Assembly: GCF_019375475.1 (NCBI RefSeq)
Contig: NZ_JAHXGQ010000001.1
Coordinates: forward strand, 434,001 to 498,000
Length of the DNA: 64,000 nucleotides
Source of the DNA: Saccharothrix obliqua
Lineage (GTDB): Bacteria; Actinomycetota; Actinomycetes; Mycobacteriales; Pseudonocardiaceae
Reading direction: 5' to 3'
The notes under the pieces are model-generated. The model searched no databases. It saw only the letters and a program-made list of their open reading frames with translations, and was not told the origin of the DNA. Position numbers and translations under genes: made by a program. Positions 1 to 64,000 of the stretch are shown one piece after another. Position 1 is the stretch's first letter, and each line of letters starts with the position of its first letter.

Positions 1-413
1 TCGAGAAGGCCGAGGACGGCACTCTCGAGGTCAAGCGCCCGAACGACGAGCGCCGCAGCCGCTCGCTGCACGGCCTTTCCCGCACGCTGGTGCAGAACAT
101 GGTCGTCGGCGTGACCCAGGGCTACGAGAAGAAGATGGAGATCCACGGGGTCGGCTACCGCGTGGCGCTGAAGGGCTCCGACCTGGAGTTCGCGCTGGGC
201 TACAGCCACCCGGTGAAGGTCGAGGCCCCCGAGGGCATCACCTTCGCGGTGGAGACCCCGACCCGGTTCTCCGTGTCGGGCATCGACAAGCAGCTCGTGG
301 GCGAGGTGGCCGCGAACATCCGCAAGCTGCGCAAGCCCGACCCGTACAAGGGCAAGGGCGTGCGCTACGCGGGCGAGAAGATCCGCCGCAAGGTCGGAAA
401 GACGGGTAAGTGA
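1..413 (+). CDS. rplF: 50S ribosomal protein L6 (5'-truncated by window edge)
   Basis: The last 136 codons of L6, a large-subunit protein near the factor-binding site that contacts 23S rRNA. The frame enters at base 3 and ends at TGA 411-413; the start lies outside the window. Seen: the '[10 protein letters not shown]' strand and the hallmark C-terminal '[14 protein letters not shown]' motif with its basic tail. The next gene (L18) starts 3 nt after the stop, as in spc operons. Codon use matches the neighbouring ribosomal genes. Identity is secure; only the N-terminal part is missing. Confidence 0.97.
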
Positions 414-415
414 TC

Positions 416-814
416 ATGAGCGAGACTGCAACGAAGCGCAAGCCGGTGGGCAAGGACATCTCGACCACGCGCCGCATCGCCAAGACCCGCCGTCACTTCC
501 GCCTGCGCAAGAAGGTCAGCGGCACCGCCGAGCGCCCGCGCCTGGTGGTGCACCGGTCGTCGAAGCACATCACCGTGCAGATCATCGACGACCTGGTGGG
601 CCACACCCTCGCCGCGGCGTCCTCGGTCGAGGCGGACGTCCGCGCGATCGACGGCGACAAGAAGGCCCGCGCGGCCAAGGTGGGCCAGCTCGCCGCCGCG
701 CGTGCCAAGGAAGTCGGGATCACGAGGGTTGTGTTCGACCGTGGCGGCAACGCCTACCACGGCCGGATCGCCGCTCTGGCCGATGCCGCCCGCGAGGCGG
801 GGCTGGAGTTCTGA
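416..814 (+). CDS. rplR: 50S ribosomal protein L18
   Basis: A 132-residue L18, which binds 5S rRNA and helps place it in the large subunit. The sequence shows the basic N-terminal tail and the '[20 protein letters not shown]' fold start, ending with the family motif '[26 protein letters not shown]'-type C-terminus. ATG 416 is chosen over the in-frame GTG at 410 because 410 overlaps the rplF stop and adds only two residues. It sits between rplF and rpsE in normal spc order. Confidence 0.97.
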
Positions 815-849
815 CAAATGATCAACACTGGAATTGAGAGGGACGCCTG

Positions 850-1455
850 ATGCCAGGACGCACGCGTCGCGAAGGCGGCGGGGGCGAGCGCGGAGAGCGT
901 CGCGACCGTCGTGACGGCGGCCGCGGCGGCGCGGCCCAGGAGAAGACCCCGCACCTGGAGCGCGTGGTCGCGATCAACCGCGTCTCCAAGGTCGTGAAGG
1001 GTGGTCGTCGCTTCAGCTTCACCGCCCTGGTCGTCGTCGGCGACGGCGACGGCATGGTCGGTGTCGGCTACGGCAAGGCCAAGGAAGTCCCGGCCGCGAT
1101 CGCCAAGGGTGTCGAGGAGGCGAAGAAGAACTTCTTCCGCGTGCCTCGCATCGCGGGCACGATCCCTCACCCGGTGCAGGGCGAGAAGGCCGCGGGCGTC
1201 GTGCTGCTGCGCCCGGCTTCGGCCGGTACCGGCGTCATCGCCGGTGGCGCGGTCCGCGCGGTGCTGGAGTGCGCCGGTGTCCACGACGTGCTGAGCAAGT
1301 CGCTGGGCTCGGACAACGCGATCAACATCGTGCACGCCACCGTGGAAGCCCTGAAGGGCCTCCAGCGGCCGGAGGAGGTCGCGGCCCGCCGCGGTCTCCC
1401 GCTGGAGGACGTCGCTCCCGCCGGTATGCTCCGCGCTCGCGCAGGGGCGGTGTGA
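850..1455 (+). CDS. rpsE: 30S ribosomal protein S5
   Basis: A 201-residue S5, a small-subunit protein involved in decoding accuracy and mRNA entry. An Arg/Gly-rich N-terminal extension (about residues 1-35) precedes the double-stranded-RNA-binding S5 domain, with '[21 protein letters not shown]' spanning roughly residues 58-78. The C-terminal domain carries '[15 protein letters not shown]' and '[15 protein letters not shown]'. A purine-rich Shine-Dalgarno (GAGAGGGA) lies just upstream of ATG 850. The stop is 2 nt before rpmD, so the two are probably translationally coupled. Confidence 0.97.
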
Positions 1456-1457
1456 CC

Positions 1458-1643
1458 ATGGCACAGCTCAAGGTCACCCAGGTGAAGAGCAGCATCGGTA
1501 CCAAGCACAACCACCGTGAGTCCCTCCGGACGCTGGGGTTGCGCAAGATCCGCCAGTCGGTGGTCCGCGAGGACTCGCCGCAGGTGCGCGGTTTGATCCA
1601 CACCGTGCGTCACCTGGTGGTCGTCGAGGAGGTCCAGTCGTGA
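1458..1643 (+). CDS. rpmD: 50S ribosomal protein L30
   Basis: A 61-residue L30, a typical length for the bacterial protein. It shows '[28 protein letters not shown]' (positions 5-32) and the C-terminal '[15 protein letters not shown]'. Longer in-frame starts exist but lie inside rpsE in another frame. ATG 1458 starts 2 nt after the rpsE stop, and the gene's TGA (1641-1643) overlaps the rplO GTG in a GTGA junction, so rpsE-rpmD-rplO are tightly coupled. Confidence 0.95.
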
Positions 1644-2083
1644 CCATCAAGATCCATGACCTGCGTCCGGCCCCCGGCGCCAAGACCGCGAAGACCCGTG
1701 TCGGTCGCGGTGAGGGCTCCAAGGGCAAGACCGCCGGTCGCGGCACCAAGGGCACCGGCGCGCGGAAGAACGTCTCGCCGCGCTTCGAGGGTGGCCAGAT
1801 GCCGCTGCACATGCGCCTCCCGAAGCTCAAGGGCTTCCGCAACCCGTTCCGCACGGAGTACCAGGTCGTCAACGTGGGCGACCTGGCCCGGGTCTTCCCG
1901 GACGGCGGTCGGGTGGACGTGGACGCCCTGGTCCAGGCGGGCCTGGTGCGCAAGAACGAGCTGGTGAAGGTCCTCGGCAACGGTGACCTGAACGGCGTCA
2001 AGCTGGACGTCGTGGCCAACAAGTTCTCCGGCAGCGCGACCGACAAGATCGCCGCCGCCGGTGGCACCACCACCGTGCTCTGA
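1640..2083 (+). CDS. rplO: 50S ribosomal protein L15
   Basis: A 147-residue L15. The glycine/basic N-terminal tail ('[21 protein letters not shown]', about residues 23-43) and '[18 protein letters not shown]' are diagnostic. The GTG start at 1640 overlaps the rpmD stop by 4 nt. Unlike the usual order, secY does not follow directly: a strong terminator lies 22 nt downstream and a 1.8-kb interval with repeats and an exporter gene separates the two. Confidence 0.97.
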
Positions 2084-2104
2084 CACGCTGGAGCAAGACC
2101 CCAG

Positions 2105-2139
2105 AAAGGCCCCCGGAGCCTCCCGCTCCGGGGGCCTTT
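2105..2139 (+). terminator. Intrinsic terminator after rplO
   Basis: A perfect 15-bp stem (left arm 2105-2119, right arm 2125-2139) with a 5-nt loop. The arms read AAAGGCCCCCGGAGC and its complement, ending in a TTT run. It lies 22 nt past the rplO stop and probably ends the spc transcript. Confidence 0.9.
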
Positions 2140-2270
2140 CGCATGTCTGGGGGAGGAGGGCAGGTCGGGATACGGCCCGCCAGGCGGGGCAAACGGCGGT
2201 GCTCGGGGCTCGCGCGAGCGACGCCAAGCGGCCAGGACTGCGGCCGGGCCGGCGCAGCGGCCCAGGCCGC

Positions 2271-2407
2271 GGGGGACGGCCGCGGGGGACGGCCGCGGGG
2301 GACGGCCGCGGGGGACGGCCGCGGGGGACGGCCGCGGGGGACGGCCGCGGGGGACGGCCGCGGGGGACGGCCGCGGGGGACGGCCGCGGGGGACGGCCGC
2401 GGGGGAC
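2271..2407 (+). repeat. 13-bp tandem repeat, 10.5 copies
   Basis: Ten exact head-to-tail copies of GGGGGACGGCCGC (2271-2400) plus a partial copy (2401-2407). Each junction forms CCGCGG. It lies in the non-coding interval after the rplO terminator. Long open frames across it are by-products of the repeat (13 is not a multiple of 3, and all frames stay open). Confidence 0.95.
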
Positions 2408-2623
2408 AGAGAGATGCGGCGCCAGGTCGGACGGCGGTGGCACAGGGGCGCACAGGGATTGAGCAGGTGGCGCGCGGGGGTGGGTCGAGGCCGAACGGGG
2501 CGCACGGGGGTCGGATGGCGTGGAGAGGGGTCGGGTCTGGTGGCGTGAAGACAGGTCGGGTCTGGTGGCGCCGATGGCACGGCGGTTGGCAAGGGTGTGC
2601 GGCCACGCCGCACACCCCACCCC

Positions 2624-2756
2624 GCTGCGTGTCATCCCCGTATGGCCTGCGCGCCAGCGAACCGCGCTCGTTCCCAGGGCGCAAACACGCTCTTCGTTTG
2701 CGCCCTGGGAACGAGGGTGGTTGTCTTGACCAGGCCATACGGGGATGACACGCAGC
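2624..2756. repeat. Nested inverted repeat (26-bp outer, 19-bp inner arms)
   Basis: The outer arms 2624-2649 and 2731-2756 are exact reverse complements over 26 bp; the left arm begins GCTGCGTGTCATCC. Inside them a second perfect 19-bp pair (2667-2685 and 2697-2715; left arm CTCGTTCCCAGGGCGCAAA) flanks an 11-nt loop. There is no coding potential and no transposase. It could be a miniature mobile element or a structured RNA. The LysE-family gene starts 137 bp downstream. Confidence 0.9.
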
Positions 2757-2893
2757 CCGCCCTTGATCGTCATCCTTGGCGGTCTGCCAAGCGGCGAGCG
2801 TCGTCCTTGCACCGCCCCACCCGGCCCCCACCGACCGCGTTCGCTATCAGCGCAACGAATATCCGCTTGCCCACCCGAACTACCGTCCGACAC

Positions 2894-3493
2894 ATGTGGC
2901 TAGCGGTCTTCTTCGGTGCGGCCGTACTGGTCGCCCTCACCCCGGGAGCCAACAACCTCCTGGGTATGCACCACGCGGTCCACCACGGCCCGCTCAAAGC
3001 GACGACCGCCCTGTCCGGGCGGCTTTGCGCGTTCGTGCTGCTCATCGCCGCCGCCGTAGCGGGGCTGGGCCCCCTGCTCGCGGCCTCCCAGACCGCGCTG
3101 ACCGTCATCAAGTGGCTGGGCGTGGCCTACTTGCTCTACCTCGCCGCCCGCATCTTCTTCACACCTACACACACCCCCACCACGACCCGCAAACCAGACC
3201 ACCCCCTGCGCAAGGAATTCCTCACGGCGATCACGAACCCGAAGGCGCTGCTCATCTTCACCGCCTTCGTGCCGCAGTTCGTGGACCCGGCCCGCGGTGA
3301 TCCGGCAACCCAGCTCGCCGTGCTCGGCGCGATCTACCTGGCGGCGGAAGCGCTGGCAGGAGTGGGTTACGTCGCACTCGGATGGATCATCCGCCGGGCC
3401 GACCTCACCTCTCGGGCCAAGCGTCGGCTGGACCGGGCCACGGGTGCGCTGCTCGTGGGGATGGCCGGTGCCCTCGCAACCACCCGGACGTGA
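2894..3493 (+). CDS. LysE/RhtB-family amino-acid exporter
   Basis: A 199-residue membrane protein. The LysE/RhtB family exports amino acids or derivatives by proton exchange; the substrate is not predictable here. Hydrophobic segments lie at about residues 3-22, 38-62, 68-88, 112-130 and 145-165. The N-terminal 'LTPGANNLLGMHHAV' matches the family's 'xPGPxxxxV' signature in degenerate form, with Ala for the second Pro. 'NPKALLIFTAFVPQFVDP' is the typical mid-protein family motif. ATG 2894 is chosen because the open frame upstream runs through the inverted repeat. It stands alone between rplO and secY, where an exporter is not expected, suggesting insertion. Confidence 0.85.
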   Translation: MWLAVFFGAAVLVALTPGANNLLGMHHAVHHGPLKATTALSGRLCAFVLLIAAAVAGLGPLLAASQTALTVIKWLGVAYLLYLAARIFFTPTHTPTTTRKPDHPLRKEFLTAITNPKALLIFTAFVPQFVDPARGDPATQLAVLGAIYLAAEALAGVGYVALGWIIRRADLTSRAKRRLDRATGALLVGMAGALATTRT

Positions 3494-3900
3494 CCATTCG
3501 ACCGGAATGTCACCACTCCGCCCTCCTCCCGTCACCCGTCGGCCACCCGACCGTGAAGGGCGCTTGATCCATTCGGCGGCTTGCGCACATGAGTAGTCGA
3601 TCAGGTACGAAGTGTGAAGGACGACTGACTACGGCGATCGGCCTCGCGGCTGTTAAAGTCGCGGGCTGAACCCGGATGTCTTCCGGGTCGGTCGCGGCTA
3701 CCCGCCCTGACCGGCGTGCTCGACCACCCAGCAAGGCCAAGCGGGACGCACGGCCCAGCACCACCTAGCGGGACCAGGCAAGACCAAGCAAGATCAGGAA
3801 GCAACACCAGCAGGACCCAGCTCGACCAGACTGTGCCGGCAACAAGCCGGCACCGCAGGATGCCGACCCAGGCGGGGCGGCAACGCTGATGGAGGTTCGC
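3494..3900 (+). other. secY upstream region and leader
   Basis: About 400 bp without a gene. A -10-like TAAAGT occurs at 3654-3659 with no convincing -35. Further down, an A-rich stretch with repeated CAAGCAAGA-type words (about 3770-3815) is followed by a perfect 8-bp hairpin (3833-3840 and 3846-3853, loop AACAA). A GGAGG Shine-Dalgarno at 3891-3895 sits 5 nt before the preferred secY start. secY therefore appears to have its own promoter and a long leader. Confidence 0.5.
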
Positions 3901-5211
3901 GTGCTCGGCGCATTCCGCTCGGCTCTCGCGACGCCGGACCTACGTAAGAAGATCCTCTTCACGCTGGGGATCATCGTGGTGTACCGGTTGGGTGCGACCA
4001 TGCCCGCGCCGGGCGTCTCCTTCAAAAACGTCCGCGAATGTATCGACTCGGTCGACCAGCAGGGCATCTACTCGCTGATCAACCTGTTCAGCGGCGGTGC
4101 GCTGCTGAACTTGTCGATCTTCGCCCTGGGCATCATGCCCTACATCACCGCGAGCATCATCATCCAGCTGCTCACCGTGGTCATCCCGCGGTTCGAGCAG
4201 CTGAAGAAGGAGGGTCAGGCGGGTCAGAACAAGCTGACCCAGTACACCCGCTACCTGACCATCGCCCTCGCGGTCCTCCAGTCGACCGGCATCATCGCCC
4301 TGGCCGTGCGCGGCCAGCTGTTCGCGAACTGCCAGGTCCCGGTCATCCCGGACCAGAGCGTGTGGAACCTGACGGTCCTGGTCGTCACCATGACCGCCGG
4401 CACCAGCATCATCATGTGGCTCGGTGAGATCATCACCGAGAAGGGGATCGGCAACGGCATGTCGCTGCTGATCTTCACCGGCATCGCGGCCCGCATCCCG
4501 GCCGAGGGCCAGCTGATCTGGGCCCGCGGCGGCCTGACCTTCTTCCTGGTCTGCGTGGCGGCACTGCTCATCATCGCCAGCGTCATCTACGTGGAGCAGG
4601 CCCAGCGCCGCATCCCGGTCCAGTACGCGAAGCGCATGATCGGCCGCCGGATGTACGGCGGCACCTCGACCTACCTGCCGCTGAAGGTGAACCAGGCCGG
4701 CGTCATCCCGGTCATCTTCGCCTCGTCGCTGCTGTACCTCCCGGACCTGATCTCGCGGCTGACCGCCTCCACCGACGGTTCCCAGCCCGGCTGGTTCGCG
4801 ACCTTCGTCGCCACCCACCTGGTGAGCCAGTCCAGCCCGGTCCACGTCTCGCTGTACTTCCTGCTGATCGTCTTCTTCACCTACTTCTACGTCGGCATCA
4901 CGTTCAACCCGGACGAGCGGGCCGACGAGATGAAGAAGTTCGGTGGGTTCATCCCGGGTATCCGACCGGGTCGACCCACCGCCGAGTACCTCCGCTTCGT
5001 CCTGGGGCGGATCACGCTGCCGGGCTCGATCTACCTCGGTATCGTCGCCATCCTGCCGAACTTCTTCCTGGACATCACCGGCCAGGGCCAGAACCAGAAC
5101 TTCCCGTTCGGCGGCACGGCGGTGCTGATCATGGTCGGCGTCGGCCTCGACACTGTTAAGCAGATCGAGAGCCAGCTCATGCAGCGCAATTACGAAGGGT
5201 TCCTCCGCTAG
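3901..5211 (+). CDS. secY: Protein translocase subunit SecY
   Basis: The channel subunit of the SecYEG translocon, 436 residues, with ten predicted membrane helices. It starts '[25 protein letters not shown]', typical of actinobacterial SecY; the plug region '[30 protein letters not shown]' and the C-terminal '[14 protein letters not shown]' are present. GTG 3901 has GGAGG 5 nt upstream; ATG 3889 is in frame but its own codon runs into that GGAGG, so it is less likely. The TAG stop shares one base with the adk GTG (TAGTG), so secY-adk are coupled. Confidence 0.97.
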
Positions 5212-5762
5212 TGCGACTCGTTCTCGTCGGCCCGCCCGGAGCGGGCAAGGGCACGCAGGCCCAGATCCTCAGCACCACGCTCGGCGTGCCGCACATCTCC
5301 ACCGGGGACCTCTTCCGCGCCCACATCGGAGGGCAGACCGAACTCGGCAGGGAAGTCAAGCAGTACCTGGACGCCGGTCAGCTCGTGCCGGACGAGGTCA
5401 CCGTCAACATGGTGCGCGAGCGCCTCGACGAGCAGGACACCGCGGCCGGTTTCCTGCTCGACGGGTTCCCCCGCACCACCGCGCAGGCCGACGTGCTCAC
5501 CGGCCTGCTGGACGCGAAGGGCCAGCGCCTCGACGCGGTTATCGAGTTCGACGTGCCGGAGGACGTCGTCGTGGAGCGGCTGCTCGCCCGCGGTCGCGAG
5601 GACGACAAGGAAGACGTCATCCGCCACCGGCAGCAGGTGTACCGCTCGGAGACCGCGCCGCTGCTGGCGTACTACCGGAACATCCTCGTGACGATCGACG
5701 CCGTCGGCTCCGTCCAGGAGATCAGCGAGCGCGCGCTCAAGGCGCTGCGCGCGAGCGAGTGA
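5211..5762 (+). CDS. adk: Adenylate kinase (short-lid form)
   Basis: Converts ATP + AMP to two ADP. The product is 183 residues, about the length of the M. tuberculosis enzyme. The P-loop GPPGAGKGT is at residues 7-15, followed by the AMP-binding 'HISTGDLFR' and 'LLDGFPRT'. The LID is reduced to '[17 protein letters not shown]', so this is the short-lid type without zinc cysteines. The GTG start overlaps the secY stop by 1 nt, and the TGA overlaps a GTG that could start a longer map product. Confidence 0.96.
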
Positions 5763-5812
5763 CCGGCCTGATCAATGCGCTGCGCAGAGCACTCCCCGGC
5801 GGGCAAGACCGC

Positions 5813-6589
5813 ATGATCGAGATCAAGAGCCGCGGCCAGCTGGAGGCCATGCGGGCCGCCGGCCTGGTCGTGGCACGCACCCTGGCGCTGCTGACCGAGC
5901 ACGCGAAGGTCGGCGTCAGCACGGCCGAGCTGGACGAACTGGCCGAGCAGAGCATCCGCGACGCGGGCGCCGTGCCGAGCTTCAAGGGTTACCACGGGTT
6001 CCCCGCGAGCATCTGCGCGAGCGTCAACGAGCAGGTGGTCCACGGCATCCCGAGCCGCACGCAGATCCTGGCCGAGGGCGACCTCATCTCGATCGACTGC
6101 GGCGCGATCCTGGACGGCTGGCACGGCGACTCGGCCGTGACGCTGCCCGTGGGCGCGGTGACCGAGGCGGAACGGAAGCTGTCCGAGGCGACCCGCGAGT
6201 CGATGCTCGCGGGCATCGCGGCGGCGGTGCCGGGCGACCGGCTCAGCGACATCTCGTTCGCCATCGAGGCCGCGACGGTCCGCGCGAGTGAACGCGACGG
6301 CGTCGAGTACGGCATCGTCGAGGGCTACGGCGGCCACGGCATCGGCACGAAGATGCACATGGACCCGTTCCTGCCGAACTACGGCAAGCCCGGCAAGGGG
6401 CCGCGCCTGAAGGTCGGCATGGCGATCGCCATCGAGCCGATGCTGACGCTGGGCAGCGAGCGCACCGTGGAGCTGGACGACGGCTGGACGGTGATCACCA
6501 CCGACGGCTCGCGGGCGGCCCACTGGGAGCACAGCGTCGCGATCACCGATGACGGCCCGTGGGTGCTCACCGCTCCTCCGGAGAACTGA
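5813..6589 (+). CDS. map: Type I methionine aminopeptidase
   Basis: Removes the initiator Met from nascent proteins. From ATG 5813 the protein is 258 residues and starts '[17 protein letters not shown]', the usual map N-terminus. The metal ligands sit in '[16 protein letters not shown]' (two Asp), '[13 protein letters not shown]' (His), and two Glu late in the chain ('IAIEPMLT' and '[11 protein letters not shown]'). GTG 5759 is in frame, overlaps the adk stop by 4 nt and would add 18 residues; coupling makes that start possible. It is the last gene of the secY-adk-map unit. Confidence 0.94.
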
Positions 6590-6663
6590 TCGCCGCGGGT
6601 GCGGTGGTCCCCACCGCCGAACGGGGGCCAGCCCCCTTCTCGACCCGGGCGGACCACGCCACC

Positions 6664-7107
6664 ATGGACGTCGTGAGCCACCCCGTGCGCCCCGAGGAAC
6701 TGCGGGCCTCCGACGCCGAGCGCGAGTTCGTGCAGCAGTGGCTGCACCGGGCCCACGTGGCGGGCAGCCTCGACCTGGCCGAGTTCGACCTCCGGGTGTC
6801 CCGGGCGTGGTCGGCGACGACGCGCGGCGAGCTGGCGGCGCTCACCGCCGACCTGCCGCGGACGGCGCTCACGGCGGACGTCTCGCCGGCAACCACACCG
6901 ACAGCACCGACCACGCGCCCCGGCGGCCGACCGGTGCTCGCCGCCCTCACCACGATCTGGCTGAGCCTGAGCGCGCTCAACTTCACCCTGTGGCTGCTGG
7001 TGAGCGTGCTCGGCGGGAACGGGCCGGTGCACCCGTGGTTCCTCTGGGTGGTCGTGCCCGCGGGTTCCGTGCTCGGCGTCGTCCGGCTGATGGGCCGGCC
7101 GCGGTGA
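6664..7107 (+). CDS. DUF1707 membrane protein (with 2TM segment)
   Basis: A 147-residue protein with an N-terminal DUF1707 domain (about residues 9-60: 'RASDAEREF...GSLDLAEFDLRVSRAWSATTRGELAALTADLP'), a short helical module common in actinobacterial membrane proteins. A Thr/Pro linker and two hydrophobic segments follow ('VLAALTTIWLSLSALNFTLWL' and 'WFLWVVVPAGSVLGVV'). Function unknown; DUF1707 proteins often occur near cell-envelope genes. ATG 6664 is chosen because the domain begins just after it. The TGA overlaps the next GTG (GTGA), coupling two DUF1707 genes. Confidence 0.8.
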   Translation: MDVVSHPVRPEELRASDAEREFVQQWLHRAHVAGSLDLAEFDLRVSRAWSATTRGELAALTADLPRTALTADVSPATTPTAPTTRPGGRPVLAALTTIWLSLSALNFTLWLLVSVLGGNGPVHPWFLWVVVPAGSVLGVVRLMGRPR

Positions 7108-7436
7108 GCGACTTCCGGGGCAACGACCGGGCGGTGGTCGCCTCCGCCCTCGCCCGCGCCCGCGCGGAGGGCCGGCTCACCGACGCGGAGTACGAGGAGC
7201 GGCTGAACTCGGTCAACGCCGCCGAGACCTACGCCGCCCTGGTGGCCCTCACCGGCGACCTGCCCGCGGACGGCCACGCGCCGCCCACCGCGCGCGCCGC
7301 ACCGCGACGGCTCCGCCCGACCACGCCCCACCCGTCTCACCAGCCCAAACCCGTCAACCACCAGCGCCTGGTCGCCGGAGTCGTCGTGGCGGCGGCGTGC
7401 CTCGCCGCGTACGCCCTGCTGCTCCTCGCGACCTGA
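7104..7436 (+). CDS. DUF1707 membrane protein
   Basis: A 110-residue second DUF1707 protein, directly coupled to the first by a 4-nt GTGA overlap. The domain covers about residues 3-53 ('NDRAVVASALARARAEGRLTDAEYEERLNSVNAAETYAALVALTGDLP'). A Pro/Arg/His linker is followed by one membrane helix near the C-terminus ('LVAGVVVAAACLAAYALLLLAT'). The tandem pair probably forms a membrane complex; this is inference from coupling only. Confidence 0.8.
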   Translation: MSDFRGNDRAVVASALARARAEGRLTDAEYEERLNSVNAAETYAALVALTGDLPADGHAPPTARAAPRRLRPTTPHPSHQPKPVNHQRLVAGVVVAAACLAAYALLLLAT

Positions 7437-7437
7437 T

Positions 7438-7466
7438 TTGGGCATCCACCACAACCCGCGTACTAT
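7438..7466 (+). promoter_or_regulatory. Probable infA promoter
   Basis: TTGGGC (7438-7443) and TACTAT (7461-7466) are separated by 17 bp, the optimum for a vegetative sigma factor. The pair directly follows the DUF1707 stop and precedes infA by about 150 nt, leaving a sizeable leader. Confidence 0.55.
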
Positions 7467-7616
7467 GGACAGGTGGCGCACACGTAGCGCCGGTTCCGCC
7501 ATGCCTGTGACGCTTGACCCACGGGGCCTGGCAGGGTTCGCAAGGGCCTTGAAGGAGTCGGGGTTCCGCGTGCCCGCACCCAGTGGAATTACCCACCGTC
7601 ACGAAACGCGGAGGAC

Positions 7617-7838
7617 ATGGGCAAGAAGGACGGGGCCATTGAGGTCGAGGGCCGCGTAGTCGAGCCGCTCCCCAACGCGATGTTCCGCGTCGAGTTGGAG
7701 AACGGGCACAAGGTCCTGGCACACATCAGCGGCAAGATGCGTCAGCACTACATCCGTATCCTCCCCGAGGACCGGGTTGTCGTGGAGCTCTCGCCCTACG
7801 ACCTGTCCCGAGGGCGCATCGTCTACCGCTACAAGTGA
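7617..7838 (+). CDS. infA: Translation initiation factor IF-1
   Basis: IF-1 binds the A site of the 30S subunit during initiation. The 73-residue, single S1/OB-fold protein is full length and close to invariant: '[22 protein letters not shown]' onward, then '[19 protein letters not shown]', ending '[11 protein letters not shown]'. A GGAGG-like site lies 5-9 nt upstream of ATG 7617. It starts the infA-rpmJ-rpsM block of the alpha operon region. Confidence 0.98.
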
Positions 7839-7894
7839 CCTCCACGGTGTTCGCACGACGTCGAACACCTGGCTAGCAGCAGGAGAGCTCAGGC

Positions 7895-8008
7895 GTGAAG
7901 GTCCAGCCGAGCGTCAAGAAGATCTGCGACAAGTGCAAGGTGATCCGCCGTCACGGCCGGGTCATGGTGATCTGCGAGAACCTGCGCCACAAGCAGCGCC
8001 AGGGCTGA
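7895..8008 (+). CDS. rpmJ: 50S ribosomal protein L36 (zinc-binding form)
   Basis: A 37-residue L36 starting at GTG 7895 and ending at TGA 8006-8008. It keeps the zinc-ribbon ligands C11, C14, C27 and H32 (the 'CDKC...CENLRH' pattern), i.e. the zinc-dependent C+ form. An AGGAGAG Shine-Dalgarno lies about 8 nt upstream. It lies between infA and the rpsM leader. Confidence 0.95.
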
Positions 8009-8229
8009 TCAGCGCCGAGCACGAGGTCGTGGTCCCTTCCTCGGACGCGACAACGTAAAGCAAGCCTCTTCGCACCTGCCCACCCGGTGAAGCCGGGTGC
8101 GGCACACCCCCGGACTCCAGGCCGGGGCCGGGACGCCGCCCGTGAGAGCGGACGGCACTGACACAGCGAGTCAGTCCCGGGAGCGGGCGGGGAGCAGACC
8201 TGGAGCGAACCGACAGGAGCAAGCGCCGT
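8009..8229 (+). promoter_or_regulatory. Structured leader upstream of rpsM-rpsK-rpsD-rpoA
   Basis: This 221-bp gap holds three perfect small hairpins: 8081-8087/8093-8099 (CACCCGG), 8107-8112/8122-8127 (CCCCGG) and 8157-8162/8170-8175 (ACTGAC). An AGGAGC Shine-Dalgarno follows close to rpsM. The downstream operon encodes S4, which represses its own operon through leader RNA in other bacteria, so this leader is a candidate for similar control. No family match can be asserted from sequence alone. Confidence 0.45.
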
Positions 8230-8610
8230 ATGGCACGACTCGCTGGCGTCGACCTCCCCCGCGAGAAGCGGATGGAGATCGCGCTCACCTACATCTTCGG
8301 CATTGGTCGCACCCGCTCCAAGGAGCTGCTGACCGCCACCGGGGTCTCCGCCGACCTGCGCGTCAAGGACCTGGGTGACGACGACCTCGCCAAGCTGCGG
8401 GACTACATCGAGAACAACTTCAAGGTCGAGGGTGACCTCCGCCGCGAGGTTCAGGCCGACATCCGCCGCAAGATGGAAATCGGCTGCTACGAGGGCCTGC
8501 GCCACCGTCGCAACCTGCCCGTCCGCGGGCAGCGCACCAAGACGAACGCGCGCACTCGCAAGGGGCCGAAGAAGACCGTTGCGGGCAAGAAGAAGGCCGG
8601 CAAGAAGTAA
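8230..8610 (+). CDS. rpsM: 30S ribosomal protein S13
   Basis: S13 sits in the head of the small subunit and contacts the P-site tRNA and the B1 bridges. The product is 126 residues: '[27 protein letters not shown]' at the start, '[48 protein letters not shown]' near the end, then a Lys-rich tail. First gene of the rpsM-rpsK-rpsD-rpoA-rplQ operon, behind a structured leader. Confidence 0.97.
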
Positions 8611-8658
8611 GACCTCGCGACACCCCCAGAACAGGGAACAGTAGGAGATCACCCAGAC

Positions 8659-9066
8659 ATGCCACCCAAGTCCCGCACGGGCGCCGGGGTCAAGAAGGTC
8701 CGGCGCAAGGAGAAGAAGAACGTCTCGCACGGCCAGGCGCACATCAAGAGCACGTTCAACAACACCATCGTGTCCATCACGGACCCGCTGGGCAACGTGA
8801 TCAGCTGGGCGTCCGCCGGCCACGTCGGCTTCAAGGGCTCCCGCAAGTCGACGCCGTTCGCCGCGCAGATGGCCGCCGAGAACGCCGCCCGCAAGGCCGC
8901 CGAGCACGGCATGCGCAAGGTGGACGTGTTCGTGAAGGGTCCCGGCTCCGGCCGCGAGACCGCGATCCGTTCGCTGCAGGCCGCCGGCCTGGAGGTCGGC
9001 ACCATCCAGGACGTGACCCCGCAGCCCCACAACGGCTGCCGCCCGCCCAAGCGGCGCCGGGTCTGA
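8659..9066 (+). CDS. rpsK: 30S ribosomal protein S11
   Basis: S11, part of the small-subunit platform that cradles the mRNA 3' region. The product is 135 residues with the family features '[20 protein letters not shown]', '[21 protein letters not shown]' and the C-terminal '[18 protein letters not shown]'. It follows rpsM by 48 nt and precedes rpsD by 23 nt. Confidence 0.97.
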
Positions 9067-9089
9067 GGCACGGGGAGGAGTAAGCACAC

Positions 9090-9695
9090 ATGGCTCGCTA
9101 CACCGGACCGGCCACCCGCATCTCGCGCCGGCTGAAGGTCGACCTCGTCGGCGGTGACCAGGCGTTCGAGCGCCGGCCGTACCCGCCCGGCCAGCACGGC
9201 CGCGGTCGCATCAAGGAGTCGGAGTACCTGCTCCAGCTCCAGGAGAAGCAGAAGGCCCGCTACACGTACGGCGTGCTGGAGAAGCAGTTCCGCCGCTACT
9301 ACGAGGAAGCGGTCCGCCGCACCGGCAAGACCGGTGAGAACCTGCTCCAGATCCTGGAGTCCCGGCTGGACAACGTCGTGTACCGCGCGGGTCTCGCGCG
9401 CACGCGCCGCCAGGCCCGCCAGCTCGTCAGCCACGGGCACTTCCTGGTCAACGGCCAGAAGGTGAACATCCCCAGCTACCGGGTGTCGAAGTTCGACATC
9501 ATCGACGTGAAGCCGAAGTCGCTGCCCACGCTGCCCTTCGAGGCGGCGCGCGCGTCGTTCGGCGAGCGGCCGATCCCGGCGTGGCTCCAGGTCGTGCAGT
9601 CGAACCTGCGCGTCCTGGTGCACCAGCTGCCGGAGCGGGCGCAGATCGACACGCCCGTCACCGAACAGCTCATCGTCGAGCTCTACTCGAAGTGA
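9090..9695 (+). CDS. rpsD: 30S ribosomal protein S4 (cysteine-free form)
   Basis: S4 nucleates 16S rRNA folding and is a known translational repressor of its own operon in other bacteria. The product is 201 residues. The N-terminus ('[20 protein letters not shown]') lacks the zinc cysteines of C+ S4, so this is the zinc-independent type. The S4 RNA-binding domain covers about residues 92-155 ('[31 protein letters not shown]'). The C-terminal '[11 protein letters not shown]' is diagnostic. Confidence 0.97.
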
Positions 9696-9700
9696 TCCTC

Positions 9701-9728
9701 CCGGGGGACGGCCCACGCCGTCCCCCGG
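9701..9728 (+). terminator. Hairpin between rpsD and rpoA
   Basis: A perfect 12-bp stem (CCGGGGGACGGC, 9701-9712, pairing with 9717-9728) with a 4-nt loop just past the rpsD stop. There is no T-run, so it may act as an attenuator, a processing or mRNA-stability element rather than a full terminator. rpoA follows about 110 nt downstream. Confidence 0.6.
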
Positions 9729-9837
9729 TCGGGTCCCGCGGCGGCACGGAATGGTGTGCCGCGCGCGTTCGCCGGTCTCCGCGACTGGCACTCCCGGCGT
9801 CATATGGCGGGCGTCGGGTTGAGAAAGGAAGAACCCA

Positions 9838-10893
9838 GTGCTGATTTCCCAGCGCCCCTCGCTCAGCGAGGAAGCGGTCAACGAGACCCGCTCCCGGTTC
9901 GTCATCGAGCCGCTGGAGCCGGGCTTCGGCTACACCCTCGGCAACTCCATCCGCCGCACCCTGCTGTCCTCCATCCCCGGCGCCGCCGTGACCAGCATCC
10001 GCATCGACGGCGTGCTGCACGAGTTCACGACCGTGCCCGGGGTCAAGGAGGACGTCACCGACATCATCCTGAACCTCAAGGAGCTGGTCGTCAGCTCCGA
10101 GGAGGACGAGCCGGTGACCATGTACCTGCGCAAGCAGGGGCCGGGCGCGGTGACCGCGGGCGACATCGTGCCTCCGGCCGGTGTCACCGTGCACAACCCC
10201 GACCTGCACATCGCGACCCTGAACGGCAAGGGCAAGCTGGAGATCGAGCTCGTCGTCGAGCGCGGTCGCGGCTACGTCCCCGCCGTCCAGAACAAGCAGG
10301 CCGGTGCCGAGATCGGCCGCATCCCCGTCGACTCGATCTACTCGCCCGTCATGAAGGTGACCTACAAGGTCGAGGCCACCCGTGTCGAGCAGCGGACCGA
10401 CTTCGACAAGCTGATCCTCGACGTGGAGACCAAGCCCTCCATCACGCCGCGCGACGCCGTGGCGTCGGCGGGCAAGACGCTGGTGGAGCTGTTCGGCCTC
10501 GCACGCGAGCTGAACGTCGACGCTGAGGGCATCGAGATCGGACCGTCGCCCGCCGAGGCCGACACCATCGCGGCGTTCGCGATGCCGATCGAGGACCTGG
10601 ACCTGACCGTCCGGTCCTACAACTGCCTCAAGCGCGAGGGCATCCACACGGTGGGCGAGCTGGTCTCGCGCAGCGAGGCGGACCTGCTGGACATCCGCAA
10701 CTTCGGTGCGAAGTCGATCGACGAGGTCAAGATGAAGCTCGTCGGCCTCGGCCTCGCGCTGAAGGACAGCCCTCCTGGGTTCGACCCGTCGGCCGCCGCG
10801 TCCGACTACCCCGCCGAGGGCTGGGGTGCCGCGGACACGGGCGTGGACACCCACGACGACGGCCAGGACTACGCGGAGACCGAGCAGCTCTGA
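9838..10893 (+). CDS. rpoA: RNA polymerase subunit alpha
   Basis: The alpha subunit assembles RNA polymerase and contacts activators and UP elements. The product is 351 residues. The N-terminal dimerisation domain includes '[31 protein letters not shown]' (residues 21-51), and the C-terminal domain shows '[46 protein letters not shown]'. An acidic C-terminal tail of about 35 residues is an actinobacterial trait. GTG 9838 is preceded by an AAAGGAAGAA Shine-Dalgarno. Confidence 0.98.
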
Positions 10894-10951
10894 GGCCGTC
10901 TGACGGCCGGGCCGGAGCAGAGGATCAGGAAGAAGTCCGAGGAGCAATACG

Positions 10952-11536
10952 ATGCCTACCCCCACCAAGGGACCCCGTCTCGGTGGGTCGCCGGCCCACG
11001 AGCGGCTCATGCTGGCCAACCTGGCCACCTCGCTGTTCACGCACGGCCGGATCACGACCACGGAGGCGAAGGCCAAGCGCCTGCGCCCGTACGCCGAGAA
11101 GCTGATCACCAAGGCCAAGGCCGGCGATCTGCACAACCGCCGTGAGATCCTCAAGGTCATCCGCGACAAGGACGTCGTCCACAAGCTGTTCGCGGAGATC
11201 GGCCCGCAGTTCGCGGACCGCGAGGGTGGTTACACCCGCATCACCAAGACGCTGCCGCGCAAGGGCGACAACGCCCCCATGGCCGTGATCGAGCTGGTCG
11301 CGGAGAAGACCGTCACCTCCGAGGCGGAGCGCGCCCGCAAGACCAAGTTCGCCAAGGACGAGGCCCCCCAGGCCACCGAGGCGGCGGACGAGGCCAAGGC
11401 CACCGAGGTCGCCGACCAGGACGCGGAAGCGCCCGAGTCGGCCACCAAGGACGCCGACGCGAAGCCCGCCGAGGGCGCTTCGGACGAGGCGCCCGCCGAC
11501 GAGGCGAAGGCCGAGAGCAAGAAGGACGAGTCCTGA
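10952..11536 (+). CDS. rplQ: 50S ribosomal protein L17 with long acidic/Ala-rich tail
   Basis: Residues 1 to about 122 are a complete L17 ('[50 protein letters not shown]' and '[21 protein letters not shown]'). A low-complexity extension of about 70 residues follows, rich in Ala, Glu, Asp and Lys. Such tails occur in actinobacterial L17; their role is unknown and they are probably disordered. The stop TGA at 11534-11536 lies inside a CTGA that may be the true start of truA. Confidence 0.96.
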
Positions 11537-11555
11537 CGGATTCGCCCGCCCGCGA

Positions 11556-11584
11556 GCCCGTCGTCCCCACCGGGGGCGACGGGC
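11556..11584 (+). terminator. Hairpin at the rplQ-truA junction
   Basis: Left arm GCCCGTCGTCCCC and right arm GGGGCGACGGGC pair with one bulged base. There is no T-run. If truA starts at the upstream CTG this hairpin lies inside its coding sequence; if truA starts at GTG 11593 it would mask the ribosome-binding region. Confidence 0.45.
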
Positions 11585-11592
11585 TCGTTCGT

Positions 11593-12384
11593 GTGCGCCT
11601 GGACCTGGCGTACGACGGCACCGGGTTCTCCGGCTGGGCACGTCAGCCGGACCGCCGCACCGTGTGCGGGGTGCTGGAGGACACCATGTCCACCGTGCTG
11701 CGGGAGGACGTGAACCTCACCGTCGCGGGTCGCACCGACGCGGGCGTGCACGCCGCGGGCCAGGTGGCGCACGCCGACCTGCCCGCCGCCACCGACGTCG
11801 CCGGCCTGCCGCGCCGGCTGGCCCGCGCCCTGCCCGCCGACGTGCGGGTGTTCGCGGCGCGGGTGGTGCCGACCGCGTTCGACGCCCGCTTCTCCGCGCT
11901 GCGCAGGCACTACGAGTACCGGGTGACCGACGCGCCGTCGGGCGCGCACCCGCTGCGGCGGCTGGACACGCTGGCGTGGCCGCGTCCGCTGGACGTGGGC
12001 GCCATGAACGCCGCCGCCGCCCTCCTGCTCGGCGAACGGGACTTCTGCGCCTTCTGCAAGCGTCGTGAGGGCGCCACGACGATCCGCGAGCTGCAACGGC
12101 TCACGTGGGAGCGCACGGGGGACGTGTTGACCGCGCACGTGTCGGCGGACGCGTTCTGCCACTCGATGGTGCGCAGCCTCGTGGGCGCGCTGCTGGCCGT
12201 GGGCGAGGGGCGCAAGCCACCGGAGTGGCCCGCGTCCCTGCTGCGGCTGACCGGCCGGTCCAGCGAGGTCACCGTGGCGCCGCCGCACGGGCTGTCCCTG
12301 GTGCGCGTCGACTACCCGGACGACGCGCACCTCGCGGAACGGGCGCTGGTCACGCGGAACGTGCGCGTCGCACCGTCCAGTTGA
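11593..12384 (+). CDS. truA: tRNA pseudouridine(38-40) synthase TruA
   Basis: Makes pseudouridine at positions 38-40 of the tRNA anticodon arm. From GTG 11593 the product is 263 residues with the catalytic Asp in '[12 protein letters not shown]' (D49). '[20 protein letters not shown]' closes the protein. Upstream codons from CTG 11533 read '[28 protein letters not shown]', resembling the N-terminal extension of other actinobacterial TruA proteins, and CTG 11533 has AAGGA 6 nt before it. The start is therefore uncertain. The 3' end overlaps the convergent membrane-protein gene by 35 bp. Confidence 0.94.
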
Positions 12385-13372
12385 GCCAGGCGATCCCGCC
12401 GAGCGGGATCTCCAGCAGGAACGTGAAGAGCGCGAACAGCAGGACACCCGCGACGGCGGGCGCGGCGGGGGTGCCGAGCGCGACCAGCAACGCGATGGTG
12501 CCGTTCTCGCTCACCCCGAACCCGCCGGGCGTGATCACGGCGAGGGTGAGCAGGCGGCTCACCGCGAACGCGGCGATCAGGGCGGGCAGGCCCAGGTTCG
12601 TGCCGGTGACCGCGAGGCAGCACCACAGCAGCAGCGCCTGGAGCACCAGGTAGGCGATCATGCCGAGGGTCATCCGCACCCAGCCGTCCCGCACGACCTC
12701 GGCGTTCTGCCTGCGCAGCCGGACCACGAACCGGCGGGCGCGGCCCCTGAGCACGCCGCTGAGCCACCGCAGGCGGGTCAGCACGATCGTGACCGCCAGG
12801 AGGACCGCCGCGGTGGTCACCGTCGCCGCCAGGACGCCGTGGCCCAGCACGGCCGCGCCCTGGATGGCGAGCGCCACCACCGGCAGGGCGACCCGGCCGA
12901 GCGCGTTCCACAGGCCGCTGACGATGGTGGAGGTGGCGATGGCGCGGGCGCGGTGGCCCCAGCCGGCCGCCATGACGGCGGTGACCGCCACGCCGGCCGC
13001 GCCGCCGAACGGCAGCAGGTTGCTGACCGCGCTGCCCGCCGCGTTGAGGGTGAACGCCTGGGTGTTGCGCAGGCCGGGCAGGGAGCCGGTGAGCACGTAG
13101 GTGTAGGCCCACAGCCCGGCCAGCCACAACGCCGTGAGGCCGATCAGGGCGACCGGGCCGACGCCGCGCAGCTGGTCGCCGATGGCGGCCCAGTCGACGC
13201 CGCCCACGGTGGGCACCATCGCCACCACCAGCCACCCGGCCAGGGCGAGGGAGGCCAGCGACGCGAGCACCCGCAGCCAGGTCCGGCCGCGCGCCGGTCG
13301 CGCGGCGTGCGCGCCGGTGGTGCCCGGGGTGTCGGTCATCGGGTCGGAGATCATCCGCGTGTCGGAGGTCAC
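12350..13372 (-). CDS. Lysylphosphatidylglycerol-synthase-TM / flippase-like membrane protein
   Basis: About 340 residues with seven or eight predicted membrane helices. It looks like the UPF0104/LPG-synthase transmembrane family (flippase-like, without the catalytic domain): '[30 protein letters not shown]' in the first half and '[27 protein letters not shown]' in the second are family motifs. The start is set at GTG 13372, which overlaps the stop of the PIG-L gene (GTGA), implying coupling; internal ATGs at 13354 and 13339 are alternatives. Neighbours (deacetylase, glycosyltransferase) suggest a lipid or polysaccharide envelope role. This is inference. Confidence 0.8.
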
Positions 13373-14106
13373 CGGGCCCGCAAACGCTTGCGCTCGACGT
13401 ACCACTCAGTGCCCATCACGAGGCTGAACAGGGGTTTCGGCAGGCTGAGCAACGCACTCACCGTCCGCGTCTGGTCCCCACCGGTCGTCTGCGTCGCGTG
13501 TGCCGCGAGCGCCTCCCGCTTCTGGGTGGCGTAGCGGCGTACGTTGACGGTGTGAGTGATCTCCGCGCGGGGGGTGTACGCGGATTTGAACGGGGTCATG
13601 TCGAACTTGCGTGCCAGCCTGGCCAGTCGCAGGCCACGCAGCAGCAGGGTCCGGTCGACCGTCGCCTCCCACACCCTGGGTGTACCCGCCAGTTCCGCGG
13701 CCAGCCCCCCGACCCGGTGCACCTGCACGTGGTCGGGGTGGCCGTAGCCGCCCGTCGGGTCGTACGTCGTGAGCAGGTCGGCGTTCTCCTCGTGGAGGAT
13801 CTCGGCCAGCCGTCCGGCCGCTTCCGCCACGTCCGCTCGGGCGAATCCCGTCGAACCGTCCAGACCAGAGTCCTCATAACCGAGAAACTCGACCCGTGCG
13901 CATCCGAGGGCCTTCGCCGACGCGTGGGCCTCCTTGGTCCGGACCGCGCCCAGGTCGCCCCGGGCGGAGGACAGGCCGCGCTCGCCCGCGGTCGCGACGA
14001 CCAGGACGACGCGGTGGCCCTCGGCCGCCAGGCGGGCCATGGTGCCGCCGGTCAGCAGGGCCTCGTCATCGGGGTGGGCGTGGAAGAACACGCAGGTTCG
14101 GGTCAC
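13369..14106 (-). CDS. PIG-L family N-acetylglucosaminyl deacetylase-like protein
   Basis: About 245 residues. The zinc-site motif HPDDE is at residues 11-15 ('FFHAHPDDEALLTGGT') and the second motif 'HPDHVQVHR' sits mid-protein. PIG-L/LmbE enzymes deacetylate GlcNAc-type sugars (GPI, mycothiol, antibiotics). The GTG start at 14106 is chosen because the longer frame overlaps the divergent glycosyltransferase. Its stop overlaps the start of the flippase-like gene. The substrate is unknown; mycothiol's MshB is the nearest well-known relative in actinobacteria, but no evidence links this copy to that pathway. Confidence 0.87.
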   Translation of the reverse strand: MTRTCVFFHAHPDDEALLTGGTMARLAAEGHRVVLVVATAGERGLSSARGDLGAVRTKEAHASAKALGCARVEFLGYEDSGLDGSTGFARADVAEAAGRLAEILHEENADLLTTYDPTGGYGHPDHVQVHRVGGLAAELAGTPRVWEATVDRTLLLRGLRLARLARKFDMTPFKSAYTPRAEITHTVNVRRYATQKREALAAHATQTTGGDQTRTVSALLSLPKPLFSLVMGTEWYVERKRLRAR

Positions 14107-14155
14107 AGGTGTAAGAGTGTCAGTTGCTCTGTTAGGCGGCTTGACGGGAGTCCAA

Positions 14156-15256
14156 GTGTCGATCATCCACGTCACCGACTGCTTTCTCCCGCGGTTGGGC
14201 GGGATCGAGGTTCAAGTCGCCGGCCTCGCCGACGCGCAGCGCGGGGCGGGCGAGCGGGTGCACGTCGTGACGGCGACCCGGCAGGCCGAGCGACCACCGG
14301 GGTACGAGGTGCACCGGGTGGCGATGCGCTTGCCGTGGAACCTGCCAGTGCATCCCCGCGCGGGCAAGCACATTGATCGAATTCTCGCCGAACTTCGGCC
14401 GGAAGTCGTATACGCGCATGTGGGCGCCATCTCACCGTTCGCGTGGTCGGGCATCCGCGCGGCGTTGCGGCTGGGGGTGCCGACGGTCGCGGTCGTGCAC
14501 AGCATGTGGGACCCGGCGGTGCGGCGCGTGTACCGCTGGCTGGACCGCCTGGAGGGCTGGACCCGCACGCCGCTCATGCTGGCCGCGGTGAGCACCGCGG
14601 CGGCGGACCGGATGCGTGCCGCGCTCCCCGGTGCGGAGGTTTCCGTGGTGCCCAACGGCATCACGCCGGTGCGCTGGCGCGGTGCGCCGGACCGGCGGCC
14701 CGACGGGACCGTCCACGTCGTGTCGGTCGGGCGGCTGGCGCCCCGCAAGCAGCCGATGAAGCTGCTGGAGGTGCTGCTGGAGGCCCAGGACAAGGTCGGC
14801 AACCTGCGGGCGACCATCGCCGGCGCAGGTCCGGAGATGGCCGCGATGCGCCGGTTCCTGCGGCGCAACCACGTGGACTGGGTGTCGTTGCCCGGTCGGC
14901 TCGACCGGGAGGCCATCGGCCGGTTGCTGGCGAGCGCGGACGTGTTCGTGAACCCGACCGTGGCGGAGGCGTTCGGCCTGGCGACGCTGGAGGCGCGGAC
15001 CGCGGGGGTGCCCGTGGTGGCGTTGCCCGGCACCGGGGTGGCGGACTTCGTGCGTGACGGCGTGGAGGGCGTGCTGACGCACGACCTGGTGGGCGGCATC
15101 GTGCGGCTGGCGACCGATCCCGCCGAGCGGCGGCGGATGGCCGAGCACAACCGCGCCACGGAGCCGCCGTGCACGTGGCCGCGGGTGCTGGAGGCGTTGC
15201 GCTCGTGCCGCGAGCGCGCGGAGGGCAAGACGCGCGAGGTGGCGGGCCGCCGCTGA
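14156..15256 (+). CDS. GT4-family glycosyltransferase
   Basis: A 366-residue GT-B fold glycosyltransferase. The N-terminal 'IIHVTDCFLPRLGGIEVQVAGLA' holds the Gly-rich acceptor-side loop, and 'SVGRLAPRKQPMKLLEVLLEA' starts the nucleotide-sugar domain. 'PTVAEAFGLATLEARTAGVPVVAL' contains the retaining-enzyme E-x7-E motif. GTG 14156 has GGAG 5 nt upstream. It is divergent from the PIG-L gene across only 49 bp, so the promoters overlap. Together with the deacetylase and flippase-like protein it may build a deacetylated glycoconjugate (inference). Confidence 0.88.
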   Translation: MSIIHVTDCFLPRLGGIEVQVAGLADAQRGAGERVHVVTATRQAERPPGYEVHRVAMRLPWNLPVHPRAGKHIDRILAELRPEVVYAHVGAISPFAWSGIRAALRLGVPTVAVVHSMWDPAVRRVYRWLDRLEGWTRTPLMLAAVSTAAADRMRAALPGAEVSVVPNGITPVRWRGAPDRRPDGTVHVVSVGRLAPRKQPMKLLEVLLEAQDKVGNLRATIAGAGPEMAAMRRFLRRNHVDWVSLPGRLDREAIGRLLASADVFVNPTVAEAFGLATLEARTAGVPVVALPGTGVADFVRDGVEGVLTHDLVGGIVRLATDPAERRRMAEHNRATEPPCTWPRVLEALRSCRERAEGKTREVAGRR

Positions 15257-15277
15257 GCCCGCCACCGCCGGCGGCGG

Positions 15278-16006
15278 TCAGTCGCCGCGCCGGACCGCGC
15301 CGAGGATCTGCTGCTCGCCCGGGGTGGTCACGAGGCGCAGCGGGCGCCAGAGGTTCGCGCCGAGCGCGATCACCTGGTCGTCCTTCAACGTGGTGAGCTG
15401 GTGGGCCATCTGCGGCGGCAGGCGCCAGATCTGGCTCGCCAGCTGCGCCTGGCCCACCGGCAACCGCTGCAACAACACCAGGTCCGCCGAGTTCGCGGTG
15501 GTCGCCGCCTGCGGGTGCAGGTACGGCAGGACGTACATGGTGGTCTGCCACGGCGACCGCGGCGGGAACAGCTCCTGCGGCACGTGGCCGCCGTCGTGGA
15601 TGACCAGCAGCGGGGTGTCCTCGGACGGCCGGGGCAGTTCCACCGGGCTGAGCCGGCGCAGCTGCACCAGCGGCGAGGGCCGCCCGTCCGGGCCGGTGCC
15701 CGCCGCGCGCACCACCGGCTGCCACGCCTGCGGCCGGCCGGTGGCGATGGTGATCCACGCGCCGGTCGCCATGGCGCGCAACGCGATCTGCCGCGCCAGG
15801 TACAGCCCGCCGACCACGACCATGCGGGTCGGCGCGGACCGCAGCACGGAGATGGTGAGCGGTTCGCCCTTCAGGCCCGAGCCGAGCACCATGCCGCCGC
15901 GGTCGCCGGACGGCGCGACCACGTCCAGCAGCTGCGGCGCGACCAGGAACTCGGGTGCGACGCCCTGGCCCTGCCCACGCGTGTCCAGCAGCCGCGGGTC
16001 GGTCAC
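15278..16006 (-). CDS. ESX-4 accessory protein next to eccE (degenerate ATPase-like)
   Basis: 242 residues, starting at GTG 16006, which overlaps the eccE stop (GTGA), so the two are coupled. I do not recognise a named family. The centre resembles a RecA-like fold without a functional P-loop: a strand/loop 'RMVVVGGLYLARQIALRAM' where EccC has GxxxxGKS, then 'WITIATGRPQAW', and a Walker-B-like 'PLLVIHDGG'. The end ('LTTLKDDQVIALGANLWRPLRLVTTPGEQQILGAV') reads like a cytosolic regulatory domain. It probably acts with EccE or EccC of the secretion system. Confidence 0.75.
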   Translation of the reverse strand: MTDPRLLDTRGQGQGVAPEFLVAPQLLDVVAPSGDRGGMVLGSGLKGEPLTISVLRSAPTRMVVVGGLYLARQIALRAMATGAWITIATGRPQAWQPVVRAAGTGPDGRPSPLVQLRRLSPVELPRPSEDTPLLVIHDGGHVPQELFPPRSPWQTTMYVLPYLHPQAATTANSADLVLLQRLPVGQAQLASQIWRLPPQMAHQLTTLKDDQVIALGANLWRPLRLVTTPGEQQILGAVRRGD

Positions 16007-17340
16007 GCCACACCCCCCAGCGGGAGGGTGGCGGCCAGGCCCGCGACCTGGAGGCCGTTCAACGGGGTGAGCGTGATGTCCAGCTTGTCCGACAACGCCT
16101 TCAGCCGGTCGTCGGCGCGGTCCAGTTCGGACGGCGTCCGCGCGGACACCCGCACCAGGCCGCGCAGGCCGACCTGGCCCTGCTCGCTGCTCGGCGAGAT
16201 CGTCATGGACAGCGTCGAGGACAACGCGCGCACGCCGGTCAACGCGTTCAGGTTGTTGCGCATACCCTTCGCGGGCCAGCCGGTGATCGCGTACGACGCG
16301 TGCCCGACACCGCCCGCCGTCACGCCGGACCACTTCTCCCGCAACGACACCGGCTTGTTGGCGCCCGCCACGGAGGTCAGCTCGGCGGCCGAGATGCCCG
16401 CGCGGATCAGCTCGTCCGAGTCCAGCGGTCGGATCGCGACACCCGCGGACTCCAACGCGTTGCGCACGCGGGACAACGCGCCGATCAACGCCCGGTGCGC
16501 GCCGACGACGCCGCCGCCGCGCTCCCGGATCGCCGCCGCGCACCGCCGCGGGTCCAGCCGGACCGCGATCCAGGTGGTGCGCCGGGACGCCGCGGGCAGC
16601 GGGCCGAGCACCTCCATGTACGAGTTGAGCGCCGGCGAGTTCGCGGGCAGCGCCGCGCTGCCCGGGTAGCAGTGCCAGATCACGGAGATCGCGTCCAGCA
16701 CCACGCCCCGGTCCTCCAGGGTCGGCGCGAGCGCGCCCAGCGGGAGCGACGGCGCGCTGCCCACGGCCGTGATCAGGCCGGGCGCGGGGTCCACCAGCAG
16801 CACGGCGGTCCACGCGCCCTGGTGCCACGCCATGCCCAGCGGGCGGCGCTCGTGGTCGACGCCCTTGGCCACCACCAGGTCCGGCACGGCCAGCCGCAGC
16901 AACGCGACGCGCGGGTCGTCCGGTCCGATGACCGACGTCTCCTCCTCCGACGGCGGTCGCATCTCGACCGGGCCGGCGCGCTTCGCGGACCGGGTGTGGC
17001 CGCGGAGGTTGTAGCGGACGACGAGGCCGATCCACTGGGTCAGCCACCGGCCGCGGGAGCGGGTGAACGCGAGGACCAGGGCGATCAGCACGATGCCGCC
17101 CGCCGTGTAGAGCAGGGCGGGTGCGACCCGGTCACCGGTCGTGCCGACGGCGACCAGGATCAGGCCCACCGCGACGCCGACCTCCAGGACCACCAGGTTG
17201 GCGACCGGCAGGGAGCCGAGGCTGGCGCCGGTGGCCCGGCGGCGCGCCCGGAGCAGCGCGGCGCGCACGGCGCCACCGGCGGCCTGCGCGCGTGCCATGG
17301 CAGGGTTGGGCGGACCCGGATGTGGGGTGGTCACGGACAT
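16003..17340 (-). CDS. eccE: Type VII secretion membrane protein EccE
   Basis: 445 residues. Two membrane helices lie near the N-terminus (about 42-66 and 72-92), followed by a large soluble domain, the EccE layout. EccE sits at the periphery of the EccBCDE membrane complex. M. tuberculosis ESX-4 lacks EccE, but ESX-4 loci of other actinobacteria carry it, so this is the fuller ESX-4 form. Divergent from eccB with about 126 bp between starts. Confidence 0.85.
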   Translation of the reverse strand: MSVTTPHPGPPNPAMARAQAAGGAVRAALLRARRRATGASLGSLPVANLVVLEVGVAVGLILVAVGTTGDRVAPALLYTAGGIVLIALVLAFTRSRGRWLTQWIGLVVRYNLRGHTRSAKRAGPVEMRPPSEEETSVIGPDDPRVALLRLAVPDLVVAKGVDHERRPLGMAWHQGAWTAVLLVDPAPGLITAVGSAPSLPLGALAPTLEDRGVVLDAISVIWHCYPGSAALPANSPALNSYMEVLGPLPAASRRTTWIAVRLDPRRCAAAIRERGGGVVGAHRALIGALSRVRNALESAGVAIRPLDSDELIRAGISAAELTSVAGANKPVSLREKWSGVTAGGVGHASYAITGWPAKGMRNNLNALTGVRALSSTLSMTISPSSEQGQVGLRGLVRVSARTPSELDRADDRLKALSDKLDITLTPLNGLQVAGLAATLPLGGVA

Positions 17341-17466
17341 CCGATCTGGTTCTCTCTCCCGTCGGGTGCGGCGGTGGCCGATCGGGTCTGACCAACCCGC
17401 ACACGCGCCACCCGCCGTCCGGCTATCGTGCAGACCGTACCGCGACTGGGAGAGCAGCGAGCCAGA

Positions 17467-19098
17467 ATGGCATCAACACCCACCACCAAGTCACAGGTCC
17501 AGGCGTACCGATTCGTGCTGCGCCGGATGCAGTCCGCCCTGGTCCGCCGGGACGCGGTGATGCTGCACGACCCGATGCGCACCCACTCGCGCGCCACCGC
17601 CGTCGGTGTGATCCTCGGCGTCATCGGCATGATCGGCTTCCTGGTCTTCGGCTTCTTCTCACCCGACCCGAAGATCGACGACGACACGCAGATCGCCATC
17701 AGCAAGGAAACCGGCCAGGTCTACGTGGTGCGGCGCGGTCCAACCCAGCTCGTCCCGATGACGAACCTCGCGTCCGCGCGGCTGCTGATCCTCAACCAGC
17801 AGAGCCCGGACAAGGCGCAGAACGGCGTGGGCGGCGGCGACGCGCAGGCGGGCCAGGTGAACGCGTCGCAGGTCGCGGGCGGCGAGCCGAAGCTGGTCAG
17901 CGAGAAGGCGTTGGCGAAGCTGCCCAAGGGCAGGCTCACCGGCATCCCGGACGGGCCGGACTCGTTGCCCGCCAAGCAGGAGGACCGGATCGGCGCGGAG
18001 TGGGGCGTGTGCGACACGCTCGACCTGGACGAGACGCTGAACAACCCCACCGCCAAGAACAAGTTCGAGACGACGGTGCTGGCGGGCATGAGCGGCGGGC
18101 AGCTCCTGGACGGCAACAAGGCGTTGCTGGTCCGCGCGGGCACCGACGACAAGCAGGCGTACCTGATCTACAAGGCGCCGGTGAACTCCAAGATCACCTC
18201 GACCTCCACCGTGCGGGCCAAGGTGGACCTGACCAAGGCCGACGTGCAGACCGCGTTGAACCTGCGCGGCAAAACCGTCCGCGCGGTGAGTTCCGGTCTG
18301 CTCAACGCGATCCCCGAGGCGAAGCCGCTGCGCGCGCCGGAGATCCCGGGCCTCGGCGAGCCGGTGACCTACCTCAACGGCGTCAACCTGGAGGTGGGCG
18401 ACGTGATCGAGGTCGTCCGCACCGGCGCCGACCCGGTGTTCTACGTGGCGCTCAAGGACGCGCTCCAGGAGATCAGCCGGGCCGCGGGCGACCTGATCCG
18501 CGCCGCCTACGCGCAGGGCGCGGAGGCCAAGAAGGTGGACATCGCGCGCATCGACACCCGCAAACCCGCGCAGGCGCTGGACTTCCTGGACTACCCGAGC
18601 GAGGTGCCGGACGTCCTGGAGCCCAACCAGAACAACCGCGTGGTGTGCTTGAACTGGCGGGCCGAGAACGTCAACGCGGACAACCGTTCGCAGCACACGC
18701 AGGTGACCATCGCGCCGTCGCTGCCGGTGCCGTCCGACGCCGTGGCGGTCGACATCAACCAGGTCGGCGCGACCGGCGAGGTGGTCGGCCAGTTCATGAT
18801 GGCGTCCGGCAAGTCGGCGGTCGTGCGCTCGGCGACGTCCACCCAGGACTTCCGCAGCGGTCCCATCCACCTGGTGACCGGGCGCGGCGTGAAGTACGGC
18901 ATCCCGGACACGGTGGTGAGCGGCGCGCTCGGCCTGGGCGACCAGTTCACGCCGGGGCCGGAGTCGATCCTGCGGCTGCTGCCCAACGGGCCGCAGCTCA
19001 ACCGCAACGACGCCATCCGCAGCTGGGACTCCATCCCGGTGCCGAAGAACCTGGGTCAGCTCCCGGAAGACGAGCAGAAGAAGGCGAACGGCGGCTGA
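17467..19098 (+). CDS. eccB: Type VII secretion protein EccB
   Basis: 543 residues. The cytosolic N-terminus ('ASTPTTKSQVQAYRFVLRRMQSALVRRD') is highly characteristic of EccB; a single membrane helix at about 43-64 leads to a large extracytoplasmic domain of repeat folds. EccB is the periplasmic/outer-face part of the EccBCDE complex, sometimes credited with ATPase activity. Two Cys (in 'EWGVCDTLD' and 'NRVVCLNWRA') probably form the domain's disulfide. ATG 17467 is chosen over an upstream in-frame ATG that has no family match. Confidence 0.93.
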   Translation: MASTPTTKSQVQAYRFVLRRMQSALVRRDAVMLHDPMRTHSRATAVGVILGVIGMIGFLVFGFFSPDPKIDDDTQIAISKETGQVYVVRRGPTQLVPMTNLASARLLILNQQSPDKAQNGVGGGDAQAGQVNASQVAGGEPKLVSEKALAKLPKGRLTGIPDGPDSLPAKQEDRIGAEWGVCDTLDLDETLNNPTAKNKFETTVLAGMSGGQLLDGNKALLVRAGTDDKQAYLIYKAPVNSKITSTSTVRAKVDLTKADVQTALNLRGKTVRAVSSGLLNAIPEAKPLRAPEIPGLGEPVTYLNGVNLEVGDVIEVVRTGADPVFYVALKDALQEISRAAGDLIRAAYAQGAEAKKVDIARIDTRKPAQALDFLDYPSEVPDVLEPNQNNRVVCLNWRAENVNADNRSQHTQVTIAPSLPVPSDAVAVDINQVGATGEVVGQFMMASGKSAVVRSATSTQDFRSGPIHLVTGRGVKYGIPDTVVSGALGLGDQFTPGPESILRLLPNGPQLNRNDAIRSWDSIPVPKNLGQLPEDEQKKANGG

Positions 19099-19151
19099 TC
19101 GGCGGAACCACCGCACCCCGGACGCCGTCACAGCGGTAGGAGGTGTCCGGG

Positions 19152-19502
19152 GTGGAAGAGGTGTCACGACCCGCCGTCCCGGCGCGCACCGGCCGCATCG
19201 CGGTCGACGCGCGCTGGGTCGAGCTGTACGCGAAGCGCGTGGACGAGGCGGCGGAGGAGCTGGACCGCGCCCGCGCCGGGCTGCGTGCCGAACCGGTGCG
19301 GGCGGCCAGTTTCGGCGAATTGGGCCGGACCCTGCGCAGTGCCGAGGCGTACCAACGGGCGGCGGGTGTGCTGCACCGGCAGCTCGACCGGGCGTGCGAC
19401 GTGCTGACGTCGGCGGCCCGTGGGCTGCACGCCGTGGCCGAGCACTACGGCTCGCGGGATGACGAGGCCGTCGCCCTCATCAAGAACGCCGACCGGCGGT
19501 AG
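19152..19502 (+). CDS. EspC-like small type VII secretion target
   Basis: 116 helical residues. It resembles ESX-secretion-associated proteins of the EspC/DUF2580 type: 'GRIAVDARWVELYAKRVDEAAEELDRARAGL' opens a helix-turn-helix bundle, and 'HYGSRDDEAV' near the C-terminus contains a YxxxD secretion-type motif. GTG 19152 has a perfect AGGAGG 8 nt upstream (19138-19143), which decides against GTG 19143. The next gene follows after 12 nt with the same arrangement, so the two are probably co-secreted partners. Confidence 0.7.
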   Translation: MEEVSRPAVPARTGRIAVDARWVELYAKRVDEAAEELDRARAGLRAEPVRAASFGELGRTLRSAEAYQRAAGVLHRQLDRACDVLTSAARGLHAVAEHYGSRDDEAVALIKNADRR

Positions 19503-19514
19503 GGGGTGACCGCG

Positions 19515-20618
19515 GTGCGGGGCAAGGACGGCGGGCAGGTCGCGGCCGAGGTCGGCGCGGAACTGGACTACCTGAGCGGGATCAGCCGCCGGCTGGGCGT
19601 GCGGGACCTGGTGGAGGAGTGCTTCGCGCCGGTCGTCGGCACGTGGAACGACCTGCACGAGGAGGCCGAGCGGTGGCGTGCGGCCGGGTTGGTCGCGGAG
19701 CACGTGACGCGGGACCTGACCAAACCGCTGGGCAAGCTGGACTCCGCGTGGCAGGGGCGGGACGCGGATTCGTTCGTGACGCACATGCAGTCCGTCGGCC
19801 TGGCCGGGCACGACATGTCCGACGCCATGCACGCCATGGGCGAGGCGCTGGACCAGACCGCGGACGGCATCCGGGACATCGTGACCGACATGGCGCGGGT
19901 GCTCGCGGAGGCGGCGGACGCGGTGTCCGGTGCGGCGGCGCTGCCGCTGGACGGCGACCGCCGCGTGGTCGAGGCGCTGGACGAGCTGCGGGACCCGGTG
20001 CGGGAGCTGCACGAGTCCGTGCGTGACGTGCTGGAGGCGTTCCTGCGGTTGTGCGACGGGGTTTCCGGCGCGTCGGAGTTCGACGAGGTGCGGATGGAGC
20101 ACCGGTACCCCGAGCGGGACTGGGCGTTCGACGCGCCGAAGCCCAAGCCCCTCACCGCCGCCGCGGTCGGTGACGCGCCCGCGCCGGCCGGTGCCGCCGC
20201 CCCCGCTGCTCCCGCCGCTCCGACGACTCCGGCCGGTGGTGCTTCCCCGGGTGGCGGCACACCCGGCGGTGGTGCTCCTCCCGGCGGCGGTGGGGTCGGC
20301 GGCGGTGGGGTCGGCGGCGGCGTGCCGGGCGCGGCCCCGCGTGAACCGCAGCTCCAGCCGGGCGGGGTGACCATGGTGCAGGAGCCGAAGCTCCCCGACG
20401 CCGGTCCGCGCCCCGCGCCGACCGCCGCGCCCGCCGCGGGCGGCGGTACCGCCACCGGTGGCGGGATGATGGGTGGCGGGATGATGGGCGGCATGGGCGC
20501 GGCCGGCCAGCAGGGCGGGGACAAGGAGCACAAGTCCAAGGTCCGCCTCGCGGGCACCACCGAGGAGCTGTTCGGCAAGCCCAAGAAGACCGTGCCGGAA
20601 GTGCTCGGCGAGGACTGA
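19515..20618 (+). CDS. WXG100-like secretion substrate with Pro/Gly-rich region and conserved tail (tail A)
   Basis: 367 residues. A helical WXG-type domain (about 1-190) includes 'LDSAWQGRDADSFVTHM', with W-Q-G at the bend. Residues of about 210-330 are Pro/Gly/Ala-rich and probably disordered. The C-terminus carries a Met/Gly block ('GGGMMGGGMMGGM') then 'GTTEELFGKPKKTVPEVLGED'. The same block and tail end the large protein at 40780-43632. GTG 19515 is chosen because GGGGG lies 7 nt before it; the upstream GTG 19506 has no spacing. Probably an ESX-4 substrate. Confidence 0.75.
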   Translation: MRGKDGGQVAAEVGAELDYLSGISRRLGVRDLVEECFAPVVGTWNDLHEEAERWRAAGLVAEHVTRDLTKPLGKLDSAWQGRDADSFVTHMQSVGLAGHDMSDAMHAMGEALDQTADGIRDIVTDMARVLAEAADAVSGAAALPLDGDRRVVEALDELRDPVRELHESVRDVLEAFLRLCDGVSGASEFDEVRMEHRYPERDWAFDAPKPKPLTAAAVGDAPAPAGAAAPAAPAAPTTPAGGASPGGGTPGGGAPPGGGGVGGGGVGGGVPGAAPREPQLQPGGVTMVQEPKLPDAGPRPAPTAAPAAGGGTATGGGMMGGGMMGGMGAAGQQGGDKEHKSKVRLAGTTEELFGKPKKTVPEVLGED

Positions 20619-20650
20619 ACCGGCGAGCCGTTCCCCGCCGGACGACGAAG

Positions 20651-20675
20651 AGGGGCCGCCCACCGGGCGGCCCCT
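20651..20675. terminator. Bidirectional terminator between substrate gene and mycP
   Basis: A perfect 11-bp stem (AGGGGCCGCCC, 20651-20661, with 20665-20675) and a 3-nt loop lie between the convergent stops at 20618 and 20689. Confidence 0.75.
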
Positions 20676-20688
20676 CCCGCGTGTCGGG

Positions 20689-22101
20689 TCAGATCACCGA
20701 GCGGCGCACCGGTGTGGTGCGGCGGGCGCGGTTGCGGTTCACCGTGTGCACGATGAACAACGTCAGCAGCAGCAGGCCCACGCCCGCGCCGGTGCCGGAC
20801 AGCGCCACGATCAGCGGCGTGTGGTCCGGCGGGTTCAGCGGGTCGAGGTCGGTCATCAGCTGCGGCGGGTCGGCGGGCTTGACGCCCTTCTCCGACGGCA
20901 GTTCCGCGGTGAGCGCCGCGATCGGGTTGATCATGCCCGCGCCGACCTTGTGGTCCCGCCCGCCGGGGTTGCCGGGGTGCTGGGCCGTCGCCTTGACGCG
21001 GTCCATCACCTGGTGCGCCGTGAGGTCCGGGAACCGCTGCCGCACCAGGGCCACCACGCCCGCCACGTACGGCGACGCGTAGCTGGTGCCCTGGAGGGGG
21101 CTCGGGGTGCCCTTCTCGTCCACGCGCGCGTCGGACAGCCCCTCACCCGCCGGGTCCAGGGTGGTGATCTGCTCGCCCGGCGCGGCCACGCTGACCCACG
21201 GGCCCCACACCGAGAACGACGACACCGTGCCCTTCTCGCTCATCGAGGCCACGGACAGCACGTTGTCCGCGTACCAGCCCGGCGAGGCGACGATGTTGAC
21301 GTGGTCCGGGTCCTGGTTGTCGTTCTGCACCGAGCAACCGTCGTCGGGCTCGACGTTGCCGGCGGCCGTGACGATGACCACGTCCTTGTCGTTGACCGCC
21401 CAGTCGATCGCGGCCTGGAGTTCGCGCTCCTGCTCGCTCGGGGCGTTGGGCAGCTCGCACGACGTCAGCGAGATGTTGATGACCCGCACGCCCGCGGTCG
21501 CCGCCGCGACGATCGCCTCGGCGAGGGTGCGCACCTTGCCCGCCGACGGCCGGTTGTCCCGGTTGGCGGGGTCCTTGTACTCGAAGTGGCTGCTGGTCTG
21601 GCGGTAGGCGACGACCTCGGCGTCGGGCGCGGCGCCGACGAAACCGGTCTGCTCGTCCCGGCTGGCGGCGGCGATGCCCGCGACCTCCGTGCCGTGGCCG
21701 TCGCAGTCGGACGTGCCGCCCTTCTCCGTCTCCACGTAGTCGCCGCCGGACGTGACCCGGCCACGCAGGCGGGGGTGGTCGGCGTTGACGCCGGTGTCGA
21801 TGATGCCGATCTTCACCCCGGCGCCGGTCGCGAACCGGTGCGCCTCCTCCAGCCGGAGCTGCATCTGGCCCCACGGCTTGTTCGGGATCGGCCGGTTGCC
21901 GGTGCCCGACCGGACGCACTGGGTCTTCTGCGCGTAGTCCACGTCCTCGGCGGGCGGCTTGAACGGCTTGAGGTAGCCGCGGTCCACCGGTGGCGGGGTC
22001 GAGTTGGACTTCGCCTGTTCCTGCGCCTGCGCGCCGGGTGCGCCGACCAGCGTCAGCGCCACGGCGGTCGCGGCGGCGAGCTTGCGCGCGGTGCGGTTCA
22101 C
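20689..22101 (-). CDS. mycP: Type VII secretion-associated serine protease, mycosin
   Basis: 470 residues, subtilisin (S8) family. A signal peptide (about 1-26, 'ALTLVGAPGAQAQ') is followed by the protease domain with catalytic Asp102 ('IIDTG'), His136 ('DCDGHGTEVAG') and Ser340 ('GTSYASP'). A C-terminal membrane helix ('LIVALSGTGAGVGLLLLTLFIVHTV') and a basic tail anchor it with the active site outside. Mycosins stabilise and process ESX systems. The eccD stop lies 4 nt upstream of its start, so eccD-mycP form one unit. Confidence 0.93.
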   Translation of the reverse strand: MNRTARKLAAATAVALTLVGAPGAQAQEQAKSNSTPPPVDRGYLKPFKPPAEDVDYAQKTQCVRSGTGNRPIPNKPWGQMQLRLEEAHRFATGAGVKIGIIDTGVNADHPRLRGRVTSGGDYVETEKGGTSDCDGHGTEVAGIAAASRDEQTGFVGAAPDAEVVAYRQTSSHFEYKDPANRDNRPSAGKVRTLAEAIVAAATAGVRVINISLTSCELPNAPSEQERELQAAIDWAVNDKDVVIVTAAGNVEPDDGCSVQNDNQDPDHVNIVASPGWYADNVLSVASMSEKGTVSSFSVWGPWVSVAAPGEQITTLDPAGEGLSDARVDEKGTPSPLQGTSYASPYVAGVVALVRQRFPDLTAHQVMDRVKATAQHPGNPGGRDHKVGAGMINPIAALTAELPSEKGVKPADPPQLMTDLDPLNPPDHTPLIVALSGTGAGVGLLLLTLFIVHTVNRNRARRTTPVRRSVI

Positions 22102-22105
22102 GGGA

Positions 22106-23500
22106 TCAGGCCGGGATCAGCTGGCGCATGGCCACGTACAGGTCCATCACGGCGAGCGCCAGCGGCAGCACCGCGGCGATCAGGATGGCTTCCAGCACGT
22201 CCACCGTGCGGCGCAGCACCGGGGAGAACTTCTGGCCGGGGAAGATCACGCCGAGCACCAGGGCCGCCGCGCCGACCAGCACCAGCGTGCCGAACACGAA
22301 CAGCAGGCGGTTGTCCGGCGTGGCCTCGACCAGCCAGCCGACCAGCACGCCCGCCGCGGCCACCATGCCGGAGGCGAGCAACGCCACGGCCTGCGCGCCG
22401 TTCGCGTACGCCCGGCCGCGCAGCAGCAGCACCAGCGCGACCACCACGGCCAGGATCGGGCCGAACACGGTGCCGTCGCCCGCGGCGATCACCGAGAACA
22501 CCGCGGCGATGCCGCCGCAGCCGATGATCATGCCGGTCAGGTACTCGTGCGCGTTGGCGGTGCGCCGCTCGATCACCGCGTACTCGGGGAACCCGGTGTC
22601 CTCCTTGAGGTCCTCGGCACTGCCCGGCACGGTCGGCAGCGGCAGCTTCGCGAGCTGGATGGTCAGCCGGGGCAGCGCGGACAACGCCGCCAGCGACACC
22701 GCCGCCGTGGCCGCCGCGATGCCGACGACCGGGTGGTCCACGAAGATGCCGATGAGGAACGCGAGGCCGCTCAGCGCGCCCGCCGTGGCCGCCGCGATGA
22801 ACACCGTGATGCCGCGCCCGATGAGCAGGATCGCCGCCGCCGCGAAGATCAGCACCAGGACGCTGGCGAGCAGCAGGTTCGGTCGGCCGATCGCGCCGGG
22901 CACGGTGTAGAGGCCCGCCACGTACGCCATGGGCAGCCCGCCCGCGGCGGCGATCAGCACGCCGGTGCCGGTCGCGTCGTAGGAGCGGGCGATCACCGCG
23001 CCCGCCGCCAGCGCCACCACGGCCGCGACGCCCGCGCTGATCGCGGGCCACAACCCGCTGCCGCCGACCAGCGGGCCGGACAACAGCACCGCGACGGCGG
23101 CCATGATCAACGCCAGCGCGCCCGCGAGGTGCCCGTAGCGGCGGGCCGTGTCCTTGGTCCACGGGCGGAAGCTGTCCGGGTCGGACTCCGCGATCGCGTC
23201 CACCACGTCGTCGTACAGCGGGGGCGGCGGGTTCTCGTTGCGCTTGCGGAGCTGGAGCAGCTCGCCGTCCACCACGCCCAGCGACGCGAGGGTCCGCGCC
23301 GGGTCCAGCGGGCTGTCGCCCAGCTTCGCCAACGCCCACCCGCCGTGCCGCACACCACCGTCCGGAGTGGCCTCCTTGGCCATGTCCAGCAGCATCGGCA
23401 GCAGGTCGGCCACCGCCACGTCGGCGGGCAGCGCGACGTCGATACGCGTTCGCGGCGCAACCACCGTCACCCGGCTGAACACCGTCGTACCGGTCGCCAC
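22106..23500 (-). CDS. eccD: Type VII secretion membrane protein EccD
   Basis: 464 residues. A ubiquitin-like cytosolic domain (about 1-90: 'SRVTVVAPRTRIDVALPADVAVADLLPML') is followed by about eleven membrane helices, the EccD plan. EccD dimers form the membrane-spanning barrels of the secretion complex. The GTG start at 23500 is in the region divergent from eccC, which starts 261 bp away. mycP follows with a 4-nt gap. Confidence 0.93.
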   Translation of the reverse strand: MATGTTVFSRVTVVAPRTRIDVALPADVAVADLLPMLLDMAKEATPDGGVRHGGWALAKLGDSPLDPARTLASLGVVDGELLQLRKRNENPPPPLYDDVVDAIAESDPDSFRPWTKDTARRYGHLAGALALIMAAVAVLLSGPLVGGSGLWPAISAGVAAVVALAAGAVIARSYDATGTGVLIAAAGGLPMAYVAGLYTVPGAIGRPNLLLASVLVLIFAAAAILLIGRGITVFIAAATAGALSGLAFLIGIFVDHPVVGIAAATAAVSLAALSALPRLTIQLAKLPLPTVPGSAEDLKEDTGFPEYAVIERRTANAHEYLTGMIIGCGGIAAVFSVIAAGDGTVFGPILAVVVALVLLLRGRAYANGAQAVALLASGMVAAAGVLVGWLVEATPDNRLLFVFGTLVLVGAAALVLGVIFPGQKFSPVLRRTVDVLEAILIAAVLPLALAVMDLYVAMRQLIPA

Positions 23501-23761
23501 CAGCGCCCCCTAAAGTCCTTGTCGCTCATATCTGCCTGTGGGCCGCACCGACCCTATTGGTCCGCGTCCGCGCGCCCACCGGGCGGCCCCAAGTATGGCC
23601 GCATCGGCTGTTCCGGCAGGGCGGTTCGGCGGAACACGTCGCCACCGGTATTTTCGCCGACCCACCGCCGCCCGCCGGGCCGATGCGCCATAGTGTCGGT
23701 TGCGACTGGTTGCCGCACCCCTGCGTGCGTTGGTTCGAGAGTGTGAAGAGGTGCCTGTTAG

Positions 23762-26700
23762 GTGAGCACGTTGCAGTTCAAGCGCACGGCACGCCTCGCC
23801 GCTCCCCGTCCGCCCGGCGGTGAGGTCCACCTCGAACCGCCGCCCGAGGTGCCCCGGGTCATCCCCGGCAACATCATGATGAAGGCGATGCCGGCCGTCA
23901 TGATCGTGTCTTCCATCGGGATGATGGTCCTGATGTTCAGCTACAGCAACAAGAACCCGGCCGCCATGATCATGCCCGGCATGATGATGATCTCCACCAT
24001 CGGCATGATGGCGGGCGGCATGGGCTCGGGCAAGGGCCAGAAGAAGGCCGAGATGAACGAGGACCGCAAGGACTACCTGCGGTACCTCGGCCAGATGCGG
24101 GACCGGGCCCGGGAGGCGGCCAACGAGCAGCGCGCCGAGCGCGAGTGGGTGCACCCGGACCCGCAGGCGCTGTGGTCGCTCGCCACCACCCGCCGCATGT
24201 GGGAGCGCAGGCAGAACGACCCCGACTTCTGCCACCTGCGCGCGGGCCGCGGCTCGCAGCGCCTCGCGACCCGCCTGGTGCCGCCGCAGACCGGACCGGT
24301 CGAGGAGCTGGAGCCCATCGCGACGCTGGCGCTGCGCCGCTTCGTGCGCGCCCACTCGCTGGTGCCCGACCTGCCGATCTCCATCGCGCTGCGCGGGTTC
24401 GCCGCCGTCGGCCTGCTCGGCGAGACCAACGCCAAGCGCGGCCTGGCGCGTGCCCTGCTGGCGCAGATGGCGACCTTCCACTCGCCGGACGACCTGCTGA
24501 TCGCGGTCGTCACCACCGGGCGCACCAAGGCCGAGTGGGAGTGGATGAAGTGGCTGCCGCACGTGCAGCACCCCACCATCGTGGACGGCATCGGCCAGAT
24601 GCGGATGATGGCCGGTTCGCTGACCGAGGTCGAGCAGATGCTCGACGACCACCTGCGCGACCGGCAGCGGTTCACCCGCAACGCGCCGCCGCCCGCCGAC
24701 CAGCCGCACATCGTGATCGTGATCGACGACGGCGACGTGACCCGGGAAGAGCAGATCATCCTGGAGGAGGGGCTGGTCGGCGTCACGCTGCTGGACCTGT
24801 CCGAGTCGCTGGGCAACCTGACCGCGCGGCGCGGCCTGCGGCTGGTCATCGAGGACGGCAAGCTGGGCGCGCGCAGCGCGAGCGGCGTCGAGTGGTTCGG
24901 CTCGCCGGACTGGCTGTCCGCGGTCGAGGCGGAGGCGCTGGCCCGCCGGCTCGCCCCGTACCGGATCGGCGGCGTCGACGCGGGCGGCAGCGACGAGGAC
25001 CCGCTGTCGATGTCCAACAACCCGCCGCTGATCGAGTTCCTGGGCCTCCAGGGCGACCCGATGACGTTCGACGTGCAGCAGGCGTGGCGGCCCCGGCCGG
25101 TCCGCGACCGCTACCGCGTGCCGTTCGGCATCGGCGAGTTCGGCCAGCAGGTCGAGCTGGACATCAAGGAAGCGGCGATGGAGGGCATGGGTCCGCACGG
25201 CCTGTGCATCGGCGCGACCGGTTCCGGCAAGTCGGAGTTCCTGCGCACCCTGGTGCTGGGCCTGCTGGCCACGCACTCGTCCACGACGCTCAACATGATC
25301 CTGGTCGACTTCAAGGGCGGCGCGACGTTCCTCGGCCTGGACAAGGCGCCGCACGTCGCGGCGACCATCACCAACCTGGCGGGCGACCTGACCCTGGTCG
25401 ACCGCATGAAGGACGCCATCGCGGGCGAGGTGGCGCGTCGCCAGGAGGTCCTGGCGAAGGGCAACTACAAGAACGTCTGGGACTACGAGAAGGCCCGGGA
25501 GAACGGCGCCGACCTCGACCCGCTGCCCGCGTTGTTCATCTGCATCGACGAGTTCTCCGAGATGCTGACGGCGAAGCCGGACTTCATCGACATCTTCCTC
25601 CAGATCGGCCGCGTCGGCCGGTCGCTCCAGATGCACATGCTGCTCGCCTCGCAGCGCCTGGAGGAGGGCAAGCTGCGCGGCCTGGACACGTTCCTGTCCT
25701 ACCGGATCGGTCTGAAGACGTTCTCCGCCGCCGAGTCGCGTGCCGCGATCGGCGTGCCGGACGCCTACGAGCTGCCGCCCATCCCGGGCTCCGGCTACCT
25801 GGGCGTGCAGGGTTCGCCGCTGACCCGGTTCAAGGCGCTGTACGTGTCCGGCCCCTACCGGCCCGCCGGTCTCCAGGTCGCGGGCCCGTCGGCGGTCGTG
25901 TCCAGCGACAAGCGGCCCCGCTTCTTCGTGCCGGACTACATCGAGGTGCCCAAGGAGCCGGTGAAGCCGATCGAGCCGGTCAAGCAGGAGAAGAAGGAGG
26001 ACAGCAACGAGCCCAGCGAGCTGGAGGTCATCGTCGAGCGCCTGGTGGGCCAGGGCCCGCCGGCGCACGAGGTGTGGCTGCCGCCGCTGAACGAGCCGCC
26101 GTCGCTGGACACCCTCCTCCCGCCGCTCCAGCCGACCGAGGACCGGGGCCTCACCTCGCCCGGCTTCTTCTCCAACGGCAAGCTCCAGGTGCCGCTCGGC
26201 GTCGTGGACAAGCCGTTCGAGCAGCGGCGCGACCTGCTGTGGGCGGACTTCTCCGGCGCCGCGGGCCACGGCGCGATCGTCGGCGGCCCGCAGTCCGGCA
26301 AGTCGATGATGCTGCGCACCATGATCACGTCGATGGCGCTCACGCACACCGCGGAGGAAGTGCAGTTCTACTGCCTCGACCTCGGCGGCGGCACGCTCGC
26401 GTCGCTGGAGAAGCTGCCGCACGTCGGTGGTTTCGCGTCCCGCCTGGACGTCGACAAGGCCCGCCGCATGGTGGCGGAGCTGAGCGGCCTGATCGCGGAA
26501 CGCGAGCTTCGGTTCCGCGCGCAGGGCATCGACTCCATGGTCGAGTTCCGCAACCGCAAGCGGCGTGGCGAGATCCGCGACGACGACTTCGGCGACGCGT
26601 TCCTGGTCGTCGACGGCTGGATGAACTTCCGCCAGGAGTTCGAGGCGCTGGAGCCGCAGGTGCAGGCGCTGGCCGCGCAGGGCCTCTCGTACGGCGTGCA

Positions 26701-27763
26701 CGTCGTGGTGGCGGCGAACCGCTGGGCGGAGATCCGGCCCGCCATGAAGGACCTGCTCGGCACGCGGTTCGAGCTGCGGCTCGGCGACCCGAGCGAGTCC
26801 GACGTGGACCGCAAGGTCGCGATCAACGTGCCCGCCGGGCGGCCGGGCCGCGGCCTGTCGCCGCAGAAGCTGCACTTCCTCACCGCGCTGCCGCGCGTCG
26901 ACGCGTCGTCCGACCCGGAGACCGTCGCGCACGGCGTGCAGGACATGATCGCCAAGGTGTCCGGCGCGTGGCGCGGCAGGCGCGCGCCGCAGGTGCGGCT
27001 GCTGCCGGACCTGTTGCCGCACGCGGAGTTCATGGCGCAGGTGCAGCAGACCAACCCGAACCGGGGCCGGCTGGTGCCGATCGGCGTCAACGAGGACGAG
27101 CTGGCGCCGGTCTACCTGGACTTCGACGCCGACCCGCACTTCATGTGCCTGGCCGACGGCGAGTCCGGCAAGACGAACCTGCTGCGCACCATCGTGCGCG
27201 GGATCATGAACAGCTACACCTCGTCCGAGGCGCTGATCATGCTGGTCGACTACCGCCGCACCATGCTCGGCTTCATCGAGACGGACCACCTGCTCGCGTA
27301 CGCGGTGTCGTCGGCGCAGCTCACCGACATGGTCAAGGACGTGCGGGGCTCGATGAACGGCCGCCTGCCCGGCCCGGACGTCACGCAGGAGCAGCTGAAG
27401 AACCGCTCCTGGTGGAAGGGCCCGGAGCTGTTCGTGGTCGTGGACGACTACGACCTGGTGGCGCCGCAGGGCGCGCAGAACCCGTTGCAGCCGCTGGCGG
27501 AGTTCATCCCGCAGGCGAAGGACGTCGGCCTGCACATCGTGACGGTCCGCCGCATGGGTGGCGCTTCGCGCGCCATGTACGACCCGATCCTGGGCAAGCT
27601 CAAGGAGATCTCGGCCCCGATCCTGGTCGGCTCCGGCTCGAAGGAGGAGGGCGCGATCGTCGGCACCCTCAAGCCGTCGCCGCAGCCGCCCGGTCGCGGC
27701 ACGCTGGTCACCCGCAAGTACGGGCAGCAGCGCATCCAGGCCGCGTGGATCCAGCCCGACTGA
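23762..27763 (+). CDS. eccC: Type VII secretion ATPase EccC (fused EccCa/EccCb)
   Basis: 1333 residues, the motor and substrate receptor of the ESX system. Two membrane helices (about 40-58 and 65-82) precede a DUF domain and three FtsK/SpoIIIE ATPase domains. Walker A motifs: GATGSGKS (484-491), GGPQSGKS (841-848) and DGESGKT (1132-1138). Walker B strands: 'LFICIDEFSEM', 'FLVVDGWMNF' and 'LFVVVDDYDLV'. Only domain 1 has the full catalytic Asp-Glu, as in other EccC proteins where domains 2 and 3 mainly bind substrate signals. A terminator follows 24 nt after the stop. Confidence 0.96.
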   Translation: MSTLQFKRTARLAAPRPPGGEVHLEPPPEVPRVIPGNIMMKAMPAVMIVSSIGMMVLMFSYSNKNPAAMIMPGMMMISTIGMMAGGMGSGKGQKKAEMNEDRKDYLRYLGQMRDRAREAANEQRAEREWVHPDPQALWSLATTRRMWERRQNDPDFCHLRAGRGSQRLATRLVPPQTGPVEELEPIATLALRRFVRAHSLVPDLPISIALRGFAAVGLLGETNAKRGLARALLAQMATFHSPDDLLIAVVTTGRTKAEWEWMKWLPHVQHPTIVDGIGQMRMMAGSLTEVEQMLDDHLRDRQRFTRNAPPPADQPHIVIVIDDGDVTREEQIILEEGLVGVTLLDLSESLGNLTARRGLRLVIEDGKLGARSASGVEWFGSPDWLSAVEAEALARRLAPYRIGGVDAGGSDEDPLSMSNNPPLIEFLGLQGDPMTFDVQQAWRPRPVRDRYRVPFGIGEFGQQVELDIKEAAMEGMGPHGLCIGATGSGKSEFLRTLVLGLLATHSSTTLNMILVDFKGGATFLGLDKAPHVAATITNLAGDLTLVDRMKDAIAGEVARRQEVLAKGNYKNVWDYEKARENGADLDPLPALFICIDEFSEMLTAKPDFIDIFLQIGRVGRSLQMHMLLASQRLEEGKLRGLDTFLSYRIGLKTFSAAESRAAIGVPDAYELPPIPGSGYLGVQGSPLTRFKALYVSGPYRPAGLQVAGPSAVVSSDKRPRFFVPDYIEVPKEPVKPIEPVKQEKKEDSNEPSELEVIVERLVGQGPPAHEVWLPPLNEPPSLDTLLPPLQPTEDRGLTSPGFFSNGKLQVPLGVVDKPFEQRRDLLWADFSGAAGHGAIVGGPQSGKSMMLRTMITSMALTHTAEEVQFYCLDLGGGTLASLEKLPHVGGFASRLDVDKARRMVAELSGLIAERELRFRAQGIDSMVEFRNRKRRGEIRDDDFGDAFLVVDGWMNFRQEFEALEPQVQALAAQGLSYGVHVVVAANRWAEIRPAMKDLLGTRFELRLGDPSESDVDRKVAINVPAGRPGRGLSPQKLHFLTALPRVDASSDPETVAHGVQDMIAKVSGAWRGRRAPQVRLLPDLLPHAEFMAQVQQTNPNRGRLVPIGVNEDELAPVYLDFDADPHFMCLADGESGKTNLLRTIVRGIMNSYTSSEALIMLVDYRRTMLGFIETDHLLAYAVSSAQLTDMVKDVRGSMNGRLPGPDVTQEQLKNRSWWKGPELFVVVDDYDLVAPQGAQNPLQPLAEFIPQAKDVGLHIVTVRRMGGASRAMYDPILGKLKEISAPILVGSGSKEEGAIVGTLKPSPQPPGRGTLVTRKYGQQRIQAAWIQPD

Positions 27764-27787
27764 CCGGGTTCCGCGGCACGACGGGAG

Positions 27788-27811
27788 AAGCCCCGCTCCG
27801 GCGGGGCTTTT
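27788..27811 (+). terminator. Intrinsic terminator after eccC
   Basis: AAGCCCCGC (27788-27796) pairs with GCGGGGCTT (27801-27809) around a TCCG loop, followed by TT. It isolates the secretion motor gene from the SARP regulators. Confidence 0.85.
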
Positions 27812-28258
27812 CCGCGCTGTGGCGGGTGTACCGGGGTCTCGTGCCGCGGCGGGTGGCCGGGGGTTTCGCGTGCCGCGTCGGGGCGGGTTCCCTTGCCGCG
27901 CCGGGCTTCCCCGGGTCGGAGGGGGTGCGGCCGGTTTCCCGGTGGCGTGGACACGGCGCGGAACACGCCGGGCACCGTCCGTAGACTGCGATTCGCGCCG
28001 AGGGGAGGCGGCGACGCGCGCGGCCCGCGCCGCGAGGCTCTCGGCGGGGGAGCGACGAGAACCCCGCGGGCGCGGTGCCCACCACCGCCTACCCCGGTGT
28101 CGCGTGTCGGCCCCCCAGTGCGTCGGCACGCGACACCGGTGGACCGGCTGCCCCCCGTGATCGAGCCGGTCCGGTGGGAGGGCGGCGGTGAACGGTGTCC
28201 ACTCTGCGCAAGTCGGCTCACAGTCGGCTCACAGCGCCCTGACCTGCGGGAGTTGACG
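27812..28258 (+). other. Upstream region of the first SARP gene
   Basis: Some 450 bp without a credible gene. The first part holds degenerate GC-rich repeats of about 23-29 bp built on 'CGGG...GTGCCGCG'. CCGTAGACT (27979-27987) contains a -10-like TAGACT and recurs in front of the second SARP gene (31021-31029). Near the end are two exact 11-bp repeats, listed separately. Confidence 0.5.
28211..28232 (+). promoter_or_regulatory. Two exact 11-bp direct repeats, SARP-type operator
   Basis: AGTCGGCTCAC occurs twice head to tail (28211-28221, 28222-28232), ending 26 nt before the regulator's GTG. SARP proteins bind direct repeats with 11-bp spacing, one per helical turn, near the -35 region, so this could be an autoregulatory site. 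Confidence 0.6.
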
Positions 28259-30991
28259 GTGACGACCGAGTTCCTGGTGCTCGGCCCCCTGGAGGTGCGG
28301 CACGGCGGCGAGCCGGTGCCGGTGCCCGCGGGCAAGGTCCGGGCGCTGCTCGCGGTGCTGCTGTTGCGCGCCAACGAGACCGTGCCCGCCGACGAGCTGG
28401 TGGACGTCCTGTGGGAGGGCGGCGCGCCCAACCCGGACCGCGTGCGGTCCACCCTGCACATGGTGGTGAACCGGCTGCGCCGGGCGCTCGGCGACGCGGC
28501 CGGGGTGCGCACGGTGACCGGCGGCTACCGGCTGGACGTGCCGCCGGGCGCGTTGGACCTGCACCGCTACCGGGACCTGGTGTCGGCGGGCCGGTACCAC
28601 GAGGCGCTGGCGCTGTGGCGTGGCGCGCCGCTGCCGGACGTGCGGTCCGACGCCCTGCACGCCACCGCCGTCGCGCCGCTGCTGGAGGAGCGGCTGGACG
28701 TGCTGGAGCGCCGGGTGGACGCGGACCTGGCGGACGGGTTGGCGGGCGAGCTGGTGGCGGAGCTGCGCGCGCTCACCGGGCGGCACCCGCTGCGGGAGCG
28801 GTTCTGGGGCCAGCTGGTGCTGGCGCTGTACCGGTCCCAGCGGCAGGCCGACGCGCTCGCCGCGTACCGCGAGGTGCGCGCGGTGTTCGTGGCGGAACTG
28901 GGCGTGGAGCCGGGTGCGGCGCTGCGTGAGCTGCACGACCACGTCCTGGTCGCCAACCCGGACCTGGCGCGGCCCGCGCCGCCGCCGGTCGTGGCGCCGA
29001 CCATGCTGCCCGCGCCCAACCCGCACTTCGTCGCCCGCGAGGCGGAACTGGCGGAGCTGACCGGCCTGGTGACGCGGTCGGCGAGCCGGGTGGCGGTGCT
29101 CGGCGGCACGGCGGGTGTCGGCAAGACCACCACCGCCGTGCACTGGGCGCACGCCGTGGCGGACCGGTTCCCGGGCGGCGTGCTGTACGTGAACCTGCGC
29201 GGGTTCGACCCGACCGGCGAGCCGTTGTCGCCCGCCGAGGCGGTCCGTGCGTTCCTGGACGCGTTCGAGGTGCCGCCGGGCACCATCCCGGCCGGGCTGG
29301 AGGGCCAGGTGGCGTTGTACCGGCGCATCCTCGCCGACCGGTCGGCGCTGGTGGTGCTGGACAACGCGCGGGACGCCGAGCAGGTGCGCCCGCTGCTGCC
29401 CGGCGGCGCGCGCTGCTTCGCCGTGGTGACCAGCCGGGACCGGCTGACCGGGCTGGTGGCCAACGAGGGCGCGCACCCGCTGTCGCTGCCGCTGCTGGCG
29501 CCCGACGAGGCGGTGGCGCTGCTGACCCGCCGGCTCGGCGCGGACCGCGTGGCGGCCGACCCCGGCGCGACGGCGGAGCTGGCGCGGCGGTGCGCGGGCC
29601 TGCCGCTGGCGCTGGCCATCGTCGCCGCGCGGGCCGCGGTCAACCCGGGCTTCGCGTTGCGCGCCGTGGCCGACGAACTCGCCGACGAGCGCCTGCGCCT
29701 GGACTACCTGGACGCGGGCGCGCCGGACGCGAACGTGCGCGCGGTGTTCTCCTGGTCGTACCGGTTCGTCGGGCGGGCGGCGGCGCGGATGTTCCGGTTG
29801 ATCGGCCTGAGCCCGGCGGTGGAGACGTCGGTGGCCGCGGCGGCGGCGCTGGCGGGCGTGCCGGACCAGGCGGCGGCGTCCGCGCTGGCCGAGCTGACCC
29901 GCGCGCACCTGCTGTTCGAACCGCACCCCGGCCGGTTCACGACCTACGACCTGCTGCGCCGGTACGCGGCCGAGCTGGCGGAGGCCGAGGACCCCGCGCC
30001 GGAGCGGGACGCCGCCGCGGACCGGCTGCTGAACTGGGCCGTGCGGGTGCTGCACCACGCGAACCGGTGGCTGGTGCACGACCTCACCCCGCTGAAGGTG
30101 CCGCCGGTGGACGGGCTGAGACCCCGGGAGTTCTCCTCCTTCGCCGAGGCGACCGCGTGGCTCGACCTGGAGCACAACAACCTCGTGCTGCTGGCGCGTG
30201 ACGCGTTCCAGCGCGGCCGGTGGCAGTACCCGCCGCCGTTCTGCACGCACATGTGGGCCTACCTGAACCTGCGTTACCTCCAGTCCACCGCGCTGGTGCT
30301 GTGCGAGATGGCGTTGGAGTCCGCGCGCCGGCTCGGCGACCTCGCCGCGCAGTGCGGCACCCTGAACAACTTCGGCGTGGTGAACGGGCGGCTGGGCCGG
30401 TTCGAGGAGGCCATCGGGCACCTCACCGACTCGCTGGCGCTCGCCGAGCGGCTGGAGGACCCGCGCAACACCCGGATCGCGTTGAACAACCTGGGCATGG
30501 CGTACAACGCGGTCGGCCGCGACGACCTGGCGCTGGAGGTGCTGACCAGGGCGCTGGCGATCTGCCGCGCGCAGCCGGAGCCGACCGGCGAGACGTTCCT
30601 GCTGGACACGCTGGCCACCGTGCACCGGGCGCGGGGCGAGCGGGAGCGGGCGATCGGGTGCCTGACCGAGGCGTTGCGCCTCAACCTGGACCGCGACGAC
30701 CGCTACTCGGCGGGCATCAACCTGGCGAACCTCGGCCGCCTGCACCTGGAGGCGGGCAGGCCGACCGCCGCCCTCGACGCGCTGGAGCGGGCGCTGGAGC
30801 ACAGCCGCGCCGTGCACGACCGCCACAACGAGGCCATCGCGCTGGCCCGGCTCGGCGACGTGCTGGCGGGCGGCGGTGAGCGGGACGAGGCACGCGACCA
30901 CTGGCGGGCGGCGTTGGCGATCCTGCGCGAGCTGGACGCGCCGGAGGCCCGCGAGCTGGGCGAGCGGCTGCTGGCCGCGGCCAGGGTGTGA
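28259..30991 (+). CDS. AfsR/SARP-family transcriptional regulator 1 (wHTH-BTAD-NB-ARC-TPR)
   Basis: 910 residues. An OmpR-like winged helix (about 1-95: 'EFLVLGPLEVRHGGEPVPVPAGKVRALLAVLLL') and a BTAD domain (about 100-245) make the SARP unit. An NB-ARC ATPase follows (P-loop 'GTAGVGKTTT' near residue 282; sensor-like 'CRRxxGLPLALA' region near 440), and TPR repeats fill about 690-905. Such proteins activate specialised metabolism or other clusters in response to unknown signals. GTG 28259 has GGGAG upstream. The second regulator, a clear paralogue, lies 86 bp downstream. Confidence 0.9.
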   Translation: MTTEFLVLGPLEVRHGGEPVPVPAGKVRALLAVLLLRANETVPADELVDVLWEGGAPNPDRVRSTLHMVVNRLRRALGDAAGVRTVTGGYRLDVPPGALDLHRYRDLVSAGRYHEALALWRGAPLPDVRSDALHATAVAPLLEERLDVLERRVDADLADGLAGELVAELRALTGRHPLRERFWGQLVLALYRSQRQADALAAYREVRAVFVAELGVEPGAALRELHDHVLVANPDLARPAPPPVVAPTMLPAPNPHFVAREAELAELTGLVTRSASRVAVLGGTAGVGKTTTAVHWAHAVADRFPGGVLYVNLRGFDPTGEPLSPAEAVRAFLDAFEVPPGTIPAGLEGQVALYRRILADRSALVVLDNARDAEQVRPLLPGGARCFAVVTSRDRLTGLVANEGAHPLSLPLLAPDEAVALLTRRLGADRVAADPGATAELARRCAGLPLALAIVAARAAVNPGFALRAVADELADERLRLDYLDAGAPDANVRAVFSWSYRFVGRAAARMFRLIGLSPAVETSVAAAAALAGVPDQAAASALAELTRAHLLFEPHPGRFTTYDLLRRYAAELAEAEDPAPERDAAADRLLNWAVRVLHHANRWLVHDLTPLKVPPVDGLRPREFSSFAEATAWLDLEHNNLVLLARDAFQRGRWQYPPPFCTHMWAYLNLRYLQSTALVLCEMALESARRLGDLAAQCGTLNNFGVVNGRLGRFEEAIGHLTDSLALAERLEDPRNTRIALNNLGMAYNAVGRDDLALEVLTRALAICRAQPEPTGETFLLDTLATVHRARGERERAIGCLTEALRLNLDRDDRYSAGINLANLGRLHLEAGRPTAALDALERALEHSRAVHDRHNEAIALARLGDVLAGGGERDEARDHWRAALAILRELDAPEARELGERLLAAARV

Positions 30992-31077
30992 CGCGGGTCG
31001 GCCGGTCGGCCGGTCTCCGACCGTAGACTCCCGTGCCGCTCCAGGCGTGCGTCCGGTCCGGCGGTGAAGGTGGGGTT

Positions 31078-33828
31078 GTGACCGAGTTCAAGGTCCTCGG
31101 ACCCTTGGAGGTCCGGCACGGCGGCGAGCGGGTGCCGGTGCCCGCCGGGCGGGCGCGGGTGCTGCTCGCCACGCTGCTGCTGCGGGCGAACCGGCCGGTC
31201 TCGGCGGACGCGCTGGTGGAACGCCTGTGGGACGGCAGCCCGCCGAACGCGGCCCGCGCGCGGGCCACGCTGCACATGGTGGTGACCCGGCTGCGGCAGG
31301 CGCTGGGCCCGGCGAACGTGGTGCGCACCGCCACCCACGGCTACCTGGCCGAGGTGCCGCCGGGTGCGCTGGACCTGGACGCGTTCCGGGAGCTGGCGGC
31401 CCGCGGCAGGCCCGCGGAGGCGTTGGCGCTGTGGCGTGGCGACGCGTTGTCCGACGTCCGGTCCGATGCGCTGCACCGCGAGGACGTCGCGCCGCTGGAG
31501 GAGGAGCGGCTGGTCGTGCTGGAGCGGCGGCTGGACGCCGACCTGGCCGCGGGCCGGTCCGCCGAGCTGGTCGGCGAGCTGCGGGCGCTGGTCGACCGCC
31601 ACCCGCTGCGCGAGCGGTTCCGGGGCCACCTCATGCTCGCCCTGTACCGGTCGGGCCGGCAGGCCGAGGCGTTGGCCGCCTACCGGGAGGTGCGTGCCCT
31701 GCTCGCCGACGAGCTGGGCGTCGACCCGGGCCCGGAGCTGGTCGAGCTGCACGCCCGCATCCTCGACCGGGGCACGCCACCCGCCGCCGTGCCGCGTCAG
31801 CTGCCCGCGCGGACACCGCACTTCGTCGGCCGGGACGCCGAGCTGGGCGCGTTGGACGACCTGCCGGGCGCGGGCGGACCGGTGGTGATCTCCGCCATCG
31901 ACGGCGCGGGCGGCATCGGCAAGACGGCGCTGGCCGTGACCTGGGCGCACCGCGTGGCGCACCGGTTCCCGGACGGCCAGCTGTACGTGAACCTGCGCGG
32001 GTTCGACCCGGTGGCCGAGCCGCTGCACCCGGCCGAGGTGGTGCGCGGGTTCCTCACGGCGCTGGGCGTGCCGCCGGAACGCGTGCCGCCCGGCGCGGAC
32101 GAGCAGGCCGCGTTGTACCGGACCACGCTCGCCGGGCGGCGGGTGCTGGTGCTGCTGGACAACGCGCGTGACGTGGACCAGGTCCGGCCGCTGCTGCCCG
32201 GCAGCGCGCGGTGCCTGACCCTGGTGACCAGCCGCAACCGGCTGGCGGGCCTGGTCGCGCGTGAAGGCGCGCGGCCGGTCGTGCTGGGCGTGCTGGCCGA
32301 GCCCGACGCGCGGCGGCTGCTCGCGGGCGTCGTCGGTGCGGACCGGGTGGCCCGCGAACCGGCCGCCGCGACGCGGCTGGTGGAGCTGTGCGCGGGCCTG
32401 CCGCTGGCGCTGGCCGTGGTGGCGGCGCGGGCGGCGGTCGACCCGACCCGCCCGCTGGCCGCCCGGGTCGAGGAGCTGGCGGGCGCACGCCTGCCCGCGT
32501 TGGACGACGATGACCCGTACAGCGACGTGCGTGCCGTCGTGTCGTGGTCGTACCGGGCGTTGTCGGAGGGCGCGGCGCGGGTGTTCCGGCTGGCGAGCCT
32601 GCACCCCGGGCGGACCCTGTCGGCGGCGTCCGCGCGGTCCGCGGCGGGCGTCACCGAGGACGGGGTGCGTGCCGCGCTGGCCGAGCTGGTCGACGCGAAC
32701 CTGCTGGCCGAGGTGGGCCCGGACCGGTACGCCTACCACGACCTGGTCCGCGAGTGGGCCGCCGAGCGGGCGGGTGACGAGGCCGCCGCCGCGCGTCGCC
32801 GCGTCTTCGACCACCTGCTGCACGCGGCGGTCGCCGCGGCGGGGCTGATCGACCCGAGCCGCGGTGCCATGCCCGTGCCGCCCGCACCGCCGGCGGTCGG
32901 CGTCGCGCCCTGGCGACCCGCCGACGCGGCCGCCGCGTGGGAGTGGCTGGACGTCGAGTGCGAAGCGCTCATCGCGACCGTGCGCGTCGCGGTCGACGTC
33001 GGCGCGGACCAGGTGGCGTGGCAGCTCTGCTGGACCATGGCGCAGTTCTTCGACCGGCGCGGCCGGTGGCACGACTGGCTGGGCGTGCAGCGGCTGGCGA
33101 TGACGGCCACCGCGCGGCTGGGCGACGACACCGCGCACGCCGTGACGCAGTTCAACGCCGGGCACGTGCTGGCCCGGGTCGGCGCGCACGGCGAGGCGGC
33201 CGAGGTGATGGGCGAGGCGCTGGCGGCGTACCGGCGTGCGGGCGACCTGGTCGGCCAGGGCAAGGTCAACCGCACGATGGCGTGGGTGCGCGACCTGGAG
33301 GGCCGGTACCCGGAGGCGCTGGAGCACGCCTGGGCGGCCGTCGAGTGCTTCACCGCCGTCGACGACGTGCTGGGCCTCGCCGGCGCGTACAACGCGATCA
33401 GCGTCTACGAGACCCAGCTCGGCGACTACCGGTCCGCGCTCGACCACGCCACCCGCGCGGTGGAGGCGCAACGCGCGGCGGGCCACCGCTACGGGCTCGC
33501 GAACGCCCTCGACACGCTGGGCTACGCGCACCACCACCTCGGCGACCACCGGCGGGCACTGGCGTGCTTCGCCGAGTCGGTGCGGATCTTCCGGGAGGTC
33601 GGCGGCCAGTCGCTGGAGGCGGAGGTGCTGGCCCACCGGGGCGAGGCGGAGGAGGCGCTGGGCGACGTCGTGGCCGCGCGCCGGACGTGGACCGCGGCGC
33701 TGGAGCTGATGGACCGGATGGGGCACGTCAAGGCCGACGAGGTGCGTGCCCGCCTCGCCGCCGCCGGGGACACCGGACCGCGGCGGATACCCTCGCCTGG
33801 CGGCGGTGACGACGGGGGTGACCGATGA
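31078..33828 (+). CDS. AfsR/SARP-family transcriptional regulator 2
   Basis: 916 residues, the same architecture as the preceding gene and very similar in the first 400 residues ('VLGPLEVRHGGERVPVPAGRARVLLATLLLR'), so a tandem duplication. The P-loop 'GAGGIGKTAL' lies near residue 276, with C-terminal TPR-like repeats at about 690-900. GTG 31078 is chosen because the protein starts exactly as its paralogue does. Its TGA overlaps the ATG of the Hsp70-like secretion gene (ATGA), which ties this regulator to the secretion locus at the translation level. Confidence 0.9.
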   Translation: MTEFKVLGPLEVRHGGERVPVPAGRARVLLATLLLRANRPVSADALVERLWDGSPPNAARARATLHMVVTRLRQALGPANVVRTATHGYLAEVPPGALDLDAFRELAARGRPAEALALWRGDALSDVRSDALHREDVAPLEEERLVVLERRLDADLAAGRSAELVGELRALVDRHPLRERFRGHLMLALYRSGRQAEALAAYREVRALLADELGVDPGPELVELHARILDRGTPPAAVPRQLPARTPHFVGRDAELGALDDLPGAGGPVVISAIDGAGGIGKTALAVTWAHRVAHRFPDGQLYVNLRGFDPVAEPLHPAEVVRGFLTALGVPPERVPPGADEQAALYRTTLAGRRVLVLLDNARDVDQVRPLLPGSARCLTLVTSRNRLAGLVAREGARPVVLGVLAEPDARRLLAGVVGADRVAREPAAATRLVELCAGLPLALAVVAARAAVDPTRPLAARVEELAGARLPALDDDDPYSDVRAVVSWSYRALSEGAARVFRLASLHPGRTLSAASARSAAGVTEDGVRAALAELVDANLLAEVGPDRYAYHDLVREWAAERAGDEAAAARRRVFDHLLHAAVAAAGLIDPSRGAMPVPPAPPAVGVAPWRPADAAAAWEWLDVECEALIATVRVAVDVGADQVAWQLCWTMAQFFDRRGRWHDWLGVQRLAMTATARLGDDTAHAVTQFNAGHVLARVGAHGEAAEVMGEALAAYRRAGDLVGQGKVNRTMAWVRDLEGRYPEALEHAWAAVECFTAVDDVLGLAGAYNAISVYETQLGDYRSALDHATRAVEAQRAAGHRYGLANALDTLGYAHHHLGDHRRALACFAESVRIFREVGGQSLEAEVLAHRGEAEEALGDVVAARRTWTAALELMDRMGHVKADEVRARLAAAGDTGPRRIPSPGGGDDGGDR

Positions 33829-35600
33829 GCTTGCGCGTGGCGGTCGACTTCGGCACGTCCAGCACGTGCGTGGCCATCTCGGTCAACGGCCGGGAACCGC
33901 AGGTCGTCGTGGTGGACGGCCAGCCGATCCTGCCCTCCGCCGTGTTCGCCGCCGCCGACGGCGCGTTGTTCGTCGGGCAGGAGGCGGAGCGGCAGGCGGC
34001 GGTCGACCCGTCCCGGTACGAGCCGCACCCGAAGCGCCGCGTCGACGAGGGCGAACTGCTGCTGGGCACCAGCGTGCTGAAGGTCGTGGACGTGGTGCGG
34101 GCCGTGCTCACCCGCGTGGTGGCCGAGGCGCGGCACGTCGCGGGCGGCGTGCCGGTCGACCTGCTGGTGCTCACGCACCCGGCGGACTGGGGCGCGATCC
34201 GCACCAGGGTGCTGCTCGCGGCGGGCCGCGGGCTCGGCCGGGAGCTGCGGCTGGTGCCGGAACCGGTGGCGGCGGCCGTGTTCCACTCGGCGTCGCACGC
34301 CGTGCCCGAGGGCGCGGCGCTGGCCGTGCTGGACCTGGGCGGCGGCACCGTGGACGCGAGCGTGGTGACCCGGCAGGGCGGCGCGTTCCGGGTGCTGGCG
34401 GCCAAGGGCGACCCGACGTTCGGCGGCGCGGACGTCGACCAGGCGTTGCTGGAGCACGTGGGTTCGCTGGTGTCGCCGCGGGACCCGGAGGCGTGGCGGC
34501 AGCTCGTGGAGGGCCGGGAACTGGCCGACCGGCGCAAGCGGCGCGTGCTGCGGCAGGACGTGCGGGGCGCGAAGGAGACGCTGTCCCGCCACTCGTACAC
34601 CGACGTGCCGATGCCGCCGCCGTTCCCGGACGCGCACGTGACCCGGGCCGACCTGGAGCGCCTGGTGGGCGCGCCGCTGAACCGGGCCGTGGAGCTGCTC
34701 GTGGCGGCCGTGCGGGACGCCGGGCTCGACCCCCGCGGCCTGGCCGGGGTGTTCCTGGTCGGCGGCTCCAGCCGCATCCCGCTGGTGGCCCGGCTGGTGC
34801 TGGAGCGGACCGGGGTGGTGCCGACCAGCATCGACCAGCCGGAGACGGTGGTGGCGCGCGGCGCGTTGCGCGCGGTGACCACTGACCCGATGCGCACCGG
34901 CGCGCTGCCCGACCAGGCGGACGTGACGCACCGGGTCACGACCGACCAGACCCGCCGGATCACCCGCCGCATCCAGCCGGACCTGCCGCCGCCGGTCGGT
35001 TTCCCGCACCCCCACCCGCCCCGGACCCGCAACCGCGCGCCGCTCGTCGTCGGCGTGGTGCTCGCGCTGGTCGCGGTGGTGGGTGGAACGGTCGCGTACG
35101 CGCTGGCCGTGCGGGAACGCGGCGACCCCACGTCGCCCGCGACGAGCACGACGCCGAGCGCGGGCAAGACCATCGCCCAGTACGACTACGAGTTCGCCCT
35201 GCCCGCGGGCTGGGAGCAGACCGGCGGCGCCGCCGAGACCCGGCAGGTGTTCATCAAGCCGGTCGACCGGGCCGGGCGCCCGGACGACGTGATCGCGGTG
35301 ACGGAGCAGAAGCTCACCTACGACTCGTCGGCCGACCGCGGTCGGGCGGTCGCCCAGCTGCGTGCCGAGTACGACCGGGGCGGCGGGCGGGAGTTGTCCG
35401 GTTTCGCCGAGAACGCGAACTTCGGCGGCAAGGATGTCGTCTACTACCGGGAGCAGGCCGGCACCGTGACCGTCGACTGGTACGTGTTCTTCCAGCGCGA
35501 CGCGCAGGTGAGCGTGGGCTGCCAGTACCCGGACCCGGGCCAGGACCGGGTCCGCCCGGCGTGCGAGCAGGTGGTGCGCACGCTGACCGTGACGAACTGA
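33825..35600 (+). CDS. Type VII secretion-associated protein, Rv3446c family, with Hsp70-like ATPase domain
   Basis: 591 residues. Residues 1 to about 350 are an Hsp70/actin-type ATPase: phosphate-1 'VAVDFGTSSTC', phosphate-2 'AVLDLGGGTVDAS' and adenosine motif 'VFLVGGSSRIP'. No substrate-binding domain follows. Instead a Pro-rich linker and one membrane helix (about 407-430) lead to an extracytoplasmic domain ('YDYEFALPAGWEQTG...VTVDWYVFFQRDAQVSVGCQYP'). The position beside eccC and before the WXG100 pair is that of Rv3446c in M. tuberculosis ESX-4. The family name is assigned by layout and recall, not by search. Confidence 0.8.
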   Translation: MSLRVAVDFGTSSTCVAISVNGREPQVVVVDGQPILPSAVFAAADGALFVGQEAERQAAVDPSRYEPHPKRRVDEGELLLGTSVLKVVDVVRAVLTRVVAEARHVAGGVPVDLLVLTHPADWGAIRTRVLLAAGRGLGRELRLVPEPVAAAVFHSASHAVPEGAALAVLDLGGGTVDASVVTRQGGAFRVLAAKGDPTFGGADVDQALLEHVGSLVSPRDPEAWRQLVEGRELADRRKRRVLRQDVRGAKETLSRHSYTDVPMPPPFPDAHVTRADLERLVGAPLNRAVELLVAAVRDAGLDPRGLAGVFLVGGSSRIPLVARLVLERTGVVPTSIDQPETVVARGALRAVTTDPMRTGALPDQADVTHRVTTDQTRRITRRIQPDLPPPVGFPHPHPPRTRNRAPLVVGVVLALVAVVGGTVAYALAVRERGDPTSPATSTTPSAGKTIAQYDYEFALPAGWEQTGGAAETRQVFIKPVDRAGRPDDVIAVTEQKLTYDSSADRGRAVAQLRAEYDRGGGRELSGFAENANFGGKDVVYYREQAGTVTVDWYVFFQRDAQVSVGCQYPDPGQDRVRPACEQVVRTLTVTN

Positions 35601-35616
35601 CTTGGGTGGGTGGCAG

Positions 35617-36042
35617 ATGACCGGCGTCCCGGAGGCTTTCGACAGGTTCCGCGCGGACCTCGCCGCGGCCGTGACCAGGGGCAGGCGGGCCGCCGCCGCG
35701 GCCGGCGCGAAGAACGCCGCGCTGCGGGACCGGAACCGGGAGTCGGCGCGGCAGGCGCGGGACCGCGCCGTGCGGCCCGGCGAGCACGTGCCGACGCCCG
35801 ACGACGTGCGGCGGGTGGCCACCGGGTTCCGCGAGTACCGGGGTTTGCCGGTGGACCGCTTGCCGGACGCCGCCGAACTGCTCGCGCCGCCCGGGAAATC
35901 GCAGGAGCAAACGGACGCGAATGCAAATACCGCGTCCGCGCCGGAGCCGTCGGGATCGCGCCCGGTGGCCGGGCCGAGCGGCCAACTGCCCCCGGAAACA
36001 GGCGATGACGAGGACTTTTCGCAAGCGCGAATCCTGTACTGA
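35617..36042 (+). CDS. Small helical secretion-locus protein with DDEDF tail (tail B)
   Basis: 141 residues; no family recognised. A charged, Ala/Arg-rich helical first half ('FDRFRADLAAAVTRGRRAAAAAG') is followed by a polar linker and the acidic end 'GDDEDFSQARILY'. The protein at 43629-44090 is built the same way and ends 'DDDDDFGGQSWLT'. ATG 35617 is preceded by GGGTGGGTGG; an upstream ATG at 35602 is less well placed. It lies between the Rv3446c-type gene and the WXG100 pair. Confidence 0.65.
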   Translation: MTGVPEAFDRFRADLAAAVTRGRRAAAAAGAKNAALRDRNRESARQARDRAVRPGEHVPTPDDVRRVATGFREYRGLPVDRLPDAAELLAPPGKSQEQTDANANTASAPEPSGSRPVAGPSGQLPPETGDDEDFSQARILY

Positions 36043-36197
36043 GCCGGCGTGGCGGCGTCGTCCGTTTACTAGCGCAACTACTTCCGAAGAAGTCGCGACA
36101 GCGTGGAACCGGGCGTGGCAGGGTCTGCGTCTGAAGCCGTGTACGAACCGAGAAGGCAACGCATGCCTGATCTCGCCGACTTAGGGGGTCATACCCA

Positions 36198-36515
36198 ATG
36201 GCTGGTTACGCAACCGGAGTCCCGGCGCTCCAGAACGCCGCCAAGGACATCATGGACACCAACGGGAACGTTCAGGGCATCCTGAACAACCTGCGGAACA
36301 CCATCGACGGCCTTGCCCCCGCGTGGAAGGGTTCGGCGGCGGACGCGTTCACCAACCTGATGAACCGCTTCAACGACGACGCCGCCAAGCTCCAGGAGGC
36401 GCTGGTCGGCATCGCCGAGCAGATCACCGGCACGGTGCAGACCTACGTGCAGCAGGAAGAGGAGCAGTCCTCCGAGATGTCGACCATCCTCGGTCGCCTC
36501 GGCGGCGGTGCGTGA
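36198..36515 (+). CDS. WXG100 protein, first partner of the esx pair
   Basis: 105 residues forming two helices around the WXG turn (W43-K-G45 in 'APAWKGSAADAF'). A YxxxE secretion motif follows the second helix (Y83-E87, 'TYVQQEEEQ'). These small proteins are secreted as dimers by ESX systems. By position it corresponds to EsxU of M. tuberculosis ESX-4. The partner gene starts 82 bp downstream, and rplM follows the pair as in mycobacteria. Confidence 0.92.
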   Translation: MAGYATGVPALQNAAKDIMDTNGNVQGILNNLRNTIDGLAPAWKGSAADAFTNLMNRFNDDAAKLQEALVGIAEQITGTVQTYVQQEEEQSSEMSTILGRLGGGA

Positions 36516-36597
36516 CGGCGAATTCATTTTCGCCCGCTCCACTGCTTTTCCTGGAATACCTTTCCGCACAGTGTGACCTGACTTCCAAGGGGAGACC

Positions 36598-36885
36598 ATG
36601 AACGACGAGATCAAGATCGACTTCGGCGCCCTCGGTTCGGCGGCCGGTGACATCCAGAGCCAGGCCAACCAGGTGCAGCAGCAGCTGGAGGACCTGAAGT
36701 CCCGCATCGCGCCCGTCATCGCGCAGTGGGACGGTGCCACCTCCGGCGCCTACCAGGAGGTCCAGGCCAAGTGGGACCAGTCGGCCGCCGACCTCCAGCA
36801 GGTGCTCGCCGCGATCGGCACCGCCGTCGCCTCGGCGAACGACGCCTACTCCGCCGCGGAGCAGAAGAACACCGCGCGTTGGTGA
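36598..36885 (+). CDS. WXG100 protein, second partner of the esx pair
   Basis: 95 residues with the WXG turn W44-D-G46 ('VIAQWDGATSGAY') and a YxxxE motif at Y84-E88 ('NDAYSAAEQ'). In many esx pairs only one partner has the export motif; here both do. By position it corresponds to EsxT. A GGGGAGACC Shine-Dalgarno lies just upstream of ATG 36598. A 550-bp repeat-bearing gap follows. Confidence 0.92.
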   Translation: MNDEIKIDFGALGSAAGDIQSQANQVQQQLEDLKSRIAPVIAQWDGATSGAYQEVQAKWDQSAADLQQVLAAIGTAVASANDAYSAAEQKNTARW

Positions 36886-37278
36886 ACCGCGTCACCGCGT
36901 GACCCCGCGGGCCCCGGAGCCGTCCTCGGCTGCCGGGGCCCGCGCGCGCGGTCGGCACGCCACCGGTCGGGACGCGACCGGTGGGCGCGCCGCGCCACGC
37001 CGGGCGGTCCGGCGGCACGCGGCCCGCTTGTCGGGTCGACACGTGCCGGCTCGGCGGCCCGCGCCGGACCGGTCGTGACCGGGCGGGCACGTGTCGACCC
37101 GGCGATCCGCACCGCGCGGTCGTGACCGGGCGGGCACGTGCCGACCCGGCGGCCCGCGCCGCGCGGTCGTGACCGGGCGGGCACGTGCCGACCCGGCGGC
37201 CCGCACCGGACCGGTCGTGACCGACCGGCACGTGGCAGCGCGCCGGCACCCCGGCCGGGGCGGTCGAGGGGGGTCGTT
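36886..37278. other. Non-coding region between the esx pair and rplM
   Basis: Apart from the 47-bp tandem repeats (37027-37240) nothing gene-like is seen. The base composition is very GC-rich, and open frames here are shadows of the repeats. Confidence 0.6.
37027..37240 (+). repeat. About four imperfect 47-bp tandem repeats
   Basis: CGTGACC words recur at 37074, 37121, 37168 and 37216, i.e. periods of 47, 47 and 48 bp. Each unit holds CACGTG within 'GGCACGTGCCGACCCGGCG' or a close variant. The first unit (from 37027) and the last are more diverged. Function unknown; the CACGTG palindromes could bind a protein. Confidence 0.85.
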
Positions 37279-37308
37279 TTGACCCGACCATGACCCACCC
37301 GGTATCTT
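37279..37308 (+). promoter_or_regulatory. rplM-rpsI promoter
   Basis: TTGACC (37279-37284) and TATCTT (37303-37308), 18 bp apart, form the best vegetative promoter match in this part of the window. Transcription from it would give a leader of about 120 nt before the rplM GTG. Confidence 0.65.
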
Positions 37309-37435
37309 CCTACGTTGTTGTGCGGTACTCGGTGCGCACTCGCGTGCCGTGTTCTGGTCCACCTGCCCACCTGGGGTGCCTGGCCTGAGCAGCCGCCGCA
37401 ATGACCCCAGACGCAAGTGACGACGAGGTAGACCC

Positions 37436-37879
37436 GTGCGCACGTACAGCCCGAAGCCCGGCGAGGTGACCCGAGCCTGGCACGTGATCGACGCCCAGGA
37501 CGTGGTGCTCGGTCGGCTCGCCACCCAGGCCGCGACGCTGCTGCGCGGCAAGCACAAGCCGACTTACGCCCCCCACGTTGACACCGGTGACTTCGTCATC
37601 ATCGTCAACGCGGACAAGGTGGCGCTGACCGGCAAGAAGCGCGACCAGGAGTTCGTGTACCGCCACTCCGGCCACCCCGGCGGCCTGCGTCAGAAGTCGT
37701 TCGGCGAGGTGCTCGACACCCGGGCCGACCGGCTGGTCGAGAAGGCCATCAAGGGCATGCTGCCCAAGAACCGCCTCGGCCGCGTGATCGCAGCCAAGCT
37801 CAAGGTCTACACGGGCCCGACCCACCCGCACGCGGCGCAGCAGCCGCAGCCGTTCGAGATCAAGAAGGTCGCCCAGTGA
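37436..37879 (+). CDS. rplM: 50S ribosomal protein L13
   Basis: 147 residues; an early-assembly large-subunit protein. Seen: '[41 protein letters not shown]' at the start and '[31 protein letters not shown]' near the end. GTG 37436 is the usual start position. The TGA overlaps the rpsI GTG (GTGA). The rplM-rpsI pair directly downstream of the esx genes matches M. tuberculosis. Confidence 0.97.
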
Positions 37880-38430
37880 CCGAGCCGTACACCGAGGAAG
37901 CCGAAGTGACCACCCCTGAGGTCGACGCGCCGGTCGAGGCCGAGGCCCCGGCCGAGGTCGAAGCCGTCGAGTCCGCCGACGTGGACGAGGCCGCCGAGCA
38001 GGCGCCCGCCCCCGTCGCCCGCCCCGTGCTCAGCGCGGGCGCGCACCACCTGGCGCAGACCGTGGGCCGCCGCAAGGAGGCCATCGTCCGCGTGCGCCTG
38101 CTGCCCGGCACCGGCAAGTTCACCCTGAACGGGAAGTCGCTGGAGCAGTATTTCCCGAACAAGGTGCACCAGCAGCTCATCCGCGAGCCCCTGGTGACCA
38201 CCGAGAAGCCCGAGACCTTCGACGTCGTCGCGAACCTGCGCGGCGGCGGCACCACCGGTCAGGCCGGCGCGCTGCGCCTGGCCATCGCCCGCGCGCTGAT
38301 CGCCGTGGACTCCGAGGACCGCCCGGTGCTGAAGAAGGCCGGCTTCCTCACCCGTGACCCCCGGGTCAAGGAGCGCAAGAAGTACGGCCTCAAGAAGGCG
38401 CGCAAGGCGCCTCAGTACAGCAAGCGCTGA
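37876..38430 (+). CDS. rpsI: 30S ribosomal protein S9
   Basis: 184 residues, long for S9 because of an acidic N-terminal extension of about 55 residues rich in Glu/Ala/Val. The S9 domain follows ('[33 protein letters not shown]') and the conserved C-terminus '[20 protein letters not shown]' ends in the Lys-Arg that contacts P-site tRNA. Extensions of this type are common in actinobacterial S9. Confidence 0.97.
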
Positions 38431-38449
38431 TCGAGCGCCGAGCACCACC

Positions 38450-38497
38450 CTGCGGGAGCAGTCAGTTCTTCACCGAACTGCTGCTCCCGCAGTCTTT
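38450..38497 (+). terminator. Intrinsic terminator after rpsI
   Basis: CTGCGGGAGCAG (38450-38461) pairs with CTGCTCCCGCAG (38481-38492). An inner stem (CAGTTC 38463-38468 with GAACTG 38475-38480) extends it, and TCTTTT follows. A strong terminator separating rpsI from glmM. Confidence 0.92.
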
Positions 38498-38542
38498 TCC
38501 CCACCCGGCGATGTGTGGTTGATCACGGAGGTCATGGCGGTC

Positions 38543-39877
38543 ATGGGTCGGTTGTTCGGCACGGACGGTGTACGTGGTCTGGCGAACGCCGACCTCACCC
38601 CCGAACTCGCGTTGTCGGTCGCCGCGTCGGCGGCCCGCGTGCTCGCCGAACACGATCGCTCGCACCGACCCGTGGCCGTGGTCGGCCGCGACCCGCGGGC
38701 CAGCGGCGAGATGCTGGAAGCCGCCGTCGTGGCGGGCCTGACCGCCTCCGGCGCGGACGTGCTGCGCGTGGGCGTGCTGCCGACGCCCGCCGTCGCGCAC
38801 CTGGTCGGAGCGCTGGGCGCGGACATGGGCGTGATGATCTCCGCCTCGCACAACCCGATGCCCGACAACGGCATCAAGCTGTTCGGCGGTGGCGGGCACA
38901 AGCTGCCGGACGCCGTCGAGGACGAGATCGAGCGCAAGATGGGTGAGGCGCACACCCGGCCCACCGGCGCGGAGATCGGCCGCGTGCGTGACGTCGAGGA
39001 CGCCGAGGCCCGGTACGTGCGGCACCTGCTGGACGTGACGCCGCACCGCCTGGACGGCCTCAAGGTCGTGGTGGACTGCGCGCACGGCGCCGCGTACGCC
39101 GCCGCGCCGGACGCCTACCGCCGGGCGGGCGCCGAGGTCATCGCCATCCACGCCGCGCCCGACGGCCTGAACATCAACGACGGCTGCGGCTCCACCCACC
39201 TGGACCTGGTGCGTGCCGCCGTCCTGGAGCACGGGGCCGACCTGGGCATCGCGCACGACGGCGACGCGGACCGCTGCCTCGCGGTGGACGCGGCGGGCAA
39301 CGAGGTCGACGGCGACCAGATCATGGCCGTCATCGCGCTGGCCATGCAGGAAGCGGGCGAGCTGACCGACGACACGCTCGTGGCGACCGTGATGAGCAAC
39401 CTCGGCCTGCACATCGCCATGCGCGAGCACGGTGTGACGCTGCGCACCACGGCCGTGGGTGACCGGTACGTGCTGGAGGAGCTGCACGCGGGCGGGTTCG
39501 CGCTCGGCGGCGAGCAGTCGGGCCACGTGGTGCTGCCCGCCCACGCCACCACCGGTGACGGTCTGCTGACCGCGCTGCGGCTGATGTCGCGGATGGCGCA
39601 GACCGGGAAACCGCTGGCCGAGCTGGCGGGCGTGATGCGCCGCCTGCCGCAGGTGCTGATCAACGTCGTCGTCGGCGACAAGGCGGCCGTGGCCGGTGCC
39701 GCCGCGGTGAACGACGCCGTGGCCGCGGTCAGCGAGGAGCTGGGTGACACCGGTCGCGTGCTGTTGCGGCCGTCCGGCACCGAGCAGCTGGTGCGGGTCA
39801 TGGTGGAGGCGTCGACGCACGAACTCGCGGAGTCCGCCGCGCGCCGCCTCGCCGGTGTGGTTTCCTCGGTGGGCTGA
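38543..39877 (+). CDS. glmM: Phosphoglucosamine mutase
   Basis: Interconverts glucosamine-6-P and glucosamine-1-P for UDP-GlcNAc and cell-wall synthesis. From ATG 38543 the protein is 444 residues, starting '[15 protein letters not shown]'. The phosphoserine loop '[15 protein letters not shown]' and metal loop 'DGDADRC' are intact, as is the sugar loop 'GGEQSGH' and the C-terminal '[14 protein letters not shown]'. An upstream in-frame ATG at 38534 is too close to GGAGG (38528-38532). Works with glmS, located 6.6 kb downstream. Confidence 0.97.
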
Positions 39878-39905
39878 CGCCGTCTAGTCCGTCGGGGGTG
39901 CCGGA

Positions 39906-40301
39906 ATGGGCATTGGCTTCATCCCGCTGATCGGGATCGTGCTGCTCGTCATCGCCGCGGTGGTGGTGGTCGTCGTGCTGGTGAAGAGGAGCAGGAGCCG
40001 CGCCGCCCAACCCGGCTACGGCCCGCCTCCCGGCTACGGTCAGCCCTTCCCGGGTCAGCCCGTTCAGGGGCAACCCTTCCCGGGGCAGCCCCTTCCCGGC
40101 CAACCGGCCCCGGGTCAGGCGTTTCCCGGACAGCCCGGTCCGCCGACCCCGGGTCAAGCCTTCCCGGGGCAGTTCGCGCCCGGCGGCACCCCGCCCGCCC
40201 AGGGGGCGCCCGGGTGGCCCGACCCGAACGGTCCGGGTGGGTCCGGCCAGGGTCCGCGGCCCCCATTCCCGCAGACGCAGTTCCCGCCCTCGCCGCAGTA
40301 G
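39906..40301 (+). CDS. Single-pass membrane protein with Pro-Gly-Gln repeats
   Basis: 131 residues. One N-terminal membrane helix (about 4-26, 'GFIPLIGIVLLVIAAVVVVVVL') then a basic stop-transfer 'KRSRSR' and a low-complexity tail made of PGQ/FPGQP repeats. Function unknown. Such Pro/Gly/Gln tails are flexible and are seen on actinobacterial membrane and secretion-associated proteins. It sits between glmM and the second substrate block. Confidence 0.7.
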   Translation: MGIGFIPLIGIVLLVIAAVVVVVVLVKRSRSRAAQPGYGPPPGYGQPFPGQPVQGQPFPGQPLPGQPAPGQAFPGQPGPPTPGQAFPGQFAPGGTPPAQGAPGWPDPNGPGGSGQGPRPPFPQTQFPPSPQ

Positions 40302-40477
40302 TCGCGCACCCCCGGCCGCCACTCGCGCGTTCACACCTGCAAGGAGCAGGTGGGAATTGCCGCGAAGCGGTCCCGGTGGCTGTCACGATGGGAACCGGGT
40401 ACCGGGGCGTCGCGTCCCAACGAACGAGTTCGGCTGAAGGGTCGTGGCCGTCGTGCCACGGAGGGGAGTGAGGCGCC

Positions 40478-40780
40478 GTGGCCGGTTACAACACCAGCAC
40501 CGAGGCGATGCAAAAAGCCTCGAAGGGCATTTCCGACGCCGCGAAGGACACGGGGGAAGACCTCAAGAAGGTCGGTCAGACGGAAACCGCCGACGCCGAT
40601 TTCGGCCAGGCGCACAAACAGCACTTCGGCAAGTACAAGTCCGGGATCGAGAATTTCGGCAAGGGTATCGCCAACATGGCGGGCACGCTCCAGGGTTTCG
40701 CGGGCCGGATCGCGTCCGGCGCCGCGACCTACGGTGACGTCGAGGCGACGAACGCGACCAACGTGGGGAGCCAGCACTGA
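40478..40780 (+). CDS. Small helical ESX-associated protein (Rv3440c position)
   Basis: 100 residues, mostly helical, starting at GTG 40478 with GGAGGGGAG upstream. No W-x-G is present, but 'ATYGDVEATN' near the C-terminus has a YxxxE export-type motif (Y-G-D-V-E). It ends one base into the next start (TGATG), so it is coupled to the large substrate-like protein. By position (after glmM) it corresponds to Rv3440c. Probably a secreted or chaperone-like partner. Confidence 0.7.
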   Translation: MAGYNTSTEAMQKASKGISDAAKDTGEDLKKVGQTETADADFGQAHKQHFGKYKSGIENFGKGIANMAGTLQGFAGRIASGAATYGDVEATNATNVGSQH

Positions 40781-43632
40781 TGGCCGGGCCGAGCTGGGAC
40801 GACGTGAAGGCGGTCCTCGACGACCCGAACGTGTCCGAGGAGAAGAAGGCGGACTTGATGCACGCCTACGTCTCCGCCACCCCGCCGTGGGACATCCCGG
40901 ACGGCGCCGACACGTACAAGGACCGGTACGACACCTCGAGCTTCTGGAACTGGGGCGACTACGCGGGTCGCGGCGACAACCTCCAGAGCCGCCTGGACGA
41001 GGCGAAGGCCGAGAGCGACACCAAGGGCTACAACAGCCGCGAGCAGACCAAGGCCGTGGACGAGGGCCAGAAGTCGCTGGAGGGCAAGCAGCCGCCGACC
41101 GCGGCCGGTTCCGGCACCAAGACGTCGGACGAGCTGTTCGACGCGGGCAAGGCCGGCCTGAAGGTCTTCGAGAAGTTCCTGCCGATCTGGAACAACCGGC
41201 CCGGCGACTGCCTCGGCAACACGTCCAACCTGGACTTCGGCAACCACATCCAGAAGCCGTACGACGAGCAGCGCGGCATCAACTTCCAGAAGCTGCTCCA
41301 GGAAGCCGACGAGTTCAGCACCGCCAAGTCGAAGATCGACGACATGAAGGCGGACGTCGACGGGCAGCTCAAGACGCTGTACGGCGAGTGGGAGGGCAAG
41401 GCCGCCACCAAGTCGTACGAGCACTACACGGACCAGATCGTCCCGAAGATCACCGAACTCGGCGACGGCCTGAACGGCGCGGCGGACCTGACCCGGACCG
41501 CGGTCGGCGGCGTGTACCAGTTGTGCAAGGGCAAGGCGGACGAGGTCCTGGACATGTACCGGGAGCGGATCGCCAAGGCCGACACGTACATGGCGGAGAA
41601 GGTCGTCTCGTTCGCGCGTGGCGAGGGCGACTACTCCAAGGACCGCGTGCGTGAGATCGCGGGTTGGGTCGACTCGGTGGTCGAGGGCAGCAACATCGCC
41701 GACCGCCTCAACGACGACGACTGCTCCTTGAACGACGAGAACAAGGAGTACGCGATCAACCAGTGCAAGCGCTGGATCCAGCAGTCGTTCAACGTCGAGT
41801 TCTGGGGCCTGTACGAGCAGTTCAAGGGCTGCTGCGAGGACACCAAGACCTCGGTGGACGGCAAGTGGGAGACGCTCGCCTCCTACATGGCCGAGTTCGA
41901 GAACCCGTTCCCCGCGCCCGCCGACGACAAGGGCGGCGATGACGGCAACGGGAACGGGAACGGCAACGGCACTGGGAACGGGAACGGGAACGGCACGGGG
42001 GGCAGCACCGGCACCGGCGGTGGTGGCGGCACCGGCACCGGTGGCGGCTCGGGTTCCGGTGGCGGCGGCGGGACGCCGTCCGTGCCGGAGATCCCGAAGC
42101 CGGAGAACCCGCTCGACAAGGACGGCGACGGCAAGCCGGACGTCAAGATCCCCGGTGACACCGACGGTGACGGCAAGCCCGACGTCAAGATCCCGGGCGA
42201 CACCGACGGCGACGGCAAGCCCGACGACCTCGACGGCGACGGCAAACCCGACGGCAAGCCGGACGGGCTGAAGGGCGAGGAGGAAGCGCCCGAGACCGTC
42301 ACCATCAAGAGCGGTGACAACGAGATCAAGGTCACCGAGCCGGACGCCAACGGCCACGTGAAGATCACCGTCGACACGCCGACCAGCGAGCCGAAGACCT
42401 ACGACGTCGACTTCAGCAAGAACCCCGACGCGCTCAAGGCCCTCACCGGCCAGCAGGGCGGTGCGGCGTTGGCCGGAGCGTTGGCGGGTGCGACGCCGAC
42501 CACCCCCGGCACGCCGACCGCTCCCGGCGCACCGACGACGCCCGGCGCGCCCGACGCCGCCACGCCGGTGGCGGCGGGTCCGGACGGCAAGGCGCTGATC
42601 CAGCTGGAGGGCCTGGCGATCACCGCCGAGGTCGACCCGCTGACCGGCGAGATCAACCTGACCGTGGACAACGGCGACGGCACCCCCGAGGAGTACGGCG
42701 TCGAGTTCGGCGAGGACTCGAAGGACGTCCCCGGCATCCCCACCATCGAAGGCGCCGTGCCGCTGCCCGCCGAGGGCGACCAGGTGACCACCATGCCCGC
42801 GCCCGCCGACGAGACGTTCCGACCGGAACCCCCGCTCGCCGACGGCGGGTCCGGTGGCGGTGCGGGGGCGGGCTTCACCACCGCGGAAGGCACCCTCGCC
42901 GCCGACATCGGTTTCGACCGGGTCGAGACGGCCCCGGCCGCCGGTTTCGCGCCGGACAGCGCGGTTCCCGCGAGCGCGACGGCGGCGGCCGGCTTCGCGG
43001 CGGCCGACGCCGGCCTGGCGACACCGCCCTCCGGCTTCACCCCGCCGTCCGGTTTCACCCCTCCCGAGGCGATGCCCGGCGGTGCCGCGCACTCCGGGTT
43101 CGGCTTCACCGAGCCGGTCGCGCAGCAGTCCTCGTTCTCGCCGCCGGGGCAGTTCTCGCCGGGGCAGTTCGCACCGGCCGACCACGGCCCGCTGGTGGCG
43201 TCCGACCCGAGCGGCACGACGACGGCGTCCGGCGCGTCCGTGTTCGGCGGTTCCGGCGGGACGAGCGGGTTCAACGGTGCGGACTCGGTGCTCGGCGGCG
43301 GTTCGCCGGGTGCGGACAACACGTGGACCAGTCCGCCGTCCGACCGCGCCGACCAGGGGTTGAACGCCGACACCAACACGTCCAACGCGGGGCAGCCCGG
43401 TGGGGCGACGTTGCCGTCCATGCAGGACCAGCACGCGCAGTCGGCCCAGAGCCCGATGGGTGGCGGCATGATGGGCGGCGGGATGATGGGTGGTGGCATG
43501 GCGGGTGCCGGCCAGCAGCAGGGCGGTGACAGCGAGCGCAGCCCGGGGCAGTGGCGCACCACCGGTTCGCTGTTCGACGACGACCTGAGCCTCAGCCGCG
43601 TGCAGGGCGTGCTGGGTGAGGAGGGCCGATGA
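40780..43632 (+). CDS. Large WXG-type secretion substrate with DxDGDG repeats and conserved tail (tail A)
   Basis: 950 residues. A helical N-terminal region (about 1-385) contains 'YGEWEGKAATKSYEHY', a W-E-G turn, and several Cys. A Gly/Asn/Thr-rich linker follows (about 388-440), then four acidic repeats of the DxDGDGKPD type (about 446-497), which resemble calcium-binding thrombospondin-3/dockerin loops. Next come a beta-rich stretch, an Ala/Pro/Gly-rich region and the tail 'GGGMMGGGMMGGGM...TTGSLFDDDLSLSRVQGVLGEEGR'. The tail matches the substrate at 19515-20618. The position corresponds to Rv3439c. Confidence 0.75.
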   Translation: MAGPSWDDVKAVLDDPNVSEEKKADLMHAYVSATPPWDIPDGADTYKDRYDTSSFWNWGDYAGRGDNLQSRLDEAKAESDTKGYNSREQTKAVDEGQKSLEGKQPPTAAGSGTKTSDELFDAGKAGLKVFEKFLPIWNNRPGDCLGNTSNLDFGNHIQKPYDEQRGINFQKLLQEADEFSTAKSKIDDMKADVDGQLKTLYGEWEGKAATKSYEHYTDQIVPKITELGDGLNGAADLTRTAVGGVYQLCKGKADEVLDMYRERIAKADTYMAEKVVSFARGEGDYSKDRVREIAGWVDSVVEGSNIADRLNDDDCSLNDENKEYAINQCKRWIQQSFNVEFWGLYEQFKGCCEDTKTSVDGKWETLASYMAEFENPFPAPADDKGGDDGNGNGNGNGTGNGNGNGTGGSTGTGGGGGTGTGGGSGSGGGGGTPSVPEIPKPENPLDKDGDGKPDVKIPGDTDGDGKPDVKIPGDTDGDGKPDDLDGDGKPDGKPDGLKGEEEAPETVTIKSGDNEIKVTEPDANGHVKITVDTPTSEPKTYDVDFSKNPDALKALTGQQGGAALAGALAGATPTTPGTPTAPGAPTTPGAPDAATPVAAGPDGKALIQLEGLAITAEVDPLTGEINLTVDNGDGTPEEYGVEFGEDSKDVPGIPTIEGAVPLPAEGDQVTTMPAPADETFRPEPPLADGGSGGGAGAGFTTAEGTLAADIGFDRVETAPAAGFAPDSAVPASATAAAGFAAADAGLATPPSGFTPPSGFTPPEAMPGGAAHSGFGFTEPVAQQSSFSPPGQFSPGQFAPADHGPLVASDPSGTTTASGASVFGGSGGTSGFNGADSVLGGGSPGADNTWTSPPSDRADQGLNADTNTSNAGQPGGATLPSMQDQHAQSAQSPMGGGMMGGGMMGGGMAGAGQQQGGDSERSPGQWRTTGSLFDDDLSLSRVQGVLGEEGR

Positions 43633-44090
43633 GCGTCGCGTCGGACCGGTTGGCCGCGGCCAAGAGCCGGATGGACCAGATCTCCCGCGAGCACGCCGAC
43701 CGGCGGGAGCTGAGGGAACGCCACTCCCGGGAGGCCAGGGAGAAGGCGGGGCAGAGCCTCGACAAGCAGGCCGCGGTCGCGGAGAAGACCATCGAGCGCA
43801 TCCAGGAGGCCGGCAAGCGCCAGAAGGCAGCCGGCGGCTGGGGCACCACGGCGGCCACCGAGAAGAAGGGCGGCGAGTACCGCTTCGGGGCGGAGGAGGA
43901 CGAACCCACCTACGAGGCCCCCGCGCCCGGCAACACCTGGGTGTCCTCCACCCCGCCGCCACCCACCCCGCCCCCGCCGGTCACGCCACCGCCACCCGCA
44001 CCCCGCCCGACTCCGCCGCGCCCGGCACCACGCCGCCCGGCTCCGGTGGACGACGATGACGATTTCGGCGGGCAGAGCTGGCTGACATGA
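43629..44090 (+). CDS. Small helical protein with DDDDDF tail (tail B)
   Basis: 153 residues, start ATG overlapping the stop of the large substrate gene (ATGA). A charged coiled-coil-like first half ('AKSRMDQISREHADRRELRERHSREAREKAG') is followed by a Pro/Thr-rich stretch and the acidic end 'DDDDDFGGQSWLT'. It pairs in design with the protein at 35617-36042. No named family recognised; probably cytosolic helper or co-substrate of the secretion system. Confidence 0.65.
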   Translation: MSVASDRLAAAKSRMDQISREHADRRELRERHSREAREKAGQSLDKQAAVAEKTIERIQEAGKRQKAAGGWGTTAATEKKGGEYRFGAEEDEPTYEAPAPGNTWVSSTPPPPTPPPPVTPPPPAPRPTPPRPAPRRPAPVDDDDDFGGQSWLT

Positions 44091-44210
44091 GCCCGAGCCG
44101 ACCGGCCGGCCCCCGCGCCCGCCGGGTCGGGTGCCCGGCCGGGTCGCACTCCGGTCGGTGTGCGCTCGCCGGACTCGGCGCCCGCAGGCCCCGGCCGGCC
44201 GAGGGCGCGG

Positions 44211-45026
44211 TCAGCTCGTGGCCAGGGCGGGGCGGTGGTAGGTCAGGGGTGCGCCCTTCACGTCGTTCTCCAGGAGGGCGTCCCACTGGCGCTCGCCCTT
44301 GAGCACGCGTAGCAGGAACGCCGTCACCAACGCCCGCGCCAAGCGCTGCGCGCCGTGCGCCCCGCGGCCGTCCAGCAGGAGTTCGCTCCAGTGCCTGCCC
44401 TCGGCGAACCCGAGGTGCGACACCTTCGGCAGGGTCCGCACCTGCACCGGCCCCCGCCACGCCTCGGCGATCGCCTCCGCGTGCCCGACCGGCGGAGCGA
44501 TGCGGTCCTCCCCGGCGGCCAGGTGGAGGGCCGGCACGCCGACACCCCGGGCCGCGTCCAGAGCGGACGGCCGGGTCTCGGAGGCGGCCAGCGTCACCAC
44601 GGCCCGGACGCGCTCGTCGCCCGCCGCCGCCAACACCGCCGCGCCGCCACCGGCACCGTGCCCGGCCACGGCCAGCCGCTCCGCGTCGACGCTGATGTCG
44701 CCCTCGCCCAACCGCACGCCGGTGCACACGTCGAGCGCCGTCCGCAGGTCACCCGCGAGCAACCGCGCCGACAGCAGCGGCCCGCGGCGGGCACCGGGCG
44801 CGGTCGCCACGAAACCCCACGACGCCAGGTGCCGCAGCAACGCCCGGTACCGCGTCACGGGCTGCAACCAGCCGTGCCCGAACGCCACGGCGGGCAGGCC
44901 CAGGCCCACCGCCGGGGTGTAGACGAGGCCGGGCAGGCCGACCAGCGCCAGATCACCTCGCAGCACCCGGTGCTCACCGGGCCTGCCGAGCTGGTCGAGC
45001 ACCTGCTTCGCCGAGTAGCCGCTCAC
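44211..45026 (-). CDS. Alpha/beta hydrolase-fold protein lacking the nucleophile serine
   Basis: 271 residues with the alpha/beta hydrolase core: oxyanion region 'AVAFGHGWLQPVTRYRALLRHLASWGFVATAPGARRG', nucleophile elbow, acid 'HLAAGEDRIAPP' and His 'KVSHLGFAEG'. The elbow reads G-H-G-A-G-G, with Gly (GGT) where GxSxG enzymes have Ser. Either the protein is not a hydrolase or it works differently. GTG 45026 is used; longer frames enter the glmS promoter region. The position between the Rv3439c-like gene and glmS matches Rv3438. Confidence 0.8.
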   Translation of the reverse strand: MSGYSAKQVLDQLGRPGEHRVLRGDLALVGLPGLVYTPAVGLGLPAVAFGHGWLQPVTRYRALLRHLASWGFVATAPGARRGPLLSARLLAGDLRTALDVCTGVRLGEGDISVDAERLAVAGHGAGGGAAVLAAAGDERVRAVVTLAASETRPSALDAARGVGVPALHLAAGEDRIAPPVGHAEAIAEAWRGPVQVRTLPKVSHLGFAEGRHWSELLLDGRGAHGAQRLARALVTAFLLRVLKGERQWDALLENDVKGAPLTYHRPALATS

Positions 45027-45069
45027 CGCGTGAACGGTAGTCGATCGCCCGCCGGCCCCGCACGCCCGG

Positions 45070-45085
45070 ATTGGTCTACACCAAT
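45070..45085. promoter_or_regulatory. DasR/NagR-like palindrome upstream of glmS
   Basis: ATTGGTCTACACCAAT has perfect 6-bp arms around CTAC. Its core TGGTCTACACCA matches the GntR-family DasR/NagR site TGGTCTAGACCA at 11 of 12 positions. It lies 75 bp before the glmS GTG and 43 bp from the divergent hydrolase start. Confidence 0.6.
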
Positions 45086-45160
45086 ACCGGGTGCGACCTG
45101 GGGAAACACCCGCGAACGTCACTTTCCGAAGGTGGCGCTGGTCTGGTTACGCTGTGCGGC

Positions 45161-47023
45161 GTGTGCGGAATCGTGGGATACGTGGGCCACCGCCCGGCGC
45201 TGGACGTCGTGCTGGACGGGCTGCGACGGCTGGAGTACCGGGGCTACGACTCGGCGGGCGTCGCGGTGCTGGACGGCGCGGGCAACCTGGCCGTCGAGCG
45301 CAAGGCCGGCCGGCTGGCCAACCTGGAGGAGCGCCTGGACGAGGTGGGCCGCGCCGGCTTCGCGGGCACGGCCGGCATGGGCCACACCCGCTGGGCCACG
45401 CACGGCGCGCCCGTCGACCGCAACTCCCACCCGCACCGCGACGCGACCGGCCGGGTGGCCGTCGTCCACAACGGCATCATCGAGAACTTCGCCGCGCTCC
45501 GCGCGGAACTGGAGGGGCTCGGCGTCGAGCTGACCAGCGACACCGACACCGAGACCACCGCCCACCTGATCGCCCTCGCCTACCGGGACGGCGACACGCG
45601 GGGCGACCTCCCGGCCAGCGTGCGCTCGGTGGTCCGCCGCCTGGAGGGCGCGTTCACGCTGGTCGTCACGCACGCCGACGAACCGGACCTGGTGGTCGCC
45701 GCCCGCCGCTCCTCGCCGCTGGTGGTGGGCGTCGGCGAGGGTGAGACGTTCGTCGCGTCCGACGTGTCCGCGTTCATCGAGCACACCCGCGAGGCCGTCG
45801 AACTCGGCCAGGACCAGGTGGTCGTGATCGACCGCGCCGGCTACACCGTGACCGACTTCCGGGGCGAACCCGCCGCGGCCACCCCGTTCACGGTCGACTG
45901 GGACCTGTCCGCCGCCGAGAAGGGCGGCCACGAATACTTCATGCTCAAGGAGATCGAGGAGCAGCCCGAAGCGCTCGCGAACACCCTGCGCGGCCACTTC
46001 CGCGACGGCCGGGTGGTGCTCGACGAGCAACGCCTGTCCGACCAGGACCTGCGCGACGTGGACAAGGTGTTCGTCGTCGCCTGCGGCTCGGCCTACCACT
46101 CGGGCCTGGTCGCCAAGTACGCCATCGAGCACTGGACGCGCCTGCCGGTCGAGGTGGAGCTGGCCTCCGAGTTCCGCTACCGCGACCCGGTGCTGGACCG
46201 CGACACGCTGGTGGTCGCGGTGTCCCAGTCCGGCGAGACCGCCGACACGCTGGAGGCCGTCCGCCACGCCCGCGCCCAGAAGGCACGCGTGCTCGCCGTC
46301 TGCAACACCAACGGCGCGCAGATCCCGCGCGAGTCCGACGCGGTCCTCTACACGCACGCCGGCCCGGAGATCGGCGTGGCGTCGACCAAGGCGTTCCTCG
46401 CCCAGATCGCCGCCAACTACCTGGTCGGCCTCGCGCTGGCCCAGGCACGCGGCACGAAGTACCCCGACGAGGTGGCCCGCGAGTTCCACGAGCTGGAGAC
46501 GACGCCGGAGGCGGTGCGCCGGGTCCTCGGCACGGTCGACCAGGTGCGCGCCCTCGGCCGCGAGCTGGCCGACTCCAAGGCCGTCCTCTTCCTCGGCCGC
46601 CACGTCGGCTACCCGGTGGCCCTGGAAGGCGCGTTGAAGCTGAAGGAACTGGCCTACATGCACGCCGAGGGCTTCGCGGCGGGCGAGTTGAAGCACGGCC
46701 CGATCGCGTTGATCGAGCAGGGCCTGCCGGTGGTCGTGGTGATGCCCTCGCCCAAGGGCCGGCCGGTGCTGCACGCCAAGCTGGTGTCCAACATCAGCGA
46801 GATCCAGGCCCGCGGCGCGCGGACCGTCGTGATCGCCGAGGAGGGCGACGAGGCGGTGCGGCCGTTCGCGGACCACCTGGTGGAGCTGCCCGCCGTGTCC
46901 ACCCTCCTCCAGCCGCTGGTCTCCACCGTGCCGCTCCAGGTCCTGGCCGCCGAGATCGCCCGCAGCCGCGGCTACGACGTGGACAAGCCGCGCAACCTCG
47001 CGAAGTCCGTGACGGTCGAGTAG
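45161..47023 (+). CDS. glmS: Glutamine:fructose-6-phosphate aminotransferase
   Basis: Makes glucosamine-6-P from fructose-6-P and Gln, the first step to UDP-GlcNAc. The product is 620 residues starting at GTG 45161, so Cys2 ('MCGIVGYVG') becomes the N-terminal nucleophile after Met removal; this fixes the start. Glutaminase motifs 'GHTRWATHG' and 'SHPHRD', and two SIS domains ('VACGSAYHSG', 'VSQSGETADTLEA') are present, ending 'DKPRNLAKSVTVE'. A -10-like TACGCT at 45148-45153 lies 7 nt before the GTG, which would fit a leaderless mRNA. Confidence 0.97.
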   Translation: MCGIVGYVGHRPALDVVLDGLRRLEYRGYDSAGVAVLDGAGNLAVERKAGRLANLEERLDEVGRAGFAGTAGMGHTRWATHGAPVDRNSHPHRDATGRVAVVHNGIIENFAALRAELEGLGVELTSDTDTETTAHLIALAYRDGDTRGDLPASVRSVVRRLEGAFTLVVTHADEPDLVVAARRSSPLVVGVGEGETFVASDVSAFIEHTREAVELGQDQVVVIDRAGYTVTDFRGEPAAATPFTVDWDLSAAEKGGHEYFMLKEIEEQPEALANTLRGHFRDGRVVLDEQRLSDQDLRDVDKVFVVACGSAYHSGLVAKYAIEHWTRLPVEVELASEFRYRDPVLDRDTLVVAVSQSGETADTLEAVRHARAQKARVLAVCNTNGAQIPRESDAVLYTHAGPEIGVASTKAFLAQIAANYLVGLALAQARGTKYPDEVAREFHELETTPEAVRRVLGTVDQVRALGRELADSKAVLFLGRHVGYPVALEGALKLKELAYMHAEGFAAGELKHGPIALIEQGLPVVVVMPSPKGRPVLHAKLVSNISEIQARGARTVVIAEEGDEAVRPFADHLVELPAVSTLLQPLVSTVPLQVLAAEIARSRGYDVDKPRNLAKSVTVE

Positions 47024-47074
47024 GCCACCACCCGGCGGTGCGGCACGCGGCCGGACGCGGCAGGCTGTCCCGCT

Positions 47075-48475
47075 ATGCGGGGACTGTGGACCACCGCCCG
47101 GGTCCGGGCGGCCGAGGAACGGCTCATGGGGCGGGTGCCCACCGGATCGCTGATGCGGCGGGCCGCGTTCGGCGTCGCGGTGGCGGCGGCGGACGTGCTG
47201 GGCGGCAAGCGGCGGGTCGGGTTGCTGGTCGGCGCGGGCAACAACGGCGGTGACGCGTTGTGGGCCGGGTACTACCTGCGCCGACGCGGGTTCGCCGTGT
47301 CCGCCGTGCTGCTCGACCCGGAACGCGCGCACGCCGAGGGGCTGGCCGCGTTCCGGCGCGCGGGTGGTCGGGTCGTGGACCGGCTGGGCGAGGTCGACCT
47401 GGTGGTGGACGGCATCGTCGGCCTGTCCGGGCGCGGTCCGCTGCGGCCCGCCGCCGCCGAGCACGTGGCGCACCTGGACGCCCCGGTCCTCGCGGTCGAC
47501 TCGCCCAGCGGCGTCGACCCCGACACGGGCGCGGTGGACGGGCCCGCGGTGCGGGCGGCGGTCACCGTGACGTTCGGCTGCCTCAAACCCGTGCACGCGT
47601 TGGCCGACTGCGGCGAGGTGCGGTTGGTGGACATCGGTCTCGGCCCCGAACTCGCCGGGCCGGACCTGCTGGAACTCGACGTGGACGACGTCGGCTCGGC
47701 GTGGCCGGTGCCCGGTCCCACCGACGACAAGTACACGCAGGGCGTGACCGGCGTCGCGGCCGGGTCGGCGACCTACCCCGGCGCGGGCGTGCTGGCGACC
47801 GGCGCGGCGCTGCTCGCGACGTCCGGCATGGTCCGGTACGCCGGTGCGGCGGCGGAGGCCGTGCGGGCGCGGTGGCCGGAGGCCATCTGCACCGGGACGA
47901 CCACGGACGCCGGGCGCGTGCAGTCGTGGGTCGTCGGACCCGGCCTCGGCACCGGGCTGGGCGCGGAGGACGTGCTGCGGACCGTGCTGGGCGCGGGCGT
48001 GCCCGTGTGCGCGGACGCCGACGCGATCACCATGCTCGCCAACAACCCCGACCTGTGGGACGCCCGCGACCCGGGCACGCCCCTGGTGCTCACCCCGCAC
48101 GACCGGGAGTTCGAGCGGCTGGCGGGGGAGGTCGGCGCGGACCGGGTGGCGGCGGCGTCGCGGGCGGCGGTGCGGTTCGGCGCCGTGGTGCTGCTCAAGG
48201 GGCACGCCACGGTGGTGGCCGGCCCGGACGGGCGGGTGCTGGTCAACCGGGCCCGGACGTCGTGGGCGGCGACCGCCGGGTCGGGCGACGTGCTGTCCGG
48301 CCTGATCGGCGCGCTGCTGGCGGCCGGCCTGGACCCGCTGCTCGCGGCGGGCTGCGCCGCCCGGGTGCACGTGCTGGCCGCCGAGCTGGCCGCCGACGGC
48401 GCGCCCGTCACGGCGGGCGCGCTGCTCGCCGCGGTGCCGGACGCGATCCGCGCGGTGCGGCCGGAGCCGAAGTGA
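47075..48475 (+). CDS. nnr: Bifunctional NAD(P)HX epimerase / ADP-dependent dehydratase
   Basis: Repairs hydrated NAD(P)H. The 466-residue protein fuses an epimerase (YjeF-N, about 1-205: 'VGLLVGAGNNGGDALWAGYYLRRRG', 'DSPSGVDPDTG') to a ribokinase-like dehydratase (about 215-466: 'PLVLTPHDREFERL', 'TAGSGDVLSGLIGALLAAG', with the catalytic Asp in GSGDV). Follows glmS by 51 bp and precedes alr, an order conserved in actinobacteria (Rv3433c region). Confidence 0.94.
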   Translation: MRGLWTTARVRAAEERLMGRVPTGSLMRRAAFGVAVAAADVLGGKRRVGLLVGAGNNGGDALWAGYYLRRRGFAVSAVLLDPERAHAEGLAAFRRAGGRVVDRLGEVDLVVDGIVGLSGRGPLRPAAAEHVAHLDAPVLAVDSPSGVDPDTGAVDGPAVRAAVTVTFGCLKPVHALADCGEVRLVDIGLGPELAGPDLLELDVDDVGSAWPVPGPTDDKYTQGVTGVAAGSATYPGAGVLATGAALLATSGMVRYAGAAAEAVRARWPEAICTGTTTDAGRVQSWVVGPGLGTGLGAEDVLRTVLGAGVPVCADADAITMLANNPDLWDARDPGTPLVLTPHDREFERLAGEVGADRVAAASRAAVRFGAVVLLKGHATVVAGPDGRVLVNRARTSWAATAGSGDVLSGLIGALLAAGLDPLLAAGCAARVHVLAAELAADGAPVTAGALLAAVPDAIRAVRPEPK

Positions 48476-48518
48476 CGTGTTGGCCCATTCGGACGCCCGG
48501 ACCCCTCCCTGTGTCACC

Positions 48519-49631
48519 ATGAACGGTGTTATGGCTGCTCCACGCGCTGAGGTCGTGATCGACCTCGACAAGCTCCGGCACAACGTCTCCGTCCTGGCCG
48601 GTCACGCGCCCGCCGCGCGGACCATGGTCGTGGTCAAGGCCGACGGCTACGGGCACGGCGCGGTGGAGGTGGCGAGAGCGGCGCTGGAGGCGGGCGCGAC
48701 CTGGCTCGGCGCGTGCTCGCTGGCCGAGGCGCTGGTGCTGCGCGCCGCCGGTGTCCGCGCGCCGGTGCTGGCCTGGCTGGACCCGGTGGGCACGGACTAC
48801 GCGCCCGGCGTCGAAGCGGGCGTCGACCTGTCCGTGAGTTCGGCGCGGCAGCTCGCCGAGGTCGCCGAGGCCGCCCGCGCGGTCGGCAGGCGGGCCGCGA
48901 TCCACCTCAAGATCGACACCGGGCTGTCCCGCAACGGGTGCCCGGCGCACGAGTGGGGCGCGCTGGTGGAGAAGGCCGCCGCCACGCCCGAGGTGGAGGT
49001 GCGTGCCGTGTGGTCGCACCTGGCGTGCGCCGACGAGATCGGGCACCCGGCGACCGACGCGCAGGCCGCGCGGTTCGCCGACGCCTGCGGCGAGGCCGTG
49101 GCGGCGGGCCTGGACCCGATGCGGCACATCGCGAACTCGGCCGCCGTGCTCACCCGCCCCGACCTGCACTTCGACCTCGTGCGGCCGGGTATCGCGGTGT
49201 ACGGGCTGAACCCGGTGCCGGTGCCGGTCGACCTGCGGCCGGTGATGACGTTCCGGTCGTCGGTGGCGGCCGTCAAGAGGATCGCGGCGGGCGACGCCGT
49301 GTCGTACGGGTTCACCTGGACCGCTCCGGCGGACACGACGGTGGCGCTGGTGCCCGTCGGCTACGCGGACGGCGTGCCGCGTGCCCTGTCCAACCGGATG
49401 GACGTGTGGCTCGGCGGTCGGCGGCGGCCCGTCGTCGGTCGCGTGTGCATGGACCAGCTCGTGGTGGACTGCGGGGACGACCTGGTCGTCGAGGGCGACG
49501 AGGTGGTGTTGTTCGGCTCCGGCGAGCACGGCGAGCCGACCGCCCGCGAGTGGGCCGACCGCACCGGCACCATCGACTACGAGATCGTCACCGGCATGTA
49601 CCGGCCGCGGGTGACCAGGACCTACCGGTGA
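48519..49631 (+). CDS. alr: Alanine racemase
   Basis: PLP enzyme making D-Ala for peptidoglycan, about 370 residues. PLP Lys is in 'VVVKADGYGHGAVEV'; the second catalytic base Tyr is in 'DAVSYGFTW', and 'CMDQLVVDCGDD' is the usual C-terminal-domain motif. ATG 48519 is chosen; ATG 48531 is equally possible since neither has a clear Shine-Dalgarno. The TGA overlaps the next gene's GTG (GTGA). Confidence 0.95.
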   Translation: MNGVMAAPRAEVVIDLDKLRHNVSVLAGHAPAARTMVVVKADGYGHGAVEVARAALEAGATWLGACSLAEALVLRAAGVRAPVLAWLDPVGTDYAPGVEAGVDLSVSSARQLAEVAEAARAVGRRAAIHLKIDTGLSRNGCPAHEWGALVEKAAATPEVEVRAVWSHLACADEIGHPATDAQAARFADACGEAVAAGLDPMRHIANSAAVLTRPDLHFDLVRPGIAVYGLNPVPVPVDLRPVMTFRSSVAAVKRIAAGDAVSYGFTWTAPADTTVALVPVGYADGVPRALSNRMDVWLGGRRRPVVGRVCMDQLVVDCGDDLVVEGDEVVLFGSGEHGEPTAREWADRTGTIDYEIVTGMYRPRVTRTYR

Positions 49632-50722
49632 ACGCGGTGTGGAAGGCCGTCGGCTGGGCCGGCGGCGTCCTGGGCGCGGCGGCCACCGGCGCCGCGGTCG
49701 GCCTGGTGGCGAACCAGCGGCGGGCGGCCGAGCGCCGGCCGGTCGGGGTGCCGGAGGAGCCGCCGGGCGAGCTGCGCCCCACCCGCGAGTCGACGGTGGC
49801 GGCCGACGACGGCGTGCCGCTGGCCGCGGAGGAGGTCGACCCGGACGACGGCGGCGAGCCCGCGCTGACCGTCGTGCTGGTGCACGGTTTCGCGCTGGAC
49901 CGGCGGTCCTGGCACTTCCAGCGGCGCGACCTGGCGGCGCTCACCGAGCCCCGGGTCCGGCAGGTGCTCTACGACCAGCGGGGCCACGGCCGGTCCGGCC
50001 GGTCCGGCGCCGAGTCGAGCACCATCGACCAGCTCGCCCGCGACCTGGACGCGGTGTTGCGGACCCTGGCGCCGGACGGGCCGTTGGTGCTCGTCGGGCA
50101 CTCCATGGGCGGTATGACGATCATGGCGTTGGCGGAGCAGCGGCCGGAGCTGTTCGCGGACCGGGTGCGCGGCGTGGCGTTGATCGGCACGGCGGCGGGC
50201 GCGGTCGGCGGCGCCGGGCTGCCCAAGTCCGTGCTGTCCCGGTACAACCCGGTGACGCTGGGCGTGGGCAGGCTCGCCGGCCTCCAGCCGGACCTCGTGG
50301 AGTGGGCGCGGCGGCGGGCGGGCACGGTGACGCGGCGCGGCATCCGGGTGCTGGCGTTCGGCGACCGGCACGTCGACCCGTCGCTGGTCGACCTGATGGA
50401 CCGGATGATCGCCGGCACGTCGGTGCAGGTGCTCACCGAGTTCCTGGAGACGCTGGGCACGCACAACCGGTACAAGGCGCTGGCCGGGTTGCGGCACTGC
50501 GAGGTGCTGGTGGTCGGCGGCGACGCGGACCGGCTGACGCCGTTCTCGCACGCCGAGCGGATGGCGGCGGAGATGCCGCACGGCGAACTGGTCCGCGCGG
50601 CCGGCGCGGGTCACATGGTGATGTTGGAGCGCCCCGACGTGGTGACCGGGCACCTGGCGGCCCTGGCCCGGCGCTGCGCGGTGGGCCGGACGGAGAGCAG
50701 GCGGCGGTGGCGACGAGCGTGA
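49628..50722 (+). CDS. Alpha/beta hydrolase with N-terminal membrane segment
   Basis: 364 residues. A hydrophobic N-terminal segment (about 5-27, 'VGWAGGVLGAAATGAAVGLVAN') may anchor it; the hydrolase domain follows. Nucleophile Ser in 'VGHSMGG', acid in 'VGGDADRLTPF', His in 'AAGAGHMVMLERP'; oxyanion 'LVHGFALDRRSWHFQ'. The substrate is unknown. GTG 49628 overlaps the alr stop. An alpha/beta hydrolase between alr and tsaE is common in actinomycetes. Confidence 0.88.
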   Translation: MNAVWKAVGWAGGVLGAAATGAAVGLVANQRRAAERRPVGVPEEPPGELRPTRESTVAADDGVPLAAEEVDPDDGGEPALTVVLVHGFALDRRSWHFQRRDLAALTEPRVRQVLYDQRGHGRSGRSGAESSTIDQLARDLDAVLRTLAPDGPLVLVGHSMGGMTIMALAEQRPELFADRVRGVALIGTAAGAVGGAGLPKSVLSRYNPVTLGVGRLAGLQPDLVEWARRRAGTVTRRGIRVLAFGDRHVDPSLVDLMDRMIAGTSVQVLTEFLETLGTHNRYKALAGLRHCEVLVVGGDADRLTPFSHAERMAAEMPHGELVRAAGAGHMVMLERPDVVTGHLAALARRCAVGRTESRRRWRRA

Positions 50723-51171
50723 CCCTCCCGAAGGTGGAGGACACCGAGGAGTTCGGGCGCAGGTTGGGCGGGCTGGTGCGGGGCGGCGACCTGCTGCTGC
50801 TCGCCGGTCCGCTGGGCGCGGGCAAGACCGCGCTGGTGCGCGGGCTCGCGGCCGGGCTGGGCGTGGGCGGGCGGGTCAGCTCGCCGACGTTCGTGATCGC
50901 CCGCGTGCACGACCCCGCGCCGGGCGGGCGCGGCGTGCCGCTGGTGCACGTCGACGCGTACCGGCTGGGCGGCGACCTGGGCGAGCTGGACGACCTCGAC
51001 CTGGACACCGACCTGGTGGACGCCGTGGTGGCCGTGGAGTGGGGCGAGGGCGGCGCGGAGCGGCTGTCCGAGGACCACCTGCTGATCACCCTGGAACGTC
51101 ACGACGACGACGTCCGCACGGCCCGCCTGGAGCCGCACGGCGCGTGGGCCGCCCGCGAACTGCCGGTGTGA
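50707..51171 (+). CDS. tsaE: tRNA t6A biosynthesis ATPase TsaE
   Basis: Works with TsaB and TsaD to make threonylcarbamoyl-adenosine at tRNA position 37. The product is 154 residues with P-loop 'GPLGAGKTALVRG', switch-like 'SSPTFVIARVH' and 'LVHVDAYRLGG', and 'VAVEWGEG'. The start is GTG 50707, or GTG 50719, which overlaps the upstream stop exactly (GTGA). The partner genes tsaB-rimI-tsaD lie 2.1 kb away, separated by a minus-strand cassette. Confidence 0.94.
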   Translation: MATSVTLPKVEDTEEFGRRLGGLVRGGDLLLLAGPLGAGKTALVRGLAAGLGVGGRVSSPTFVIARVHDPAPGGRGVPLVHVDAYRLGGDLGELDDLDLDTDLVDAVVAVEWGEGGAERLSEDHLLITLERHDDDVRTARLEPHGAWAARELPV

Positions 51172-51180
51172 GCCGGGGGC

Positions 51181-52509
51181 TCACCGCAGCTCGCGCTTGA
51201 GCACCTTGCCCATGTCGTTGCGGGGCAAGGATTCCACGTACCGGACCACGCGGGGCCGCTTGTGCGGGGTGAGCAGGCGGGCCACGTGGTCGGCCAGCTC
51301 CTCCGGCGTGGCCGGTGTCGTGGTGGGCACCACCCACGCCACGACCCGCTCGCCGAGGTCGTCGTCCGGTTCGCCGGTCACCGCGACCTCGGCGACGCCG
51401 GGGTGCTCCAGCAGGGCGTTCTCGACCTCGCCCGCGCCGATCTTGTAACCACCGCTCTTGATCAGGTCGGTGGCGCGCCTGCCCACCAGCCGCAGGTAGC
51501 CGTCCGGTTCCACGACGGCCAGGTCGCCGGTGCGGAACCACCCGTCCTCGGTGAACGCCGCGCGCGTGGCGTCCGGCCGGTTCAGGTACTCCAGGAACAG
51601 GTTCGGCCCGCGCACCTCGACCTCGCCCGGCTCGTCGCCGACGACCCGCACCTCCACGCCGTCCAGCGGCGGGCCGACGGTGCCGGGCCGCCGGTCGCCG
51701 GACGCGCGGACGCTGGTGTTCATCAACGTCTCGGTCATCCCGTACCGCTCGACCACGCGCTGCCCGGTCAGGGCCGTCAGCTCGGCGTGCAGCGTCGCGG
51801 GCAGCGGCGCGGAACCGGACACCAGCAGGCGGGCCTTCGCGAACGACGCCGCGTGCTCCGGCGCGCGTGCGATCCGGTGGTACATGGTGGGCACGCCGAA
51901 CAACACCGTGCCGTCGCCGTCCAGCGCCCCGGCCGCCGCCGCGACGTCGAACGAGCCCAGGTGGTGCACGGTGCCACCGCGCCGCAGCGGCCCGATCACC
52001 CCGATGCCCAGGCCGTGCACGTGGAACAGCGGCAGGCCGTGCACCACCACGTCGTCGGCGGTCCACTCCCACGCGTCGGCCAACGCGTCCAGGTTCGTCG
52101 CGAGCGCCCGGCGCGGCAGCACCACGCCCTTCGGCGGCCCGGTCGTGCCGGACGTGTAGACGATCAACGCGGGTGCTCCGGCGGGTGGTTCCGGCAGGTC
52201 CGCGGGCGGGCCGGTGGGCAGCACGTCGTCCACCACCAGGTCCGGCGCGCTGTCGGTGAGGACGTGGTCGAGTTCGCGTTCCCCGAGCTTCGGGTTCAGC
52301 GGCACCACGGGCACGCCCGCCAGCAGCGCGCCGACCACCGCGACGCAGGTGCGCGCGTCCGACCGCGCCCACACCGCGATCCGCCGCCGCCCGACCAGCC
52401 CGGCGGCGACGGCGCGGGCCTGCTCGGCCAGTTCCGGGTAGGTCAGCTCGTGGCCGGGGAACCGCAGGGCCACTTTCGCGGGCGTCGACGCCAGGGCGGG
52501 CAGCAGCAT
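51181..52509 (-). CDS. matB: Malonyl-CoA synthetase (MatB-type acyl-CoA ligase)
   Basis: Activates malonate (and often methylmalonate) to the CoA thioester with ATP. The product is 442 residues; ANL-superfamily motifs: P-loop-like 'VYTSGTTGPPKGVV', 'GLPLFHVHGLGIGV', 'ERYGMTETLMNTSVR', 'GWFRTGDLAVVEPDGYLRLVGR', and C-terminal Lys in 'NDMGKVLKREL'. The active-site stretch and 'RADxxRPGTVGPPL' region closely follow Streptomyces MatB as I recall it. It lies downstream of merR-trxA on the same strand with a gap of about 35 bp, so probably one operon. Confidence 0.88.
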   Translation of the reverse strand: MLLPALASTPAKVALRFPGHELTYPELAEQARAVAAGLVGRRRIAVWARSDARTCVAVVGALLAGVPVVPLNPKLGERELDHVLTDSAPDLVVDDVLPTGPPADLPEPPAGAPALIVYTSGTTGPPKGVVLPRRALATNLDALADAWEWTADDVVVHGLPLFHVHGLGIGVIGPLRRGGTVHHLGSFDVAAAAGALDGDGTVLFGVPTMYHRIARAPEHAASFAKARLLVSGSAPLPATLHAELTALTGQRVVERYGMTETLMNTSVRASGDRRPGTVGPPLDGVEVRVVGDEPGEVEVRGPNLFLEYLNRPDATRAAFTEDGWFRTGDLAVVEPDGYLRLVGRRATDLIKSGGYKIGAGEVENALLEHPGVAEVAVTGEPDDDLGERVVAWVVPTTTPATPEELADHVARLLTPHKRPRVVRYVESLPRNDMGKVLKRELR

Positions 52510-52543
52510 CCGCCCACCTTGGCGGCAGCCGGCGCGGCACGCA

Positions 52544-52849
52544 TCACAAGTGTGCTTCGAGCCACGTCTTGAGCTGCGCCTTCGGCCGCGCGCCGACCAC
52601 CTCCGCGACCAGCTCGCCGTCCCGGTAGAGGTGGAGCGTCGGCAGGCCGAGCACGCCCCGGTCGCGCGCGGTGGTCGGGTTCGCGTCGGTGTCGATCTTC
52701 GCGAACGTGACGGCGGGCAGCTCCCGGTCCAGCTCGGCCAGCACCGGTTCGATCATCCGGCACGGCGGGCACCAGGTGGCGGTGAACTCGACCAGCACCG
52801 CGCCGGTGCTGGTCTGGTCGGTGAACGTCTCGTCGGTCAGCGCGTGCAC
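52544..52849 (-). CDS. trxA: Thioredoxin
   Basis: 101 residues with the active site W-C-P-P-C ('EFTATWCPPCRMIEPVL'), not the classic WCGPC; the first-loop Pro change alters redox potential in known variants. The cis-Pro motif 'VLGLPTLHLYRDGE' is intact. Its start lies inside the end of the merR gene (13-nt overlap), so the two are coupled. An extra thioredoxin paired with a MerR regulator suggests redox-responsive control. Confidence 0.93.
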   Translation of the reverse strand: MHALTDETFTDQTSTGAVLVEFTATWCPPCRMIEPVLAELDRELPAVTFAKIDTDANPTTARDRGVLGLPTLHLYRDGELVAEVVGARPKAQLKTWLEAHL

Positions 52850-53208
52850 GGTCGTCTCCTCAGCTCTGCCTGGTCCAGTTGCGCGCGCACCCGCTCACGG
52901 GCGGCTTCCAGCCGGTCGATGCACTCGTCCAGCTCGGCGAGCTTGCGCCGGTACACCGCCACCGACGCGGGGCACGCGTCCCCGCTGGGGTGGCCGGTGC
53001 GCAGGCACTCCACGAACGGCCGGGTGTCCTCCAGCGCGAACCCGATCCCGGTCAGCGACCGGATCTCGGCGACCAGGCGCACATCGTCCTCGTCGTATTC
53101 GCGTTGCCCGTTCGCGCTGCGGCGTGCGGTGAGCAGACCCAGGGACTCGTAGTAACGCAGCGCCCTGGTGGTCGTCCCACCCCGCCGTGCCAGTTCACCG
53201 ATGCGCAC
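52837..53208 (-). CDS. MerR-family transcriptional regulator with four cysteines
   Basis: 123 residues. The MerR winged helix (about 1-70: 'VRIGELARRGGTTTRALRYYESLGLL') and a coiled-coil dimerisation helix are present. Cys68, Cys79, Cys96 and Cys121 could sense thiol redox state or a metal; the pattern is not that of SoxR or MerR proper. GTG 53208 has GGAGG 8 nt upstream, which rejects the long frame upstream. A perfect 10-bp palindrome (53222-53243) lies just upstream and is the likely operator. Overlaps trxA. Confidence 0.9.
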   Translation of the reverse strand: MRIGELARRGGTTTRALRYYESLGLLTARRSANGQREYDEDDVRLVAEIRSLTGIGFALEDTRPFVECLRTGHPSGDACPASVAVYRRKLAELDECIDRLEAARERVRAQLDQAELRRRPCTR

Positions 53209-53221
53209 GTGCCGATCCTCC

Positions 53222-53243
53222 GACTTGACGTGGACGTCAAGTC
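53222..53243. promoter_or_regulatory. Palindromic operator between merR and tsaB
   Basis: GACTTGACGT (53222-53231) and ACGTCAAGTC (53234-53243), separated by GG, form a perfect inverted repeat. Each arm includes TTGAC. MerR proteins bind palindromes in the promoter spacer. Both merR (14 bp away) and tsaB (35 bp away) could be controlled. Confidence 0.7.
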
Positions 53244-53278
53244 CAGTGTGCGTCAGGCCACCCGTACCCTTGTCGATT

Positions 53279-53947
53279 GTGCTTGTGCTCGCTTTGGACA
53301 CCGCGACCCCGGCGGTCACCGCCGGTGTGGTCGACCTGACCGAGGACGGGGCGCGCCTGCTGGCCCAGCGCGTGACGGTGAACGCGAAAGCCCACGGCGA
53401 GCTGCTGACACCGCACCTGGCGGAGGCGCTCGCCGAAGCCGGGCACGCGTTGTCCGACCTGGACGCCGTCGTGTGCGGCTCGGGCCCCGGCCCGTTCACC
53501 GGCCTGCGGGTCGGCCTGGTCACCGCCGCCGCGCTCGGCCAGGTGCTGAACCGCCCGGTCTACCCGGTGCCGACACCGGACGCGATCGCCCTCGACGCGC
53601 GCACCGGCGCGCCGCTGCTGGTCGCCACGGACGCCCGGCGCAAGGAGGTCTACTGGGCCGCCTACGACGCCGCCGGCCGCCGCACCGACGGACCGCACGT
53701 GGACCGGCCGGCCGACGTGCCCGCCAAGCTGCCCGCCGTCGCGCACGCCGCGGGCGAGGGCGCGCGGATCTACGCCGACGTGCTCGGGCTGCCCGTGGTG
53801 GACGCCGTCTACCCGTCCCCGACGTCCCTGGTCGCGGCGGCGGCCGAGGAGCTGCTCGCGAAGGCGCGCCCGGCCGCGCTGACCCCGCTCTACCTGCGGC
53901 GGCCGGACGCGGTCGAGCCGACCGGGCGCAAGCGGGTGACGCGGTGA
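53279..53947 (+). CDS. tsaB: tRNA t6A biosynthesis protein TsaB
   Basis: 222 residues; the inactive actin-fold partner that scaffolds TsaD. N-terminal 'LVLALDTATPAVTAGV' and 'CGSGPGPFTGLRVGLVTA' are diagnostic. GTG 53279 is the family-consistent start; GTG 53285 is an alternative. No Shine-Dalgarno is seen; TACCCT at 53265-53270 is placed for transcription to begin at or next to the GTG (leaderless). The TGA overlaps the rimI GTG. Confidence 0.95.
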   Translation: MLVLALDTATPAVTAGVVDLTEDGARLLAQRVTVNAKAHGELLTPHLAEALAEAGHALSDLDAVVCGSGPGPFTGLRVGLVTAAALGQVLNRPVYPVPTPDAIALDARTGAPLLVATDARRKEVYWAAYDAAGRRTDGPHVDRPADVPAKLPAVAHAAGEGARIYADVLGLPVVDAVYPSPTSLVAAAAEELLAKARPAALTPLYLRRPDAVEPTGRKRVTR

Positions 53948-54402
53948 GCGCCCGGACGTTCACCATCGCCCCGCTGCGCGCCGAGGACGCGCCCCGGTGC
54001 GCCGAGATCGAGCGCGCCCTGTTCGCGGGCGACGACCCGTGGAGCGAGGCCGCGTTCCGCGGCGAGCTGGCCGGGGGCAACTACTACGTCGGCGCGTACG
54101 TGGCGGACGAGCTGGTCGGCTACGGCGGCCTGGGCCTGACGGACTTCGAGTCGAGCGTGCACACCCTCGCCGTGGCCGCCGACTGGCAGGGCGGCGGTGT
54201 CGGCAAGACGCTGCTGCGGGCGCTGCTGGCGAAGGCCGACGAGGCGGGGCTGCCGGTGTTCCTGGAGGTCCGCACCGACAACGCCCGCGCGATCTCGCTC
54301 TACCTGGCGCACGGTTTCGAGCACCTGGGCCTGCGCCGCCGCTACTACCAGCCGTCGGGCGCCGACGCGTACACGATGGGAAGGCCCGCGAACCGTGACT
54401 GA
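53944..54402 (+). CDS. rimI: Ribosomal-protein S18 N-alanine acetyltransferase
   Basis: 152-residue GNAT acetyltransferase. Acetyl-CoA motif '[21 protein letters not shown]' (Q-x-x-G-x-G variant) and the C-terminal '[27 protein letters not shown]' fit RimI. GTG 53944 overlaps the tsaB stop (GTGA) and the stop overlaps tsaD by 8 nt. The tsaB-rimI-tsaD order is conserved across bacteria. Confidence 0.93.
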
Positions 54403-55447
54403 CCGGCTCATCCTCGGTATCGAGAGTTCCTGCGACGAGACCGGCGTCGGCATCGTCCGCCTCGGCCCGGACGGGGCCCTGGAGCTGCTGGCCGACCAGG
54501 TCGCGTCGAGCGTCGAGGAGCACGCGCGCTTCGGCGGCGTGGTGCCCGAGGTGGCGTCGCGGGCGCACCTGGAGGCGATGGTGCCCACCATGCGCCGCGC
54601 CGTGGAGGAGGCCGGGGTCGAGCTGTCCGACGTGGACGCGATCGCGGTCACCGCCGGCCCGGGGCTCGCGGGCGCGTTGCTGGTCGGCGTGTCGGCGGCG
54701 AAGGCGTACGCGGCGGCGCTGGGCAAGCCGCTGTACGGCGTGAACCACCTCGCGGGGCACGTCGCCGCGGACACCCTCCAGCACGGCCCGCTGCCCGCGC
54801 GCTGCGTGGCGTTGCTGGTGTCCGGCGGGCACTCGCAGCTGCTGCTGGTGGAGGGCCTGGCCGAGAAGATCACCGAACTCGGGTCCACCGTGGACGACGC
54901 GGCGGGTGAGGCGTACGACAAGGTCGCCCGGCTGCTCGACCTGCCCTACCCGGGCGGTCCGCCGATCGACCGGCTCGCGAAGACCGGCGACGGGTGCGCC
55001 ATCGCGTTCCCGCGCGGCCTGACCGGGCCGCGTGACGCCAAGTACGACTTCTCGTTCTCCGGCCTGAAGACGTCCGTCGCGCGCTGGGTCGAGCGGCGGG
55101 AGCGGGCGGGCGAGGAGGTGCCGCTGGCGGACGTGGCGGCGTCGTTCCAGGAGGCGGTGGCGGACGTGCTGACCGCCAAGGCGATCCGGGCGTGCCAGGA
55201 CCTCGGCGTGGACACGCTGGTGATCTCCGGTGGCGTGGCGGCCAACTCGCGGCTGTCCGGGCTGGCGGCGGAGCGCTGCGCGGCGGCCGGCATCGAGCTG
55301 CGCGTGCCGCGTCCCCGGCTGTGCACGGACAACGGCGCGATGATCGCCGCCCTGGGCGCGCACCTGGTCGCGGCGGGCGCGCCGCCGTCGCCGCTGGACC
55401 TGTCCACCGTGCCCGGTCTGCCCGTGGGCACCGTGCAGCTGTTCTAA
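54395..55447 (+). CDS. tsaD: tRNA t6A threonylcarbamoyltransferase TsaD
   Basis: 350 residues, the catalytic subunit for t6A at tRNA position 37. N-terminal '[15 protein letters not shown]', metal-binding His pair in '[10 protein letters not shown]', '[11 protein letters not shown]', '[15 protein letters not shown]' and '[10 protein letters not shown]'; '[12 protein letters not shown]' and '[12 protein letters not shown]' near the end. GTG 54395 overlaps rimI. The stop TAA overlaps the convergent SARP gene's stop by 4 nt. In mycobacteria groES follows directly; here 5.7 kb intervenes. Confidence 0.97.
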
Positions 55448-58416
55448 CGCGGCGCGTCCAGGCCCTCGCGGTACGCCGCGGCGAACCGCTCCTCGCCGAG
55501 CGCGGCGCGGGCGGCGGCGGTCGCGCGGTCCACGTCCTGCCGCTGCGAGGGCGGCAGCGGCCGGCCGACGGACAGCCGGTTGGCGGCGGCGCGGCCGAGC
55601 ATCCGCGCCGCCTCCTCGTGGTCGCCGGCGAGCGCGTGCGCGCCCGCCAACCCCTCCTGCGCCAGGGCGACGGCCCTCGGGTCACCCGTCCGCCCGGCCA
55701 GCTCCAGCCCCTCCTCGTGCAGCTTGCGTGCCGCGTCGGCGTCGCCACGCAGCTCGGCGACGAAACCGCGCTCGGCGAGGATCAGCGACCCGCTCGCCTC
55801 GAACCCGACCCGGCGGTGCCACTCCTGGACGCGCCGCAGCAGCCGGTCCGCCTCGTCCAGGTCGCCCGAGCGGCGCGCGCCCAGCGCCAGGCCGGTCTCC
55901 GCGTACGCCTCGCCGGGCGTGAAACCGCGGTCGGCCGCGATCAGCCGCGCCCGCTCGTGGTGGGCGCGGGCCCGCGCGTAGTCACCGGTGAGCAGGGCGA
56001 CCCGGCCCAGCCACGACAGCGAGTACGACACCTCGGGCCACGACCGCAGCTCCTCGGCCATCCGCAGGCCACGTCGGTGCACCTGCTCCGCCCGCGCGTA
56101 GTCGCCGGTGATCTGCGCCAGCGTGCCCATCGCGAACGTCGACTGGAGCAGCCCCCACCGGTCGCCCAGCGCCGCGAACACCTCGCCGGACCGCTCGGCG
56201 GCGTCCCGCGCCACGTCGAACTCACCGCGGTGCATGGCGTACGTGGCCCGGTCGCTCAACGCCGCCGCCACGCCCCAGTCGTCGCCGCGGGCCCGGAACC
56301 CCGCGTGCGCCCGGTCGGTGAACCGCTCGGCGGTCGCCATGTCGCCGACCGTCGCCAGCACGTACCCGAGGAACCACGCGGCCCGCGGGTCCTCCACGGC
56401 GTCGGCGTCGGGCGCCACCGCCTCCGCCGACCCGCCGGCGAGCACGGCGAACCCGGCCCGCCACGGCCCGGTGAGGTGGCGGAGCGCCTCGTGCACCCGC
56501 CCGCGCAGGAACCAGTACCACGCGAGGTGCGTGGCGGCGCCCGGGTCGACGTCGAGGGCGGCACGCAGGTTCGCCGTGTCCGCGTCCAGCCGGTCCAGCC
56601 ACGTGAGCTGGTCGGGCCCGCGCAGCTCCGGGTCGGCGCGCTCGGCGAGCGACCGGTAGTGCGTGGCGTGCCGCGCCCGGACCGCGTCCTCCTCGCCCGC
56701 CTCGCGCAACCGGTCCCGGCCGTAGTCGGCGACCGACTCCAGCAGCCGGTAGCGCGCCCGCCCGCCGTGGTCCGGCGCCACCACGAGGGAGCGGTTGACC
56801 AGCCCGGTGAGCAGGTCGGCCACGTCCTCCGCCCGCACGCCGCCGCCCGCGCACACCGCCTCGGCGGCGGCCAGGTCGCAGCCCTCGGCGGTGACCGACA
56901 ACCGCCGCAGCACGGTCTGCTCGGCGGTGGACAGCAGGTCCCAGCTCCAGTCGATCATGGCGCGCAGCGTGCGCTGCCGGGCGGGCGCGTCCCGGTGACC
57001 GCCCGCGAGCAGCCGGAACCGGTCGTCCAGCCGGTCCAGCAACGTCGCGACGCCCAGCGCGCGCACCCGCGTCGCCGCCAGCTCCAGCGCGAGCGGCAGG
57101 CCGTCCAGGCGGCGGCAGATCGCGGTCACGGCGGCCTCGTTCGCCGGCGTCACGGCGAACCCCGGCGCGGCGGCCGAGGCGCGGGCGGCGAACAACCGCA
57201 CCGCGTCGCCCTCGGCCAGCGGCGGCACCGCCCACACCGCCTCGGCGGCCAGGCCCAGCGGTTCCTGGCTGGTGGCGAGCACCCGCAGGTCGGGCGCGGC
57301 GCGCAGCAGCTCCGACACCAGCCGCGCCACCGGCTCCACCAGCCGCTCGCAGTTGTCCAGCACCAGCAGCACGTCCCGGCCCCGGGTCGCGGCCACCACG
57401 CGGTCGGCCAACCGCGCCGCGCCACCCGGCCCGAACCCGCCGGGCGCGTCCTCGCGCAGGCCCAGCACCTCCGCCACGGCCGCCGCGACGCGCTCCACCG
57501 CGTCACCGGCCGGTTCGGCGCGGTCCAGGCCGGCGAGTTCCACCAGCCACGCGCCGTCCCGCGCGGTGCCGACCAGCGCGCGGGCCGTCTCCACGGCGAG
57601 CCGCGTCTTGCCCACCCCGCCCGGCCCGGTCAGCGTGACCAGCCGGGAGGTGCCCAGCCGGGCCGCCACCGCGCGCACCGCGTCCGCCCGCCCGACCAGC
57701 TCCGTCACCGGCGCGGGCAGGTTGGTGCGCGGTCGGGCCGCCTCGTGCCCGAGCAGCGCGCGGTGCACGGCCACCAGCTCCGGTCCCGGCTCCAGCCCCT
57801 GCTCCTCGGCCAGCGCGCGGCGCAGCTCGGCGTAGCTCGCCAACGCCTCCACCTGCCGACCCGCCTGGTACAGGGCCCGCATGTGCAGGCCCCGCAACCG
57901 TTCCCGCAGCGGGTGCCGCGCGACCTCGTCCGCCAGCGACACCGGTTGCCCGACCGCCAGCCGCGCCTGAGCCAGGTCCTCCACGGCCACCAGCCGCTCC
58001 TCGGCGACCCGCCGCGCGAAGTCCACCGCGAACGGCTCGCCGGCGAACTCGGCCAGCGGCTCACCCCGCCACAGCGCCAGCGCGGCGGCCCGGTCGCCCG
58101 CCGCGACCAGCGCCCGGAACCGCAGCAGGTCCAGGGTGTCCGCGTCGACCGCCAGCGCGTAGCCCGGCGGTTCCCACCGGACCGCGTCCCGGCCCAACAC
58201 CCGCCGCAACGCCGACACCTTCGTCTGGAGCGTGTTCGCCGCGCCGCCCGGCGGCCGGTCACCCCACAGCGACCGCTCCAACCGGTCCACCGGCACCACC
58301 CGGCCCTCGGCGACCAGCAGGTGCGCCAGCAGCGCCCGGACCTTCGCCTCCGGCACCCGGACCGGGGAACCGTCCGCCGCCCACACCGCCAACGGCCCCA
58401 ACACGCCGAATCGCAC
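55444..58416 (-). CDS. AfsR/SARP-family transcriptional regulator 3
   Basis: 990 residues. A winged helix starts at residue 1 ('[34 protein letters not shown]'), then BTAD (about 95-235), '[17 protein letters not shown]' linker, an ATPase with P-loop '[11 protein letters not shown]' near residue 265 and '[15 protein letters not shown]' (Walker B), then TPR-like repeats (about 650-970). It differs from the pair at 28259-33828 and is closer to the AfsR/LuxR-ATPase hybrids. The start ATG is divergent from the imine-reductase-like gene across 111 bp that holds 11-bp repeats. Probably its regulator. Confidence 0.88.
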
Positions 58417-58449
58417 GCCACGACGTTATCCGCACCCGCCGACAGCCGT

Positions 58450-58482
58450 CCGCAGCGAACCCCCAGCGGACCCGCAGCGCGT
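58450..58482. promoter_or_regulatory. Three 11-bp direct repeats in the SARP 3 / imine-reductase-like promoter region
   Basis: CCGCAGCGAAC (58450-58460), CCCCAGCGGAC (58461-58471) and CCGCAGCGCGT (58472-58482) put CAGCG exactly every 11 bp (58453, 58464, 58475). This is the phasing used by SARP regulators. Starts of the divergent genes lie at 58416 and 58528. Confidence 0.6.
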
Positions 58483-58527
58483 GGCGGCAACCTCGGTCGC
58501 AACGACGAGGAAAGCGAGAAACCACTG

Positions 58528-59388
58528 ATGAGCAAGCCGCTGACCCTGATCGGCCTCGGCCCGATGGGGCGGGCCATGGTCGCGAAGTTCCTGGAGCACG
58601 GCCACCCCGTGACGGTGTGGAACCGCACCGCGAGCCGCGCCGACGAGGTGGTCGCCAAGGGCGCGCGCCGCGCCGACACCCCGCGGGACGCCGTGGCGGC
58701 GAACGGGCTGATCGTGCTCAGCCTCACCGACTACGCCGCCATGTACGACGTGCTCAACGGCGTTCCGGTCGCCGGGAAGACCATCGTCAACCTCAGCTCG
58801 GACACCCCGGACAAGACCCTGAAGGCCGCCGCGTGGCTCGCCGAGCGGGGCGCGGAGCTGGTGGTGGGCGGCGTGATGGTGCCGCCGCCGGTGGTCGGCA
58901 CGGAAGCGGCCTACGTGTTCTACAGCGGTCCGTCCGCGGTGTTCGAGGAGCACCGCGAGGCGCTGGCGGTGCTCGGCCGCACCGAGTACCTGGGCGAGGA
59001 CCACTCCCTCGCGCAGCTGTACTACCAGGCGCAGCTCGACTTCTTCCTGACCGCGTTGTCCGGCGTCCTGCACAGCGTCGCCCTGGTGAAGTCCGCGGGC
59101 ATCAGCGGGGCGGAGTTCCTGCCGCACCTGCGGGACAACGTCGGCGGCCTGGTCGAGTACCTGGACATGACCGTCGACGCCATCGACCGCGGCGAGCACC
59201 CCGGCGACCTGTCGAACATCATCATGATGAGCGCGTCCGCCGACCACGTCGTGGGCGCGAGCGAGGACGCTGGCGTGGACGCCGGGCTGCCGAAGGCCGT
59301 CCAGGGGATGTACCGCAAGGGCCTCGCCGCCGGGTTCGGCCGCGACAACTGGACCGCCCTGTACGAGGTGATCAAGGCCGGTCGCTGA
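58528..59388 (+). CDS. NAD(P)-dependent imine-reductase-like oxidoreductase
   Basis: 286 residues of the beta-hydroxyacid-dehydrogenase/imine reductase (IRED) superfamily. NADP-binding 'LIGLGPMGRAMVAKFLEHGHPVTVWNRT' (residues 6-33; GxGxxG, then Arg-Thr favouring NADP), 'LTDYAAMYDVL' and 'VNLSSDTPDKT' match the IRED type. The C-terminal helices ('LYYQAQLDFFLTALSG') form the dimer active site. Native substrates of IREDs are mostly unknown. ATG 58528 has a GAGGAAAG site upstream. Control by SARP 3 is inferred from position and repeats. Confidence 0.85.
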   Translation: MSKPLTLIGLGPMGRAMVAKFLEHGHPVTVWNRTASRADEVVAKGARRADTPRDAVAANGLIVLSLTDYAAMYDVLNGVPVAGKTIVNLSSDTPDKTLKAAAWLAERGAELVVGGVMVPPPVVGTEAAYVFYSGPSAVFEEHREALAVLGRTEYLGEDHSLAQLYYQAQLDFFLTALSGVLHSVALVKSAGISGAEFLPHLRDNVGGLVEYLDMTVDAIDRGEHPGDLSNIIMMSASADHVVGASEDAGVDAGLPKAVQGMYRKGLAAGFGRDNWTALYEVIKAGR

Positions 59389-59427
59389 CCGGGCGGGGGC
59401 GGTCCGCGCGGACCGCCCCCGCACCCG

Positions 59428-60936
59428 TCAGACCGGGTTCAGGCCGGGGTTGCGGTCCTCCACCACGAACGACTTGAGCGTGGTGGCCTCCGCGCCCGGC
59501 TTCGACACGTGGGGCAGTGCGCGGAAGTCGACCCGCATCTCCCGCGCGGAGAACCGCGTCCGCACGTAGCCGCGCCGCCTGCTGTGCATCTTGATGTGCG
59601 GGTTGAGGCGGAGCTGCACCTCGTCCGAGGTGTCGTTGCCGTCGCCGCCCGAGGTGATCGAGGAGCACACCAGCTCGGTGCCGACCGTCCGGGACGACGC
59701 CGGGTCGTGCCAGTCGGCCTTGACGTCGGCCGCGTACGCCGCGTGCACGTCGCCGGTGAGCACCACGGTGTTGCGCACGCGGGCGTCCACCCAGCCGCGG
59801 GTTACCCGGTCGCGCGACGCGAGGTAGCCGTCCCACGCGTCCATCGAGACCTCCTTCTCCGGGCCGTCCTTGCGGTCGCGCTCGGCGAAGAACACCTGCT
59901 GGCCCAGCACGTCCCAGCGGGCGCGGGACCGGCGGAACCCGTCCAGCAGCCACGCCTCCTGCGCCGCGCCGGTGATGCTGCGGCCCGGCGCGGCGGCGTC
60001 CGCGCACGTCTTCCAGCCGTCGCCGCACGCCTGGTCGTCGCGGTACTGGCGGGTGTCCAGCATGTGGAACGTGGCGAGGTTGCCCCAGCGGATGCGGCGG
60101 TACAGCCGCATGTCGATGCCGTTCGGGCGGGCGGCGCGGCGCAGCGGCATGTTCTCGTAGTACGCCTGGAAGGCCGCCGCGCGGCGCTTCAGGAAGTCCG
60201 GGTCCGGCTGCTCCGGCACCTCGTCGGCCCAGTTGTTCTCGACCTCGTGATCATCGAGCACAACCGCCCAGGGCGCGACCGCGTGCGCGAGCTGGAGGTC
60301 CGCGTCGGTCTTGTACTGCGCGTGCCGCAGGCGGTAGTCGGCCAGCGTCCTGGTCTCCGGGCCGAGGACTTCGCGGACGTCCTTCTTGGCCGCCGCGTAC
60401 TCGTACTGGTAGTCGCCCAGGTGCAGGACCAGGTCGGGGTGGTCCTCGGCGAGCCGCCGGTAGGCGGTGAAGTAGCCCTCGCCGTAGTGCGCGCAGGAGG
60501 CGAAGCACATCGTCAGGTCCTGGCCGACCGACCACGGCTCGGGCGCGGTGCGGGTGCGGCCGACCGGCGAGACGTGGCCGTCCACCCGGAACCGGTAGTA
60601 GTAGTCGCGGCCGGGGCGCAGCCCGAACGGCTCCACGTGCACGCTGTGCGCGGACTGCGGGCGCGCGACCTCCACGCCGCGCCGGACCACCCGCCGGAAC
60701 CGCTCGTCCTCGGCGAGTTCCCAGTGCACCGGCACGACCCGGTTCGGCATCCCGCCCAGGCCGTTCCCGTCCAGCGGGCTGGGTGCGAGCCGCGTCCACA
60801 GCACCACGCCGTCGTGGCTGGGGTCGCCGGAGGCAACGCCGAGCGTGAAGGGGTTGGCGAGCTTGGGGAATCCGGCGCCGACCGCGGCCAGCGCGGCACC
60901 GCCCACCAGCAGGGTGCGTCGAGTCAGGGAGGTCAT
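59428..60936 (-). CDS. phoD: PhoD-type alkaline phosphatase, Tat-exported
   Basis: 502 residues. The N-terminus 'TSLTRRTLLVGGAALAAVGAG' is a twin-arginine signal. PhoD metal motifs: 'CFASCAHYGEGYF', 'LVLHLGDYQYEY', 'VVLDDHEVENNW' and 'VLTGDVHAAYAADV'. These enzymes use calcium and iron to free phosphate from phosphodiesters and monoesters outside the cell. ATG 60936 is chosen because it places the RR motif at the usual distance; the longer frame adds 11 residues of no value. Regulation by phosphate is likely but no clear PhoP box was identified. Confidence 0.9.
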   Translation of the reverse strand: MTSLTRRTLLVGGAALAAVGAGFPKLANPFTLGVASGDPSHDGVVLWTRLAPSPLDGNGLGGMPNRVVPVHWELAEDERFRRVVRRGVEVARPQSAHSVHVEPFGLRPGRDYYYRFRVDGHVSPVGRTRTAPEPWSVGQDLTMCFASCAHYGEGYFTAYRRLAEDHPDLVLHLGDYQYEYAAAKKDVREVLGPETRTLADYRLRHAQYKTDADLQLAHAVAPWAVVLDDHEVENNWADEVPEQPDPDFLKRRAAAFQAYYENMPLRRAARPNGIDMRLYRRIRWGNLATFHMLDTRQYRDDQACGDGWKTCADAAAPGRSITGAAQEAWLLDGFRRSRARWDVLGQQVFFAERDRKDGPEKEVSMDAWDGYLASRDRVTRGWVDARVRNTVVLTGDVHAAYAADVKADWHDPASSRTVGTELVCSSITSGGDGNDTSDEVQLRLNPHIKMHSRRRGYVRTRFSAREMRVDFRALPHVSKPGAEATTLKSFVVEDRNPGLNPV

Positions 60937-61071
60937 GGTCGACCACCGTCGTGGACGGTGTTGGCCCATTGGTGAACGGCGGGGTGCGGGCAGGGGTCGG
61001 GAAGATCGCCGCCTGGTGGGGCCTTCGAGGAGTGGCGTGGGTCACCGTCGGGTAGGAGTGGCCGGGGCTCG

Positions 61072-61101
61072 TTGAAGCGTTGGCACTCGCGTGGGTAGAG
61101 T
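61072..61101 (+). promoter_or_regulatory. groES-groEL promoter
   Basis: TTGAAG (61072-61077) and TAGAGT (61096-61101) with 18-bp spacing. The CIRCE operator overlaps the spacer and -10, as expected for HrcA repression. Confidence 0.65.
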
Positions 61102-61106
61102 GCTAG
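61080..61106. promoter_or_regulatory. CIRCE operator (HrcA site)
   Basis: TTGGCACTC (61080-61088), 9 nt, GAGTGCTAG (61098-61106). The consensus arms are TTAGCACTC and GAGTGCTAA, so one mismatch in each. HrcA binds it to repress chaperonin genes until heat stress. Confidence 0.9.
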
Positions 61107-61207
61107 CTGCACGGCACCAGCAACCGCCCCGACCCCCGCGACGGCGGGGTGGCAGGAGCCGTAAACGCAACCTGCCAACGCTTTCGACGACCGTGGAGGT
61201 CAGCCCG

Positions 61208-61501
61208 GTGAGCGTGAACATCAAGCCGCTCGAAGACAAGATCGTCGTGCAGGCCAGCGAGGCCGAGACCACGACGGCGTCCGGCCTCGTGATCCCGGAC
61301 ACCGCGAAGGAGAAGCCCCAGGAGGGCAAGGTCCTCGCGGTCGGCCCGGGCCGGATCGACGACAAGGGCAACCGCGTGCCCGTGGACGTGGCTGTCGGCG
61401 ACGTCGTCATCTACTCCAAGTACGGCGGCACCGAGGTCAAGTACAACGGCGAGGAGTACCTGATCCTCTCCGCCCGCGACGTGCTGGCCGTCATCAACTG
61501 A
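61208..61501 (+). CDS. groES: Co-chaperonin GroES
   Basis: 97 residues, heptameric lid of the GroEL chamber. '[39 protein letters not shown]' with the mobile loop (about 17-32), and '[30 protein letters not shown]' at the end. GTG 61208 is the usual actinobacterial start position. CIRCE and promoter lie 100-135 bp upstream. Confidence 0.97.
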
Positions 61502-61520
61502 CGTTCGGCCGCCACGCAGG

Positions 61521-61560
61521 ACGCCCCGGCGACCCACCGGAACCGGGGGTTCCGGGGCGT
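61521..61560 (+). terminator. Hairpin between groES and groEL
   Basis: ACGCCCCGG (61521-61529) pairs with CCGGGGCGT (61552-61560), followed by TTCG. A competing inner stem (CCGGAACC with GGTTCCGG) could form instead. Probably a partial terminator that lowers groEL relative to groES. Confidence 0.6.
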
Positions 61561-61583
61561 TTCGCGCATCTGAGAGAGGCTAG

Positions 61584-63206
<1,623 letters not shown>

Positions 63207-63258
63207 GGCGTTGCGGCTGAGGCGTTACCGCTGAGGGCTCGCTCCGAGCGCTCGCACG

Positions 63259-63291
63259 AAGGGGCGGCACCCGCTTGGGTGCCGCCCCTTT
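63259..63291. terminator. Intrinsic terminator after groEL
   Basis: A perfect 14-bp stem AAGGGGCGGCACCC (63259-63272) with 63277-63290 and a GCTT loop, followed by T. It can serve in both directions, since whiB3 converges from the right. Confidence 0.9.
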
Positions 63292-63625
63292 CGCACGTCA
63301 CGGTCGCACGTCACGGGCCACCGGCTCGCGGAACGTCGAGCGGCCACGCGGGTTGCCGCTCGATCGGGTGACCGCCGACCCCGTTCGGTCGCGGTCCGGG
63401 TTCGGCTGGTCGCCGGGCCGGTCGGCTGCGGTCCGGTCGGTCGGCGGGTGACCGGCCGCGGCCCGGTCGGTTGGTCGGTGGGCTGTGGGTTCAACCCGGT
63501 CGGGTGCCGCCGGCCGCGCCCCCGGTTGGTCGGGTGGTCGTCGCCGGGCTCCGTCCGGTCGGCTGCCGGCCCGGACGCGCGCGGGGCGTCCCGGCTCAGT
63601 CGTGGAGTTGTCGGTCCGCTGCCGG
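63292..63625. other. Non-coding, GGTCGG-rich tract
   Basis: About 330 bp between the groEL terminator and the whiB stop. It is filled with irregular GGTCGG/CCGGTCGG words and has no consistent period. No gene or clear regulatory site is seen. Confidence 0.6.
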
Positions 63626-63922
63626 TCAGGTGAGGGCGAGTTGTCGTTTGCGGGCCTTGATGATGCTGTCGCGTTCGGATTCCGAGAGCCCACCCCAGAT
63701 CCCGTAGGGTTCCTGCACCGCCAGCGCGTGCCGCCGGCACATCTCCAGCACGGGACACGACAGGCACACGGCCTTCGCCCGCGCCTCCCGCCTCGCCCGC
63801 GCCGGTCCGCGCTCCCCGTCCGGGTGGAAGAAGAACGCGCTGTCCATCCCGCGGCAGGAGCCGCGCATCTGCCAGTCCCACAGGTCGGCGTTGGGACCGG
63901 GAAGCCTTCGGGTGTCCGCCAT
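63626..63922 (-). CDS. whiB3: WhiB-family iron-sulfur regulator, WhiB3-like
   Basis: 98 residues. The four [4Fe-4S] ligands are C23, C53, C56 and C62 (C-x29-C-x2-C-x5-C), followed by the family turn 'EPYGIWGGLSESERD' and a basic C-terminal tail. 'LPGPNADLWDWQMRGSCRGMDSAFFFHPDGERG' strongly resembles WhiB3 of M. tuberculosis, which senses redox and binds the sigma factor region 4. AAGGAGG lies 8 nt before ATG 63922. Its place next to groES-groEL1 is the same in M. tuberculosis (Rv3416), supporting the symbol. Confidence 0.92.
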   Translation of the reverse strand: MADTRRLPGPNADLWDWQMRGSCRGMDSAFFFHPDGERGPARARREARAKAVCLSCPVLEMCRRHALAVQEPYGIWGGLSESERDSIIKARKRQLALT

Positions 63923-64000
63923 CGAGACCGCCTCCTTGGCCCACTGACGTGAACTGCTCCATTCGGCTTAACGATGATCCACCGTAGAACCGCGCCAAAA

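What the first reader, a model, noticed from the sequence alone, without database searches (positions are those of the whole stretch)
15278..44090. Elaborated ESX-4 locus with two substrate blocks around rplM-rpsI-glmM
The order eccE/eccB/mycP/eccD/eccC/Rv3446c-like/esx pair/rplM/rpsI/glmM/Rv3440c-like/Rv3439c-like matches M. tuberculosis ESX-4, but adds eccE with a partner, EspC-like and WXG substrates, SARP regulators and small tail-B proteins. ESX-4 is considered the ancestral system and its natural substrates are poorly known.
Basis: partly seen in the sequence, partly recalled or inferred. Interest (0 to 1): 0.7.

Follow-up and report, generated by a model that had tools for sequence, protein, structure and literature searches.

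The report
ESX-4 secretion locus with tagged adaptor proteins
This soil bacterium carries one ancestral-type protein export machine (ESX-4) whose probable cargo helpers end in the same short acidic peptide, also found on helper proteins beside toxin genes elsewhere in the genome, which suggests a shared delivery label that can be tested directly.

Summary
EccC branches with ESX-4-type systems, apart from the other mycobacterial clades. The 'partner' of EccE is EccE's own C-terminal domain as a second gene: fused in 5, split in 5 of 10 other genomes read; present in 49 of 49 named loci that were selected by EccE. The downstream block (WXG-like partner, 950-aa protein, tail protein) is kept after glmM in 20 of 20 relatives chosen by the tail gene; 3 of 6 Mycobacteriaceae-type genomes have a WXG-like plus large-protein pair there, without tail gene. 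New point: g34 and g42 share nothing detectable but an extreme C-terminal tag, DDDDFxxxxWL-like, also on YbaB-type proteins encoded beside WXG100 genes across the genome, some with TNT, EndoU, deaminase or RHS proteins. I read them as adaptors that dock diverse cargo on the single machine. That role is inferred; secretion is untested.

The parts
15278..16006 (-). g23, 242 aa: C-terminal domain of EccE encoded as a separate gene, overlapping eccE by 4 bp
   Evidence: No Pfam hit; profile A5 matches the C-terminal end of single-ORF EccE in 5 of 10 other genomes read and a separate following gene in the other 5
16003..17298 (-). g24 EccE (N-terminal part)
   Evidence: TIGR03923 177 bits, PF11203 102 bits
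17515..19098 (+). g25 EccB
   Evidence: TIGR03919 320 bits
19143..19502 (+). g26 small helical partner, EspC-like below cut-off (start 19143 or 19152)
   Evidence: PF10824 16.3 bits, below 23.5; found with g27 in 43 of 49 named loci
19506..20618 (+). g27 WXG-hairpin protein with Gly/Met-rich stretch and C-terminal P-x-V-L-G-E (start 19506 or 19515)
   Evidence: PF06013 24.2 bits, below 27.3; alignment A7
20689..22101 (-). g28 mycosin MycP
   Evidence: TIGR03921 368 bits
22106..23500 (-). g29 EccD
   Evidence: TIGR03920 300 bits
23762..27763 (+). g30 EccC, the only full-length one among 3 matches in the genome
   Evidence: TIGR03924 and TIGR03925; whole-genome search; tree
28259..30991 (+). g31 SARP/AfsR-type regulator
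   Evidence: BTAD, Trans_reg_C, NB-ARC and TPR
31078..33828 (+). g32 second SARP-type regulator
   Evidence: BTAD, NB-ARC and TPR
33825..35600 (+). g33 Hsp70-like ATPase domain plus Rv3446c-type C-terminal domain (ESX-4 marker)
   Evidence: PF00012 123 bits, TIGR03931 96 bits
35617..36042 (+). g34 tail protein 1, probable adaptor of the esx pair
   Evidence: No family hit; alignment A3 (8 of 9 sequences in hand); found in 9 of 20 relatives' loci by its tag
36004..36039 (+). C-terminal tag of g34, DDEDFSQARILY
   Evidence: hhalign of A3 with A4 and with A2 returns this segment alone
36198..36515 (+). g35 WXG100 protein (EsxT/EsxU position)
   Evidence: PF06013 65 bits
36598..36885 (+). g36 WXG100 protein (EsxT/EsxU position)
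   Evidence: PF06013 71 bits
37436..39877 (+). rplM, rpsI and glmM, the conserved housekeeping insert
   Evidence: gene calls and synteny
40478..40780 (+). g40 WXG-like partner, 100 aa
   Evidence: weak PF06013 14.4 bits; profile of its relatives matches the gene after glmM in 3 Mycobacteriaceae-type genomes, but also Esx genes of two others
40780..43632 (+). g41, 950 aa candidate substrate: WXG domain, Gly-rich and DxDG-repeat linker, two repeated segments, C-terminal LFDDD...GVLGE
   Evidence: PF06013 30.9 bits; alignments of its relatives
43629..44090 (+). g42 tail protein 2, probable adaptor of g40/g41
   Evidence: AlphaFold model, mean pLDDT 75, pTM 0.34: one helix 3-67, then low-confidence chain; relatives in the family
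44049..44087 (+). C-terminal tag of g42, DDDDDFGGQSWLT
   Evidence: hhalign A2 with A4, 95.9%, E 6e-9, this segment alone; synonymous-only differences against two of three congeners

Best explanation
The locus encodes the genome's single ESX-4 translocase (EccB, EccC, EccD, MycP, and an EccE made as two polypeptides) together with three hairpin substrate modules: g26/g27, g35/g36 and g40/g41. The small proteins g34 and g42 are cytosolic adaptors or chaperones of the second and third module. Each has its own body, for binding its cargo, and a disordered arm that ends in the same acidic-aromatic peptide, which docks the loaded complex on the translocase. YbaB-fold proteins bearing the same peptide do this for scattered WXG100 cassettes, several with toxin domains, so that one machine exports them all. 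Shown: gene identity, ESX-4-type phylogeny, conservation, the shared tag, its link to WXG genes. Inferred: cargo binding, docking, secretion, and EccC as the likely receptor.
For: Core genes and single full-length EccC; EccC tree; EccE split. Three families with unrelated bodies (A2, A3, A4) share only their C-terminal ends by profile comparison, E 6e-9, 5.5e-6 and 4.3e-5. Loose tag in 13 of 18 YbaB/tail proteins against 7 of 296 other called proteins of this genome; strict tag in 5 of 313, all 5 among those 18. In 30 family loci, 25 have a gene matching a WXG profile next and 22 carry the tag. YbaB genes beside a RecR-like gene: 0 of 14 tagged (my count of rows). Tag of g42: 6.0 synonymous and 0 non-synonymous differences against each of two congeners. 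Literature: YbaB-like EspH binds EspE and is proposed as its chaperone (PMC6107294, passages); one study finds ESX-4 the sole system required for export of the TNT toxin CpnT (PMC8593097, passages).
Against: No interaction, structure of a complex or secretome. g34 and g42 have no YbaB hit. The tag was defined on the proteins in which it was first counted, so searches are partly circular; A4 was built from 10 of the 15 YbaB proteins of the genome that are not beside recR, leaving out untagged ones; the loci came from a profile that includes the tag columns. 5 of the 18 own proteins fail the loose rule, which is generous (L107 and L108 pass with unusual ends). tail1 is found in only 9 of 20 relatives. 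The tag is absent from 26 of 28 class-level loci, Streptomyces-like YbaB neighbours of T7SS-type genes included, and no tail gene was called in the 3 mycobacterial blocks, so ESX-4 in general does not need it. Against a third congener the g42 tag shows 2.5 non-synonymous differences. Another study titles CpnT an ESX-5 substrate that needs three systems (PMC8092274, listing only). The receptor is unknown.
Confidence: 0.55

Rival explanations
1. The tail proteins are themselves exported with their module, and the tag is a secretion signal working in cis, like the YxxxD/E arm of mycobacterial substrates, not a docking label of a cytosolic adaptor.
For: The tag is at or near the C-terminus of small proteins co-encoded with hairpin pairs; g42 is modelled as one helix plus a low-confidence arm.
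Against: The scattered tagged proteins have YbaB domains, and YbaB-like Esp proteins are proposed cytosolic chaperones; the substrates g27 and g41 carry a different C-terminal end.
Confidence: 0.2
2. The tail and YbaB proteins are DNA-binding regulators of the neighbouring operons, and the acidic tag is a regulatory or turnover signal.
For: PF02575 is named for DNA binding, and 7 of the 8 small proteins scanned match it over cut-off.
Against: YbaB genes beside RecR-like genes lack the tag, 0 of 14; the authors of the espH study exclude transcriptional control of espE by EspH in M. marinum (PMC6107294, passages); g34 and g42 have no YbaB hit.
Confidence: 0.15
3. Block B (g40-g42) is unrelated to secretion and only shares the old glmM-glmS neighbourhood.
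For: It is separated from the esx pair by three housekeeping genes; g40 is a weak WXG match.
Against: g41 has a WXG100 domain over cut-off; the large gene and tail gene are kept in 20 of 20 loci chosen by g42, with a second copy in 6; g42 carries the tag also seen on the esx-pair tail gene.
Confidence: 0.1

Closest known systems
Mycobacterial ESX-4 (M. tuberculosis, M. abscessus)
   Same: EccB, EccC, EccD, MycP, Rv3446c-type protein, esx pair, rplM-rpsI-glmM; a WXG-like plus large protein after glmM in 3 of 6 Mycobacteriaceae-type genomes checked.
   Different: EccE present and split in two genes; g26/g27 module, SARPs and tagged tail proteins added. [quoted passage not shown] abscessus-chelonae complex (PMC9401124, passages).
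ESX-4EVOL (Newton-Foot et al. 2016)
   Same: ESX-4-related cluster with eccE (PMC4791881, passages).
   Different: No EccA over cut-off in the genome, and no EspG, PE or PPE hit over cut-off among the 18 proteins scanned with Pfam.
EspH/EspD/EspL chaperones of ESX-1
   Same: YbaB-like proteins proposed as dedicated chaperones of T7SS substrates (PMC6107294, PMC6319747, passages); most of the scattered tagged proteins here have YbaB domains.
   Different: g34 and g42 have no YbaB hit; the C-terminal tag. Of four Mycobacteriaceae-type YbaB loci read, two (L292, L293) have the tag and two (L298, L303) do not.
LXG-Lap1/Lap2 targeting factors (type VIIb)
   Same: Small partner proteins, one with a conserved motif, that deliver toxin hairpins to the translocase (PMC9600955, passages).
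   Different: Other phylum; Lap proteins resemble WXG100 and their FxxxD motif lies near the end of a helix; here the motif ends a probably disordered arm.

Membership tests
ESX-4 type VII secretion system | EccB, EccC, EccD and MycP together | tested here: met
   all above NCBIfam cut-offs
ESX-4 type VII secretion system | Rv3446c-type protein (TIGR03931) next to EccC | tested here: met
   g33 over cut-off, here two SARP genes lie between; in the order 12 of 61 genomes are over cut-off, and in the 6 of these outside the window's family it lies within 1 kb of an EccC
ESX-4 type VII secretion system | linkage to rplM-rpsI-glmM | tested here: met
   3 of the 6 Mycobacteriaceae-type comparison loci lack it within the 20 kb taken
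ESX-4 type VII secretion system | EccC groups with ESX-4, not ESX-1/2/3/5 | tested here: met
   tree of 33 EccC; 20 rows with the window and all TIGR03931-linked EccC set apart from 13 others, 99/98.
ESX-4 type VII secretion system | no EccA | tested here: met
   no match over cut-off in the genome; 7 weaker matches such as occur in all 14 control genomes
ESX-4 type VII secretion system | no EccE (as in most mycobacterial ESX-4) | tested here: not met
   EccE 177 bits against 108; this feature is not universal, M. abscessus has EccE4
ESX-4 type VII secretion system | exports its substrates | not testable with these tools
   needs a secretome
YbaB-like T7SS chaperones | YbaB domain in g34 and g42 | tested here: not met
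   no PF02575 hit; profiles share only the tag with the YbaB set
YbaB-like T7SS chaperones | YbaB domain in the scattered tagged proteins | tested here: met
   7 of 8 small proteins over cut-off, L108 has none; 16 PF02575 matches in the genome
EspC family (PF10824) | g26 over the family cut-off | tested here: not met
   16.3 against 23.5 bits
WXG100 (PF06013) | over cut-off | tested here: inconclusive
   g35, g36, g41 pass; g27 and g40 do not

The most novel reading that the evidence does not exclude
Pseudonocardiaceae use one short C-terminal peptide as a common address label: adaptors with unrelated bodies (long helix, tail1 type, YbaB fold) carry it and bring about a dozen different substrates, several with toxin domains, to the one ESX-4 translocase, whose receptor site for this peptide defines which cargo is exported.
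Probability: 0.4. Interest if true: 0.8.

Novelty: new variant of a known kind. Interest (0 to 1): 0.6.

Why it matters
The substrates of ESX-4 are poorly known; a 2025 study of M. abscessus says that further substrates beyond EsxU/EsxT remain to be identified (PMC11791044, passages). This locus names a conserved candidate pair (g40/g41 type) at a fixed place, explains the 'extra gene' beside eccE, and offers a peptide label by which further T7SS cargo can be found in genomes and tested in a harmless organism with a single machine. It also bears on the model that eccE entered ESX systems on plasmids after ESX-4 (PMC4791881, passages): the same paper counts the clusters of Pseudonocardiales and Streptomycetales as ESX-4, and eccE is in the Pseudonocardiaceae loci read here and in Streptomyces (PMC8401907, passages).

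Tried and rejected
g34 and g42 as one family: pairwise alignment no better than shuffles (z 0.4); rejected, they share only the tag. g42 as a YbaB fold: the model is one long helix, and Foldseek against PDB gave no match. g23 as a degenerate ATPase or new subunit: PDB searches by sequence and profile gave nothing credible; given up once it matched the end of single-ORF EccE. The EccC tree used wrong reading frames for some rows and was replaced. The structure of g41 was never returned (ticket not finished), so its fold is not known here. The g42 search (96 of 150 genomes, E up to 0.01) contains proline-rich chance matches; I do not use its count. A promoter and terminator scan gave 1 promoter-like site (0.1 expected) and 3 terminator-like sites (4.0 expected) in 35500-45200; not followed. 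Rows left out before counts: A1 has 23 of 27 large proteins in hand, A2 24 of 27 tail2, A3 8 of 9 tail1, A4 10 of the 15 YbaB proteins not beside recR.
Full report
What is there. Gene calling by a script of my own gave 60 genes in the window. Window 15278-44090 holds g23 to g42: EccE with g23, EccB, the g26/g27 pair, MycP, EccD, EccC, two SARP regulators, g33, g34, the esx pair g35/g36, rplM, rpsI, glmM, then g40, g41 and g42. The core components pass curated cut-offs. The genome, 8.04 Mb in 49 contigs and 97 percent complete, has one full-length EccC among 3 matches and no EccA over cut-off. The best EccE match in named genomes is Saccharothrix tamanrassetensis at 96 percent, records of the window's own genome possibly being left out, so this is a Saccharothrix or a very near relative.

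ESX-4 identity. In 61 genomes of the order, TIGR03931 passes its cut-off in 12, and in the six of these outside the window's family it lies within 1 kb of an EccC. The 20 also hold three EccC of a further cluster in those genomes, and branches joining the window's part to the TIGR03931-linked rows have 81/80 and 91/91. The program flags two long end branches within the 20 (G418_f46b, G152_f2_ESX4), a meeting of long branches within the 13, and odd composition in three rows.

The EccE partner. g23 has no Pfam hit and overlaps eccE by 4 bp. Its profile matched 32 of 246 genomes of the class; EccE passed its cut-off in 40 of 246. I read ten of these loci: in five (L204-L207, L211) EccE is one ORF of 588 to 752 aa, stop to stop, with the g23 domain at its C-terminal end; in five (L208-L210, L212, L213) the g23 domain is in another ORF that follows. 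In the Mycobacteriaceae-type ORFs the match covers only about profile positions 15 to 105. A scan with EccE gave 49 loci with named records, mostly genera of Pseudonocardiaceae (family recalled; one record is titled Nocardia, two Actinopolyspora). They were selected by EccE: g23, EccB and a MycP match are in 49, EccC and EccD in 48, g26 and g27 in 43. g23 (67 to 94 percent identity to the window) is about as conserved as EccE or more (60 to 90). So 'eccE with a partner' is a two-gene EccE. A 2016 model has eccE gained on plasmids after ESX-4 (PMC4791881, passages). eccE in Streptomyces was known (PMC8401907, passages). I did not root the history.

Block B. Twenty loci of relatives, chosen by their g42 match, hold after glmM a large gene that BLAST matches to g41 (20 of 20), a small gene before it (matched to g40 in 17, by position in 3) and a tail gene; six (L040, L041, L042, L044, L047, L049) have a second large and tail gene. 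In L038 the stretch ends inside the large gene and the tail gene comes first. In three of six Mycobacteriaceae-type ESX-4 loci (L321-L323) the order is Rv3446c-like, esx genes, rplM, rpsI, glmM, a WXG-like gene (E 2e-11 to 7e-8), a 439 to 451 aa protein that matches the WXG part of the g41 profile (E 2e-11 to 2e-8), the hydrolase and glmS, with a few other genes between and no tail gene; in the other three no rplM was called in the 20 kb taken. These profile matches are not fully specific: an Esx gene of L325 scores 8e-8 and one of L324 3e-4 with the g40 profile, and an Esx gene of L324 scores 3e-7 with the g41 profile; the place is the stronger argument. In M. tuberculosis I recall these genes as Rv3440c and Rv3439c. 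A text search for those names found six papers, none with either name in title or abstract; I did not read them.

The tag. g34 and g42 do not align better than shuffles. Profiles of their families and of ten YbaB-type proteins from this genome were compared with hhalign; each comparison returned one segment, the C-terminal 18 to 22 columns: A2 with A4 95.9 percent, E 6e-9; A2 with A3 85.7 percent, E 5.5e-6; A3 with A4 69.4 percent, E 4.3e-5. The ten were chosen from 15 YbaB proteins and leave out untagged ones. Typical ends are DDDDDFGGQSWLT (g42), DDEDFSQARILY (g34), DDDDDFGGRSFLS (L100) and HDDDFSDDSYLS (L130). A DNA pattern scan of the genome, 31 hits against 22 for the reversed control, first pointed to the others. 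By a strict rule 5 of 313 called proteins of this genome carry the tag, all five tail or YbaB proteins, and in relatives 27 of 34 tail proteins against 0 of 328 others, with 7 of 34,000 shuffled ends. By a loose rule it is 13 of 18 YbaB/tail proteins against 7 of 296 others in this genome, and 31 of 34 against 11 of 328 in relatives. The rules were made after seeing examples, so these counts are partly circular. In 30 family loci, the best match of each of 30 genomes including this one, found with the YbaB profile that includes the tag columns, 25 have a gene matching a WXG profile next, 22 the tag, 19 both; in 28 class-level loci 5 have the WXG neighbour and 2 the tag (L292, L293), and of 14 that I count as lying beside a RecR-like gene none has it (RecR is recalled from its sequence). 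Against two congeners the 13 tag codons of g42 show 6.0 synonymous and 0 non-synonymous differences each; against a third, with a one-residue deletion, 4.5 and 2.5. For g34 the tag codons differ too little to tell.

The scattered cassettes. PF02575 has 16 matches in the genome. Reading their surroundings showed tagged YbaB genes followed by a small WXG-type gene and a larger gene in several places. The larger genes carry TNT (L101; in L105, whose end fails the loose rule, a later gene), a YwqJ-type deaminase (L100), EndoU (a later gene in L106), RHS repeats (L133) and a DXD glycosyltransferase domain (a later gene in L109, which also fails the loose rule; a clostridial-type hit there is below cut-off). 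The WXG100_2 domain is over cut-off in L101, L105, L106 and L107, below it in L100 and L133. Separate modules with EspG genes, beside genes with PPE matches just below cut-off, occur at L102 and L103, and an EspG gene at L099. In M. tuberculosis one study reports ESX-4 as the sole system required for export of the TNT toxin CpnT (PMC8593097, passages), while another titles CpnT an ESX-5 substrate that needs three systems (PMC8092274, listing only). Only the first fits one ESX-4 machine serving TNT cassettes here.

How it most likely works. Each module makes a hairpin substrate pair. A small adaptor binds it in the cytosol and presents the acidic-aromatic peptide at the end of a flexible arm (g42 model: helix 3-67, then low-confidence chain). 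The peptide docks on the single translocase, EccC being my first guess because it is common to all modules. Precedents are the YbaB-like EspH, which binds EspE (PMC6107294), EspL (PMC6319747) and the Lap targeting factors of type VIIb systems (PMC9600955), all read as passages. No binding or secretion was shown here.

Novelty. Text searches for YbaB with type VII secretion, YbaB, WXG100, EbfC and toxin, type VII secretion with Saccharothrix and related terms show, among the rows listed, no paper that by title or abstract describes such a tag or a two-gene EccE; several of these lists were capped, and most subscription papers are not held. I rate it a new variant of a known kind.

Noticed in passing
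L038, L039, L041, L042, L044, L045, L047 (ACP with two ketosynthase-like genes); L040, L048 (AMP-ligase with ACP): In 9 of 20 relatives' loci lipid-type genes sit beside or inside block B (by sequence resemblance); Pfam-checked only in L045 (PP-binding, two ketoacyl synthases) and L040 (AMP-binding, PP-binding). They may acylate the substrate or its carrier.
   Followed up: partly
L136 and L036 (Saccharothrix yanglingensis Hhs.015; L036 assigned to it by equal contig length): An ESX-4 locus is present in this strain, although a paper on it says that no type VII system was predicted in its genome (PMC10098051, passages).
   Followed up: partly
G000 C44:200902-204185 (L107): An FtsK-like 921-aa ATPase followed by two small 83 and 86 aa proteins, apart from the ESX-4 locus; weak EssC-type match.
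   Followed up: no
L044 764-1411: A tail1 protein with two copies of the tag, one internal (DEDFSQ) and one near the end (DDEDFSQQRIL).
   Followed up: no
window 20592-20618 and 43606-43632; L099, L102, L103, L107: A second C-terminal signature, roughly [VI]-[IL]-G-[ED], on PPE- or WXG-like proteins including g27 and g41.
   Followed up: no
window 37040-37234: Four copies of a 47-bp repeat between the esx pair and rplM.
   Followed up: no
L135 12304-13860 and similar loci: A gene matching MycP (33 to 43 percent in the four loci measured) follows g23 in many relatives but is missing from the window, where another gene ends about 20 bp from g23.
   Followed up: no
window 55444-58416: A possible third SARP-type regulator gene outside the locus (the class rests on sequence resemblance only).
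   Followed up: no
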